Shown: positions 1 to 64,000 of the stretch, one piece after another
How positions within the stretch are numbered: the stretch's first letter is position 1
Layout: each line of letters begins with the position of its first letter
Assembly: GCA_947034885.2 (NCBI GenBank)
Contig: OX344749.2
Span: 9,811,501-9,875,500, forward strand
From: Thuidium tamariscinum
Lineage: Eukaryota; Streptophyta; Bryopsida; Hypnales; Thuidiaceae
DNA length: 64,000 nt
Direction: 5' to 3'
Notes under the pieces: model-generated
The model's input: only the letters and a program-made list of their open reading frames with translations
The model's database searches: none
What the model was told of the DNA's origin: nothing
Position numbers and translations under genes: made by a program

Positions 1-3000
1 CTAGTAGTTATATCAATGGAAATATGTTGACTAAGGTGAACAATTTGAAAACATTTTATGTTGAATCTATGTTGTTTTGGAAATTTCATTGATATAATCT
101 CCTATGAAGTCATTTAACAAATTGTCCAATTGAATGAGAATATTATGAATGGTATTAATCTTTAAATAGGAACAAATTGTGCATTACTGCATTAAATGGA
201 AACTATTTGTTTCACAGGTTAATAATTATAATATGAAATTAAATTGCAACATATTTTGTTTATGCCACTAATTGTACTTATGATTATAATAAATTGTTTT
301 GGTCTAATGGACGCGGTTAGCTCCAAGATCTGAATAAATTGTATGTTATTGTGTTTATTTAAAACTAATTGTCCTGGATATTGCTAATTAATATACAAAA
401 CAATTTGTGTTATAAATGCTTATGTCAATCGATTGTTTTGTATGAAATTGATTAATTGTTGTGGTTCTTGGTTTGCGTGGGAGCTTGGTTGGAGTAATCT
501 ACATCAACAACTAGTTGGGAAGATAATTAATTTGGGTTGTTGTGTAAAATTTCAGTTTTATTTTGTGAATTACAATTAGTCAGTTTGTGGGAAATTGTTA
601 GCGAATAAAGGTCTCAGCATTGGAAGTAATTGTAGATTAATTGTTGTGATGGCTTTGAGACTAGTTGTATAGCATACAAGTTATTTGAAGTCCATTGGTT
701 AATTATAGAACTTGTGTTTTTATAGCTGCAAACCAATTGTAAAATGAATGGTTTAGTTATTTGAATTTATGCTAACCATTTGTTTTGGAATTTGTTTATT
801 CAATTAATCATTGATTTGCCAGTGAAAATATTTTATTACTTTCTATCCTAAACTACTCTAATGTAATTCCAAAATAATATTTGTTTAATGGTGGAAATTT
901 CTAAAAACATCCCCATTTGGCTAATGAAATCTTGGCCAAATCAAATCCAAGATCTTAACCCAAAATATTTTGGAATTAACCCTATTTTACGTAGATATTT
1001 TGCAAATTAACCAAAAGTCATTTTGAAAATTGTTTTTCTTTAGCCCAAAGATGGCTTTTTACGCAAGAAAGAGATCTTGACCAAATCCAATCTTTGATTC
1101 TCCAAGAGATATTTCCAAAATCACTTCTAATTAACCGCAATTAACAATTAAAAAGTCAAACTAAGAGCTGACCCCCTCTATCTTTTAGGGAACAACTCAA
1201 AACGGAAAACCGTTTGCGCCATTGTCTTCAAAAGACTCCAATTAGCCAAAGGAATCCCTTACCCCTCACTCCTAGGCCGTTTGCGCGCCCAAATTGGAAT
1301 TACGGTAACTCCAATTAAAAGTCAAAAATCTAACTTCTAGAATTTGCGCATTTTGATGAATCTGTTAAGCTAGGGTTGTTAGGAATGTCTATGAGAGTAA
1401 GGAATGACTCCTTATTTGCGACAATCGGACATCATTCGCTCCTGATACGCCAGTCAACCCGCCGCCAACTTGTAAATTCCATTGAAATTCGATGTTGATG
1501 CCGGTTTTGGTAGTTGGGAACGTCGGAATGTCTTCAAACTTGACTGGTTGCTTATTAAGCACACAAAAACCTATTCTAATTTTTAGTGAGATTTTACCGC
1601 ATCATACGTAATTTTTATGAATTTACGAACATTTCTATGTGCGGTTGACTTTCCATGGAGTCAACGTGGAATTTTGGAAAAATCCGAAATAAATTGGGTA
1701 ACATCTAGGGCACTCCTAGATTCTTAGTGTAAGTTCCACGCATCCTTGCACTATTCTAATTTTAATAAATTGGAATTATTTTGCCCAATTGGACAATTTA
1801 ATTCCCGATGCCCAAGAATCTTGGACAATTGCTTAATTCTTGTTCGCTCCTGGCATGCTCCTAGCCTTGGAACACCTTTCTGTAGTCTTCAATCTCCAAT
1901 CCCCCATCTTGTGAAATTCCCAATCTCCAAGTCATTTGTAATTGTTTTACTTTTAAATCCAATTTGTTCCAAAATTGAATTTAAGCCTTGGTAATTCTTC
2001 TAGGCTCGTAGTAGACTCTTTTGGCTTAGTCAGTATGTCATGTGCATCCTTAAAAGGTTGATTTTACACAGACAGTCACTAGGACTGACTAACTCTCGAT
2101 TCCTTATTTCTCTCGGAATTACTAAATCTTCACATAAACTTACTTTGGAGACTTAGAATGATACAACTTCCTAGGATTAAGAATTTCCCACCTTCTAAGT
2201 TGGTTTTCCACCATTTTGGCATAGACTGACACCAAAACTCTTTCAACACTCTTTTTATGTTATTTTCTTGTATATTTTAACTAATTTTCGCTATTTAATC
2301 CCGAAAAATGGACCCAGAGTCCTAAGTGCCATCTCGGGGGCTCACAGAATTGCAAGGGGAACTATCCAGAAATGGCCCTAAGTATAAGGAGTCTTTCAAT
2401 CAAAATTTTAGTGAAAATACATGTTAATTTAGTAAATTTTATTTAAAAGACTCCATGTATTTAAGGAGCCAAATTTCATCTAATGTTTAAAATTGTCTAA
2501 AGAATATGTGATTCGGACTTGTAAGTTAAAAATTAAGACCTTTTAAAGTTGACTATGTCCTAGTAGTATTGGAATACTTGAAGGCTAGGAGTAAGAGGTT
2601 CCTAATGAATCCTTCACGAAAATACGGCATGTAGCATGGTTCAATAGTTATGTACATAAAGAAGTTAGCATGACAAGCATTATGAGGTTCTAAGTCATAA
2701 GTCCAAAGTTATGGCCAAAAAAAGAATTGTGAAGGCATGATGCCTCTTCTAATGAACCTGAATTTTTTGAAGGCCATAACTTCATAAGAACTTGTCCAAA
2801 TGGAATGAGTGAGCAATTCAATGGCATCTACTTGTTGCTCAAATGTTTTAAATTGTTCCCATGTAGGATTTAAAGCTTTAAGCACAAAGTAGCATCGTTT
2901 GAAAGTTTGGGAGTATAGACGGGGAAATAACTTCAAGATTTTGGTTGGAAATCGATGGTCTTCCAAAAGCCAAGGGTGTTTGGATACTCCTTTTGATATA

Positions 3001-3790
3001 CAAAGGGAGAGTCTAGGTACTAAAGACCTCAGAGACTATTATAGGAGAGGTTGGTTTTCCTCCCGGGCTTCCTCTTCACTTCTTTTTAGAGCCGTGGTGA
3101 GTTGTGGTGATTGAAGGTTGTTGATTTAGCTTCACGACAACTCCTTCACACCATGGGACACTTGTGTATGTGACCCATAGCATCAATTTGATGGAGTCTT
3201 GTTCTTTGCTAGGCCTTCTTGGATGCCATCCTGAGTTATGAGTACACGTTAGTAATGGTTTTATAGTAGCAAATGCAAAATGAACTAGTATAGAGTAGGG
3301 TGACACTCAACACTGGTTAAGACCGTGGTGAGTAGTGCCATCATAGATCTTTGCACAATAAGATGAAAGTTCCACCTTATTTTACTAAGTGACATTTGTG
3401 GTGTTATGAAGTTCGTGTGTACTAGTAGTCATGGTGATTAGGACTTAGTAGAATGAATTGAAAATGCAGGCAAATATTGTGTATGCTTGACATGTGTAGT
3501 ATTAGGTAGTTGGTGACCTAAATGATTCTAAAAGTGGTTTGTGGAGAATCCATTGAGGTGTTTGGTACCTTAAGGTGTCATTTGGGTTGCGACATAGGAT
3601 GAACTTGTAATTCAAAGGAAAAATCTAGAGCCTAGATTAAAAATGTTAAAAAAGACAATAGTCCTCATCTAAAGAATAGGCAACAAAACAAGCTATTACA
3701 TTTACCTACCAAGGTGAAATTCGGAAGGTTGTTTTGCAATATGCCTAATTTCATATTTACATTTATCTACTTGTGACTAAAGTAGGAGAA
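1..3790. other. AT-rich intergenic DNA, no gene
   Basis: No reading frame here has a recognisable domain or convincing coding character; open frames are under 90 codons. The first 800 bases are full of degenerate AATTGT/ACAATT words, suggesting old repeat DNA. Around 3,000-3,450 the sequence is slightly richer in GC but still shows no coding signal. Probably ancient transposon remains; no family can be named. Confidence 0.6.
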
Positions 3791-3794
3791 GACT

Positions 3795-4225
3795 TTGCTT
3801 AATATAGCAAGCAAAAAACTTAGTCTCCATATACTGAAAGAGACTATTTTGAATTTTTTTACAATGAGTTTTGAAGGCAAGTGACGTTCAAAACTACTTT
3901 AGTTAAGCTAGAAAAGTACCTTTGATAATCTAACAAAATCACTTTAAGAAAAAATATTATTCTATGACATGAGAGATCTCTATTCTATCTAGCCATATGA
4001 CAAGCTACAAAATAAAGCGTAAAATATTTCTATAGAGTAGCTTGACTCATGGGTATGTACATGCAAAAATTAGTGAAAATATTTGTTGGTCAAAATGACT
4101 TGAAATACTCAAAAGTAAGGTTGTTACACCTAAAATCACACCTTGCCTAAAATTGTCATTATTGCTTTAGGTACTATCCAAAATCAATATGTACATCTGT
4201 TGAAGAAAAAAATTTAGAACATCTA
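3795..4225 (+). repeat. Dispersed repeat, copy 1 (partner at 58,565-58,950)
   Basis: Long stretches align with 58,565-58,950 in the same orientation. Both run through a shared order of words: an AGCAAGCAA start, an ACAATGA-TTTTGAA-GCAAG block, a TCTATGA(C/T)AT-GGAAGA/GAGAGA block, a TAG-CTTGACxC-TGG block, and TAC-ATC-AAATCACACxxCTTGC near the end. Divergence is high (by eye about a quarter of positions), so both copies are old. Family unknown. Confidence 0.6.
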
Positions 4226-7200
4226 CAATAAAACAATTATTTAAATCTTCATAACTTTTGGAGACTTATGTAGTATTGGCAACCTCACTTTGCCATCACC
4301 AATGAAAATGGCAAGTTCCCTCATTGTGACCCCCTTTCTCTATCACAAGTAACAAAAGGCAAGAGAACCCTATAGAAAAAGCAATGAACCTTTATAAAGA
4401 GATGTGGTTGACCAACTACTGGCCTTCAATTTCTTTAGCTATTGCATCCTTCACTCCTTTTGCAACAAATTGGTCTTGCCCTTCCATTGTACCGCCTTGC
4501 TTGCTCATTGCGACTTACATGCTCATTCACCTTGTTTGTCGTTGTTGTGTACCATTCACCTTGCTGGCCTTTCTTGTTTATTGTTTGAAGCCTCGCCTCT
4601 AGCTATTGTTATATACCATTTGCAACTTCACATTCTATGAGATGAAAAGCATTGCAAAGCATTGACAAACATTTTGCACTTCAATTTGTATACACTATTC
4701 TCCTTCACTTATTGTTTTCTTGAAGACCTCTTATTGTTATCTTCTACTCACTGTTCACTCATTGATTTCTTCTTACTATTTTCACTATATTGGTTTGACT
4801 CTTATAGTCTTATTGTTTTCATAGGATTCTTACTATTTTGGTTGTCTTATTTTTTCTTCTATTTTTTGCACTTCATAAGGCCACATTTGTATGAAAAATG
4901 TTTTAAATGGTTGTAATTCTTTGAATTTATTCTTCAAGTCAATTTGGCCACATGTTTGAAAATTTTCAAATCAATTGGAATTGTACAAAATGTAGGAAAA
5001 AAGTAGTAGGTAGAAAAAAGTAGAAAATGATTCAAAATACTAAAATTTTAATAATTGATTTATAGAATCGAAAAGATTAATCCCAATTATTGAAATGTTT
5101 TAATAGAAAATATACACCCAATGTTTTTGTTCTTTTTCAAAAATATCAAAAATAGAATTAAATATAGGACTTCCAAGATTCTTTTAGAATAGACATTCTA
5201 TAATTTCCCACAAACTATTCGCAGACTAAAACTCCCATAACTTTCATCTCATTAATCAAAATGAAATGAGTCAAAGCTTTCCACATAAACATAAACAACC
5301 TAAGAAAACAATTTCAAATTTTTGTTTTAAAAAAAAGTGATTCTCGAGAAAGTTTTTTGTAGTTGCTCAGGCCTACCTATTGAACTCTAAAAATTATGTA
5401 TCATACAATAACTTTTGAACCATATAGTCAAAAGTTATGAAAACTATTGGGCCTTAAAGCTATTCCTTGGGCTCATATTGTGTGAAAATTTCAGAGAAAG
5501 ATGAGAAAAATAATATCTATAGTGAATTGCCAAAATCACTATGTTGCTAAAAAATGTAGTTTCATTCTTTAGGGGTTAAATTAGTATAACTTTGAGCACG
5601 TATATTTTAGATATTTGTATTGAGGGTGAAAAAATATTTTTTTACATCTTTAGTTGTTGGACTACATTTTGTGGCTTTGAATCTTTACAACTCGCAGTTT
5701 TTGCACTATTGATTTTGTTTTTCTATTTCTTTACTATACTCAATTTAGTTTAGAATTTAAAAACAAAAATTCAATAAACAAACCTTTTTTACACATATTA
5801 AAAGGATGTTATATGTACGTAGGTTAAAAATTGATAAAGAAACTAAATTTTTAAAGCTCTAAGATGAAATTGATACATAATAGACTTAGTATTGATTTAG
5901 TTCTAGAAAACATATCTAATCCTATATAACAAATCATTTGCAAATTTAAATTTAAATAAAAAAGAAGTGATCATTTCAAAATGATGCATATATTGCCCCC
6001 AAATAAGATTGTTTATAACTTTCTCAACAATATTCCAAAAAGATTTAATCAAAGTAAAAAATGTTATCTTTAAGAGAAAGATACTTTTAAGAATTCAATT
6101 TGTTGTGGTGTATGATACTTTCCTTCAACTCCCAAATTTTCCTATTTTTTGGGATTCCATATGGAAAATAAATGCCTTTGAATATACATGTTTGTTGTAC
6201 TAAGTATAAAAGTTATAATATTGAAGAGCAGTAGAAACTTCATATTTGAAAAATCGGGTTCTTTGATTGCAAATATGAATTCCGAATTTGCAAAAAAACA
6301 TTTGTGCAAAAAATTTAAAAACACAATTTTTTTCAATAATCCTTAACCTCTAAATAAGCGAGGCACCAAATTTGGCGTCAATAATATTTTGAAGTTAAAT
6401 AAAATCTAATAAGTTCCTATTTTCAATATTTTTTAATTTCTTACAAATATTTTATAAAAATAATTTTAAAGTCTACTTTTAGTATTGGAAATACAATTTT
6501 GGAAATGCAGAATGATTATGATTTTCTATTGAAGATTTTATGCAATGGTGTCCATTGTAATCTTGACTTTTCATAGTATCAAGGACTCTTGGAAATGAGA
6601 TTCAAATGCACTAGATCTTGGATTAAAAACATCACAATAGAAATTCATTTGAAGAAATTGTAGAATAGATTTGGGAAGCTATAAATTGACTATGGTTATG
6701 CATGTTAGGTCCTTTAATGTTATATTTATTGGTGATCAACTTTCTTAATTTGATATGTAAAATAAAGATTGGAACACTTCAAATTTAATTTGTTGTTTTA
6801 ATACCGCCACATTAGTTGATTGTAGACCTGTACGAACCTTTCCTATTTGTTGTTCAAATTTGAAAAGCATAGTATAATTTTTTAATCCATAAGTGATATT
6901 GTTGAGTTTTCATTTCCTCTGTGATTTCTAATATATTTCATTTGAATTTGTATGCTTACATATTTTTTAAATAATTGATATAAATTAATGTTAGCTTATT
7001 ATTCGATATGAAGCAATTTCTTAGAAGGTCTTGGACATTTAGGAATTATTTGAACTCAATTTTCAATATTTAAAAGAATAATAATCATTGGATGCAAATT
7101 TCTCATGAAAACATTGGAATTAAATTGGGAATCTTGAACACCCTTAACCCCTAAAGGACCAATCTGCGTTTTTTGGCAACATAGCGATTTTAGGCAGCTC

Positions 7201-8903
7201 ACTACAAATGGAGTTTTTATTTTTTTCATTTGAATTTTCACACAACATGTGCCCAAGGAGTAGCTTTAAGGCCTGACAATTTTCATAACTTTTGACTACA
7301 TGGTCAAAAAATTATTGCATGATATGTGGTTTTCATTGGTCGGTGGGCAACCCAAAAATTTCTTATAAAAACTTTTTTTTCAAAATTAAAAATTTGAAAT
7401 TGGTTTTCTAGATGTGCATATATGCATAAAGCTTTGAATCACTCCATTTTGATTTACAAGATGAAAGTTATAAAGAGATTTAGTTTGTGGGTGGTTATAG
7501 ATTTTCTACTCTAAAATAAACCTTGAAAGCCTTTATTTTCCTCAATTTTAAATATTTTTGGAAAAAAATTAAAAATTTGGATGTTGATTGTTTGTCACAA
7601 CATTACAACCATTGGGATTGACATTTTTTTATTCTATAAATAAAATTTTAACAATTTAGTATTTTGAATCACTCTCTACTTCTTTCTATTTATTAATTTT
7701 TTCCTATATGTTGTACAATTCCAAATGATGCAAAATCTTTTGAGCATATAGCCAACTTGCTGTGAAGAATGAATCCAAAGAAGCACCACCATTTTGGACA
7801 TTTTTTCATAGAAATGTGACCTTGTGAAGTGCAGATGCCTGCTTTTTTGAAGGGACAAAAAAAGGGTTTTGTCAATTCAAATGCTAATATCTTGCAATCT
7901 ATACAGTGAAAAATTCTGAAAATTTTTCCACATCTTTTCACACAAGTGTACTATAAGATCTTATAATTACATGTGTTTAAAAAATTTTTTTTTCAAAAAT
8001 TTGGTGCTTGAAGTAGAAATGGTAGTTTTGGTGTCTTTTTGGTGAAGACATAGTCTCTAACCTTTAGGGGTTAAATAGTTAATGCTATCAAAATATTTTT
8101 TATGTTTTTTACTTATTATTTTTTTTGAAGAATGATAAGATGTATTTTTGGTTGTATTTTTAATGTATATTCCAAATTTGTTTTTTCAACGTATAATGGA
8201 GAGTTTTGAAATTTATTCATGTGGGAGACATGACATGAAATTTAATCATTTAGGAAGAATTTGAACTACGTACTTTCCTATTATGATGAAATTGTAAAGT
8301 TTATATATAATCACATAAAATTCTTTATCATGATCATCTTTATTATATCAAGTTATAGGAAAATTGAAAGTAAGAAGATTTCTAAAATAGTTTTAGTTTT
8401 TTTATCACATGTAAACTGTACATATAACGTAGTGATATGGATTTCTTTCATAGTATTTTGACAAACTAAATTCTTTTTTTCCCATTTTTTTTCCTAATAA
8501 GGGACATTTTAGATTGCTTACTTTTTTGAATGAAGGTGGTTTCTTTTATTGTGGCTTCTATTTGGATATTAAAAAATAAATAAACCAACATTGTGCATCT
8601 TTTTGAAACAAAATTAGTGAAAAGGAAGGAATGCCAAGATATAATGCCATAAGGAAAGAAGTCTAATTATGAGAGGAAGAATGCCAAAAGGCAAAAATAT
8701 TTGTTAAACTAGTTTTCAAAAATAGATTAAGAAAATAATGAATACAAAGAATGCCAAAAGAAAGGAATAATTAGAAGGAAAAAGTTAGAAAAGAAAGGAG
8801 TCAAATAATGACTAAAACATATACACACTACGAGCTTATAAGAAGGATGGCTAGTTGCTTTTAAGTGGTCAGAAGAAGGCAAGCACATTTGGGAGATAGG
8901 CAA
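4226..8903. other. AT-rich intergenic DNA, no gene
   Basis: Only short chance frames are present. At 6,250-6,315 there is a partial copy of the repeat seen at 44,650-44,710 and 60,830-60,880 (TTTGATTGCAAATATGAATT followed by a TTTGCAAAAAA run). The word TTAACCCCTAAA or its complement occurs near 5,567, 6,341 (variant), 7,144 and 8,061; see findings. Nothing else can be supported. Confidence 0.6.
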
Positions 8904-9180
8904 TAAGGTAGGTACATCCAAAAGCGCCATGTTCCTAAAAGTGCCATCTACAATGCACATACATTTCCAAAATCAGTCATATTCACAGACTGTAGATGGC
9001 ACTTTCAGAAACTGACTTTGATTGATAATAACTTTTGCATATGCTATCCAAATCCTGAGTTCTTTGGTGCTTTGGAACATGCTTTCACTTGCCAACAAGA
9101 CTGCATAAAAATCTGAACTAGCTAATAACTCTAACTAGGCACAATATGAAGAAGTGGCCCTTTTGGATGTACCTACCTTA
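8904..9180. mobile_element. MITE-like element with terminal inverted repeats
   Basis: The left end TAAGGTAGGTACATCCAAAA and the right end are perfect inverted copies over about 21 bases (the right end reads TTTTGGATGTACCTACCTTA). Inside, AAAGTGCCATCTACA near 8,936 is again inverted at about 8,990 (TGTAGATGGCACTTT), so the left part also folds on itself. The element is 277 bp with no coding capacity, which fits a non-autonomous DNA transposon. The outer TAA/TTA belongs to the palindrome, so a target duplication cannot be separated from it and the superfamily is open. Confidence 0.75.
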
Positions 9181-10775
9181 GGTGATGGATAGGAAGTTAG
9201 GAACTCAACCGATGAAGTCCCTCTGCTCTTCCATCAAAGTCTATCAGTCGCGGCAAGGGGCGCCCAACGATCCAGGTGCCATACTTGAGGTCACCGATAC
9301 TAAATACATTCTATCCAAAAATCCTATTTAGTAATCCCGGGATAGCAACTCGTGTATATGTAGGGGGACTGTTTTGAGAAGAGCAAAACAAAACTAAATA
9401 TATCAATTTTAATAATTTATTATAACATTAAAAGAGCTTTTTATAACAGTTTTTCAATGAAGAGTTAGGGCCAAAATTTCTAATAATTTATGCTACACTT
9501 AACAAAATTTAGACTATTGATGTAATTTTGAACTATATAAATTGCAAAACATCAAGAGATTTTCTAATGTTGAAAGACTTAGACTTTATGATTTACGTAG
9601 ATGGCAAATTTTGTTAAAATGGCCATATTTCATATGCCATTTTCAAACTACATGGTCTAAACCATCTAGCACATGTATAGATTTTAAAGTGCACAATCTA
9701 AATTGTAAAAGTACTACAAGTTGAGCAACAATTGCCTTTTATCAAAATTCTCCTTGAAGATCTCATAAAGATTTGCATCTAATCTAAACAATACATCCAA
9801 AACATTGTGAAATTTTGTATGCATTTCAAAAAAAATTAAACTATTATTTTTAAACTTTGTTAGTCTTTCATGGCTTTCACAACCCCATTCGCAACTTTGT
9901 GAAGATGGATGTTTCAAGTAGTTTGGCAGTAGAGGTGCACCAATTTAACTCTAAACCATATATACAACATTATTTCATCAAGTATACATATCATAAATTT
10001 GAAACATGTGATAAATTAAAGATTTTGAAATTCAAAACATAACACATTGTGACATTTATGACATTGAGAGCATAGTGTTGTGACAAAAAGACCATTAAAA
10101 TAATGATAGTAAAAACTTCTCCATTAAAATTTAATTTGATCAAGTGGAAAGCTAACTCCAAATGTCAAGAATCTTGGATTATAAATAGTTGAGGTAACAA
10201 TGCAATTTAAGCTTTGGCATTTAGAATCCTATCCATCATAAATAGTTGAGGTTATAATGACATCTAACCCCTAGCATTATAAAAAGATTTTTTTAAGAAG
10301 AATAAATAAGAAATAAGAAAGTTTAATAATTAAAAAAGAAGAAGCTAGGGGGTCTGAATGGTGCCCCCCGTTTGAGAAATTCTTTGTATAATAAGTTCTT
10401 AAAATGTCTTTTGAATGTCAAAAACTATTATGATTGATATAAAAATTATACCATTCAATTCTCTTCAATGTCTTTTTTCTTGCTATATGCCTAAAGCTTA
10501 CATGATAAAAAAAATTACACCCTTCTTGTACATTAAAAAAGTTAAGAAAGTACATGTATCGGCATTGAGAGTTGCCACCCCGGGGTAGCAATCTTGTATT
10601 GGAGTCGTCCTCTTTGCAAATAAGAAGGCACTTCCAATGTTGCATGAAAAGTCCTGTTGAAATGACATTATGTTGTGGGTCTAAAAAGATTTGCCCCATT
10701 GCAACCAACATGGTCTAAGGTAAGAGGTCCTGAAATGGAGTGGGCATTAAGAATGGCCCCTATAAATGGTGGTTG
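9181..10775. other. Intergenic DNA left of the giant element
   Basis: No gene recognised. 9,200-9,370 is less AT-rich but has no sustained frame. A 97-codon minus-strand frame at 10,418-10,711 has no recognisable domain and is not called. This is the left flank of the insertion described next; its last eight bases are GGTGGTTG. Confidence 0.5.
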
Positions 10776-10795
10776 CAGGGTTGTCATAACGGACG
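10776..10795 (+). repeat. Left terminal inverted repeat of the giant element
   Basis: CAGGGTTGTCATA followed by ACGGACG. The first 13 bases match the complement of the right end at 34,534-34,546 exactly; the GGACG word follows at a slightly different spacing in the two ends. I noticed no other copy of the 13-mer in the window. Confidence 0.75.
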
Positions 10796-10927
10796 AGTCA
10801 GGGTCACCGGATGTCACGGACGGGCGAGGCGGACCGGACGGACGGACGGTCCGGACGTACCGGACGGCTCTATTTTTCAAAGTAGTGGGATTTTTTTGGG
10901 TTGACACGTCAGCTTAGAAAGCGAGAT

Positions 10928-11155
10928 CCAGGGCGCGGACGTCTCCGTCAGGGCGCGGACTTCATCATGTCACCGTCAGGGCGCGGACGCGTACAGGTAG
11001 GGTGCGGACTTCACCGTCAGCGTCAGGGCGCGGACTCGAACAAGTAGGGCGTGGACTTCAGCGTGTACGTCAAGGCGCAGACGCGTATAGGTAGGGCGCG
11101 GACTTCACCGTTAGTGTTAGGGCGCGGACCTCAACATAAGGGTCAGGGCTCGGAC
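10928..11155 (+). repeat. Left subterminal GGGCGCGGAC array
   Basis: About ten copies of GGGCGCGGAC or one-base variants (GGGTGCGGAC, GGGCGTGGAC, GGGCTCGGAC), mostly preceded by CA or GTCA, spaced roughly 20-30 bp apart. Most variants are CpG to TpG or CpA changes, as expected from decay of methylated CpG. The same motif recurs beside every gene promoter of the element and, inverted, at its right end, so it is probably a binding site for an element-encoded protein. Confidence 0.75.
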
Positions 11156-12451
11156 GGTTAGTGAGTTATGGGTTCTATAGGGTAGAAGGTCCGTAACCCC
11201 TTAAGGACTTTGTCAATTGTGAAGTGGTCAAACTTCTTATGTGAACTAATTTTAGCCTTTTGAGTATGGGTAGTGTTCAAACAACAATCTGAAATTTATT
11301 CTAATTCAAGCTCTTAATTCTATATTACCATGAGAAATTACAGTTTGTTTTGTACCAATTTTCTAATTGTTATAATTTTTGGTGCAAAAAATGAATGTAA
11401 ATGAGTACAAATAGAAAAATCAATCTAAATTATTTGAAATAACCTTGGAAAGTAAAAGTAGTAATAAGGCTTAGCATGCAAAATTTTCAATTGGTTATTT
11501 TATTTTGTACAATGGGGTACCAATAAAAAAAAAGTCTTTTTCGAATTCGCAGTGAGAATTTTTTTGGTATGGCCAACTTTGAAAGCCTCCCGAGAGCTCA
11601 AAAAGTAGTATTTAACCACAAAATTTTTACCACAACTTAACCTTGAAGTTAGTTATATGTATGACAAATTTCAAGGCCAAAAGATTTAGGAAAGAAAAGT
11701 TATTCAAAATCTATCAAGATTGGTAGTGGTAAGAAACATTTCACTACTTTCAACTTTGACACCTTTTTAAGGAGTAAGGATTGAGTCTTGGTTCTTTTGC
11801 CGTGAAATTTTTGTCATGGAATAATCTCTATGTTCTTAATATGTATAAAAAATTTCAAGGTAAAAAAAGGTTTGGTGAAGAAGATATTTGAAATCTCTCA
11901 ACAGGTGTAGTTCTCTGAAACTTTTGACAATTACCAATTTTGACACCCTACCAAGGGCTAAAAAATTGGTTTCTTACCATGAATTCTTTTTGGCTGCATT
12001 TATCTCTATGTTCATAATATATGCTAGAAATTTCAAGTTAAAATTGTCGCAGTCCAGAAATATCAGGTAAGTAAAATAGGAAGATAGTATATAGAGTAAG
12101 CTCAATTTTTCAAAATTTTAGGGTTAGATATGGCGAAAAGAAGACAATTAGGGTCTTCTTCCCTTGGGATCCGTTTGAACCGGATTGACCAAGGTGAATT
12201 TCCGGTCTATGGGCATAAGTTTCCGGATCCGGATTCCTCAGTATCCGGAACGGAACTTTCCGGAAGACGAAACTTGGAAAGACGGATCCGATATTGTCAA
12301 GGACGGTTCCGGTATACCTAAAGACGGATCCGAGGTAGTTCCGGATGGTCGGCACCTACGGGTCTACGCCGTCGACCTACGGAAACTAGCGTAACGGCCG
12401 GAGAACGTCGCGCCGTTCCGAGGGGAACTGGGAACGCAGGGTACCGACTGG

Positions 12452-12459
12452 TATATAAA
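12452..12459 (+). promoter_or_regulatory. TATA box of the nested element gene
   Basis: TATATAAA in a GC-rich setting, about 180 bp before the ATG at 12,634, with a pyrimidine-rich stretch (CCCCTTCTCTCCACTTC) just downstream where transcription would begin. Confidence 0.55.
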
Positions 12460-12633
12460 CCCCTTCTCTCCACTTCATTTTTCCTTTTCGATTTGGCAAA
12501 TCGAGGTACGGCTTGTGTGCAGGTTTTGGAGCGCGTATAGAGAGAGAAAGAGTGGTGAGCAGTAGAGATCGGTTCCGGGTTTAGTTCAGGGTCAGTGCCG
12601 ACCGCACCGACAAGTTCCGACTCGGGCGGAGAG

Positions 12634-14618
12634 ATGGCGAGTTCCTCCAATCCGAAGCAGGCGGTAGTGACGGCCAAGGCAATTTCGCCAGTCATCCCTT
12701 CCGATCCGCAGCATCGGAAGGAGTTAGAAGATGATCTAGTCTTCCTAGGGTATCATGGGTTGATCCGGCGCCCTTAGAGTGTGAAGAGTGACGAGATAGT
12801 ACAGGAAATCCTCTCAGGAGTTCCGAATCAGTACGAACTCACAGTGAGGGGTAGACCGAGTGCCTGGACGTCGGATATCTGGGCGAATGTATACGGTTTT
12901 GATAAAACCGGATTAGGTCTAGCTCCCCGGACGGACAAGTTTGGTGTTAACAAGTTCCGGAATCCGCCCCACCCTAAGGACGGATACTCAGTTCCGGATT
13001 GCACCAACGACCGGCATAGACGGATGTTGGAATTCTTGATTCCCATCCTCTATCCGGAAAAGCCTACCCGTGTCACCGTGACGGTAGCAAACACCATCTT
13101 CGGGTGTTTTGAGAAGCGGATAGTCAACTGGGGTATAGTCCTCCAGTGGGTAGTTAACCGGCTAGCCGAGCATGTGGGACGGGAGAAGACCAGTACTATC
13201 AGCGGCTATCTCTTCCACCTGTACCACCACAATGATGTGCTGAGTGGCCCGGAACTCCTCCGCTATGAGACAGGAATTCAGATCCTCAAGTACGGCTTGA
13301 CGGATGAGTTGGAGAAGGAGTCGGAGGACCCGGAGGACGAGCAGATGGACGAGGACCCGGAAGAGCAGAAGCCGGAACGGAAGCCGGAATGGAAGAAGTC
13401 CACAACGCCGGATAAGAGAGGACACCCAGACCCGGATCCACCCGGATCAACCCTGGGGAAGAAGAAGCGGAACCACTTCGACACCATCATTCGTCACGCC
13501 ATGATGGCGCACGCAGACAACAACCAATATGAGGCGATACTCGAGCAGATTGTCACGAAGCTGGGCGCGGTGAAGATCGAAGACATCCGGAAATCCTCGA
13601 CCGTCTTCCGACTCAAGAGGTGTTGCGGAAGAAGGACGAGGAGATCCGGAAGTGGGAGGACGAGGCCCGGAACCAGACGGATCAAACTCGATAGGCGGAA
13701 GATCTGGCCCGGATAGTTGAAGAGGGACGACGGAAGGCAGAAGAAGAGCGGAATGGGCTCCAGAGCACGGTGACGTACCTGGAGAGTGATCTCAGTGTCG
13801 CCAACGGGAAGATCGTGGAGGCCACCTCCTTAGTTCGGAACCTGCAGGAGTTGGTGGCCCAGTCGGCGGATACAATGATCAGGGCGAAACTGTTTTCCGC
13901 CCGGCTGATGACGGAAGGGCACGTCACCGGATCGAAAGTCATCACCATCTTGGTGGATTACCAGGCCAAGATGGAAGGGGTACTGAAGGAGATGAGGGCC
14001 TTAATTGGGACTCTCAATCCGGAGTTAGGGGAAGGACTGTCGAGCTTGCTCAACCAGCAGGTGTTTACGGACTTCAGCCCCGGAGCGCAAGGACGGATGT
14101 CGACGGATCGGAAGCTACTCGGAAACTTGCCGGTCGTGAAGAACCTCGGCGAGCTCGGATCGGATCCGAATGCGGCCAGACCGTCCAACACACCTATGGA
14201 TCCGCAAGAGAAGAGGGCGTCACCACGGCTCGACCTTGAGATCCGGATGAAGGCCCTAGCGAATCCGGCCAGGGAGAATCCGGAGAAGTTCGCCCACATG
14301 AACGAGCCAAATAGGGTTCCGGGCAAGGATCCGCGCAACAAGACAGTCATTTTGGATGACTCGGACAGGGAAGACAATCCGCCCTTCACCATCCGTGATG
14401 AAGTTAGGGAGCAGGGCGGATTTCAGGAAGTGGAGCATTCAGAAAGCTCCGAGGCGGATTCGGAAGAGACCTCGACGGAAGACAACGGAACGCCGCCGGT
14501 TCCGATTCAGAAGAGGCAGACCCGATCCGCCACCAAGAAGGCTCCCCCTCCCAAGGCAACAACGCGGAGAAGTTCAGTTCCGCCCGTGGGCGCGACATCG
14601 AAGCGAGCACGTAAGTAG
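12634..14618 (+). pseudogene. Broken gag-like / plant-transposon-like protein gene of nested element
   Basis: One long coding region interrupted three times. It starts at the ATG at 12,634 and meets an in-frame TAG at 12,775-12,777 (same frame continues directly to 13,600). It loses one base around 13,590-13,610, where the reading passes into the frame that holds a highly charged coiled-coil segment, then meets a TAG near 13,691 before running open to 14,618. The first half is globular, with repeated Trp, Tyr and His positions (WTSDIWANVYGF; YLFHLYHHNDVL), followed by an acidic PED/EEQ/PER stretch, a coiled coil, and a basic Lys/Arg-rich C-terminus (KKAPPPKATTRR). This layout resembles gag-like or 'putative plant transposon' proteins of plant retroelements, but I cannot assign a family. 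Codons are dominated by CCG-GAN and TCC-GGA because the element-wide motif runs through the coding region. Confidence 0.6.
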
Positions 14619-15760
14619 GATAGGGTTGAGTAGTTAGGTAGGATTTTGAGATTTTGGGACGGAAGTTTCCTGGACGGATTTCCCGGATGTGGGCCCCGAT
14701 CCGGAACTTTAGGGACAACTGGCCGGACCTTTCCGGATAATCCGGTTGGGCTCCGATTGGTTGTTCCGGATTTTCTTTTGCCTTGCTGGCATTCCGTTTC
14801 TGTTTTTAGGCTTTGACTTTCATTGTGTTTTTGGGCTTTTAAGGGGCAGGCAAGTTAGTTGGCCTGTCATTCCCTCCTAGTGCATATTCTATTGTATTTT
14901 CATTCCCTTCTTTAATTTGAGCCGGCGGATGGACATTCTAGCTCTGACTTGTGTTTGAGTCTCTTCTGTGTGTGTGTTTGTTGAAGTGTTGAGAGGTAAG
15001 AGGGAAGGGTGAGGAGGAATCCGGATTCTGAGGCACTTGAAATCCGAACTGAGTGACCAACTTCCGAGAGTTAGGATCTTGAATCGTGAGTTTGAGCGTG
15101 GAGCCTTTAATTCACCGGAACGGTGATCCGATGTGAGTCTAGGAGTGACAAGGAGGAGGTTCCGGAACCGCAGGGGCGGATCCGTGCGGAGTTAAGCAGC
15201 CGCCAGAGGAAAGTTCCGTCCATCGGAAGGTCTGCCATCCACTGAGTCGATCCAAAGAACTAGGAAAATACGTCCTTTCGGGTCTGGGTTTTTTTGAATC
15301 TGTCGTTGTAGTAAGGGCGAGTGAAGTAGTCCTGAGTGACCTGCTAACCGGATTGGCCTAGAGCTATCCGGGAAGTTGTGAGGATCCGGATCCGGCCCTA
15401 ATACAACACCGGATATATTTTGGTGTTTTCGTGTGTTTTGTTTGAGAGGAGAGAGTGTGAGGTTTACGAGTGGTAAGTCCCTACCCCTCTAAAGATCAAG
15501 AAAGGACTCCCTGAGGGTAAAACAGGGGTATCAAAAACCGATTATTGATTGACGGAACCAGATTCCGGATTGAGACGGATCCGGGTGAAGGTGAAATCCG
15601 GATCTAAGGAAGGAATCCGGTCATAGTTGAGAGACGGATTCGGAAAGAAAAGACGGATCCGGAAAAAGAGTTCGGAAGACAAGTTGGTATTCCGGATTAA
15701 GAGTAGTAACTTGGGGTGTTTTGATCCGAGAAACCTAGAAACCGGAAAACGCAACTATTA
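14619..15760. repeat. TCCGGA/CCGGAT motif-rich 3' region of nested element
   Basis: Non-coding sequence with dozens of TCCGGA, CCGGAT and GATCCGGA words, densest at 15,360-15,410 and 15,540-15,740. The corresponding 5' region (12,150-12,440) is equally rich. No frame is sustained. The motif is CpG-containing yet well preserved, suggesting a young insertion or one that escaped methylation-driven decay. Confidence 0.55.
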
Positions 15761-16748
15761 GTAACGTCTGGAATCTCCTGGGACGATATTCCGTGTCATA
15801 TTATCACGTTTGGGTGTGATAAAGGTGCTTTCTGCTAGACTGCGCGTACGACAAAAATGAATTACCAAAGAAAAGATATACAAAATCTCACAACATGTGT
15901 GGTTATGAGATTAAGTTCTTGAGTCCTTAGTATAGTATTATTTTGTAGAGCCAAGTTTGTCACGAATGTAGAAACTCAACCTCACAACTACACATGTTGA
16001 GAAATTTTGAATATCTTTTTTGGGGTATGTGTTTTGAACTTGAAATTTGGAACATCAACATAAAGTTGATTTTATTCAAATAATTCCATGTTAAATAGAC
16101 AAATTTTCAGCCCTTGGGAGGGTGTCAAAGTTGACAATAGTAAAAAAATTCTCATAACCACACATCTTGTCAGATTTTGTATATCTTTTTTTGGGTAGTT
16201 CATTTTAACTTGAAACTTGTAGCATATATTATGAATATAGAGATGACTTCACCAAAAAAAATTCATGGTAAGAAACTTATTTTTTAGCCCTTGGTAGGGT
16301 GTCAAAATTGGTAATTGTCAAAAGTTTCAGACAACTACACATGTTGAGAGATTTCAAATATCTTCTTCACCAAACCTTTTTTTACCTTGAAATTTTTTAT
16401 ACATATTAAGAACATAGAGATTATTCCATGACAAAAATTTCACGGCAAAAGAACCAAGACTCAATCCTTACTCCTTAAAAAGGTGTCAAAGTTGAAAGTA
16501 GTGAAATGTTTCTTACCACTACCCATCTTGGTAGATTTTGAATAACTTTTCTTTCCTAAATCTTTTGGCCTTGAAATTTGTCATGCATATAATTAACTTC
16601 AAGGTTATGCTGTGGTAAAAATTTTGTGGTTAAATACTACTTTTTGAGCTCTCGGGAGGCTTTCAAAGTTGGCCATACCAAAAAAATTCTCACTGCGAAT
16701 TCGAAAAAGACTTTTTTTTATTGGTACCCCATTGTACAAAATAAAATA

Positions 16749-17205
16749 GCCACATCACAAACCTTGAAATTAAATTCAACTATCAAACCCAATTCATCAT
16801 TGAAGTCAAAGTGCCTCTCATATTAAATAGAATTAGCCTACAAAATATATTACATGATTGCACTCACCAATGTTTCCAACATGCACGTCAAAATGTCAAA
16901 TACAAAAACATTATAGACATATTAGTAGGCTTCAATCTATATGATAACCAAAAGTATTTATAAAATTCATGCATTGCAATTTGCAAAGTACAATAACAAT
17001 ACAATGAATCTATACTTCCAAAATATGCCCACTTTCTCATCGGTTAGGGAAAAGACATTCCTTTGGCTTCTCGTCCATCTTTCTTTTAATTGCTACAATT
17101 ATCTTCAACTCTTAAAGACACAAGATCTACCATTGGTGCAACTCAGTTATTGAAACGACTTGACCTACGAACTTCTTGGGCACTAGGATCCACTACATTA
17201 GCATC
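16749..17205. other. Spacer downstream of the transposase gene
   Basis: AT-rich, no coding signal. It lies between the foldback element and the 3' end of the minus-strand transposase gene, so it probably includes that gene's 3' untranslated region. No polyadenylation signal could be assigned with confidence. Confidence 0.4.
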
Positions 17206-20200
17206 TCAAACAACAACATCATCATCCTGTGGTGCCTCATCGCAGTTTGGATCATCCTCGTCATTGGCATCTTCGTTGCTGTCATATTCATCTTCTGCTT
17301 CACCACTATCTGTGGTCCAATGTCCCTCAATCTCTGAGTTTTCATTTCGAAGCTCTACAATAGTTTGACCTTGACTACGTTTGCGCTTGAACCTCTTATG
17401 TCGCAGTGCATTGGGGTCTTCTCCATCAGAATTTATAGTGGGCCCACTTGAAACTCGAGGAACAACAAATGCTGGGGTTGACCTACTAGGTCCTAGTACG
17501 TATGTATCCAAGAACGGTTCTACCACCCTATTTGAGTCTCTTGCCCCTATTCCAAGGAGTGGACGATGAGTAGGCCTTGACAATGATGCTTCTCCAATAT
17601 GTGGACCTTCTCTTCCTCCACGACCTCTAGTCCCTCCACGGCCTCCAATCCCTCCTCGGCCTCCAGCCCTTCCACGGCCTCCCATCCTTCCACGACCTTG
17701 TTGATATTGACCCACTTCATGATGAATGGAGGGCCGAGGTGCCGTAGGTGGTCTACCACCAACAGTACCACAAGAAATGTTTTGAGGAGTCATATCAACA
17801 TTTCTCATAGAGCCTAACCCTTCTTCAAAAGGTCTTTGGATGGCATTGGAAGTTGCTGGTGAAGATGGGTCTAGGGAATGTGGCGCTTGGCTAGTTCGGT
17901 CAGAACGAACTGGAGTGGGTTCACGCGCAAGGTCTTCTGGTGCGTCAATAAATGCAAAAACATCATTGTAGTCTACATGCTCTGGATCAAAACGCCTTCT
18001 CACATTACTTGCCGATTGATTCCTTCCAATGGGGCGTGCCATTCTTGCATTTCTAACGTTTCTGTCATGGTGTCGTTCAACAACTGTATTGCTACGAACT
18101 GATGCCCCCATTCTTGTAGGCCCTGTATTGCCATCTTGATTGTGAGAAGATCCTCCACAATTTGGATTTGCAGTCCTCCCTATATTTCCGCCACCATTTC
18201 CATTTCCGCCGCGATTTTCATTTTCACCGCCACTTCCATTATTGCTTCCATTTCCATTTCCGCTGCCATTTCCTGGAGGGAGGTCGTCATCATTGTCGTT
18301 GTTGTTATGGGAGATACCATCATCCACGTCATCGTCATTTGGATTGGCGGCCTCTGAAGAAGATGACAAAGCTTGGACTTCTGCGACCCCTTCATTTTGA
18401 GGAAGAGGAGGTGAAGGACTGCGACGAGGATTGGGTACCCAAGGACCCCAACGACCACCAACGGGTTCTTCCTCTCCATCGTCAGCATCTCCATAGTAGT
18501 TTCTCGCTTCCTCGAGGTGATCGGCACCTCGCCTCCAAAGATCTGGGTTCGCCGGATACTCTTGAGGTGCTTCATTGGCTTCCACACCAACCTCTTCTTC
18601 TTCCTCTGCTTGCATTGCGTCAAATTCCCGATTGCGTTCATTCAAAGGGATCGGACCAAGGGCATCTGGATCAGAATCCTCCGAGTACATATTTGCATCA
18701 TACCAACGAACTGGATCGGCTCCTGGTCTTTCTTGAAGTACACGGCTATTAGTATAAATATATACCAATGACTCTACCTTCGTGGGGGCTAATCAATTTC
18801 AGACCCTATTGTGAACAAAGGAATACATACTCCAATTCCTTTCACAAGAGCTGGCCAAACACGTGAGGGATAGAATACGCACGGCAATTTTTGAAAGAGC
18901 CCGATCTCCAACCCTATGCCACCATTGGTGGGGAAGCATTTGTGTCACACGGATGTTGGGTGTCTCAGCTGCACTATACGGTCCACTATCCTCCTCAAAT
19001 TGAGTTAATTCCGCCAATACATCATCAAAAGTGACACCCACTACATCTTCCATTTTGTGGATGACTCTGTACAATGCACGTAGCGCTGTTCCGTCTACCC
19101 TGAGCGCCACGTTATCCAAGAGGTATGGATTCAAAAGGGCCGCGGCGTAGTGTGTATCTTCAAAAATCATGTCCCATCTTTCATTGAAAGATCTCTCCAA
19201 AGTGACTACTATGTCATCTCGTAAGCTAAAAGGTGGTTCTCTCAAAGAATACACGTGTCCTCGCAAGTTGTGCATCATGAGCCACGCCCGACCCATGGCT
19301 GGTTCTCGTCCATCAAACACACGCAAAGCCTTCAATACGTCTTCAATCATGTACACGTAATTCACACATCGTTGCCAAAAGGCCACATCTTCAATGGTTC
19401 TTCTGACATTACGTGAAGCGATAGTTGCCTGTGGTCCATTCTGTTCGTTTCGTAGGGTATCATAGTAATTTATAGCACGGGGGTGGTTATTCAACCGCTC
19501 CAAGACTCTTCTGAGTTTCACTACTCGCTGTAACATGAGGAAATTACAAGCAAAGCGAGTTTCGCTAGGCACTACGAGTTGTAGGTTTGGACTCAACTCA
19601 CGAAAAACCGACATGGTTGCATGATGGTTTCGAATGTATTGGCACAATCTTCTTGCCCTGTCAATTAAATCGGAAAATTCCTGAATCTTGGCCCAATCTT
19701 CCAACATCAAATCCAATGCATGTGCCATGCAGCCTTGCGCAAATATGTGCGGATAGGTTAGAGTAATGTCTCTCAATGCCCCAAGCATGTTTGCTGCATT
19801 ATCTGTGCAAACTTGTGTCACATATTTGGCACCCACCTTCTCAATGTAAACTTTCATTTGGTCTGCTATATAGCGCATGGTTTTCTTTTGTGAGGTAGTG
19901 TCAATTGACCCCAAAAATACATCACCTACGGGGCATGACATCATCACATTCATGAGGGGCCTCCGATTGACATCATCCCAACCATCGATGCATATCGTCA
20001 CCCCGTAGTGCTTGACAGCAAAACCAACCTTCTCTTCAATCTTCTTCTCGATTTGCAACCTCCTCGGTTTAATTAAATTAGTCCTGAACTGATGGTAAGA
20101 AGGTGGACTATATTCAAACCTCGCCACTGAGGTTGCCCTCACAGCCTCAATGAAGGCTGGATGCCTTGCCACATTAAATGGCACATTTGCTTCATAGAAA

Positions 20201-20715
20201 AAACTTGCCCACTTGTCATCCAACTCCTTCCTCTTTGCAATGTTGAATGCGTCCGCCATGCGTTGCTGACGTAATGATCCCGATCTTGTAGAATTTGAAC
20301 CTGCAAGACTATTGGACGTTTGTAGAATTTCATTTCCTTCAGGAACGTTTGCCCGTTCTTCCGCTCTCCTACCAGTGACCCCATCCGTCACCTCATTTTC
20401 AGTGGCTTCGCTTGAACTTGCAAGCGGAGTTGTTCTAGTCGGTCCACTTTGAATTGGTTCTCCTTCACACATGTTCCCGGCATCCATTCGTAGTGGGACA
20501 AAACCTGTACAATTGGCAAACCTATGTCGCACTTCACGAGGCATATTTGGACAAATTGACCTCTCCGATTTCGTGCCATATCCGAAATGTGCAAAAGCAC
20601 GCTCACGTTTGTAACTGAAGGTCCCAGTACAGAAAACACAAGTCACTTTAGTCCCATTCGCCGTAAAGTTCAGCCACAGTTCCCAGTCCTTGGTCTGCCT
20701 CCTCTGACTTGCCAT
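17206..20715 (-). pseudogene. hAT transposase with long C-terminal extension, two nonsense codons
   Basis: Start chosen at the ATG at 20,715 (MASQRRQ); upstream in-frame codons lack an ATG. In order: a BED-type zinc finger (Cys26, Cys29, His43, Cys55); a DUF659-like core with the first two catalytic Asp in CIDGWDD and CTDNAANM; and the hAT C-terminal dimerisation region with the third acidic residue in SSCERNWS. Translation stops at TGA 18,801-18,799 and again at TGA 18,795-18,793, two codons later. The same frame then continues through LAPTKVESLVYIYTN, which is the normal continuation of hAT dimerisation domains. Both TGA sit where CGA (Arg) would be expected. After the conserved part comes an extension of about 500 residues: acidic, then Gly/Asn-rich (18,180-18,290), then an RGG-box run (17,607-17,700), a basic KRFKRKR patch and an acidic tail. 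This extension is unusual for the family. The gene would supply transposase for the giant element; as read here it is inactive unless read through. Confidence 0.85.
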
Positions 20716-20968
20716 TGTATTCACAGATAATTTGAAATGCCTTCCCCTTCTTTGTGTTGAATTTAAGAAGACAGAAGACCTAACGGACAAAGTATCAGTA
20801 ACATTAGTTAGCACTAATCCACTGCTTGAACTGATTTTGACATCACCTCAGCAACAAACCAGGGTAATCTGCCACCCAAGTAGACTCACAAGGAGCTCAA
20901 AATGAATTGAAGTCCAAGAGATAGAGGCCAAGGTGACAAATGTAGGGAATGCAGGGTTCAGGATTTCC

Positions 20969-20976
20969 TTTATATA
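20969..20976 (-). promoter_or_regulatory. TATA box of the transposase gene
   Basis: TATATAAA on the minus strand, about 255 bp before the ATG at 20,715 and directly downstream (in transcription direction) of the GGGCGCGGAC array at 20,985-21,580. The RING and kinase genes of the element have the same arrangement. Confidence 0.65.
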
Positions 20977-20984
20977 CTTGGGGA

Positions 20985-21580
20985 AGGTAGGGGCGCGGAC
21001 TTCACCGGTGTCCTTGTCAACAGGGCGCGGACTTCAGTCCCAAAGTCTATGCACACTTGAATCCCTGCCGTCAGGGCGCGGACTTCAGGGCGGGGACGGG
21101 AGAACAGGGCGCGGACTTCACGGTGGGGACGGGAAGTCAGGGCGCGGACTTGAGGGCGGTGAACTTTAACAACGTTCAAAATGCACACCTGAATCCCTAG
21201 CGGTCTGGGCGGGGACGGGAAGACAGGGCGCGGACTTGAGGGCACGGACTCGAAGTCAGGGCGCGGACTTCAGGGCGGAGAATTTGTGAACTTTGACAAC
21301 CTCCAAAATGCACACCTGAATCCTTGGCGTCAAGGCGGGGACGGGAAGTCAAGGCGGGGACTTTAGGGCGGAGACGGGGAGTCAAGGCGCGGACTTGAGG
21401 GCGGTGAACTTTGACAACGTTCAAAATGCACACCTGAATCCCTAGCGGTCTGGGCGGGGACAGGAAGACAGGGTGTGGACTTCAGGGCGCGGACTCGAAG
21501 TCAGGGCGCGGACTTCAGGGCACGGACTTCAAGTCAGGGCGTGGACTTCAGGGCGCGGACTCAAAGTCAGGGCGCGGACG
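20985..21580 (+). repeat. GGGCGCGGAC array at the transposase promoter
   Basis: More than twenty copies of GGGCGCGGAC and variants (GGGCGGGGAC, AGGCGGGGAC), often as CAGGGCGCGGACTTCAGGGCG, at intervals of roughly 15-40 bp. A longer block that includes AAAATGCACACCTGAATCCC recurs three times (near 21,178, 21,307 and 21,424). Placed just upstream of the transposase TATA box, so likely a promoter or operator region also recognised by the transposase. Confidence 0.75.
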
Positions 21581-21599
21581 TCCTCGTCCAGCACTATTT

Positions 21600-22598
21600 G
21601 CAGTACACTTGGGCATGAGATTTTTGAATTCACCTTTTGTTGGAGCGGGAGAACCATTAATGTAACCAATTACAGCTTGTTCTAAATTCAGAGAAGACCA
21701 TGACAGCAAGATGCCACCTTAAAGAGCTCAACGGCCTAAGATTTGGAAGGTATTTATGGAAGTGCATGTCCCGTTTCTTGTGTTGCAAGATGTCATTCCT
21801 TAGTTCTCCTAACCATTTTACCACTTTGAAGCAAGAAATATTTTATTTCCCAAAAAAATCACACAAATTCTTTGATTTAGGAATGTTTAGGAAATACTTA
21901 ATAAATGTATAGGACATACTTAAACCGTATCATTCATACAAAACCTTTGGCTTTGTTGTTTAATAAATGCAATGGTTTAGGGTTGTTTTCTTTTAAAAAA
22001 AGAAGATACCAAAATTAAGAGATCAACAAAAAAAGATTGCAAAGGAACTTCTTGAAAGACCATGTCCCCTTCTTTGATTTGGAAGATGTCATTGTTTACT
22101 TTGTAAAGAAACAACATTGAAGGGAAATATATGTACTGATGAAAACAAACAACTCAAAATATTTTGTTATTCATTTTCAACATTCCTCAAGCAAATTCTT
22201 TGTTTGCGTAAAGGCTACGTTTCATAAATTATGCTCAATTTTGTTGAATGTTTAAAGTATTATTGTTTGGCTGAAAGGGATTATTTATGAAATGAAAGTT
22301 ATTCAATTCTTGTAGACTGATGTTCACCACATTCAATTCTTTAAACAATTGCTATAGGGGATCAATTCTGGTTTACGATTTATTAAATCTTACATTCTTT
22401 TGGATTTACGTAAACAAATTCATTTTTGGTTTATATTTCGTACAAGGGATTTTTTTTAATGAATTACTATTGCTTTGTTTGTTTTTTGTTTTTTGTTTTT
22501 AAAACGAGTGGCAAACCATTGCATTAAATGAATACTATTTTGTTTTATTTCAATCACATGGAAGGGATTCACTTTTTACCATTCTAACTACAACTCTA
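21600..22598. other. Spacer; first 220 bp duplicated at 24,540-24,760
   Basis: 21,604-21,825 aligns with 24,548-24,765 in the same orientation (shared GGGCATGAGAT, TTGGAGCGG, AAGATGCCA and GAGCTCAA words in the same order). The rest is AT-rich with no gene. The duplication suggests that a block of array plus flank was copied inside the element. Confidence 0.55.
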
Positions 22599-23035
22599 CA
22601 AGGGATTCTTTTTGAACGAGAACTTAGATCTTCCATTCTCTTGGATTCACGTGAAGGGAATTGTTTTTGTGGATGCTTGTTACAAATAATTTGTGTAGCC
22701 TAAGGTATGAGCATCATATTCTTGAATTCACTATTCTTATAAGGGGATGCATTTTTTACCATTTTAACTACAAGGGATTCTTTTTGAACGAGAACTTAGA
22801 TCTTCCATTCTTTTGGCTTCACGTGAAGGGAATTGTTTTTGTGGATGCTTGTTACAAATAATTCGTGTAGCCTAAGGTATGAGCATCATATTCTTGAATT
22901 CACTATTCTTATAAGGGGATGCATTTTTGACCATTTTAACTACAAGGGATTCTTTTTGAACGAGAACTTAGATCTTCCATTCTTTTGGCTTCGCGTGAAG
23001 GGAATTGTTTTTGTGGATGCTTGTTACAAATAATT
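22599..23035 (+). repeat. Tandem repeat, 172-bp period
   Basis: CAAGGGATTCTTTTTGAACG occurs at 22,599, 22,771 and 22,943, exactly 172 bp apart, and the sequence between is nearly identical from unit to unit. About 2.5 units are present. The short frames they contain are repeats of one another and not genes. Confidence 0.9.
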
Positions 23036-23583
23036 TTTTTTAAACTTCCAAGTTCAATTTCTTAGATTCACGTAGAAGGTAGTCATTTCTAAATAAAAGG
23101 TACAAGAGATTCTTCTTTTGAATGAGAACTTTACATTATTTTGGATTCACATGAAAAGATTCACTTTCTTGAATAATTGATAGAATGCATTTTTTAAATG
23201 AACAAATGAGTTTCATTTCTTCAAATCCATTATTCATAAGCAAAGATTCTTTTTTCTGCATAATAACTACAAGGGTTTTTGTGGGGAAATGGAAAATTAT
23301 AAGTTATATTTTGTTCTTAATGTGAAAGGATCCATTTTTATAAATACTTGTTACAATGGATTCTTCCTTAATAAAACGTACAACTTAAATTGAAGTAGAA
23401 AGGTTGTAAATGGAATCCACAATTAGAAATAATTGCTACAATAAAATCTTTTTTACATGAACTTAGAAGACATATTTTTCAGATGCATGATATAGGTTCT
23501 TTTCCGAAGGTTTAGAATACATTGATTTGTTTTTTAATTCAACCCTAGAACCATCTGAAATAAAGTCAAACAATCCAAACTCA
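23036..23583. other. Spacer, degenerate continuation of the 172-bp repeat
   Basis: AT-rich, with weak echoes of the 172-bp unit (ACAAGAGATTC, TTTTGGATTCAC). No gene. Confidence 0.4.
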
Positions 23584-23625
23584 AACCCTAAACCCTAATA
23601 CTCCAAACCCTAAACCCTACACTCC
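23584..23625 (+). repeat. Interstitial plant-type telomeric repeat
   Basis: AACCCTAAACCCTAA, then a short interruption and CAAACCCTAAACCCTACAC. Four to five near-perfect CCCTAAA units. Such short runs occur at sites of telomere-mediated repair and as telo-boxes in plant promoters. Confidence 0.7.
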
Positions 23626-23639
23626 TAAAATCTTTGAAC

Positions 23640-24520
23640 CCAAGAAGCCAAGGAGTTGGAGGCTTGAACTTCACTGCATTGGCGCTACTCAGGGCGGGGA
23701 TGTCAGGTGAGGGCGCGGACTTCAAGGTGTGGACTCCAGCACAGGGCGCGGACTCCAGGGTGCGGACCATTCTTGGTGCACGAACGTCCATGCAAAGAAA
23801 AAGAGGTTGACCTCCCGCATGGGATCCCTCCTTGCTCCTATTTATTGCTCTTGGAAGATGGTGTCCCTCCTTTTCATGGAAACCGGGAACCATTAAATTT
23901 AGTCATGCCGTCTTTTACATTCCTTGTAGTGATGGAGAGACAAGAACGCTTTCTCTTACCAATGTTTTCGTTACATTGGCTGTGTCATGGCGCGGACTTA
24001 ATGTCAGGGCGTGGACTTGAAGTCAGGGCGCGGAGGCCAGGGCGCGGACGCCAGGGCATACAGCACAAGAGGGAGGACTTTGAAATGCGATCGGGCATGA
24101 GAACCAGGGAAGCCAAGGAGTTGGAGGTTTGCATTGGCGCTACTCAGGGCATGGACGTCAGGTGAGGGCGCAGACGTCAGGGCGCGGACTCCAGCGCAGG
24201 GCGCGGACCATTCTTGGTGCGCAAACGTGCATGCACTGCAAATGAGGTTGACTTCCCGCATGGGATCCCTCCTTGCTCCTATTTATTGCTCTTACAAGAT
24301 TGTGTCCCTCCTTTCATGGAAACCAGGAACCATTAAATTCAGTCATGCCTTCTTTTAGATTCTTTATAGTGATGGAGAGACAAGAAAGCTTTCTCTCACC
24401 AATGTTTTCGTGACATTGGCTTATCAGGGCGTGGACGCAAGGCGCGGACTTGAGGGCGGACAATTCTAATACGTGGCGCGGACTTCATGTCAGGGCGCGG
24501 ACGCCAGGGCATACAGCACA
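23640..24520 (+). repeat. Duplicated block carrying GGGCGCGGAC arrays
   Basis: Two diverged direct copies, about 440-465 bp apart, share GCCAAGGAGTTGGAGG (23,647 and 24,112), GGGATCCCTCCTTGCTCC (23,821 and 24,263) and GGAACCATTAAATT (23,880s and 24,320s). Each holds one or two short arrays of GGGCGCGGAC (23,690-23,770; 23,990-24,055; 24,145-24,212; 24,424-24,508). No open frame follows, so this may be a promoter whose gene has been lost, or a spare copy of the array. Confidence 0.65.
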
Positions 24521-24539
24521 AGAGGGAGGACTTTGAAAT

Positions 24540-24765
24540 GCGCTTGGGCATGAGATCCTTCAGTCCTTCCTTTTCTTGGAGCGGTGGAACCTTTAATTTT
24601 AGGAAGAACAACTTGTTCTACATTCCGACAAGACCATGAAAGCAAGATGCCAAATTGAAGAGCTCAATGGACTAAGATTTGGAAGAAACTTCGTGGAAGA
24701 GCATGTACCCTTTGTTGTGGTGGAACATGTCGTTCCTTATGTCTTCTAACACTCCGAACTACTTT
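24540..24765 (+). repeat. Second copy of the 21,604-21,825 flank
   Basis: Same orientation, moderately diverged, and likewise directly beside a GGGCGCGGAC array. It supports duplication of an array-plus-flank unit within the element. Confidence 0.6.
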
Positions 24766-24999
24766 GAACCTTATTTGTGTCCCCAAGAAGAAACTAGTAC
24801 TTTGAACTAAAAAGAATTTTTAGATTTAAAAAAAGAAGTCTAAATTCTTCTATTTAGCAAATGTTCCGGATATTTTGAGGAAATATTTAGGGAATATAGA
24901 GAAAATGTAGTGTACTAGATACAAGGGTAAAACTTAATTTGTTTAAAATGAAAGAAGTAGTAGAGATTTAAACAAAAAATTGTAGACCTCCAGTACGCC

Positions 25000-27070
25000 A
25001 CTTCAATTTTTCATCTCATCATCCCCTTTCCAATTTTTTATGCATCGAAAGCAAAACTATCTTATCCGAAGTCAATGCCATCTTTTTATTTCTTAATTCA
25101 ATTCCTTGTCCATTTCTCTTGCTTCATTAATTAGCAAAACTCTTATATTTTTGGCCTCTAATGCAAAAATTCTTTTATGCGAAGTCATTGTCATTCCTTT
25201 TTGTTGAATTATTTAGCCCCCTTGTTTTGTGGCATCATTCCTTATTTATTGAATCGTTTTATCTCCTTTTTTTTTACTTCATTCCTAAAACTCTTGCATT
25301 CAAATTGAATGCCAATTTTTTTTTACGTCATTCGTTTTCCTATTTATTTCCCATTAATTAGCAAAGCTCTCATTCCCCAACTCTATGCCATCCTTTTTTT
25401 GTTGCATCATTCTATCTTTTTTTGTCACCATTTTCTTTTCAGATTTTCATTTCTATTGGTCTTCATTAATTTCTAGAACTCTTTTATCGTAATTAGCAAT
25501 ACCAATGTTTATTAGTTGAATCATTGCATTGCCTTTTCTAAATGTATTTGGCTTCATTGATTAGCAAAGCTCTTTCATCCAATGTCAATGGGAATTTTTT
25601 TTGTACCACCAGCTAACCAACCTCTTTACTATTTTTTATTATGTTTTTTACTTTATTGTTTAGCAAAACTTGTCCATGTAACTCAATACCAATTTTTTTT
25701 CGCCCTTATTCTCGTTCCTTATTTTTTAATCCTGAACCGAAATCTTTTCCGTCTTAATAAATTGTAATTTTTTTTCTCGTCAGTCCCTTTCCTATTTTTT
25801 TTATTCATTAGAAAAACTCTTCCATCCCAACTCAATAATAAATGTTTTTTATGGTAAGAAATGGAAGTCTTTCCATTCGCTTTCCATTTCTCGTTTATTA
25901 AAATAGGTAATCAAACACAATGTTTGTTTCATATCTCTTTCACATTTGTTTGCTTTTATTAAGAACATCTAAAATGCACTTTCACTCCAACTAAATGACG
26001 TCTTTTTTCCTTACCTAATTTTTTTCACAGATTGGAAATGAATTCCACTCCAATTCAATGACTTTTCATTTCATTCCGTACATGTTTTTATGATTGAATC
26101 CTATTCCAAGTCAATGACATTTTACTTCATCAATTTCAAGTCAATGAAAATTGATTTGTTCGCCACTAAATTTTTTTATATTGGGTAACCATTGATTATT
26201 AAATATGTACCTATTTCCATGCCAATTTAATCATCCCTACTTACTTTTCCCATTTTTTTGTACTTTGGATAACAATACACTTCCATTGTAGGTCTGGCAA
26301 TTACGTGATAGGAAATTGAAGGATGAGTGTTTGGGATTATAGTCAATCACTTTAACTTGTAAGTGAAGTTTAGAATCATTCCCAAATAAAATTTATGAAA
26401 GCTTGGGTCTCTCTACCCCTCTTTTGGGTGCATTTATTTTGAAAGCACTTACATTCCAAGTCAATGCCTTTTCAACTTTTCTTTTGTTGGATTCATTTTT
26501 TTTTCATTTTTTTTGGCTTCATTAGCATAATTGTTCCATCTCAAGTTATAGAAGAAGTAAATGGCACTACTCTTGTCTTCCTAACTTTTTTCCAACCGAA
26601 TGCCATTCATTTTTCTTTGATCATTACCTTCCTAATTCTTCGAAATTCATTAGCCACATGTTCCATCCCAACAGAAGACGATTTATTTCCTAAACTCTTT
26701 ATAGTTTTATTTTATTGATTTGGAAGATTATTTTGTCCCAATTGAATGCCATTTTTTGTGGATATCATTCCCTCCCTAATTGTTTTTGGCAGCATTTGCA
26801 ACATTATCCCATGCCATCCCAATGCACTTTATTTATTGTATATCATTCCCCCCTATTTTTTTGGGGCTTGATTAGCGAAATTGTTCCATCTCACCAGAAT
26901 GCCCTCTATTTTTTGGTGGTATCTCAAATGAATGCCATTTACTTGTTTTCTATCATTAGCAACATTAGAAATGAGTTTTTTTCCAATATAATGGCATTTG
27001 TTGTCCTTCCCTAATTTTATTCATTCATGGAAAAATGGAAATGAATCATAGTACAATACTCCAATTCAAT
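25000..27070 (+). repeat. Degenerate tandem array, pyrimidine-rich
   Basis: A loosely repeated unit, with words such as TTAGCAAAACTCTTCCATCC, CTCAATGCCATT, CATTCCTTTTCC and TTCATTAATTA in rotating order at about 60-100 bp intervals, rich in T runs. The complement of the same words fills 32,250-33,900. No gene. Confidence 0.6.
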
Positions 27071-27390
27071 GACATTTCATTTTAGGATATAATTTTTGTA
27101 TATGTATGATGTTGTTTCAAAAGAATATGTGCAAAAAAAAAACGAAGTGATTTTGGCCTGGATTTTGGGCTAAATAATATATATTTCATAAGCGTCATGG
27201 AATACATAGTTGGAAAAGTATATGACGAGGTTACTATGACCATGACACCATCTAAAAATGCATGTGCCAATATCTAATATAACGAATAATATTTATTGCC
27301 AAGATCAAAATTCTATAAGCCTATATTAAGCTAGGACCCTAAGTCTTCTATGAAAACATAAGTTCACTAGCTAGATAGTAGAAACTTCAC
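27071..27390. other. Short spacer after the RING gene
   Basis: AT-rich, no coding signal; probably the 3' untranslated region of the minus-strand RING gene. Confidence 0.35.
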
Positions 27391-29676
27391 TTAGTCTATG
27401 TCCATTGCACTGCCACTTGGGCCAGCCTCGTTGTCATGTGTCCATGCAATGACGGGAAGGTCTTCGTCCGAGCCTAAACGAAGTCTACGAATTGCGGATC
27501 GAGTTCTCCGCGCTGGTCCATCTTCCTCCAATACAGCCCTCATGATCTGTGATTGTTTGAGGCTCTCAAGACATTGGCGAGTTCGAGGGCTATGCTGTTC
27601 AAGCAAGAAATCCATCCCTTCATGTCGAAAGGTTTCTCGCCACTCTGACTCCTCTAGTTGAACTAGTTCAGCAGGGTCAGGCATGTCAATGTCGTCCACC
27701 ATACGAATCCCATCGTTGTTAGTGATACGAACTCCATCCCTATTCCAAAACCACTGTTTAGGATGAGGTCCAAATTGAAAGTTCTCAAAAACCTCGTCCC
27801 AATGCCCATTGAAGCACTGATAGAAGAAATTCCGTCGTCCTTGGCTATACTTGTCCTTCATTGGAATCAAGTGTTGACACACCTCCACTATTTGAGTTGG
27901 ATTTTTTTCCCAACCCCATTCGGCAGAAAGGTTTTGTTTATCCAAGGAATGGACCTTCAATTTTCAACTCCACACCAAGTCAGTTCCCCACTTCTGAGCA
28001 TGATCAGGGGCATTTTCAGCATTATATTCCCAATGTGGTGGCATGTATGAAACTAATCCAAACAAATCATACAAGCGCTCATGGAAAAGAGCCTTGCACA
28101 AGGAACACCGTCGACGAACAACCATCAAGCTAATCAAACAAAATGGATGGTACAAGTGTTCGCACGTGCCTAGGTGCATTCCACCTTCAGGGCCAAATGG
28201 ATTTAGACAAATGGGACACGTAGTACCATCATACACGAAGCTTGAAGGATTTGGCCACAATAATAGTGGATTGCCGTTCTGGTCGAGGGAAGAGCCAACT
28301 TCATTCTTAAAATCCCAATGGTGTTTGGACCAATCGATGATTGTTGTTCCACCACCAATGTCTTTGGTCACCATTTCATCCATGTTGAAATGATCATCCA
28401 CGAGGGCCCACGATGTCAATCCAAAAACCCTCTCTTCATTGTGTGCGCCATAATTGTTGTCGATTTTTTGGAATTCTGACACCATTTGCTGAGTCCTGTC
28501 AACAGAAAAGACGCATGCCATCTTCCACTGGTAATATTGCTCCATCAACGCTTTCAATTGTTTTTTCAATATCAAATTGTTTGCAAGCGCGTCCGTCAAT
28601 TGAGTGCTTTGGTCAATTGGCATTGCTTGACCTGCATTTGTGGGTAATTCTCCAAATGACAGTACATCATCTTGAGTACCCTGTGTTGCACCAACTTCAA
28701 CATGTTGCACTGGAATTTCATCATTGATTGGAGGCCCTTGCGCTCCCCCTCGTGGATCCTGACCATCATTGGCCAATGTGGCTGCTTCAAGAGCATGCCG
28801 CAGCGCCTCTATCTCACGTTGTTGTTCACTTATAATATTGTTCTTCTCTTTGAGTTCATCCCTCAATTTATTAACATCTTCATACAAAAAATGCAGATGC
28901 GCATTGCTCTCTTCCACTTCAGTCCTCAAACTCTGAATTCAATCTGCAGCAGCTGTAACATCAACAATTCCTATTGTTGGTTCGTCAGTAGCTGGCACCT
29001 GTCCCTCCACAACATTTTCTTGTACACCCTCTTCAGTTGCACGCTCAGCCCTCCTCTTTTTAAGCCGTAGATTTGTTCTATAGCTGAGTGCATGTGGCAC
29101 ATGAGATCCATCCGAGTCGTTATCTGTAGTAGAGTCCTCAGTGTCATGTAATGGTGGTGCTTCAACTTGTGTAGTTGTTTTACCCAGTCCACCTTGCGGG
29201 TACCTTTTTACCCCCCTTGGAATGAATCCATTTGCTGGGGTAGGAATGTTGACTTTGTCCCCCATTGTCTTCAAAGTTGACCAGTCCACTCTCTTGTTCA
29301 ACTTCAGTTCCGCATGTACCCCTCGTGCAATGAAGAGATGCACTTCATTGCGTTTGACGATAGGGACATCATACAACGCCTGGTACACTTCGATGCACCG
29401 TTTTGTGAACTCTTCATCAATGCAATGTTTTAAATTTGCCTTGTGGAAGCGTCGGTGATAGTTGTGTCGCTCTTCTGGGAAGACCTTGTCAATGTGGCAC
29501 CACTCGATGTAATTGGCACAGTTTTCGTAAGTCCATGGGTCAGGCACGTCTTCCCACCCTTTGAATGCAAGCTTTGCGGGATTACGTAAAACATGCAACT
29601 GCTTACGATGTTTGTTTCCTGGTCGTGGTCGGGTCTTGTCTCGTTCCTCCTTCCTTGGTCTTGTCGGTGTAGCCAT
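27391..29676 (-). pseudogene. RING-H2 finger protein gene of the giant element, two nonsense codons
   Basis: A single frame from the ATG at 29,676 to 27,391, interrupted only by TGA at 28,941-28,939 and TGA at 27,966-27,964; about 760 codons. The N-terminal third is basic (KEERDKTRPRPGNKHRKQ) with a Trp/His/Tyr-rich globular region. A coiled coil of roughly 45 residues follows the first stop. The middle is weakly conserved. Near the end of the second segment lies a RING-H2 finger: CPIC, then CEHLYHPFC with the two His, then CSLC. RING-H2 domains recruit ubiquitin-conjugating enzymes, so an E3 ligase role is likely for the intact ancestor. Neighbours: divergent from the kinase gene, with which it shares a 0.7-kb promoter region. 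I do not recognise the full-length family. Both TGA lie where CGA would keep the frame open, and I see no frameshift. Confidence 0.75.
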
Positions 29677-29779
29677 TTTCACAGGAAAATGTGAAAACCT
29701 CCCACGTGGCAATCAAAAAGACCCCGCACGACGCTCACAACCAACTCAATGAAGAGGTGGAAGGCTGAGAGTATGCAGG

Positions 29780-30145
29780 GCGGGGACAAGTGAGGCGGGG
29801 ACGGGTTTATATAGGGGCAGTCGGGGACGTCAGGGCGCGGACGCCATTGCTGTTAGGGCAGGGACTCCATCGATGTCGGGGCGCGGACGTCTCTGTCAGG
29901 GCGGGGACTCCATCGATGTCGGGGCGTGGACGTCTCCGTCAGGGCGGGGACTCCTTCGTTGTTGGGGCGCGGACGTCTCCGTCAGGGCGAGGACTCCTTC
30001 GTTGTCGGGGCGCGGACGTCTCCGTCAGGGCGGGGACTCCTTCGTTGTCGGGGCGCGGACGTCTCCATCAAGGCGGGGACGCGTGTATCAGGGCGGGGAC
30101 TCCACGTGTTGGGGCGGGAATGCGATGGGGATGGGGCGGGGACGT
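29780..30145 (+). repeat. 43-bp tandem array in the bidirectional promoter
   Basis: Units begin at 29,871, 29,914, 29,957, 30,000 and 30,043, exactly 43 bp apart. Each unit contains GGGCGCGGACGTCTCCGTCA and then GGGCGGGGACTCC, so the ten-base core recurs about every 21-22 bp, or two helical turns. The array lies between the TATA boxes of the divergent RING and kinase genes. Confidence 0.9.
29806..29813 (-). promoter_or_regulatory. TATA box of the RING gene
   Basis: TATATAAA on the minus strand, 130 bp before the ATG at 29,676, with the 43-bp repeat array immediately upstream. Confidence 0.65.
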
Positions 30146-30157
30146 GCGCGGGGGGAC

Positions 30158-30166
30158 TATATAAAA
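30158..30166 (+). promoter_or_regulatory. TATA box of the cargo kinase gene
   Basis: TATATAAAA on the plus strand, about 200 bp before the ATG at 30,363, at the right edge of the GGGCGCGGAC array. Confidence 0.65.
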
Positions 30167-30362
30167 GCGAGTCCCCGCCCTCATTCCTTTGCCAAGTCCA
30201 CACCCTATGCCTCACATGCTAGTTCGTTCCCACGGCCTGTGCGAGTGAGTTTGGTGGGTGCTGGGCTTGGCCTACATATGAGACCTGGTTTTTTTGAATT
30301 TTTTTGAAACTTTCTTGCTTCGGGATTGATACGGAGGCCCATTGGAACTTTTTTTTTCCATT

Positions 30363-31972
30363 ATGGCAGGTGAAGGGAGTGGATCGGTGGACAAACGTCT
30401 TATCTTTGTAGACTTGGATGATGTCGGTGAGACGGTAATTCCATGTACAAACACGTTGATGGCCTCAGGTTCATCAAATCCTTCCTCATCAGGCCAGAAA
30501 AAACGCAAGAAAGAACAAAATCCCCAAATACTTGGACATGAATTCATAGTCGAAGGGAGAAAAATAGCTGTGGTGTTCTACACTCGTTGAAGTACAAATA
30601 TGTTGAACAGGGAGTATGTGTTGCACGACGAAGAAGGGTACCACAAACTGACGAGGGACCTGCGAAGGGAGCTGGAGTCAAAGTTTGAAGAATCAGAAGA
30701 ATTCAACAACTTCTCAGATTATTGGTTGCACCAAGAGTGGCTGGATAAACAAGTGGTCGCCTTGACAACCAATATAGTGTGTAATTGGTGTTATCACACG
30801 GGTAAGAAAGAAGATGGTAGCAACTGGGACACGGAGGACAGAGAGATGGTTACAAAAGTGAAGGAGATTCAAACGTTTGCTCAACGATATTCTTCTTCAC
30901 GTAGAAAAAAGCAAGCACCATGGAAAGTGACAATTGAAGAAGCGATAACGGCTCATTGCGTGAGTGGAACATTCAAGTGGCTAGAAAGTTCCGTGAAAGT
31001 CATCCCCATGCCAGAACAAATTGCGATTGGGTCGTATGGGACCGTGAGGAAGGTGATCTTTACGAAACTTGAGAGCATTCCTAGTTGGATATTTTTTGTT
31101 GGGAAGAGCTTGAAGACTAAGAATGAAAAGGAGAAACGCCAAGCAATCATCAATGAGGCAGGAGGGTGTCCAGTGAATCATCCTGGCATCATTCGAATTG
31201 CGTACCTCCACCCTAAAACAATGGAAGGCTACACACTATGGTGGAATGGAGGATCTCTAATTTCTTTCTTGTCCAAATGCAATGCGAAAGTGAGTGAAGC
31301 ATTGGATGTGGATCAGATTGAGAGTGATTTTTCTACGGGGCTGACGCAAGATGAACTTTCATGGGTTGCAACGTATCGGAGAAATCGAGTGAAATTGGCA
31401 TTGTCATTACTTGTCATTGTGGGGAAATGCCATGATGCGCAGTACATGCACAACGACATATCTCCATCCAATGTTTTGCTCCATTTTGATCCTTGGGAAC
31501 GAAATAGGGTGTACATAGGGATATGTGATTGGGGACTTTCTAGCCGAGTTGTGGAAAAGGAGCCATCAAGGTATGGCTATCCCAGTATGGAGATCCTTGC
31601 GAAGGAGAAAAAAAAGCGAAGGTTTGCGGCCCCAGAATTGTTTTATGTATACGGAGAGCAGGGTTCATCAAACTCCATTGAGGCCATGCAAAAAATGCAT
31701 TTGTATTCTATGGCAGCTGATGCATATGCGGTGGGATGGATAGCTTCTGCAATTCGGAATGAAGAGTGGGACCCTAAATACTTCACAACGAAAAACCCAG
31801 GCAGTATCAGAATTTCAGGATCAAATTGGGAAGCCTCGTAAAAGAAGATGTGCGTGAAAGGACAACAGTGCCAGATGTTCTAGACAAATTGAAGAAGGCC
31901 CCCACTGTTGGACGATGCCGGATTGTTGTTATCGTACATAGTATTTTGTTTTTAATATTTTTTGTAGTTTAG
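30363..31972 (+). pseudogene. Atypical protein kinase gene of the giant element, one nonsense codon and one frameshift
   Basis: Starts at the ATG at 30,363 (MAGEGSGS). An in-frame TGA at 30,588-30,590 is followed by continuous frame to about 31,795. There one base appears lost in an A5 run: the next frame carries the expected end of the kinase C-lobe (VKEDVRERTTVPDVLDKLKK) and stops at 31,972. Intact length would be near 536 residues. Kinase motifs: glycine loop GSYGTVRKV, a candidate ATP-binding Lys in FFVGKSLK, catalytic loop MHNDISPSNVLL (HND instead of HRD, catalytic Asp and Asn kept), CDWG instead of DFG, AAPE, and ADAYAVGW in place of DVWSxG. The key residues of an active enzyme are therefore present in atypical form. 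The 190-residue N-terminal part is not recognised. Divergent from the RING gene. Family not assigned. Confidence 0.75.
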
Positions 31973-32249
31973 CATATATTTCAGGCATAGAAGAAAATCA
32001 TCCTCATAGAGGAGCCTATGTACCTACTTGGCAATTGCCAAACAGCTTGAATATATATTAAATCGGATGTGTAATTGTGTACCATACTCAAAATCCCAAA
32101 ATATATTAATATGCCCTTTCATTGGTCTTTCTTCATGGCATTTTTTATGACTTCTATGAATTGATGATAAAACGTAAATGAAAACTATGGATGCAATAGT
32201 TTGGTATAAAAATGCATACACTTAATTTTTTCCACTATGCCTATGTTTT
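31973..32249. other. Spacer after the cargo kinase gene
   Basis: AT-rich, no coding signal; probably 3' untranslated and flanking sequence. Confidence 0.35.
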
Positions 32250-34300
32250 AGGAGTTAATGAAGCCCCCCCAAAGAAGGGAAAATGAATGATCCAACAAAA
32301 AAATGAATGACATTGAAGTAGAATGGAAGAATTTTATGAATGAAGAGAAACCAAAAAAAGGAAAAGGGAAGATGGAACAAAAAAAATAATAGCTTTGACT
32401 TGGGATGGAAGAACTTTAGGAAATATTACAAAAATAAAATAGGGAAGGGAATGATTCAACAAATAAAGAGGAACTATGAGTTGGAATAAAGTGGTCCTGC
32501 TAATTAATGACGGTAAACAAAAAAGAAAAAGGAATGATTCAACAAAAAAGAGAACAACAACTATGAGTTGGGAATTTGGGATGGGAGAATTGTAGGAATG
32601 AAGCCAAAAAAATAGGGAAAGAAAATATGGAACAGAAAATGAACATTTTGCTTTCAATTGGGATGGAAGGGTTTTAGAAAGGAAGCCCCCCAAAAGGAAA
32701 GGGAATGATGGAATTACAGAAAAATGGCTTTGAATTAGGATGGGAGAGTCTTGTTAATTAATGAAGCAAAACAGAAACGAAGATGGAATTATTCAAGAAA
32801 AACTAAAAGAAAAACTATGAGTTGGGATGGTAGAGTTTTAGGAATGAAGCCAAAAAAATAAGAGAGAGAATGACCTAAACCAAAAAGAATGGCATGGAGT
32901 TGGGATAAGAAGAGCTTTGCTAATTAATAAAAAACATAGGAAACGAAATGATGGAACAAATACGAAATGGCATTCAGTTCAAATGGGAGAGTTCTAGGAA
33001 TGAAGCCAAAAAAAAGGGAAAGGGAATGATTCATCCAAAAAAATGACAATGATTTGGAATGAAAGAGTTTTAGGATTGAAGGAAAAAAATAGAAAAACTT
33101 TGTTAATTAATGAGGAGAGAAAAATAGAAAAAGGAATGATTTAACAAAAAACAAATGGCATTGACTTGGGATGGGAGAGTTTTGCTTATGATGCAAAAGA
33201 AATTGGAAGGAAATGATGGAATAATAAATTAAAGTTGTTTGGGTGTTAGAGTGAAATGATTTAACACTTTAAATTTTTTTGGAATGGTGGAATGACTAAG
33301 GATATTAGGATATGGAAATGGTTTGGGTGCTACAGTGATGTGATCTAACATTAAAAAAACTTGGAATGGTTTGGATGTTAATGTGATATGAATGATAAAC
33401 AAAAATAAGGAGGGAAATAAAATGTTGTTGGGTTTTGAAAATCCGTTTAAGCTTTATGTTAACAAAATGTTGTTGATAAAAGTAAACTCAATGAAAGAGG
33501 GATAAGTCCACAAAAAATAAGGAGTCAAAGTGATTTCAACTAACAACCAACACAAATTACCATTGAGTTGGGATAGAGTTGGGATAGAGTTGGGATGCCA
33601 CAAAAAATAAATGGAATTGAGTTCGGATGAAAGAGTTTTGCTAATGATCAACCAAAAATAAATGGCCTTTGGTTGGAATGGAACAATTTTGGTAATCACA
33701 TGAAATAAAATAGGGAAAAGAAATCATTCTACACTAGACAAATGGCATTGAATTAAAATCGAAGAGTTTTGGTAATGATGCGAAGATATAGGAAAGGGAA
33801 TGATTCCGCCAATAAAAATAATCGCAGAGACTTGGAATGGAAGTCTGCTTCAAAAGTCAATGTCCAAAAGGGGAGGTAACGTGACCCAAGCTTTTGAAAA
33901 GCGTACCAATTTATTTTAGGAGTAATATGATCTAACATTAAAAGAAATAAGGGATGGAAGAGTGCTTTGGAATATAGAAATGGCTTAGGTGTTAGAGTGA
34001 TATGATCTAACACCCAAAAAATATATGGAATGCTGGAGTGATTTGGATATGGAAATGGTTTGCATGTTATAGTGAGGTAATTTACCTCCTAAAAATATAA
34101 AATGGTGTAGTGATTTGGATATGAAAATGGTTTGGATGTTAGAATGATGTAATTTCACACCTAAAAAAAAATGGAATGGTGGAGTAATTTGGATATGAAA
34201 ATGGTTTGGGTATTAGACTAATTAGAGTGATATGATGTAACATTAAAAAAAATATAAAGTGTTGGAGTGACTAGGAAAGTGGGAATATGGAATATAAAAA
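32250..34300 (-). repeat. Degenerate tandem array, inverse of 25,000-27,070
   Basis: 32,250-33,900 repeats purine-rich words (GGGATGGAAGAGTTTTAGG, AATGAAGCCAAAAAAA, GGGAAAGGGAATGATTCAAC, AATGGCATTGA) that are the complement of the words at 25,000-27,070. From 33,240 a second unit of about 75-80 bp appears (TTGGATATGGAAATGGTTTGG and GTTAGAGTGATATGATCTAAC), best seen at 33,910-34,260. The two inverted arrays bracket the RING-kinase module. Confidence 0.6.
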
Positions 34301-34352
34301 GGAAATATGTAGAAGCATATTAATTAATTTTAAGGTGGTCCCAAATCCCGTC

Positions 34353-34410
34353 CGCGCCCTGACTATCGTGTCCCTGCCCTAACGATTGCGTCCGCGCCCT
34401 GCATGTTCTG
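34353..34410 (-). repeat. Right subterminal GGGCGCGGAC motifs, inverted
   Basis: Three complementary copies (GTCCGCGCCCTGA near 34,350; GTCCCTGCCCTAA; GTCCGCGCCCTGC near 34,391). Every other array in the element is in plus orientation; inversion here is what terminal symmetry predicts. Confidence 0.75.
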
Positions 34411-34522
34411 GAATCCACATGGCAGCCACGTGGCCTATTTTTCCATTATCAAAAAGTCAACTATGTGTTGACTCTACCGGACGGGCGAGAGCTCTATCGG
34501 ACGGACGGACGGGCGAACCGGA

Positions 34523-34546
34523 CGTCCGCCAAGTATGACAACCCTG
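34523..34546 (-). repeat. Right terminal inverted repeat of the giant element
   Basis: Ends TATGACAACCCTG, the exact complement of the left end's first 13 bases, preceded by CGTCCGCC. The flank to the right starts GTTGAATG. Confidence 0.75.
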
Positions 34547-34639
34547 GTTGAATGGACTGGATGTGGTTACTAATTTGACCTCCATAGTCATTGAATGAAT
34601 CAAGAAAAATATTATTCATTATAAAGAACCAATCATTTC

Positions 34640-34900
34640 CCTTTCTTTTCCCATTTTTCTTTAGAAGCTGCAATGGACACTTTAAGGAGGACCTAGGATT
34701 ATAAATAGGGACCTATGACACATCTCGTTTGAAAATTCATAACTAATTCAAAATGATCCAAAAAATAAAATAAAAACATGGGTTAGATGCCAATTCCTCT
34801 TGTCTTTCAATAAAAATTTACTGAAAAATATTTCAAGAAGTTTCACTTGCCCAAAATTTAGATTCAATGCTTAGATGGTCCATTTTAGGACCTTTTACGT
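34640..34900 (+). repeat. Dispersed repeat copy (partners 53,440-53,690 and 45,240-45,390)
   Basis: Shares GGGTTAGATGCCAA and AATATTTCAAGAAGTTTCA with 53,440-53,690 in the same order, and GAAAATTCATAA with 45,240-45,390. The copies are diverged and non-coding. The 53.4-kb copy lies inside the last intron of the kinase-pseudokinase gene. Confidence 0.6.
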
Positions 34901-35627
34901 TACTCTTTATTTCGGGTCCCCATCACTATACAACCCAAGATCGATATTTAGAAGAAATTTGAAGAGCTCAGGAGGTGACAAACAGTAGTGAAAGTCAACA
35001 CTTTTTCAACCTTAGCTTCTGAGCTAATAATGCAATAAAGGAGCACTTGGTGTTTGCATTACCAGCTTTGCATTGGAGCATTTTTTTCCAAAAGTGCCCA
35101 GAATGGAATGAGGTCTGCCTACATCCACTACAAAATCTGCATAGTGCGCTTTTAATAGTGTGCGCATTGGAAGTGCTCGAAGGACTTTTCAGGATGGAGA
35201 CACGATAATAGCAACATGACAACATTATTCATCAATGCTTTGGGTACCCTTTTACCGTTCAACATTATTCACCAAACTTTGTGTCACCGCACTATGACTA
35301 TACAGTAAAATCTTGGCATGGAGCATTTTGCATAGTCTAAAACCCTTCATTAACCCTTAAACGTCGAAGAGGACGTTTTGCGTCCGCGGAATGAGAGAGA
35401 ATCTTCCCTTGTACAATGGAAGTGCAACTATTGGTCCTCGGTTTTAGGGGTGGAAAGGAGAAATCTTCTACAGGGCTTTGACTTCCAATGAATATATTTG
35501 GCTTTTCCAAAGTAGATGATGTCACACGGAATCAAAATGCATGATTTCCACGGTCACCAGTCCGTCGTTCAAGGATTAAGGATCCACTGGAGATCCACGG
35601 AGATCTGAAAATACGGACCCACTATCG
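34901..35627. other. Intergenic DNA, no gene
   Basis: Mixed composition with a few CpG-containing stretches (35,360-35,390), but no frame with coding character. Confidence 0.4.
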
Positions 35628-35770
35628 CACAGGGAGATTTTTTCGGTTTACTAAGTGGTAAACTCACTACCATTACCACTTTGGAAGTGGTAATAGTACT
35701 GATTTTACCACTTTGAATGTGGTAATGGTAGTGAGTTCACTACGTAGTAAATCCAAAAAAACTCCCTGTG
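35628..35770. mobile_element. 143-bp hairpin MITE
   Basis: Ends CACAGGGAG and CTCCCTGTG. The inverted symmetry extends inward through AAACTCACTACCATTACCAC and its complement, so most of the element can fold on itself. Flanking triplets TCG and TTG may be a decayed 3-bp target duplication. The CAC start and 3-bp duplication would suit the CACTA superfamily, but this is not certain. Confidence 0.75.
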
Positions 35771-37607
35771 TTGATCCGGTGAAGGGGACAGACCGATTAA
35801 AACTATGACACTTTGCAAGAATAAGAAGTTTTGGGGAATGAATTCGCAGTTGTGTGTGATTGGAATCTTGACCCCAATGGATTCTTACCTTCTAGTTATA
35901 CATAGGCTTCACTCTCTTTGACAATAATTATCTGTGCCATAGGGAGGGGTCAGGATCGATGGCAAGAATTTGATATACCAAACCTGATAACATTTCTTCC
36001 GTCAAAATGTTTCAAATTCAATTCGTTGATACTCTGCTGCGGCACTTCTTTTGGCTGTACCGACAACCGCACATGCTTTCGGTGACTGTGATTCAAAGTT
36101 GGTGGCATTATACATAGCCTGCAAGCGTGTTGATGGACGACTTCGGAAAACAAGCCTAGTTTGTGTTGACATTGTATGGCTTTAATCTAGTGGATGCTCC
36201 ATACAATCTTTGCCCCTATGCGTCGGGTGGGAGCAACTCGATCTGCTGACTCGAAAAAAAGTTCCCCTTAGAATGTATTGACTTTTTACCGACACTCGCC
36301 AAAACGCTTGATGAGTCGATGTTTCTTACCCAGTGGATGTATTGATGAGCTTGGACCCTGCTGTGCCCTCGCTGTTCCGTTATAATTCTCTCCTTCTGTG
36401 ATTGTTGTACAAATGGGGGAAGGCTGCGATGCTCGAAATTGGCATGTCAACAAGATAGTTCATGAGGTAGTCGGTGGCGGTTGTTTGAGTTTGTGCGTTG
36501 GCTCGAATATACCATGGGCAATTAGCTGTGGCTGCGAAGCTTGTGCGTGGATAGGTCTGCTAGTGTGAGGAGCGAACAACATGATCACTGGATGTCCTTG
36601 TTCTTGACGATTTAAGGGATTTAATCTGTGATGGAAGAAAATTGTTCACGAAGCCAGCTTATTTCAATGTCAATTAGTATAGACTCACCTAGAAGTTTAT
36701 AGGTTGAAATCAGGAAAACATCGAATTGTGGGTGCAGTGGTGTCGTCTGCAATTAAGTGCCCCAGAGCTTAACATTGTGCTTTATGAACGTTCGTTCTTT
36801 TCTCTTTCCTTGTCCAGGTGAGAATGTGGATTGAATAGCAAATTTGACAGCTTTTATGTTTGCAAAGAGTCTTTGATCTACTATGTCTTTAATTACTTTA
36901 ACTGATGAAAACGTTCTTAAATGTAACCCAACTGGAGAAAGCAAGGCAACTCACATTGGGATGCCGTGATGCCTGTCAGTGAAAGAGCGTTGGAACAATG
37001 TAACTATCCCATTTCAACATAATTTTGTGATAACCGTTTCCTTGTAAACACCTGCGTAAACTTACATGTGTTAATAGACAACTTAGCTCGGTGCATTTCA
37101 AACAAAAAATGTAATTGCGTAAACTTGGGTAAGTTTGTTACCCACCAATGTGGGGGTCATTATAATTAAAGGCCACTTGAGGTGTTTCTCATTGTGTGCT
37201 TGTCCCTGGTTCTTGCACAGTGATCTTAAGCATATCAAGAATCAGCTAGAGCTTCGAACTCACATTTCTAGTGGTGGAGGAGGAGGCTTTGACTAGTGTA
37301 AGGTAGAAGAACCTATTCCTGACCAAGGACCCATGCCCAATTTATTTCCAACCTAGGCTAGAACATATTTCCAATCCCCGTTGAAATTGTGTTTTTCCTC
37401 CTTTTTCAAGGTTGGGTCCAATAAGGTCATGACACATGTCCCAAAGTAGTGAGCAAGACAATAAGAAGTAGTAAGTGGGAAAGTATTTAGCCTATGATCA
37501 AAATTGGAAGAGTCTAGACATTGGCTATTAGTCCACACAACTTTTTGGCTCCCAAAAATCATAGTATTTTCAATTTTGGGATTAAAGTTCTAGAAAATTT
37601 GCAGTCT
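35771..37607. other. Moderate-GC intergenic region with possible decayed exons
   Basis: Around 36,030-36,185 two overlapping plus-strand frames look protein-like (one reads YSAAALLLAVPTTAHAFGDC), but both soon meet stops and no family is recognised. This may be a relic of a multi-exon gene together with 38,940-39,323. No gene can be defined. Confidence 0.3.
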
Positions 37608-37886
37608 CATTAGGAGGGATTTGAGGGCTCCGCAGGGCCGTTTCGGGACTGTTCCCGAAACTGGTCTGGGAACGGTCAGGTCAGCATTTTTTTTTTTTAA
37701 AAGTTTTTTTTTTGGGTCTTGAAATATGAAAAAAAGTCCAAAAAAAAATTCGAGAAAAAAAAGTCGATGACGTGGCACGGTCTCGACCACGTCGGATTCC
37801 TGTATATCTGCGTTCCCGCGATTGATTACGGATTTTGGGCTGTGGGGAACTCACAAGCTCCCAGAGCCCTCAAATCCCTCCTAATG
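37608..37886. mobile_element. MITE, copy 1 (partner at 40,077-40,360)
   Basis: Perfect inverted ends of about 23 bp starting CATTAGGAGGGATTTGAGGG. The interior includes CAGGGCCGTTTCGGGAC, TGGGTC(T/C)TGAAATATGAAA and GTCCAAAAAAAAATT, all shared with the second copy at 40,077-40,360. No coding capacity. Confidence 0.85.
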
Positions 37887-38939
37887 CTATAGTTCCTATC
37901 TTCCTACATGGCAAAAATTTACTTGACTCATATTGCTCACCATTTGCTTGAAAATTGCTTAAGTCATTGGCTATGGGTACCTCTACGTTACAGGAGGTGA
38001 TAATACTGAATGTTTTTCTACACTCCACGGGGATGTGTCAACCCTTCCCATTTATAAGGAATTGTCATTGGCCAGTTAGTGACTACTTGCAAGATGTAAT
38101 TTTTTGGGTTGTTCAAATCAAAATTCACCATACGTAGTAAACTTCTCAATCATTTATTACCTGTACATGTTTAGAACTTGGATTGACATTGTAATTTTAC
38201 TTATACATAACATTCACTAGCAGCCTGTCACACTACCTCCTAGCGGATGAAATGGTGTAGAATATCCCACACCATTCCATCCAGTAGATGAAATGGTGTG
38301 GAATATTCCACACCATTCAATAACTAAAGTTGCAAGCTTTAAGAAATGTCAAATGAAATTAGGTGATGGGGACTTCACAAAGGGAAAGGTAGTCCTTCTA
38401 TGAGCTACTGAATGTTATATACTTGGTAGGTTCATCCCTAGTTCGGGTGTTCGCATTTCTCCAATTTGTAGTTTGTAGAGATTAGTTTGATGGGTGCTTT
38501 TCATATTTCCAAGTTTATTTCAAATTTAGTGTTCCTCATCATGAGATAATACAAGTTGCACATATAAGTAGTGACACTGGCTTTGTCTACCTCACATGCC
38601 TTAGCCGTTTCTCCAGCTCTCCAAGAAATGTATGGAACAAGCACAAAAGATGACTAACTAAGCAACGAGTGTAGTTTCTACTTCTTTATAAGTCAACTAT
38701 GGACAAGAAACTATCTAGCTAAGAACCTGCAATTAGTTGTCGATGTTTAACAAGAGGGATCCTCCTCTGGCAAATGACATGAAAACTTGTCTTAAACTTT
38801 TCAAGCTCATGTAATATGCTTCAGCTAATTTAAGGAATATCTTCATTACATTCGAAGTTGTTGTCTAGGAGCATGGATTCAAGCAACCGTGCTGTTGACA
38901 AATCATGTGGCAGAGCCTATTTCATCACTATATAGACTT
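37887..38939. other. Intergenic DNA, no gene
   Basis: Apart from the palindromic repeat at 38,243-38,322, nothing is recognised. Confidence 0.4.
38243..38322. repeat. Tandem palindromic repeat
   Basis: ATGAAATGGTGTRGAATAT followed by its complement (YCCACACCATT) occurs twice within 80 bp. Each unit can form a hairpin and the two units are nearly identical. Function unknown. Confidence 0.7.
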
Positions 38940-39351
38940 TGATTTGGAGGTGTTGACACTATTCTTTATGGGACGCTCGACTGCAACCACAGGCGATGGT
39001 GTTTATGAAGCGGAAGTGAGTTGATTGATGAGGAGGCAATGCACAACAGAGAAATGCTGTTGAAAAATATGACTGAATTGGATCACTTGAATAAATTCTC
39101 CAATGCAAATTGCAAGCTGGAGACTTACTTCAACGTCATATGCCTCGCCAAGCAGGTGGCTTACTATAATCTTTTCAAATAGGAAGAGAGAGCCTCGAAG
39201 AGATGATGCAGCTGGGAAAGATGCTTTCTGAATACTGTGATCGATGCATGGCATCGTGGTTAACCCTGAAACGCCGGGCTTATGACCACGGGTTTCAGGT
39301 CGCACTCTCCGTCGCTCAGTTTGTTGTCATTTTGTAATCAGACGCATATGA
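38940..39351 (+). pseudogene. Possible decayed coding fragment, family unknown
   Basis: Three consecutive plus-strand stretches with protein-like composition lie in different frames: one with DLEVLTLFFMGRST, one with ELDHLNKFSNANCKLETYF and one with ESLEEMMQLGKMLSEYC. Simple frame changes near 39,010 and 39,180 would join them. No intron signals explain the breaks. I do not recognise the protein; helical, Leu-rich character is all that can be said. Chance open frames are an alternative. Confidence 0.35.
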
Positions 39352-40076
39352 AAAGTTTTATTTTTATTTTTCAGAGATGAAACTGCATGTCCTCTGTAAT
39401 TCACAGAAATTTCAGATTTTTTTAAGGAAAATTGTATTTTCTGAAATTCTTTGAAGTAAAAATGAAGAAAAAATCATATCAAATAGAAAATAATCTCAAA
39501 AAATCTGAAAATTTCACCATGTGCAAATATTACAGTGAAAATCATTATGGTGTAAACTAATTTACCGTGTCCATCTATAATTAGAATGTAATGGACATTA
39601 TAAATACAGCCAAAGTGCAAACTGCAATAAAATATTCATTTTTATAAATTTTTACAAAATTTCAATTGGAGTAGAAACTCGAGTAGAGGACCTTCATTTC
39701 ATTAGTTGGACTCAAACTCAGAAAATGTCATTTTCAAGGAGAAATTTCAGATTCTGTCAATTTCTCAAAATACACTCAAATGGCAAATTTTGTCATCCGT
39801 TTTCTCTAGTTACTTCTCAACTACATAAAAACAAACATTAGTTAAACTAAAAACTCAATTGGAGACTCTTTACAACTCAACATGAAAGGTCACTAAAATA
39901 AAATGAAGGGAAAAAACTATTGTTCACGTCATATTGGGTCCCTCTGAAGCCTGCCAAACGCCAAAAATTGGCGCCGGCGGCGCTTAGGGGTTAAGAATTG
40001 AAGTTGCGAAGAAGACAACTTGTACACAAGATTTTGTAGATTTTGAAAAAGTGGACAGCTATTCCATCCCAACATC
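39352..40076. other. AT-rich intergenic DNA, no gene
   Basis: No coding signal. A GCGCCGGCGGCGCTTAGGGG stretch near 39,972 stands out in GC content and ends in the dispersed TTAGGGGTTAA word. Confidence 0.4.
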
Positions 40077-40360
40077 CATTAGATGAAATATGAGGGCATT
40101 ACAGGGCCGTTTCAGGTCTATTCTTGAAACGGCTCCCAATGTTGTTGTTCGCTATCAGGTCAATTTTTATAAATAAAATAAAATAATAATAATAATAAAT
40201 TGGGTCCTGAAATATGAAAGTAAGTCCAAAAAAAAATTTGAAAAAAAATGTATTATGTGGCAGGGTCGCGACCATGTAGGATTCGAGTTCATAGGGCAGA
40301 AACTGTTTCCCACAGTCCGGGAACCCGCAGTCTCCTAATGCCCTCAAATTTCATCTAATG
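40077..40360. mobile_element. MITE, copy 2 (partner at 37,608-37,886)
   Basis: Ends CATTAGATGAAATATGAGGG and the near-exact complement. The interior matches copy 1 (CAGGGCCGTTTCAGG, GGGTCCTGAAATATGAAA). The two copies differ substantially, so they are separate old insertions. Confidence 0.85.
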
Positions 40361-40537
40361 CCTTGTTTACTTGGTTACTTATGGAAAGCACAATTAACCC
40401 CTAAATGCACAAGGTCTTTTCTAAGCTTCTAGGAATTTGCTCTATATTGAACAAAAAGCCAACATTTTGATACGCTTTATCAATTTTTTTAAAATGTAAC
40501 TGTGCAAATTCAAACTAGACATGTTGGAGATCACTTA

Positions 40538-41594
40538 GGGTGATTGCACGAAACACCTAGCAGTTTGGTTGCGTTCCGATTTTGGAGCGCTATGACTTTT
40601 GATGTATGAATCCAATGCCAAAAACAAAAAAACTATTTCTAAAAATCTTGACAAAAATTCTATTCTTTATTTTTTAGAAATTTTAAAAAATCATTTTATA
40701 TTTAAAAGTTAATTTTGTTAATTTGTCACACTTTGACATAGTCGAGTTTTTAGTACTATTGAGAGGTTAAAATTAATTTATTTTGGCTGAAATTTCTATG
40801 GTATATTTTTTTAGTAGGTATACATGTTCCTACCAAAGGAAATCTAAAAATACATTATTTTATATCCTCCACATTCGTGCAAGCAGACCTTCTTTGCGCG
40901 TGCAATTCCAAACATTAGAAATAGTTTTGACCTCATTTTTTTAGTCAAATAGCATCACCAAAAAGTCTTCCCAAATGGCCAATTTTTATTTTTGTTGAAA
41001 ATTGTTTTTTATATTTTCTACAAATAAAAACGTTAAAGCATGTATTTTCTAGGACATTTTTTGGACATAGAGTTTTGTTCTAGAAAATACATGCTTTAAC
41101 GTTTTAATTTGTAGAAAATATAAAAAACAATTTTCAACAAAAGTAAAAATTGGCCATTTGGGAAGACTTTTTGGTGATGCTATTTGACTAAAAAATGAGG
41201 TCAAAACTATTTCTAATGTTTGGAATTGCACGCGCAAAGAAGGTCTGCTTGCACGAATGTGGAGGATATAAAATAATGTATTTTTAGATTTCCTTTGGTA
41301 GGAACATGTATACCTACTAAGAGAATATACCATAGAAATTTCAGCCAAAATAAATTAATTTTAACCTCTCAATAGTACTAAAAACTCGACTATGTCAAAG
41401 TGTGACAAATTAACAAAATTAACTTTTAAATATAAAATGATTTTTTAAAATTTCTAAAAAATAAAGAATAGAATTTTTGTCAAGATTTTTAGAAATAGTT
41501 TTTTTGTTTTTGGCATTGGATTCATACATCAAAAGTTATAGCGCTCCAAAATCAGAACGCAACCAAACTGCCAGGTGTTTCGTGCAATCACCCC
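40538..41594. mobile_element. 1.06-kb near-perfect hairpin element (Harbinger/Tourist-like ends)
   Basis: Two arms of 515 bp (40,538-41,052 and 41,080-41,594) are inverted copies with only scattered differences, separated by a 27-bp loop. Ends read GGGTGATTGCACGAAACACC. TTA flanks both sides (40,535-40,537 and 41,595-41,597), which fits the TWA duplications of PIF/Harbinger elements. No coding capacity. Transcribed across, it would make a long double-stranded RNA, a known type of small-RNA source. The high arm identity implies recent origin or arm homogenisation. Confidence 0.85.
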
Positions 41595-41597
41595 TTA

Positions 41598-42344
41598 GGA
41601 AAAGAAAACTCAAAAATATCATTCATGGATTGAAAGATTATAATGTTTGGTCATGAGGGTGCTAAAACTACAAAAGTGATTTGAAGTCTTTTTATCCTCT
41701 TTTTACATGTCAAATCTAAAAATTCGGTCACTAAAAAAATATGAGATCGAAGGACCAAACATGTCTAACTCCAATCAATTTATGGCTTCTCAAAATCTAC
41801 TCCAAAATTTTTGTAAATGAAATTTGAACGTGATTTTTTCTCCAAGATCTATAGTATATGAGTCTCATTTCCAATTCAATCATTACATATGTGAGGCTGT
41901 TTAAATATGTTGTAATTCTTTAGGGTTGATTGAATTTTGCAGGTGTTCTTTATCAGAATATCAGGGTCATTTCAGACAAGAGCACGCGATGGAACATTCA
42001 ACAATCAATATTGCTCAATTTATTCATTGACTTGGGGCATGTATTATTCAAACCTTATTCCTGCAATCAAGAAATTAATTCCTTACAATTGAGCATTGAA
42101 ATACAGATTACAAGCCAGGCCACTTGTGGCTGGTGGGCTTGTAATTTATCCTTTGCAATGAAATTTGTATCATTTGTTTAAATAAATAAATAAATAAATA
42201 AAATTACAGATTACAAAATGTGAGAAGGTCTTCCTGCAATCTTGGTAGTTTTAAACACTCATCTGTTGCTATTGGATCATCGCAGACCCACCCATTATTC
42301 ATAGAGATGTCAAATCTTCCAGCTTCTATATTTCTGATACTTTT
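41598..42344. other. AT-rich intergenic DNA with a tetranucleotide repeat
   Basis: No gene. An (AAAT)n microsatellite of about 24 bp lies at 42,180-42,203. Confidence 0.5.
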
Positions 42345-42497
42345 CACTACAAAAAAATAAGAGAATAAATGACTTGTTCATAGAGTCATTGTGGACAACA
42401 ATAGTTATAAAATAGTCATTTTGTAGTCATTTTGCAGTCACTACTATCCACAATGACTCTATAGACAAGTCATTTATTCCCTTGTTTTTTGGTAGTG
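42345..42497. mobile_element. CACTA-type MITE, 153 bp
   Basis: Starts CACTACAAAAAA and ends with the complement (TTTTTTGGTAGTG). AATAAATGACTTG and AGAGTCATTGTGGA are inverted inside. Flanked on both sides by TTTT, so a 3-4 bp target duplication. A related left end occurs at 57,113. Confidence 0.85.
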
Positions 42498-42727
42498 TTT
42501 TGTGCAAAGGTTGGTAGCTTTGTTTTTTGCTCAATTTGAGTCGCTTGGAGATTCTACTGGCATGTTTCTATGATGCCTATTGCAGGGCCAAACTATCTAA
42601 ATTCCAAAATTAAAATAATTTAACAACTAACATGGTGCCAAATCCAACTTCTGTATTTAGTACTTGCCATGAGTGTGTAACTAATAAATGAATACTTTCA
42701 CTTCCAATGTACCTTACCTTTCCTTTG

Positions 42728-43150
42728 GTTGAGGTAGACCAACCAATCACCACCTTGATTTGCAATTTGAATATCTTGGGGTTGAAACTTCAATGGGCAC
42801 ATATTTTTCAAGGCTTGTGCACTTAATTCAAGAATCAAACCCAAGTGGAATCACAATATTTGGATTAAAAATCTAATTTTTATAAATTTTCCAAGAGGCC
42901 CACCGCCCACCTTGAAATTACAAAACCATTCATAGTTGGAACCATAAACATCCTGTAAGCAATCTATAATTGCCATTCCATATACATATTGGCACTTAAG
43001 TATCTACCAATCATAGACTAATACATTATTCAAGATGGAATTAATATAATGATGGAGATTGTCAAAAAAGTACAAATGAATTTTTATGAATTCTATAGTG
43101 GAGATCAGACAAAAATAGGCTAGTCTACCTTTGTGAGAATGTTAGGTGAT
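42728..43150 (+). repeat. Dispersed repeat A, copy 1 (partner 60,931-61,380)
   Basis: Shares AGGTAGACCAACC, ATCACCACCTT, GGCACATATTTTTCA/GACACATATTTTTCA and CCAAGTGGAAT in the same order with 60,931-61,380, and AGGCT(A/G)GTCTA near its end. Old and non-coding. Confidence 0.6.
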
Positions 43151-44519
43151 TGTTATTATATTGTTCCTTCTTGCATATAGACTATGTGGTGGATTTTTTA
43201 GTGGATGACAAGGAAACTATAAATTCTTTTACTTAGGACAAATTAAGTTGTTAGGCATTTCCTCAAATTGGTCCATTCAAAGGACTCTCAAGTAGGAATT
43301 GAAGTGGTTTGTGGTACTCATTTTACGTCTCAAATTAAAACCTATCCTAGATCTTAGAGCTCGGATGTATAGATTGTTGAAAATAGAGTTATCCTAAAAG
43401 TTTAGAAACTCATCCTCACAATGGTCCTTATTTGTTTTTTATTCTAGATTGCATTTCAGTTTTTTTACCAATTTGTATATTTTATTGAATGACAACAAGG
43501 CAAGGCTCAATCTAATCACATTGGATTGTCTTCTTTCTAAGTAGGGCCAATTAATCTCCCACCTTTAAGTGGCCCATGTTCAAGACAATATGAATTGCAC
43601 AAATTAATTGAGTGTAGACATTGCAACAATGTATTCAAGGCACTTGTGATGAAAGGTAGTGTCAATTACATGCTAGAAAATTTGACCCTATTTGCAAAAT
43701 TGACTACTACTAATTTTTTTCTAAAATGAACAATTATTAAATATGAAAGATTTGTATCAATTTCAAATTTACTTTAAATTAGTACTTGAAAATTCAATGT
43801 TATTTAACAAGTGTTCAAAGAATACATATTAATCTCTAAAAAACAAATGATTGTAGGTTTGAAAGGGCCAATTCAATTGATCAAGTCATAAACAATATGA
43901 TTCAAATGAAGCCTTATTCTAGGCAACTACAATCAAGGAATTGAAAAGCAATACATAAGTATACATGTTGATCAAGAAACAACGAGATTGAACAAATAAT
44001 GTCTACAAATGACCTATAGCTCAAATTAATTAAAAAAACATGAGATCAAAATTAGCCATCAATTGATTTTAAAGAATTAAGAGAACTTAGAATTCATTTT
44101 CAATTACCAACAAAAACCATCGTAATCTATAGTAACCATTTGAATAAAAGTGGGAACAATTCAATGTTTATATGGCCACTTTTAGGTGTAGTTACTCTAT
44201 TGTTTGAATTCAAAGTTACAAAGTGGGACTAATACTTCAAGTAAATGAAAGAACTTCCTAGATTGCACACAACTCTAAGCTGTTGTCATCTCCCAAAACA
44301 CAAACTTGAATAAGAAGTAAAACTAAGGAATTGAAATGGTTCAACGATGATGACATCAAAAGGCAATAAACTACAACACATAATGATTTTTCTAATATAG
44401 ACTAATTTATGAAATTAATAAATGCATAATTAAATTACTACAACCACATTGTTCATTCATCTAAATTTATAAAACTATAAATATTATAATATACATTTAC
44501 CAAAGAAAACGTAAAACAC
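43151..44519. other. AT-rich intergenic DNA, no gene
   Basis: No frame with coding character and no clear repeat boundaries. Confidence 0.5.
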
Positions 44520-44767
44520 TAAATCCTCCATTCAAAGTGGGCCCAATAAGATAATTTGAAGATTTTCTAGAATAAAAGTGCAAAAAAGCTCCCTATTCTA
44601 TGCGATGTCTAGGGTATGTTCTAGACCTCAAAATGCTAGTTTGGGTTCTCTGATTGCAAATATAAATTCAGAATTTGCAAAAGAAAATTATGTGCAAAAA
44701 ATAAAAAATTCTTGCATTTCTCTCAAGGTAAATCCACCCTATTGAACCTATTTCAAATGGAGGAATT
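44520..44767. mobile_element. MITE-like element B, copy 1 (partner 60,700-60,931)
   Basis: Left end AAATCCTCCATT, right end AATGGAGGAATT, with interior words GATTGCAAATAT and AATTTGCAAAA shared with 60,700-60,931. Inverted ends and a TA at the border suggest a non-autonomous DNA element of Tc1/mariner type, with modest confidence. Confidence 0.6.
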
Positions 44768-45550
44768 AGTTTCCTCCAAAAAAAACAAGCAACTACATTG
44801 CAAGAGCTTTCTTGCTTTTTGAATCAAAATAATAGGCTATAGGAGAGGACTCTAAGATAGTGCGGGCATTTCATTTGTCTAGCAAGGGGCTATGAAATGG
44901 ATACCTAATTGCGGGAAAATGGCTTCTTGATTACATTAGAGCACATATGATAAGATTTAGTTTATACTTCTTCAATGGATGGTTTAAGAGCCACAATGGG
45001 TTCTTTCCTAACTAAGTCAATAGGAGTCTATTAATTTTATTCAAAATAAGAATTGGTAGTCCAACTACCTTCTTACAAATGTTAAAAAATCTAAAATAAT
45101 GATTGATTCAAGCATTCATTTCAATTTTAGAAAGGGTCGCATTAAAAACCATCCCTATTACTTTTTACATGTTGCAATGCTAGTTTTTGAACAAAATTAG
45201 ATTTAAAAAAAACAAAAACTAAGCATGTTTGGGTTTCCAAGGCCTACGAATCACAAATAGGGACCTGAAACAGGTTTTGCTTGAAAATTCATAAGTAATT
45301 CATAAATGCTCCAAAAATTATGAAACAACTTGTCTTACATTCCTTGTTTATTTCTCTTTCATTGAAAAATGAGCAAAAGATATTACCATCTAAAGAAATA
45401 CATGATAAAGGTGGACCACCCTTAACCCTTAAATGACAAGACAGTGGCTATGAAAATCCTAAATTTGATATCGTAGGAATCATTGGTTCCAAAAAATTCA
45501 AAAGCTTTTGTTGAAGTCAAAGCCCTCTAGAAGATTTTCCCTTTCCACCA
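44768..45550. other. AT-rich intergenic DNA, no gene
   Basis: Contains the diverged repeat at 45,240-45,390 listed with 34,640-34,900. No gene. Confidence 0.45.
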
Positions 45551-45675
45551 GTGATCCCAAAACTGGCTAAATTTCGCTCATTTTCTACTTAAATGTTTCA
45601 TGCCCTTTGTATAAATTTTTAAAAATCTTTCAAAAATGAACATTTGGCTAAAAACCCTGAATCTGTAGAGGATCA
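45551..45675 (+). mobile_element. Short repeat upstream of the kinase gene (partner 62,572-62,699)
   Basis: Starts GTGATCCCAAAACTGGCTA and ends GGATCAC, so short inverted ends. Nearly identical over about 125 bp to 62,572-62,699 (shared CATGCCCTTTGTATAA and AAAAACCCTGAATCTGT). In both places it sits just before a GC-rich region that looks like a gene start. Confidence 0.75.
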
Positions 45676-45699
45676 CTTTCCACCCTGTAATTCTGAGGA

Positions 45700-45965
45700 T
45701 GAATTATTGTATTTCTGTACTATATACAGAAAGATTCTCTCTTGTTTATGGCCAGCGCGTCGTTTAGGGGAAATGAGCGGTTTCTGAGCCTCTTACCTTT
45801 CAGGGCTCGTCTCTCTCGTCTCTCTCGTTCTCTCTCGTTCTCGCTCACGGAAATCCTTTCTCTTGTGACGGATCTGTTTATCTTCCTTTGCAGCAATTCC
45901 TGTGGATTTCCACAGTTTGGGCCTAGAAATTTCCATATGTGAGCGAAATTTGTCATTGCGCTTCA
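45700..45965 (+). promoter_or_regulatory. Likely core promoter and CT-rich leader of the kinase-pseudokinase gene
   Basis: TACTATATACAG near 45,718 is a candidate TATA box. It is followed by a pyrimidine-rich leader (TCGTCTCTCTCGTCTCTCTC near 45,808) of the kind common at plant transcription starts, and a jump in GC content. An ATG at 45,748 opens a 65-codon frame (MASASFRGNERF) that is not in phase with the main coding exon by simple reading; the true start codon is unresolved. Confidence 0.45.
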
Positions 45966-46951
45966 GCGGCAGCTCGTCTTTACCGACATTCGCGGAGACG
46001 AGGTTGCTTCCCGATCCCAAGGCAGAATTCATCGGCGCATTGAGTGGGAGAGATCAACGGCCCTGTAAGTTTTCACGATTTTGTTTGTTAGACTTCTGGT
46101 AGAGGTTGATGTTTGAGTTTGAGGTTAGCGTGGTTGGCTGTCACGTACCACTGCTCTGTTCTTGTCTGGCTGGGTTTAAATTCCTTCCACTTCTTGCAAT
46201 TCAGGTTGACTGTTCCTTGTGTAATTCACGGCAGGATGGAGTTTCTCAGTGAAGACGGACGCGATCTGTTCCTCTCTCTTTGTTTTCGCTCTTAGTAAAC
46301 CCTTTTACACCGCCTTGTGGAAGTGCTTCCATGAGAATCTGTCTGCGTCGCCGATTCTCTTCGTCTTCTATTCGATCTTCTAGGTGTCTGCTTTACCGAC
46401 AATTAGCCGATATCCACAGTGGTGGGCAAAATCCCGGTGCGGGGAGGAGCGCGGTTCTGCGGCAGCTCGTCTTCACCGACATTCGCGGAGACGAGGTTGC
46501 TTCCCGATCCCAAGGCAGAATTCATCGGCGCGTTGAGTGGGAGAGATCACCGGCCTTGTAAGTTTTCACGATTTTGTTTGTTAGACTGCTGGTAGAGGTT
46601 GATGTTTGAGTTTGAGGTCAGCGTGGCTGGCGGTCACGTACCTCTGCTCTGTTCTTGTCTGGCTGGGTTTAAATTCCTTCCACTTCTTGCAATTCAGGTT
46701 GACTGTTCCTTGTGTAATTCACGGCAGGATGGAGTTTCTCAGTGAAGACGGACGTGATCTGTTCCTCTCTCTTTGTTTTCGCTCATAGTGAACCCTTTTA
46801 CATTGTCTTGCGGAAGTGCTTCCATCAGAATCTGTCTGCGTCGCCGATTCTCTTCGTCTTCTATTCGATCTTCTAGGTGTCTGCTTTACCGACAATTAGC
46901 CGATATCCACAGTGGTGGGCAAAATCCCGCTGCGGGGAGGAGCGCGCTTCT
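45966..46951 (+). repeat. 493-bp tandem duplication in the 5' region
   Basis: Unit 1 (45,966-46,458) and unit 2 (46,459-46,951) are about 96-98% identical. Each contains GGCAGCTCGTCTT(T/C)ACCGACA and a strong splice donor, CC(C/T)TGTAAGTTTTCACG, at 46,065 and 46,558. The donor phase (one base left over after GGCCC/GGCCT) matches the acceptor phase at 48,128, so the duplicated block may hold an alternative first exon. The high identity marks a recent duplication. Confidence 0.9.
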
Positions 46952-48127
46952 GAACCCTGTACAGTCCACACAAGGCAAATTCCAGTGCAAGGTATATCAG
47001 GTATGGTGCACTTTGCCGTGTTCCCCTCATCCTGAGATTTTGCGTAGTAACCTTGTTCTCTTCTGATTATTGCGTAAGAAACTCAGAATTTCAGAGTGTG
47101 AGGGTTTCGATGCTCGGGACTAACAATGCTGCGGATCGGGAGACTCGACAGGAGTATTAGACATAATACCCAAGTATGGCCATATTTGTAAAAATGGTTG
47201 TTTCGAAGTGTTGTAATTGTGACACTCCAGGGCACAAAGCTTTGAAACTTAGGGGCGTCTAGATAAGAGGATCCAGATTTTGCGCCTGGGAAAACGCGAA
47301 TCTCTTCAACTTTTTCCATTCTGAATAATATAAAGATAAATTGACTGTCCTAGAGAACATCGAGGGAAACAGGTCTATACATTTTCCTTGATTTGAAGGT
47401 CTTAGCATGGGTGAAGGACATGCTTGGGGCTTAGAAAGAGGGGAGTGATTTATTGTGAGCTTATGTCCTCTTTTTGCTCGTCAATGAATCGGTTGCCTTG
47501 AATACTAAATTCGGCAATATTAATGAGATAATCACCCTTTGTAAGTTGTCAACCAAAGGCACAAGTCAATGAGTTAGACTTTCAATAGTTGTTGATATAG
47601 TAGCACTGTAGTATGGTACTGATGTTGGCAGACACCATGATCAGCTATTGCTCCATGTCTCGCTATCACAACTTTTGTGATTGTTCCCTTCCCCAAATTT
47701 TTCTTACTTGGTTTTGCTAGGGAGAGAGGGGTAGCCAGTAGAAGAGGTATGTTTTTTGTACTCTGAATCTACTAGTGAATGATGATATCTTTATCAGGAA
47801 GAAGTGCAAATCCTTTCCACTTGCAAGGTGCTCTTAACAAGTTGTGGGTGCTTTGAAGATGTCTTTGTCTACGTTATTTAAATCAAATGTCACTGTGAAT
47901 GGTAATTTTCTCATCCCTTGATAGATTTGCCAAGGTAAAACTATAGAACTGACATTGTATCTTGCTTGGAATGTATCTGTTCATGTTGTTAGATTGTAAT
48001 AGTAAATCTCCAAGTTTATTTTTATTGAATTTAGCAAGTCATTTGAGATGTTTTCTTTCATAAGATAGTAAGGATTATGGTTAGTTCATTGAACAAGTTG
48101 ATTGTCTGATCGTGTTTTCTCATCCAG
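46952..48127 (+). other. Probable 5' untranslated region and first intron of the kinase gene
   Basis: No recognisable domain. It ends in a strong polypyrimidine acceptor (GTTTTCTCATCCAG at 48,114-48,127) directly before the coding exon. Confidence 0.5.
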
Positions 48128-51100
48128 CCCATATATCGGAAGACATTTTGAAGCTCACAAGAAAATGTCTAGAGCGTGTGCAAAAGATGACTTCGAAGGG
48201 TATTACGTTAACACCTCCTAAATTCAACTATGACCAGTGCAAATATCTAGCTGATAAGCTGAAATTGGTCGTGGAGAGTGCCGAGACTCTTCCACCAAAA
48301 GAGGTTACAAACTGCTTTGAAGTTATCAAGCTTGTACATGGTTTTGCAAATGTTGTAGAGACCATCATTCAAAGTTGTCGCCAAGACAAATGGATTCAAG
48401 CTGCTATGACAATGACAAATATATCGGAGTGCATAAAATCAATAGGCTTTTATTTGGAGGCAATTTCGCAATCCTTTCTTGGAGTCTTGACTTTAAACTC
48501 CGTTGATGATATATATCAGTCTGAAGTGAGAATTGTTGAAGAGAAGGCATCTTCTGATAGAGAAACATTGCTGAGGAATTTGAGTGCGTTGCTTCAGACA
48601 AAGCCAACAACCCGGGAAGTGTATCAGTTAGCGACTCTTCTACTTGAGGGACTTCAACACCCACAACATCAAAAAAATGGTAGTATGCCAAGACTTTTTC
48701 AAAATGTCAAGGACAACCTCATAGTAAAAGAGCAATTGGGAAGGGGCTCCTTTGCCACTGTATTCAAGGCATCATGCCTAAGAATTGAAGTTGCTAAGAA
48801 GACATTTTATGCTCGAGATTCACCTGATTTTGAGAACGAAGTGTCCATTTTGCAGACACTATCCCATCCTAATATTGCTTCCTTATTTGGCTATGCAAAG
48901 GATGATCAAGAATGTTCTCTGATCATAGAGTTAATGGACGAAGATCTTTTCAGCTTGATTCGGAGGAGAATGAAAGAAAACAAGAAGCGGGGATATCCAT
49001 TTGATATAATGGAATCTATAGATTTGATGCTTCAGATTGGAGGCGGCATGAAATACTTGCATGAGATGCAGATTGTTCATCGAGACTTGAAAGCATTGAA
49101 TATCCTTGTGAAACATGTGAAGACAAGAGACTTGAAGATTGCCTATGTATTGGCAAAAGTATCCGACTTTGGATTGTCAAAAATAAAACAAAATAGCTTG
49201 ACCCATAGCAGTCAAACTCCCAACATGGGCACTACAGGTTGGATGGCTCCAGAAATGATAAAACTCCACCTTGCTGGAAGTTCAGTTGAGATCTCAAACA
49301 CTGATGCTAGTGATGTCAAAGTTGCCAAACATCCTTTCAAAAGCGATGTGTACAGCTTTGCTATGGTTTGCCATGAGATCTTGTCTGGAGAATTGCCTTA
49401 CTTTGAAGAGCGCTTCCCGAATGAAGTGAAGAAGAAGGTATTGAGGGGTGATCGTCCTCAATTACCGAGTCATTGTCCTCCTGCTCTGAAGTCCTTGATG
49501 GAGAAATGTTGGAATGCGGATGCTAGCAAACGTCCTTCTTTCATTGAAATCTTTGCAGAGTTGCGACAATTACAATGTTCACTTCTAATGTCTCGTAAGT
49601 TCCTTCATCTAATTCTGTGCATTGGTTGTGAATATGTTATCGTAGTGGAGGAGATTCTACACTATAGATTAGAGATCTTATGTTTATGTTTCTTAACCTT
49701 GATATGTACATGTGACATATTGAATGGATTGGACTCTTTGCTTTGCTAGGGATAACCTTTTATAAGAAGAGATTTCAAGTGGGAACTTCAAGTGGAGAAT
49801 TCGAACGGGGAATTCTACCCAGAAAGTTCACAATTGCTGAATTGATCAGAATTACAAATGACTTTTCTGCAAGTCACAAGATTGGAGATGGACATTTTGG
49901 CACATTTTACAAGGGTGTTCTTGCGGATGGGACATTGTTAGCTATCTGGCGTTCAAAATCGGATTCTTACAGCCAGAACTTTAAAATGATTCAAGCAGAG
50001 GTAATTTCTACCACGAAATTTGTAGTTTAAGCTTTTAAAAACTTAGATTCAGCTTATAACATTAGAGGGTATATGTTTAGGATATGAATTGAAATAGCTA
50101 ATTATGTATGTTTGGCAAAGCTCCGCAGTGAATAATATGATGCAAGCACAATCTAATAGATAATCTGCTGCTATCTTTTTCATTTAAATTTAGAATTATT
50201 TTAATTGAATTTTCTGTAGTACCGTGCCTAACTATCAATGTCGGTAAAAAATAATTCTAATAAAAGATGCAGGGGTTTTAGGGAATCAGATTCTCTAAAA
50301 CTAATTGTTCTATATGGAGAAAACTCGGATTTCAAAGGAGTATTCCTCTTTAAGCATGTGTAGGATTTGATTACTTAAGTTAGTTAAATATTTGGCATGT
50401 CATGTCAACCTTGATAGCAAATGAGGTATTAAAGTGTTATATGATTTTTGGACATATATTCTAGTGATGTGCAATGTGAACATCACAAATAACTATTTAG
50501 GAACTAGGCATTTAATTTTTGAATGGAGTATAACACGTTTTGAACATGTACACAATAAGTTTTTGTTTTTTTCTAATCAAATGTTTGTAAATTTTTGTGT
50601 TAATTCTTAAATGTTTGTATGGTGAAGGATTTCAAAACTATTCCACAAGTTTTTCATTGTTCAAAAATTACAAGCATGATCCACCATGAAACTAAGCTTT
50701 TTTGGTTTGAAGAATGGCTATTGAGTACATATGATTAAATTCTATGAGAAAAATAACCATAATAAGACCTCATCAATCTATCCCTAAGTGGAAATTTCTT
50801 TGGAAGATCACTAGTATTCAATCTATAATCAATTTTAGATAGCAAAGTAACATTGTTTATGATTTTTTAATTCTTCATTTTTTGGATTTAGAATTTATTG
50901 GGACATTGTTAGAGCTAGCCATATGGATTTGATCTATGGATTATAATTTATAGCTTGAACTTAGTAGTCATAGGTAATTTATAATTCTAAATTACTCTTT
51001 AATACACTTTTAAATATTTTTGGAAATTTGAATTATCCCTTAGGTCAATCATGAAGACACCTCACTATGATTTTATTGAAATTGTTGGAAGGTTGTGATC

Positions 51101-53904
51101 TAGTAGTTTAAAAAAAGGATATAAGACCCTTGTAAGAGTAAGATGAGATGATTATAGGAGAGCTTCTTCTTGGAGAAGTCTTTTCATGAATTGCATTGTA
51201 TTTATTTTGCTTCCACATGGTTGGTTTCTTCATGATGATTAAAATTTCTTGAAACGATCTGATTTGTTTATTTTGTTGTTCATTGTGAATTTGTTTCTAC
51301 TTGCACTAGTTTTGATGATGTATTGTAATAGTTTTCATAGAATGAATAGTTTCAAGTGATACTAATTTTGCACTTTCAATTACAGGACAAATTAATGTAT
51401 ATGGGACTTATCACTATGGTCTACATTCATCTTGAAATTGGTGTAACTATCTAGCTAAGTAATACTTATATTTTCAATGTTTATTGTGTGATATATTAGG
51501 TTAGATCATTCAACATTCGAGAAACACATTCAAAGTTATTACGAATAGTTGGTGATTGTGCGACTACAAATGAGCGTTTTCTTGTCTATCCTTATATGTT
51601 GAATGGATCTGTGCGTTCCCAACTACAAAGTAAGTTCCATACACAAAAAAATATTTGCAAGTGCTAAGTTGAAAGTATTGCCAATTTCCAAATAGAAATG
51701 TTTATATCTCTTTACTATGTCATCTAAATGTTTATTTAGAATTGTAGTTTTCATTTCAACCAACATTACTTAGAATCACACTTTATTGCATTGTTTAACT
51801 TTAAACAAGTCCATGGTATAAGATGGATGTGAAATTCTCTTACTTTAGTCTTATATGTGACTTTATACAACTTTGGTCTCACATGTGATTTGTTTGCAGA
51901 AGTTGATCACGAAGAGCCTGCTCTAAGTTTTCAAATGCGAAAACATATTGCTCTAGGAGTAGCAAAGGGATTGGCATATTTGCATGAAGAATGCAGCCCA
52001 AATATTGCACACCGCAATGTCAACAATGGTGCTATTCTTTTGGATGATGAGTATGAGGCCTTGGTTGGAGGTTTTCATTTTCACAAGGTTATTGACTCTA
52101 TGCTTACAAGCCCATTGGAAACTTGGGGTTGCGAGGCGCTTGAAGATTGTCCCTATATTGAAGATTATCTTTATGGAGTGGCCCTTGTAAAGGATGATGT
52201 TTTCAACTATGGAATTTTGTTGTTGGAACTCATCACTGCAAGAAATCCTCTAGTGGTTGTCAAAGGTTCTAGCAAGTATGAACATGTGGTGAACCTTAGA
52301 GTTTGGGTAATTTTCTCTAACTCACATGTTGTACTTCCTAACTAGTAGTATTATAACCATTGCAACAATATACTATTGCACAAGAAATCTTACCATTCTC
52401 TTAAGTTTACTTGGTCTAGATTTGAATGAAGCTCAATAGTAATTACAAGCCTTGGATGAGTTTTGTAAGTATGAAAACATAATCATTGTTTTATGTGAAT
52501 ATGTGATAATTGGTTGTAACATTGTTAACTTAATATACTAGACATTGAATTTACTAGTCCATACAAAGAAATGTTATCAAAAAAATAGTTAGGAATAAAA
52601 CATTTAATTGTCTTTTGTTTGTTTAATGAATGTGAAGATAATATATTATTTAAAACAATCTTGTTGATTTGTATTATGTAAGTCTTCTCCTTTCTTTTGA
52701 TGAAGTTATAGAAAGGTTTGTAAATTAATATTAGTAATAGCAACTTTAGTTCTTTGTGAGCAAGTGTGAGTGGGTGATTTTTTAAAAACATCATCATGAA
52801 TAAAATAGGGAAGGTCTTATTATGAATTACATCATGTTTTTTGGCCTTCTCATAGATCATTTCCGTATGATATTGAATTTTTTTTAATTAGCACCTTTTT
52901 ATTGCCAACCACATTATGAGTACAAATTGTATGATGATATTTGTGTCATTCGCTAGGTTGTAAATTAAATTGGATCAATGGAGAAAACCAAAATCTCTTG
53001 TACTCTAGTTGTCCAATGAATATCATTTATTGTATTTGATATCTTGACTTTTGTATGGATTGTGATGTAAATGAAGTTCTTTTTGAAATCTCAGGTTAAT
53101 ACTCAATTGAGCAAACAAACTTTGGACTCATTGGATCAAGGTGGCATGTTGAAAGTCCATGAAAGGGAATTGGAATTGATAGTAGATTCCAATCTCAAAG
53201 AATACGATGTGAGCGATATGAAAGATTTATTTCAGGTGAGTTTAATTCTAGATTTGTTGTTAGATAAATACTTTGTATCATGATAATATGATATGTTTTT
53301 GAGTCATGTGGATTGTCTAAATAGTATAATCACATATATAATTTATTTGTTACTTAGTAAGGTAGGAGATTCGAAATCCACTCGACTACCCACTTCCTCA
53401 CACATACACTTTAGGTACATGTTGCTTTTTTATCTTCACAAGAATGTACAGACAATGTGCATTTGAAGAATTAGGCAATTTTAGAACCCTATGTCATTTT
53501 GACTTCAAAAATTCATGAATAATTCTAAAAGCTCTAAAAAAAATATGAATTGGCTTTGGGTTAGATGCCAAATCCACTTGTCTTCAGTTTCATGGAAAAT
53601 ATAGTGAAAATATTTCAAGAAGTTTCATCTCCCCAAAATTCAGTTTCAGCTTTTAGATGAATGCTTTATGGACCTCCTACTTTGTTATTGATACTAAGTA
53701 GGTAGACAATGATTTATTGTACCTAAAGTTGAAAAAAATACATGCATCCCATGACATTGATACTCAAAGTGGATATTTTGTAATGAATAGGTGGCTCTAT
53801 TATGTACACGATTCCCTCCATCAACTAGGCCAAAAATGAGTGAAGTGGTAAAAATGCTCCTAGGAAGATCACCATGGATAAGCTTTGCAAAGCCATCACG
53901 GTGA
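48128..53904 (+). CDS. Kinase-pseudokinase fusion protein (TKL kinase plus SERK-like dead kinase)
   Basis: Exons read: 48,128-49,594; 49,750-50,000; 51,500-51,629; 51,900-52,306; 53,095-53,235; 53,791-53,904 (TGA). All junctions are GT-AG and keep the frame. From the first Met in this exon (48,187) the protein has 816 residues; an upstream exon probably adds the true N-terminus. In order: a helical region of about 175 residues; an active-looking TKL kinase (GRGSFATV, VAKK, HRDLKALN, SDFGLSK, MAPE, SDVYSF); then a linker and a domain that follows SERK-type LRR receptor kinases closely (LVYPYMLNGSV, IALGVAKGLAYLHEE, DVFNYGILLLELIT, RPKMSEVVKML). This second domain is catalytically dead: the VAVK lysine is Trp (LAIWR), HRD is HRN, DFG is GFH and APE is gone. 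No transmembrane segment is seen, so probably cytoplasmic. Known: tandem kinase-pseudokinase proteins act in plant immunity. Inferred: a decoy or regulatory role. Two adjacent genes is the alternative. Confidence 0.8.
50001..51499 (+). other. Large intron (1.5 kb) of the fusion gene
   Basis: Donor AG|GTAATT and acceptor TATTAG|GTTAGA. AT-rich with no gene inside. The position matches the break between the glycine-loop and subdomain IV parts of the SERK-like domain. Confidence 0.7.
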
Positions 53905-56900
53905 TGTATCATACTATCCAAAAGGCAAAGTTAATTTTCAACTTAGGCTAAGTTTTATACAAGTGTTTGCCCATGTTAGTTATTTCATCTTTTGGTAAGG
54001 TGGAAGCACCCAAAACCGTCAACATATGCAATTCAACATAGTAGGAGGCATCTTTTTCAAAAATAATATATTTGTAATATTAGTGAGTGAAAATCATGAA
54101 TATTAAAAAAAATAGTTTTTCTTTAGTTGGATGTTACATGTAATTTCTATGATTTTCAAAGTGTCACATGCTTAAACCATGAAACTATCACATAGGTGCT
54201 CCTAACTTTGAACTCTATTAAAATCAATAGCTAGTGAATTAGAGATAAATAAGTACATATCTTTCAAATGTTTGAACAATTTAGTGTCAAGCATGTGGAG
54301 GATATATTAGGCAAAGTCTAGAGGCACAATTAGGTGTAATTATGGTATAGAAATGGATGTTTCTACCTTAGCAACTAAAAGTTTTGAATTCATTAAACCC
54401 TACAAGGATGGGTTGGTTTCTATGGAAATCATCATTTTTGAAATCGTGCAATTTATCTACTTTAAGAAATTCTAAAGTATTCATTGGATACTAAACTATT
54501 GTTCATGACCTCCTTTTTGTACAAAATTTCAAGGATGAATTATTGCACTTTGTCTTACATACAAGAATTCTCTATCATCCATTACACTTAGTGTCTCCAA
54601 TGGTGGTACAAGGTTAAAATATTGACAATTGTAAGTAGTTGTTTGCTATGAAAACAAATGTAGTTGTGAAAAGTTGTTAGGATGTATATTTTATATCCTC
54701 AATAAAATAGTTTTGTATCTATTTCTTGTTGACATCTATACATATTAAGTTGTACATATTATGCTTATTTTAATTCCTAAATATAAAAGACCTTTTTTTG
54801 GACTTTCTTGGAGTTTGTTTAAAACAAAACAAGAAGATCAAATTTTTATTAGGTTTATCAATATTTTGAAAATTGTAACCATATGAATACAAAGTAGATG
54901 TATTATAGATCACATAGGAAAAGTAAACACAACAATGTCACTTATGGATTGAAAGATTAAACTTAAAATTGAAGTCATAAAAAGAATATGTGGCTAAATG
55001 ACATAATATAAATAACTATATTCATTTTAAAGCTTTTCAAATTTCTTTAATGAATTTTCAATATAATTATTTCCTCAAAATCAAGAGTATTTAAGATTCA
55101 TCTCTAGAAGCCTCTAGTTAAATAAATAAATAAGATTTGTAACAAACACCCTTGAATAAATTCTTGGATAGAAAAATTTTGAAAAAGAAATTATCAATTT
55201 TTTAATCATTAAATAGACTTTAATCCCTGGAGGACTAAAGAACCTACTTTAGGCTTTTTGAGAATTTAGGCAAGCTTTATTGATTTCATGATTTGGATTT
55301 TTTGCATGAATTTTGTAGGATGGGTGCTACTCATCATAATCTTTGTAAGAAACTTACTTCAAGTCATTCCAACAAATATTACAAAAGTTAAAACAATTTT
55401 TTCAATTTCAATGTCAAATCAGGCATCAAAAAATATTTTCTATAAATATAAAATTATTTTTAAAAACTTGTATAGATTAATACCTTCACCCACCCACCCA
55501 CCCAAAAAATTGAATCTATTCAATTGTGAATAATGAGATAAAAGTTTTGAAGAGCTATAATTTGTAGTCAATCAAAGTCATCTTTAGCTCTCAATTTTGA
55601 AAATTTTCAAATAAAAACAAATATGAAAGGTAGTAATTTTATATTGGAACATTTTTACCATCAAAATCAATCATTCTCAAATTTCTCTAAAAATTACTAG
55701 GATATTAGTTTTATCTTTCATTGAATAACACCTTTTACTTTACAAATTTCACGACAAATTTTTAAAGAATGCACAAGTTATAGGTGATACATGTTTTTTC
55801 CTGAAAAAGTTGAAAGACAAAATTTCACCTTTCGGAAGGACTTGAAAAGCCTACATCCTAAAGTTTAGGCACAGTGAACTTGCAATCAGTGAAGATATTT
55901 ATTCTTGAATTTTTGGACAATGTAACTAAGTAAGTTAACCAAAGGATCCTACACTTGAAATTGTTAAAAAATAAATATAGATGAAGATTTCGACCTTGAT
56001 TTGGAGGTGTGTATATTGAAGCAAATTTGGATGTGTAAATGCATTTGTCCTTTAGGAGTTAAAGGGTATTCAACTTTTCATAAAACTACAAAAAATAATA
56101 TTTTAGAAAGATTTTGAATAACTTCAAAGTTTAAGTGACACTAAAATATGATGTCTTAGGTATTTAGGTAATGATTCCTCAAAAAACAATTAAAGAAACC
56201 TATAATATTCAATAATTTGTGTCAAAGATAAAATACATAATACAAAGAAGAACAAAAATAGTCAAATCAAAATTAGGAGAGAAGAAAGAAGAGAGGAAGG
56301 GAAGTGATCCTTTAATCTTGTAAGGATGGGCTAGTTTCTATAAAAATCATCCTTTTTGCAACAATGCAAATTCTACACTCTAAAAAATTCAATAGTATTT
56401 ATTGAAGACCATACTAGTGTTGATGACCTCCCCTTGCACAAAATTCCAAGGATGAACAATTGCATTTCTATCTTACAAGCAACAATTCTTTGTCATCCAT
56501 CAAACCATTTTGTTCCTTAACGTCCTTACAAGGTTAAGCATTAGAAACACATTTTGACAAAATATTGAGAAGAAAGTTGGAAATTCTTTGAAGAAGAAGA
56601 AATATTTTTTTAATTTAAAAAAAAATTAAGAAGGCATACAAAATGAAAGAATCATAAAATTGCTTATAAATTTGGCATAGTTTTTTCTTAAAAGCTAAAT
56701 AATATCAATTCTAAAAAATTTCAGGTAAGCCAGCAATAATATCTATTCTTGTATTTGATTGAAAATTTCAAAAATTCCTCTCAAAAAAACTTTTTGAGCA
56801 TAATTTTTTTGGATTCATTACATGTTCAACATAATGGCCTTTATAACAATTACCACATTAATTAAAATAGAATGACTTAAAATAAAATTTATGGATATGT

Positions 56901-57112
56901 ACAATTAGAAAAAACAATTAAAAATTAAAAATAGATACTTATTTTTAAACAACACAAAATCAAAATTCACATCTATAGCATGATGATTGAGAGTTGTTCT
57001 CAAAACACATGCAATGTGTATGTATTTACACTTCTAAAGGCCTTGACAATTATTTTCTAGTCTTTATCCTACTTCATTATGAAAATTATGATTCCCAAAT
57101 TTATTCTATTTT
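53905..57112. other. AT-rich intergenic DNA, no gene
   Basis: 54,360-54,620 and 56,300-56,550 share several words in order (GGATGGGTTGGTTTCTAT/GGATGGGCTAGTTTCTAT, AAAATCATC, ATTTCAAGGATGAA/ATTCCAAGGATGAA, TTCTxTxTCATCCAT), so they are diverged copies of another repeat. No coding signal. Confidence 0.5.
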
Positions 57113-57240
57113 CACTACAAAAAATATGGGATAAATGATCGCAAAGAATGATGCAAAATAGTCATTTCAAACAAAAATGGATGCAAAATGAGTTGAGGCC
57201 CTAAACTCATCGTAGACAAATCATTTTTTGAGTGAATGCA
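57113..57240 (+). mobile_element. CACTA-type MITE remnant
   Basis: The left end CACTACAAAAAATATGGGAT resembles the 42,345 element, including ATAAATGA and AAAATAGTCATTT. No matching right end is found, so it is truncated. Confidence 0.55.
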
Positions 57241-57659
57241 ATTGATTATCACCATCCATTTCAGACTTGGATGAAGAATGGGTGTGAGTGTTGGAAAATT
57301 GTAAAGGATCATTGCAAGAAACATTGTGCATTTCTTGTTAGCATTTTAGCATTGGACACTTTTTTGGAGGAATACTATTTAACTTTATTATTATTATTAT
57401 TTTTAAAACATGAAAAAAATGTCCGATGTATATACATTAAAGAAAAAAAGGAACCTATGAAGGAAAAGCTTAGGAAAGTTCTCAAAGTAGGAGAATCAAA
57501 GAAGTGCAAAATCTCATAAAAATGGACATATTGATATTTTAATTTGTCAAAAAAAATAAAAATGACTTTTTTTAGAATCTAAAAATTGAGTAGTTAGAAA
57601 GCCAATTGATAATGATGAGATTCTACCAAAAAAGAATCTTAGAACCATCATTAGTGTTC
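57241..57659. other. Intergenic DNA, no gene
   Basis: A 95-codon frame (57,232-57,519) has low-complexity Leu/Lys content typical of AT-rich chance frames. Confidence 0.4.
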
Positions 57660-58045
57660 AGAATTTGTATACAATAGAAGTGTGGTTTGTACTCATGTAG
57701 AAGATATAAAATAATGTGTTTCTAGATTTTCTTTGGTAGGAATATGCTTTCTTACTATGCAAATGTACCATCAAAATTTCATCTTAAGATTATTAAATTT
57801 GGAGACTCCTAACGTTATACAACCCCCTAAACTTCATTTTGTGATAAATTAATAATTTAAACGAATTTTAAATCTAAATTGATTCTATTTCATTTCTAAA
57901 AAATTAGGGATGTAAGAACCATTAAGTTAGAGAGGTATTCAAATTATTTTATGTTTTTAGATCTTTGGATTCAAAAGTTATAGTATAAAAGAATGTCATT
58001 TCAATTGTAATTGAGAGTAGGACCAATGTCTCTTGCAATCACTGT
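57660..58045 (+). mobile_element. Diverged copy of the right arm of the 40.5-kb hairpin element
   Basis: Aligns in the same orientation with 41,225-41,590: GAAGATATAAAATAATGT, AGATTTTCTTTGGTAGGAA, a TACCATxxAAATTTCA block, GGATTCA..AAAAGTTATA, and finally CTTGCAATCAC for the element end. Only one arm is present, so it is a related full element or a broken hairpin. Confidence 0.6.
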
Positions 58046-58564
58046 AAACCACATGTGCCATTGTAGACACCAAGCACCTTCTCATTTGGTACACTCATGC
58101 TTTTGTTCATAGTTAGGATAAATGTAAATAATATAATCTAAAATTGTAGTCAAAGTATTTTAGCATTTTTGGCAATAGATGCATAGGAGTCCTTGACTTC
58201 AAGATAATTACCCTCTATAATCATGTGGAGCTATCCTCAAGGGCCATCGTAGAAACAATGTAGTTGCAATGTGTAAATACCAGACACATTAAAAAAATAA
58301 TTTCAACGTACAAGCCATCTTTGCTTTCAATGTAATTATTTAGAATGGAACCATATCATGATTCCAAAGTATCTTCCATTCACAAAGCAATAACTACATC
58401 AACAAACTACCTTACACATCTTTTGTACATAAAATCTTGGATTAGCTTAAAAAGGGACAATTAAGTCAATTTGGAGTTTCACACTAGTCATGCACAGTTG
58501 CATTATACTCATTTGAGAGTGACTAAAAGTCTATGTCACCAAATTACCCTATCCATCCTTTGTA
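58046..58564. other. Intergenic DNA, no gene
   Basis: No coding signal or clear repeat boundary. Confidence 0.4.
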
Positions 58565-58950
58565 CATGATACAGCAAGCAAGAACTTTTGCCTCCATGTA
58601 AACGAGACAATTTTCACAATGAATTTTGAAAGCAAGGGACATTCAAAGCACCCTTAGTAAGCCTAAAAAAGTGCCTAAGTTGATCTAGCAAAACCATTTT
58701 TAAAAGAATAAAATCTATGATATGGAAGATTTCCATACCACAAGACAAAATAGAGTCTAAAATCATTTATATAATCTAGCTTGACACGTGGATATCAACA
58801 TATGAAAACTAATAAATGATTTGAGTCATTTGTGATTAAGGTAGGTACATTTCAAATCACACTCCTTGCATAAAACTACCATTATCACTCTAAGTACTCT
58901 TCAAAATCAACATATATATATATATATATATATATTAAAAGAAGAAATTT
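58565..58950 (+). repeat. Dispersed repeat, copy 2 (partner 3,795-4,225)
   Basis: See the first copy. Here its end is interrupted by an (AT)n microsatellite at 58,912-58,935 that is absent from the other copy. Confidence 0.6.
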
Positions 58951-58962
58951 TAAAACATTGAA

Positions 58963-59830
58963 GGGGTGAATGCAAAAAACACTTGCACTATTTTTCGTCA
59001 CAACTTAAGTGCTGATCTGTTTTTTGATCATAACTTCTGTGTTTAATCTCCAAAAGACTTAAGATTTATAGGAAAGGTACTCATGACTATCATACACCTT
59101 CCCTAATTTTTTCATAATTTTCAAAAATAGTTTAATATTAAAATAGTACTAGTGATTGAATGTCACAAATGACAATTTGGAGGTTTTTAGTACTATGGAG
59201 TACCTTTTTTGAAAAGGTACAATATGAAATTTTGTATACTTCTTTCTACTATAGAAATACAACCTTCCAGAAGGACTTTTGATTGCCTACTACGATAAAG
59301 CTCTGCATTCCCAATGAACAACATTCCCAATGAATTTCTAAAAATGAACAACATTTCCAATGAATTTCTAAATAACAAAAAATAGAATTTTACTTTTTGT
59401 TTTAATATTTGAAAAGGGATCCAAGTTAGGAACAATGGACATTTGTAAAATTAATTTTTTGAATGGTCTAAATAATTTCCAAAAATCAAAATGTAAAACT
59501 GAAATTTTCTAGTATAAATATGAGCTCCTATCTTCGAGTAGGACTCTAGGGTTCACAATAGGACTATATTGTCCTAATAGTGGTTGACATTTTGTACAAT
59601 GTAGACTTGTTTTCTATAATTTGTGACTAAAGATTGTTTTTATGGTGACGTTATGATCTTTGACCTTGGATCCATGTATCATTAGAACTGTAGATCTGAA
59701 TTTTAATAGACAGTCTCCATTTCTTCTTTTGAACCCCATATAGTACTCACAATACTCATATAACTCATAGTACTATATCAACAAAAACCAAAAATGCAAC
59801 AAATAGTACAAGTGTTTCTTGCATTCACCC
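58963..59830. mobile_element. Element with ends related to the 40.5-kb hairpin
   Basis: Left end GGGGTGAATGCAAAAAACAC and right end complementing GGGTGAATGCAAGAAACAC: about 30 bp of inverted repeat. The 40,538 element has the same pattern (GGGTGATTGCACGAAACACC), so both belong to one TIR family. The interior is different and non-coding. Confidence 0.65.
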
Positions 59831-60699
59831 TAAACAAAAAAACTTTGGCTATGACTTTTGCTAACAATACCTTTGTATTGTGTTCTTTATACAATTATTA
59901 CCTTCTTTTACTTGCCAATAAAGAAACAAGAAAATTTGACTAGTCAAAGTAGGTAGCATGTTTATATTTTGTCCATACTCTAAGATGTAAACTTAGAGTA
60001 TATCATGAATTATTATTGTGGAAATGACATTTGTCCCATGATGAATTCATGCCAATTGGAGGTTATTATTGGACAATTTTATGAGTGGTTGCAAGCTCAA
60101 TTTGATTAGGAAATAGTAAGGCAAAATTTATATATATATATAATGTGGAATTATAAATAGTGAGACACGTGATGCCATCCTAGGCAATTATATATTCTAT
60201 TTTGTTATAATTTAAAATTTGTACACCTTCATTTTTTAACTCTATTTGCACCATTGATAGTCATTTGTTTGAAAATTATTAGTATTAATGCCTACAACCT
60301 TGAATACCACCCTACTATTGCGAGCTTCACAAAAAAAAGTGGCAAATTAAGAAGTATCCATTTTGTATGTACAATGTGAAAATGCCTTTTTGAAAGGTAA
60401 CCCCTTTTTATAGAGCACTATGAGAATAGATTGCTCCATTTCAAAATAAACATTTGTTTTTTGCCAAATAAAAGCAATTTTTTTCACCAAATTTTTTTTC
60501 ATTTTTTCGTAAAAAGATTTATTAAAAACGTGAATGAGCAGGCCACCAAATTTGGATGAAGAAGTCCATGAATATAATGGAAAAAGTTTTTTTGGGTTCC
60601 AAAGATGGGTGAATGTAGAAATACAATGCTTCACCAAATTTCAAGTGATGGTTGCATCATGGCACTCTATCAGAAAATCAAAGAAAACACAAGACATTA
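59831..60699. other. AT-rich intergenic DNA, no gene
   Basis: A short (TA)n run lies near 60,131. No coding signal. Confidence 0.45.
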
Positions 60700-60931
60700 A
60701 ATCCTCCATTTGAAGCGGGGCCTAGCAAGGTAAATTTTGCATTCTTTGGTGTAAAAGAAAAAAAAAAGATCTCCTATTTCGTGCTATGATTAGAGTACAT
60801 TGTAAAGCTCTCCTACTTAGTTTTGGAGGCTCTGATTGTAAATATGAATTCAAAATTTGCAAAAAAAATAAATTCCTACATTTTTCCACGAGGTAAATCC
60901 ATCCTATTAGGCCACTTCAAATGGAGGATTT
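60700..60931. mobile_element. MITE-like element B, copy 2
   Basis: Inverted ends AATCCTCCATTTGAAG / CTTCAAATGGAGGATT are near perfect, with TA on both sides. Shares its interior with 44,520-44,767. It abuts repeat A directly. Confidence 0.7.
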
Positions 60932-61380
60932 AAGGTAGACCAACCTATCACCACCTTAATTTGCAATATGACTGTCTTCTGGTCAATTTCAGGAGGGACA
61001 CATATTTTTCAGAGGTGTGGGTTTGTTTCACAAATCCAACCCAAGTGGAATTATAATTTCCAGATCAAAATTGTAATTTCTGAGATTTTTTGAAGAGTTC
61101 AGCCCTAAATCACAAAAGGGCCTATGACTAGGGTCATGAATGCCCTAATAACAACCCATAACCACCTTCTTATGTCCCTATAAGTATCTAGGTATTCACT
61201 AATCAGTTGTAGCCACGTTACACTAAATGACACAATTGCATTGATTTTGTCAAATTTCCACACAGAATTGGCTCATTTTTGGACAGTTTTGGATAGTGAA
61301 GTGGGTGATAACATAGCGGCAAATAATATAGGGTGACAAAAATGGGTTGCAGACAGAATTAGGCTGGTCTATGGGAGGAG
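60932..61380 (+). repeat. Dispersed repeat A, copy 2 (partner 42,728-43,150)
   Basis: Same order of shared words as copy 1. Here repeat A directly follows element B, whereas at 42.7-44.8 kb the order is reversed and 1.4 kb lies between. Confidence 0.6.
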
Positions 61381-61639
61381 GTCCATAAACCAACCATCTA
61401 AGGGCTGGAACAGAATTTTGGGCAGGTGAAACATCTTAAAATGTTTTTCAGTGAACTTTTTTAGAAAGACAACTTGAATAGGCATCTAACCCAAGTTGTT
61501 TCATATTTTTTGAAGCTTTGTAGAATTAGTTATGCATTTCTGAAGTCAATATGGCATAGGGCTCCAAAACCATCCACCCCTTCAAATGTTCACTCTTTGT
61601 ACATTACTGTAAAGATAAAAAAGCATCATGTACTAGAAA
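61381..61639. other. Intergenic DNA, no gene
   Basis: No recognisable content. Confidence 0.35.
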
Positions 61640-62400
61640 TATACATTTCAGAAGGTGAGCGGTTTTGGAGCCTCCTCTCTTACCTTAGTGTCCTCCAAAG
61701 AAAAGGGCTGATGAGAGGGTCCCCGAGCACCCTGAGGAGCCCCGTGCACACGCAAAGGGAGCCGCGAATGCAAGCCAGGCACTCCACTCAATATGAATCG
61801 TCCGTTTCATCAGTCGCTGCATGACGAGCGAGGAACTATCTTCTTCTTACCCCCCGAGCACGCCACAGCGGAGCACCTTCCATATCCCTCCATCTCCAGG
61901 ACTCTTCCGTTCATTTCCGCCTTCGATTTTAAGTTCTCTGGGACATGCTTGCCGTCCACTGTTGTGGCCAAATCCCAAGCGCCCACCGCCATAGCTGGCG
62001 CATCTGGAGGCTTCTAGGCTGCTCCGACCCTCGTCGGTCGGTCCAGTGCATGCCGGTGCAGTTACCTGACGTTGGCAAGAGGAAAAACTACAGTATCGTA
62101 ATTCGCTTTCAGTGGTCTGGAAGAAAGGGACCCAGGTGCTGCCTCGATCAGTTCTGTTGGCACACGCTTGTTTCACTTCCTGATCCTCCATCTGGCAAAA
62201 CGGGAAAAGCCGCGTGGACTTCTTCGATCGTGATGTGGGCGACGAGGATCACTCCCAATTAAAATAAAGATTTGAATGCACAGGCAGACTAGTTTAGCTA
62301 CGAGCTGGCTCTCCGTTTGCAGCCTCTTGTCCGGTCGGCGAACGAGAGTTTCCCGGACAGAAGGGAAAGTTCGTTAACACGGCGATCAAGGGTAAGTAAG
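61640..62400. other. GC-rich island with unassigned open frames
   Basis: Distinctly richer in GC and CpG than its surroundings. Open frames exist on both strands (minus 61,847-62,191; plus 61,945-62,262, the latter with KRKNYSIVIRFQWSGRK). None gives a recognisable domain. A donor-like GGGTAAGTAAGG lies at 62,390. It may be the first exon or leader of a gene, as at 45.7-47 kb, or a gene relic. No coding call is made. Confidence 0.4.
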
Positions 62401-62571
62401 GAACTCGAGTGTTAACGATGTACCGAAGTCACTCTCACTGGGATTAATTTGCCACTAACTGAAGGCGTTTTTGAAGTCGTACTTGTTGTTCTATTCAGTA
62501 CTTCGATACTTGGAGGCGCTGTTGAGGAACGTAAGGCGACTGAAGTAAACTGACCGAATGGGTCACATGCA

Positions 62572-62699
62572 ATGATCCCAAAACTGGCTATTTCGCTCAT
62601 TTTCTACTTAATTTTTTTCATGCCCTTTGTATAAGTTTTAAAAAATCTTCCATAAATGAACATTTGGCCAAAAACCCTGAATCTGTTCTGAGATCACTG
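62572..62699 (+). mobile_element. Short repeat, second copy of 45,551-45,675
   Basis: Begins ATGATCCCAAAACTGGCTA and ends GAGATCACTG; nearly identical to the 45.5-kb copy. Confidence 0.75.
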
Positions 62700-63480
62700 C
62701 TCACATGGCATATTTGGGTGACAGATGAACTCCATTTCAAGATGATTTCACTTACTTTTGACTGTCTCCCTGTTGCAAAGGTTTGGTTATTCTGGAATTG
62801 GAGTGGACTGTGCAACAGTTTTTTATCAAGCTACTACAGTAACACCTTCGGCCGAACCATTCATCGAATTCGAGGAAGAATTAGGATATCCAAAGCGTTT
62901 TAATCCTCGCTGACATCATTGAGCATAGATCAATAATCCTTGCTGATAACATATCAATAGTCAGAAACTCTGTAAGACAAACATTGAAACATGAGCACCG
63001 CAATTTGTCGAAATTAGGCCAATGACAGTCCTGGAGTCCAATGCCTCCCTTTCCGAAGCCATGAAAAGGGCATGGCTTCGTACGTGGCAGCCTCAGAGCT
63101 TCGTACGTGGCTAATTGCCTTCAAACCACCTCCTTTACGCCTCCCTGGCCCCACTACACAGCAATTTTCTTCACTTTTCACATGGGAACGCCCTTCTGCA
63201 TTTTTCAGATTGGTGCCCATTTTCTCAAATTACAGAATCTCAGAAAATCAGTGGCTTAACTCTATGTAGACCTGACTCGGAATATTCAGACTAGGTTTGA
63301 AATTGGAGTAGGCGGTTTGAAACTACACGCAGAGAGCGGGGCGATCGCGTTCTGTTCACGTCAGAACTTACTTTGGTCTTGACCACCCTTGCCCGTTTCA
63401 GCACAATTGTTTCAGCTCAATTGTCTCCCACTTTGGTTTTGCAATTTGGGTTTGCATCAAAGCGCTTGAAGAGGCCTTGG
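62700..63480. other. Intergenic DNA before the right-edge gene
   Basis: GC rises toward the right. GCTTCGTACGTGGC occurs twice (63,074 and 63,099). CACGTCAGAA near 63,358 and a pyrimidine-rich stretch could be promoter elements. No gene. Confidence 0.4.
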
Positions 63481-63481
63481 A

Positions 63482-63537
63482 TTTTTTATAATTAGATCGG
63501 TGAAGGAAACATCGGAAAGAGCGAGAGAATTGCAGCT
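63482..63537 (+). promoter_or_regulatory. Probable TATA region and short leader
   Basis: TTTTTTATAATTAG at 63,482 is a candidate TATA box, about 55 bp before the ATG at 63,538. Confidence 0.4.
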
Positions 63538-64000
63538 ATGGAAGTAGCGACACAGCGCGCTCTCTTCACGAGTGTTGCCGAGCCGCTAGTTGCGCGGGCA
63601 CAGGTGGGTCTAGATCGAATTCTGCGAAAGAGTTGAAGTTGCCCCGATCGTGCATGTCTTGTGATCGCTTTCAATTTGTGTGGGTTTGCCGAATGATTAT
63701 GGAGCTTGTATTAGTCAAGCTGATAAAACCCAAAGCCCTCATTCATTTAAAGCAGTTTATGGAGTTTGAATGGAGATTTGCATTTTTCCTCGTGATAATT
63801 CTTTGGACTAAGGATTTTGACCAATACTTCCTGCTGTCTAAATTTCCCTTTCCACAGTATGATAAATCACCAGTATGGTCGTTGTAAAAACCCTTGAATC
63901 CTTGGTCCCTCAAGGGTTAAGTTGCTGTGAATAGGTTGGTAGTTGGAAATAGTTGGAGTCGTCCTCACCTTCTGTTGTGCGGATGGTGCCGATTGCGAGA
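63538..64000 (+). CDS. Partial gene at right edge, possibly organelle-targeted
   Basis: The ATG at 63,538 opens a 22-codon exon (MEVATQRALFTS start) ending at a good donor, CAG|GTGGGT, at 63,603. A possible second exon starts at 63,953 (AAATAG|TTGGAG), in phase, and reads LESSSPSVVRMVPIAR to the window edge. The Ser/Arg/Val-rich, acid-poor composition would suit a plastid or mitochondrial transit peptide. The product cannot be named because the gene leaves the window. A longer intron or a different acceptor is possible. Confidence 0.4.

Follow-up and report, generated by a model that had tools for sequence, protein, structure and literature searches.

Known hAT elements, such as Ac/Ds, hobo and Hermes, are textbook small transposons of a few kb with a single gene. 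In Ac, as in the CACTA element En/Spm, the transposase exerts control at subterminal and promoter sites; CACTA elements produce target duplications of 3 bp. The terminal inverted repeats of hAT elements span 5-27 bp, according to the accessible part of a source (PMC12506042), which also describes Starships as using a tyrosine recombinase and reports a proposal that ToxhAT is Tc1/mariner-like given its TA duplication; on that account we reject ToxhAT as a hAT precedent. In the accessible text of the respective sources, Teratorn is described as the fusion of a piggyBac-type element and a herpesvirus (PMC5601938, PMC10175614), and Pack-TYPE elements are non-autonomous and hold captured gene fragments (PMC8903248). 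In the accessible portion of a review on giant eukaryotic transposons the word hAT is absent (PMC6431247), and no giant hAT with RING and kinase genes was found among the titles and abstract openings of the open-licence papers listed, which is weak evidence of absence.

Within the window, the whole 64,000-nucleotide stretch of Thuidium tamariscinum DNA analysed here, we find that the segment 10776-34546 is very probably the non-autonomous remnant of a giant hAT of about 17-20 kb that was once autonomous. The family to which it belongs resembles Ac/Ds, hobo and Hermes in its 8-bp duplications, short CAGGG inverted ends (whose 13 bp fall in the 5-27 bp range of hAT elements), DUF659/Dimer_Tnp_hAT transposase and candidate D, D, E motifs, but differs from them in its size of about 17 kb or more, in two extra conserved genes and in the repetition of the subterminal motif at promoters. 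With En/Spm and Ac it has in common one motif at ends and promoter, here a matter of shared sequence alone; unlike them, it has arrays at several internal promoters and a separate motif for each family, and its 8-bp duplications also set it apart from CACTA elements. Like Pack-TYPE elements including Pack-hAT, as the accessible text presents them, it has hAT ends around protein-coding sequence, but in contrast to them it carries full genes and a transposase, common to two families (PMC8903248). ToxhAT/ToxTA and Starships (PMC12506042) and Teratorn (PMC5601938, PMC10175614), as far as their accessible descriptions go, are likewise large eukaryotic DNA transposons with extra genes. The element differs from the Tc1/mariner-like ToxTA in having no TA duplication, its duplications being 8 bp long and of varied sequence, and a Starship-type tyrosine recombinase (DUF3435), expected at the 5' edge, was absent among the 15 proteins scanned, all from outside the large nested stretches of copy E55. 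The features of the window copy are as follows.

10776..34546, family-A hAT copy, one copy of a multi-copy giant hAT in a 363-Mb genome
10776..10788, + strand, left terminal inverted repeat CAGGGTTGTCATA, 13 bp exact, L-type end (...ACGGACGAG)
10789..10870, + strand, CGGACGG-rich block adjoining the left end
10930..11155, + strand, left subterminal AGGGCGCGGAC array, 10 sites (at most 2 mismatches)
11492..12044, 553-bp inverted repeat, left arm, part of the hAT, also in copies E55 and E36
12045..15853, later 3.8-kb insertion flanked by 5-bp AAAAT, site unoccupied in copies E36 and E55
16202..16752, 553-bp inverted repeat, right arm
17146..20715, - strand, transposase gene, about 1190 codons, with zinc-finger-like N-terminus, DUF659 and hAT dimerisation region, broken by three stops, at 18799-18801, 18793-18795 and 17206-17208
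20970..20976, - strand, transposase TATA box, 20 bp from the array
20990..21579, + strand, transposase-promoter motif array, 22 sites
23691..24502, + strand, extra motif array, 16 sites, no adjoining gene, present in 6 of 6 family-A copies read
27394..29676, - strand, RING-H2 gene, with 761 codons in copy E17, here interrupted by in-frame TGA codons at 28939-28941 and 27964-27966
29777..30206, divergent RING/kinase promoter array, 17 sites
29807 (- strand) and 30158 (+ strand), TATA boxes in that array for RING and kinase, respectively
30363..31938, + strand, protein kinase gene, with 526 codons in E17, here broken by a stop at 30588-30590 and by two frameshifts close to the 3' end
34350..34400, - strand, right subterminal array, 3 sites
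34470..34533, - strand, CGGACGG-rich block adjoining the right end
34534..34546, - strand, right terminal inverted repeat, 13 bp exact, R-type end

The exact 13-bp inverted ends of hAT type noted in the first-pass annotation are indeed present at 10776-10788 and 34534-34546, and these are the sole exact matches to the end sequence within the window. We reject any significance of such ends by themselves, as 1067 exact 13-mer inverted pairs occur 0.2-40 kb apart in the window, many of them probably stemming from internal repeats. Past the 13 bp, the end regions align with a score of 37 versus a shuffle maximum of 29, beating 300 of 300 shuffles. The flanks, GGTGGTTG and GTTGAATG, agree at 5 of 8 positions, just as had been annotated, and this copy is an exception within family A in having no proper 8-bp duplication. 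Rfam and tRNA scans returned no matches. The copy is further enlarged by the insertion at 12045-15853; the open reading frames at 12778-14615 sit inside it and are not hAT genes. The 553-bp inverted repeat (11.5-16.7 kb) was considered as the mark of a nested MULE and rejected, since the repeat in E55 and E36 lacks the 3.8-kb block; because of this, and because a 5-bp duplication flanks the block, we regard the latter as a separate insertion.

All three genes of the window copy are broken. The annotated DDE hAT transposase gene is supported by a match of its open reading frame to DUF659 (E 2.3e-36, 125.2 bits), and its match to Dimer_Tnp_hAT (19.6 bits) falls below the cut-off of 21.4, probably due to a stop cutting the domain; in B34, a copy of a second family, the transposase scores 124.5 bits for DUF659 and 32.9 bits for Dimer_Tnp_hAT, both above the cut-offs. 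The transposases of the window, E17b and B34 all contain the motifs DGWD, CTDNA and CERNW, which we take to hold the predicted D, D and E catalytic residues of hAT type, and the transposase profile reaches the Hermes transposase in the PDB (E 0.006). The RING and kinase genes that had been placed inside the element are there as well, with a kinase domain found in the domain scan of the window and RING models scoring just under their cut-offs. Relatives of the RING protein and of the kinase were found in other sources; profile scans of viral contigs with the transposase and kinase alignments and of genome contigs with the kinase alignment recovered no relatives, and a PDB sequence search with a kinase relative gave no match. 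With codons containing gaps or stops skipped, the three closest copies give dN/dS values under 1 (0.31-0.62 for RING and kinase), few changes underlying these values; over all 15 copy pairs it ranges over 0.31-1.33 for the kinase, 0.41-0.63 for RING and 0.30-0.99 for the transposase.

Across the genome there are 94 L-type ends with at most one mismatch, versus 0 for the reversed control. Pairing the first 100 of 224 exact ends yielded 36 pairs, with 28 of the 100 ends unpaired. Among these first 100 listed ends, all 14 pairs of at least 16.9 kb contain the kinase and none of the 22 pairs of at most 11 kb does; this count drew on the family-A kinase rows less two from C5 (59 of 61), as C5 lies outside the listed ends. 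The six family-A copies read whole, the window copy included, have transposase, RING and kinase in one order. Thus, other copies linking these ends to the same genes, for which the first-pass annotation had suggested a search, do exist, and so do the 8-bp duplications that it had proposed as a further check: with both ends read in 21 of the 36 pairs (15 unread), 18 duplications are perfect, two agree at 7 of 8 positions and the window copy at 5 of 8; the large pairs account for 13 of those read (of 14) and 11 of those perfect. Composite copies of 34.6 and 36.6 kb occur, as do short elements bearing the same ends.

The kinase search gave 86 rows, 25 of which, at 30-31%, were set aside and 61 of which, from family A, make up 49 loci; the RING search gave 85 rows, with 33 at 44-45% set aside and 52 making up 47 loci; and the transposase search gave 72 rows making up 42 loci. 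Scoring in the genome searches was confined to the best candidates. Among the matches listed, 43 of 49 kinase loci of family A stand head-to-head with its RING gene, and 38 of 42 transposase loci are preceded on their 5' side by the RING gene in the same orientation. Over the stretch that the listed ends cover, no end pair encloses 7 of the 21 family-A kinase loci, or 10 of 26 when pieces are counted. We considered whether the kinases at 30-31% and the RING genes at 44-45% form one further family and rejected this, as their listed places, compared by eye, differ.

The motif AGGGCGCGGAC (at most 2 mismatches) has 69 sites in the window, every one inside the element, whereas 20 shuffled versions of the element give 2.3 on average and never more than 5; 68 fall in the five arrays listed above and one stands alone at 18646. 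Its orientation, + at the left end and - at the right, agrees with the opposed subterminal motifs of the first-pass annotation, and its presence upstream of the transposase and between RING and kinase bears out the common promoter design claimed there. In 6 of 6 family-A copies the TATA boxes of all three genes lie at or just inside the edge of an array; these six copies also share a TATA-like site, 57 bp away from the right-end array, with no downstream gene. Genome-wide, AGGGCGCGGAC occurs 2055 times, versus 23 for the reversed control.

A second family, B, is about 17 kb long and carries this gene trio too, its proteins being 29-43% identical to those of family A (29% for RING and 30% for the kinase). 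In B34 all three genes are open, with full-length RING and kinase frames. Two B copies, 98.2-98.6% identical over their two longest aligned pieces, are lodged at different points inside family-A copies, with the duplications AAGCAAAG and CATTGTAG; the exact empty sites in E17 supply the remaining evidence that the first-pass annotation had sought. Ends and gene TATA boxes have AGGGCGCGGAC in family A and GGACGGCC in family B, and the motif of a third family, C, is GCGGTCGCC; no ends of family C were found within 3.5 kb beyond its kinase. Counted in the same sequences from which the motifs were picked, exact A/B/C motifs number 27/0/0 in E17, 0/21/0 in B34 and 0/0/9 in the C stretch; with one mismatch the counts are 57/15/6, 0/65/3 and 0/2/18, as the motifs overlap. 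The family-B kinase array appears only with one mismatch allowed. Since this gene set recurs in family B, RING and kinase have the look of long-established core genes of the element rather than chance cargo. Hence, the annotated cargo-bearing giant hAT stands as a multi-copy giant hAT with RING and kinase genes, but not as a carrier of loose cargo.

The ends might belong to two separate short elements with unrelated host genes between them, as would fit the mismatched flanks of the window copy and the existence of short elements with the same ends. Against this, the kinase lies in 14 of 14 large pairs, 11 of the 13 read have perfect duplications, and six copies agree in genes, order and arrays; the idea is hardly credible and is refuted for family A. 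That the large copies are segmental duplications is to be given next to no credence: one chromosome does hold several of them, but copies differ in their flanks and in their perfect 8-bp duplications, and the two B insertions are at different points and have empty sites, which refutes this origin for family B.

RING and kinase domains are common in hosts, and the two genes could have been captured from a host and carried passively, in the manner of Pack-TYPE elements. Plant transposons are known to capture genes, as the accessible text of one source has it (PMC8903248), and dN/dS is near or above 1 in some kinase pairs from decayed copies. The recurrence of the gene pair in family B at such low protein identity, the full-length open frames in B34, the promoters of their own bearing the family motif, the low dN/dS among the closest copies and the relatives in other sources all make passive capture quite improbable. 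It is somewhat easier to entertain, though still unlikely, that the arrays belong to the usual promoter elements of the host or are GC-rich repeats, and that a host factor rather than a protein of the element binds them. Their placement at TATA boxes resembles that of an upstream activating sequence, and 47 of the first 100 AGGGCGCGGAC places listed are in clusters with no exact end within 1 kb; on the other hand, 93 of these 100 places are in clusters of at least five and 53 in clusters that have an exact end of the element no more than 1 kb away, and the A and B motifs differ, each family having none of the other's exact motif.

We therefore hold, with high confidence, to a three-gene giant hAT unit of DDE hAT transposase, RING-H2 protein and kinase, with RING and kinase head-to-head on one promoter. 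The occurrence of one motif at ends and gene promoters suggests a mobile element running its own small gene network. We posit that a DNA-binding protein of the element, most likely the transposase via its N-terminal zinc finger, would bind the family motif, so that binding at the ends would assemble the transposition complex and binding at the promoters would switch all three genes together. Less certainly, the kinase and RING protein may act on the transposase or on host repair or silencing factors, such that the long element can move or stays expressed. On balance, we lean slightly towards an old clade of giant hATs in which RING and kinase are obligate partners of the transposase and a lineage-private motif serves as both end signal and switch of all genes, with ends, promoters and DNA-binding domain co-evolving and thereby blocking cross-mobilisation between families.

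A multi-copy hAT lineage of about 17 kb shows the superfamily to be capable of retaining and spreading entire gene modules, and offers a natural system for how cut-and-paste transposition handles long DNA. It opens the questions of what benefit a kinase and a RING protein bring to a transposon, and of how one code, differing by family, could serve both transposase binding and gene regulation. If the motif is indeed such a private code, the element would behave as a small self-regulating genome without a virus particle.

The element under study (window 10776-34546) is one copy of a family of giant hAT transposons, family A, which carry transposase, RING and kinase genes. Inverted ends, subterminal motifs and the three genes were all found in the window, as the first-pass annotation had described them. 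As the window holds 1067 exact 13-mer inverted pairs 0.2-40 kb apart, the 13-bp ends alone are unconvincing. Unlike these ends, the motif makes a convincing case for the element: all 69 matches in the window (two mismatches or fewer) lie inside it, whereas 20 shuffles gave 2.3 on average. All three genes of this copy are damaged, with three stops in the transposase, two stops in the RING gene, and one stop plus two frameshifts in the kinase. Its ends are intact, and hence it may be capable of movement in trans. The following further features were recorded in the window:

12045-15853: a 3.8-kb insertion with a 5-bp duplication, AAAAT, and two overlapping ORFs without a Pfam match
40538-41593: a palindrome of about 1.06 kb, 97% self-complementary
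45958-46952: a tandem duplication of 502 bp, 96% identical
48112-49749: a kinase gene outside the element
49716-52345: pieces of a second kinase gene, outside the element

In the assembly searched (363.2 Mb, 19 contigs; the window is C1:9811501-9875500), the exact element end occurs at 107 + 117 places, with 1 + 1 for the control. Pairing of neighboring plus and minus ends within 160 kb among the first 100 listed places yielded 36 pairs and left over 28 ends. The family-A kinase was present in 14/14 of these pairs spanning 16.9-137 kb and in 0/22 of those spanning 0.2-11 kb, bearing out the proposal that the same ends would be tied to the cargo in other copies; conversely, 14 of the 21 kinase loci in range of the listed ends lie inside a pair and seven outside any. 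The six large copies read whole (the window's and those designated E17, E17b, E34, E36 and E55) hold the transposase, RING and kinase genes in one order. The 8-bp duplications that the annotation had looked to other copies to supply are perfect in 18 of the 21 pairs (of the 36) in which both ends were read; E55 and a further end pair, E8, match at 7/8 positions. The window's own copy, whose poor flank match had been pointed out from the outset, matches at 5/8, and this want of a proper duplication speaks against the overall reading. Elements with the same ends and arrays of the motif but with none of the three genes matched (L047, L048 and L049-L050; 3.8-10 kb) are non-autonomous relatives. 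Four elements of 257-289 bp (L009, L010, L013 and L014) share the 13-bp end and are flanked by perfect 8-bp duplications, with a different interior that lacks the motif.

The linkage of the genes was also observed starting from the genes themselves. A family-A RING gene lies within 80 kb of 43 of the 49 listed kinase loci, head-to-head in 43/43, and within 4 kb of 35 of the 49 (chance about 0.001 per locus). Likewise, 38 of the 42 listed transposase loci have one within 90 kb (chance about 0.02 per locus), on the same strand and the 5' side in 38/38. Only the best candidates were scored (kinase, 84 of 630; RING, 84 of 745; transposase, 42 of 746), and the copy numbers are therefore lower bounds.

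The three-gene set recurs in family B, of about 17 kb, two elements of which are nested in family-A copies: B34 (16,825 bp) in E34 and B36 (17,065 bp) in E36; the identity between them is 98.2 and 98.6% over the two longest pieces of their alignment. The family-A sequence was entered at a different point in each case, the duplications being AAGCAAAG and CATTGTAG, and both sites are empty in E17. These empty sites, of the kind the annotation had proposed seeking, show transposition of family B, and the composites E34 (34.6 kb) and E36 (36.6 kb) have perfect duplications of their own. Thus, there are unit copies with target duplications, empty sites for family B, and a gene set common to both families. 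The family-B left end occurs at 322 places genome-wide (one mismatch or fewer; control 0). B34 has uninterrupted frames for the transposase (1061 aa stop to stop; DUF659 and the dimerization domain Dimer_Tnp_hAT both above the Pfam cut-off), the kinase (553 aa from M) and the RING protein (787 aa from M); in B36 the kinase and RING frames are open and that of the transposase is shortened.

Given that the proteins of the two families are only 43% (transposase), 30% (kinase) and 29% (RING) identical by BLASTP, the association of the three genes is an old one. Alignment of the RING proteins shows conserved N-terminal, RING and C-terminal parts with all eight ligands kept, and the glycine loop, HND and DWG motifs are retained in the kinases of A, B and a third family, C. 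In E17 a single stop interrupts the transposase, and the RING and kinase frames are open; the transposase frame of E17b is open. The dN/dS values among the three closest copies (kinase 0.31-0.36, RING 0.53-0.62, transposase 0.30-0.39) and over all 15 pairs (0.31-1.33, 0.41-0.63 and 0.30-0.99, respectively) lend modest support to selection acting on all three genes, as few changes were counted and post-insertion decay is included. Protein-database relatives number 56 for the transposase (up to 75%), five for the RING protein (up to 80%) and 59 for the kinase (up to 84%); a 75% relative of the kinase, P0063, is labeled as a 'Bacilli bacterium' MAG and is probably from a contaminating eukaryotic contig.

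In both families, a family-specific motif is common to the ends and the promoters. Five arrays recur in each of the six whole-read family-A copies (with a few extra weak clusters of 2-4 sites each in E34, E36 and E55, two mismatches allowed); one of the five is divergent and shared by the RING and kinase genes. In 6/6 copies, each of the three genes has a TATA box positioned at the edge of its array or just within it. Against the promoter reading, a TATA-like site 57 bp from the right-end array, also in 6/6, has no gene after it. A second point against it is the extra array (window 23691-24502), which has no adjoining ORF or TATA box in any of the six; this array may be what is left of a lost gene's promoter, or else a non-coding RNA may be transcribed from it. 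Adjoining it are interstitial repeats of the plant telomere unit, AAACCCT (23583-23629); together with the type of the kinase genes that flank the element, these repeats point to a land plant as the probable host. AGGGCGCGGAC occurs at 2055 places genome-wide (reversed control 23); among the first 100 listed, 93 are in clusters of five or more, and 53 belong to clusters that have an exact end no farther than 1 kb away and 47 do not. The family-B motif, GGACGGCC, was chosen for being more frequent than any other word at both ends. It has 21 exact sites in B34, of which 16 cluster either at one of the two ends or in front of the RING gene; the transposase has the left end itself upstream of it, and the kinase array is visible only with one mismatch allowed. 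Without mismatches, the A/B/C motifs number 27/0/0 in E17, 0/21/0 in B34 and 0/0/9 in an 8-kb family-C stretch, becoming 57/15/6, 0/65/3 and 0/2/18 with one mismatch.

Family C is known from this kinase stretch. Its kinase, 32% identical to that of A and 31% to that of B, has at least 25 copies (16 of the 25 listed without stops), and arrays of GCGGTCGCC lie upstream both of the kinase and of a RING-like start that is divergent to it at a distance of about 6 kb; no transposase of this family was seen. Weighing against the overall reading, no family-C end was found in the 3.5 kb beyond the kinase, and the kinase and RING matches listed for more distant families do not coincide. The genome also has at least 33 RING-type genes at 44-45% identity; an 829-aa open frame is present in 20 of them and the match is free of stops in 20, which suggests that another family of elements has been active recently.

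Based on the motif's placement, we posit that binding of the transposase at both ends and promoters would place the genes under joint control. In what is the least certain step of this proposal, the kinase and RING proteins, being intracellular regulators kept through long divergence, would most likely control the transposase, or else host repair and silencing.
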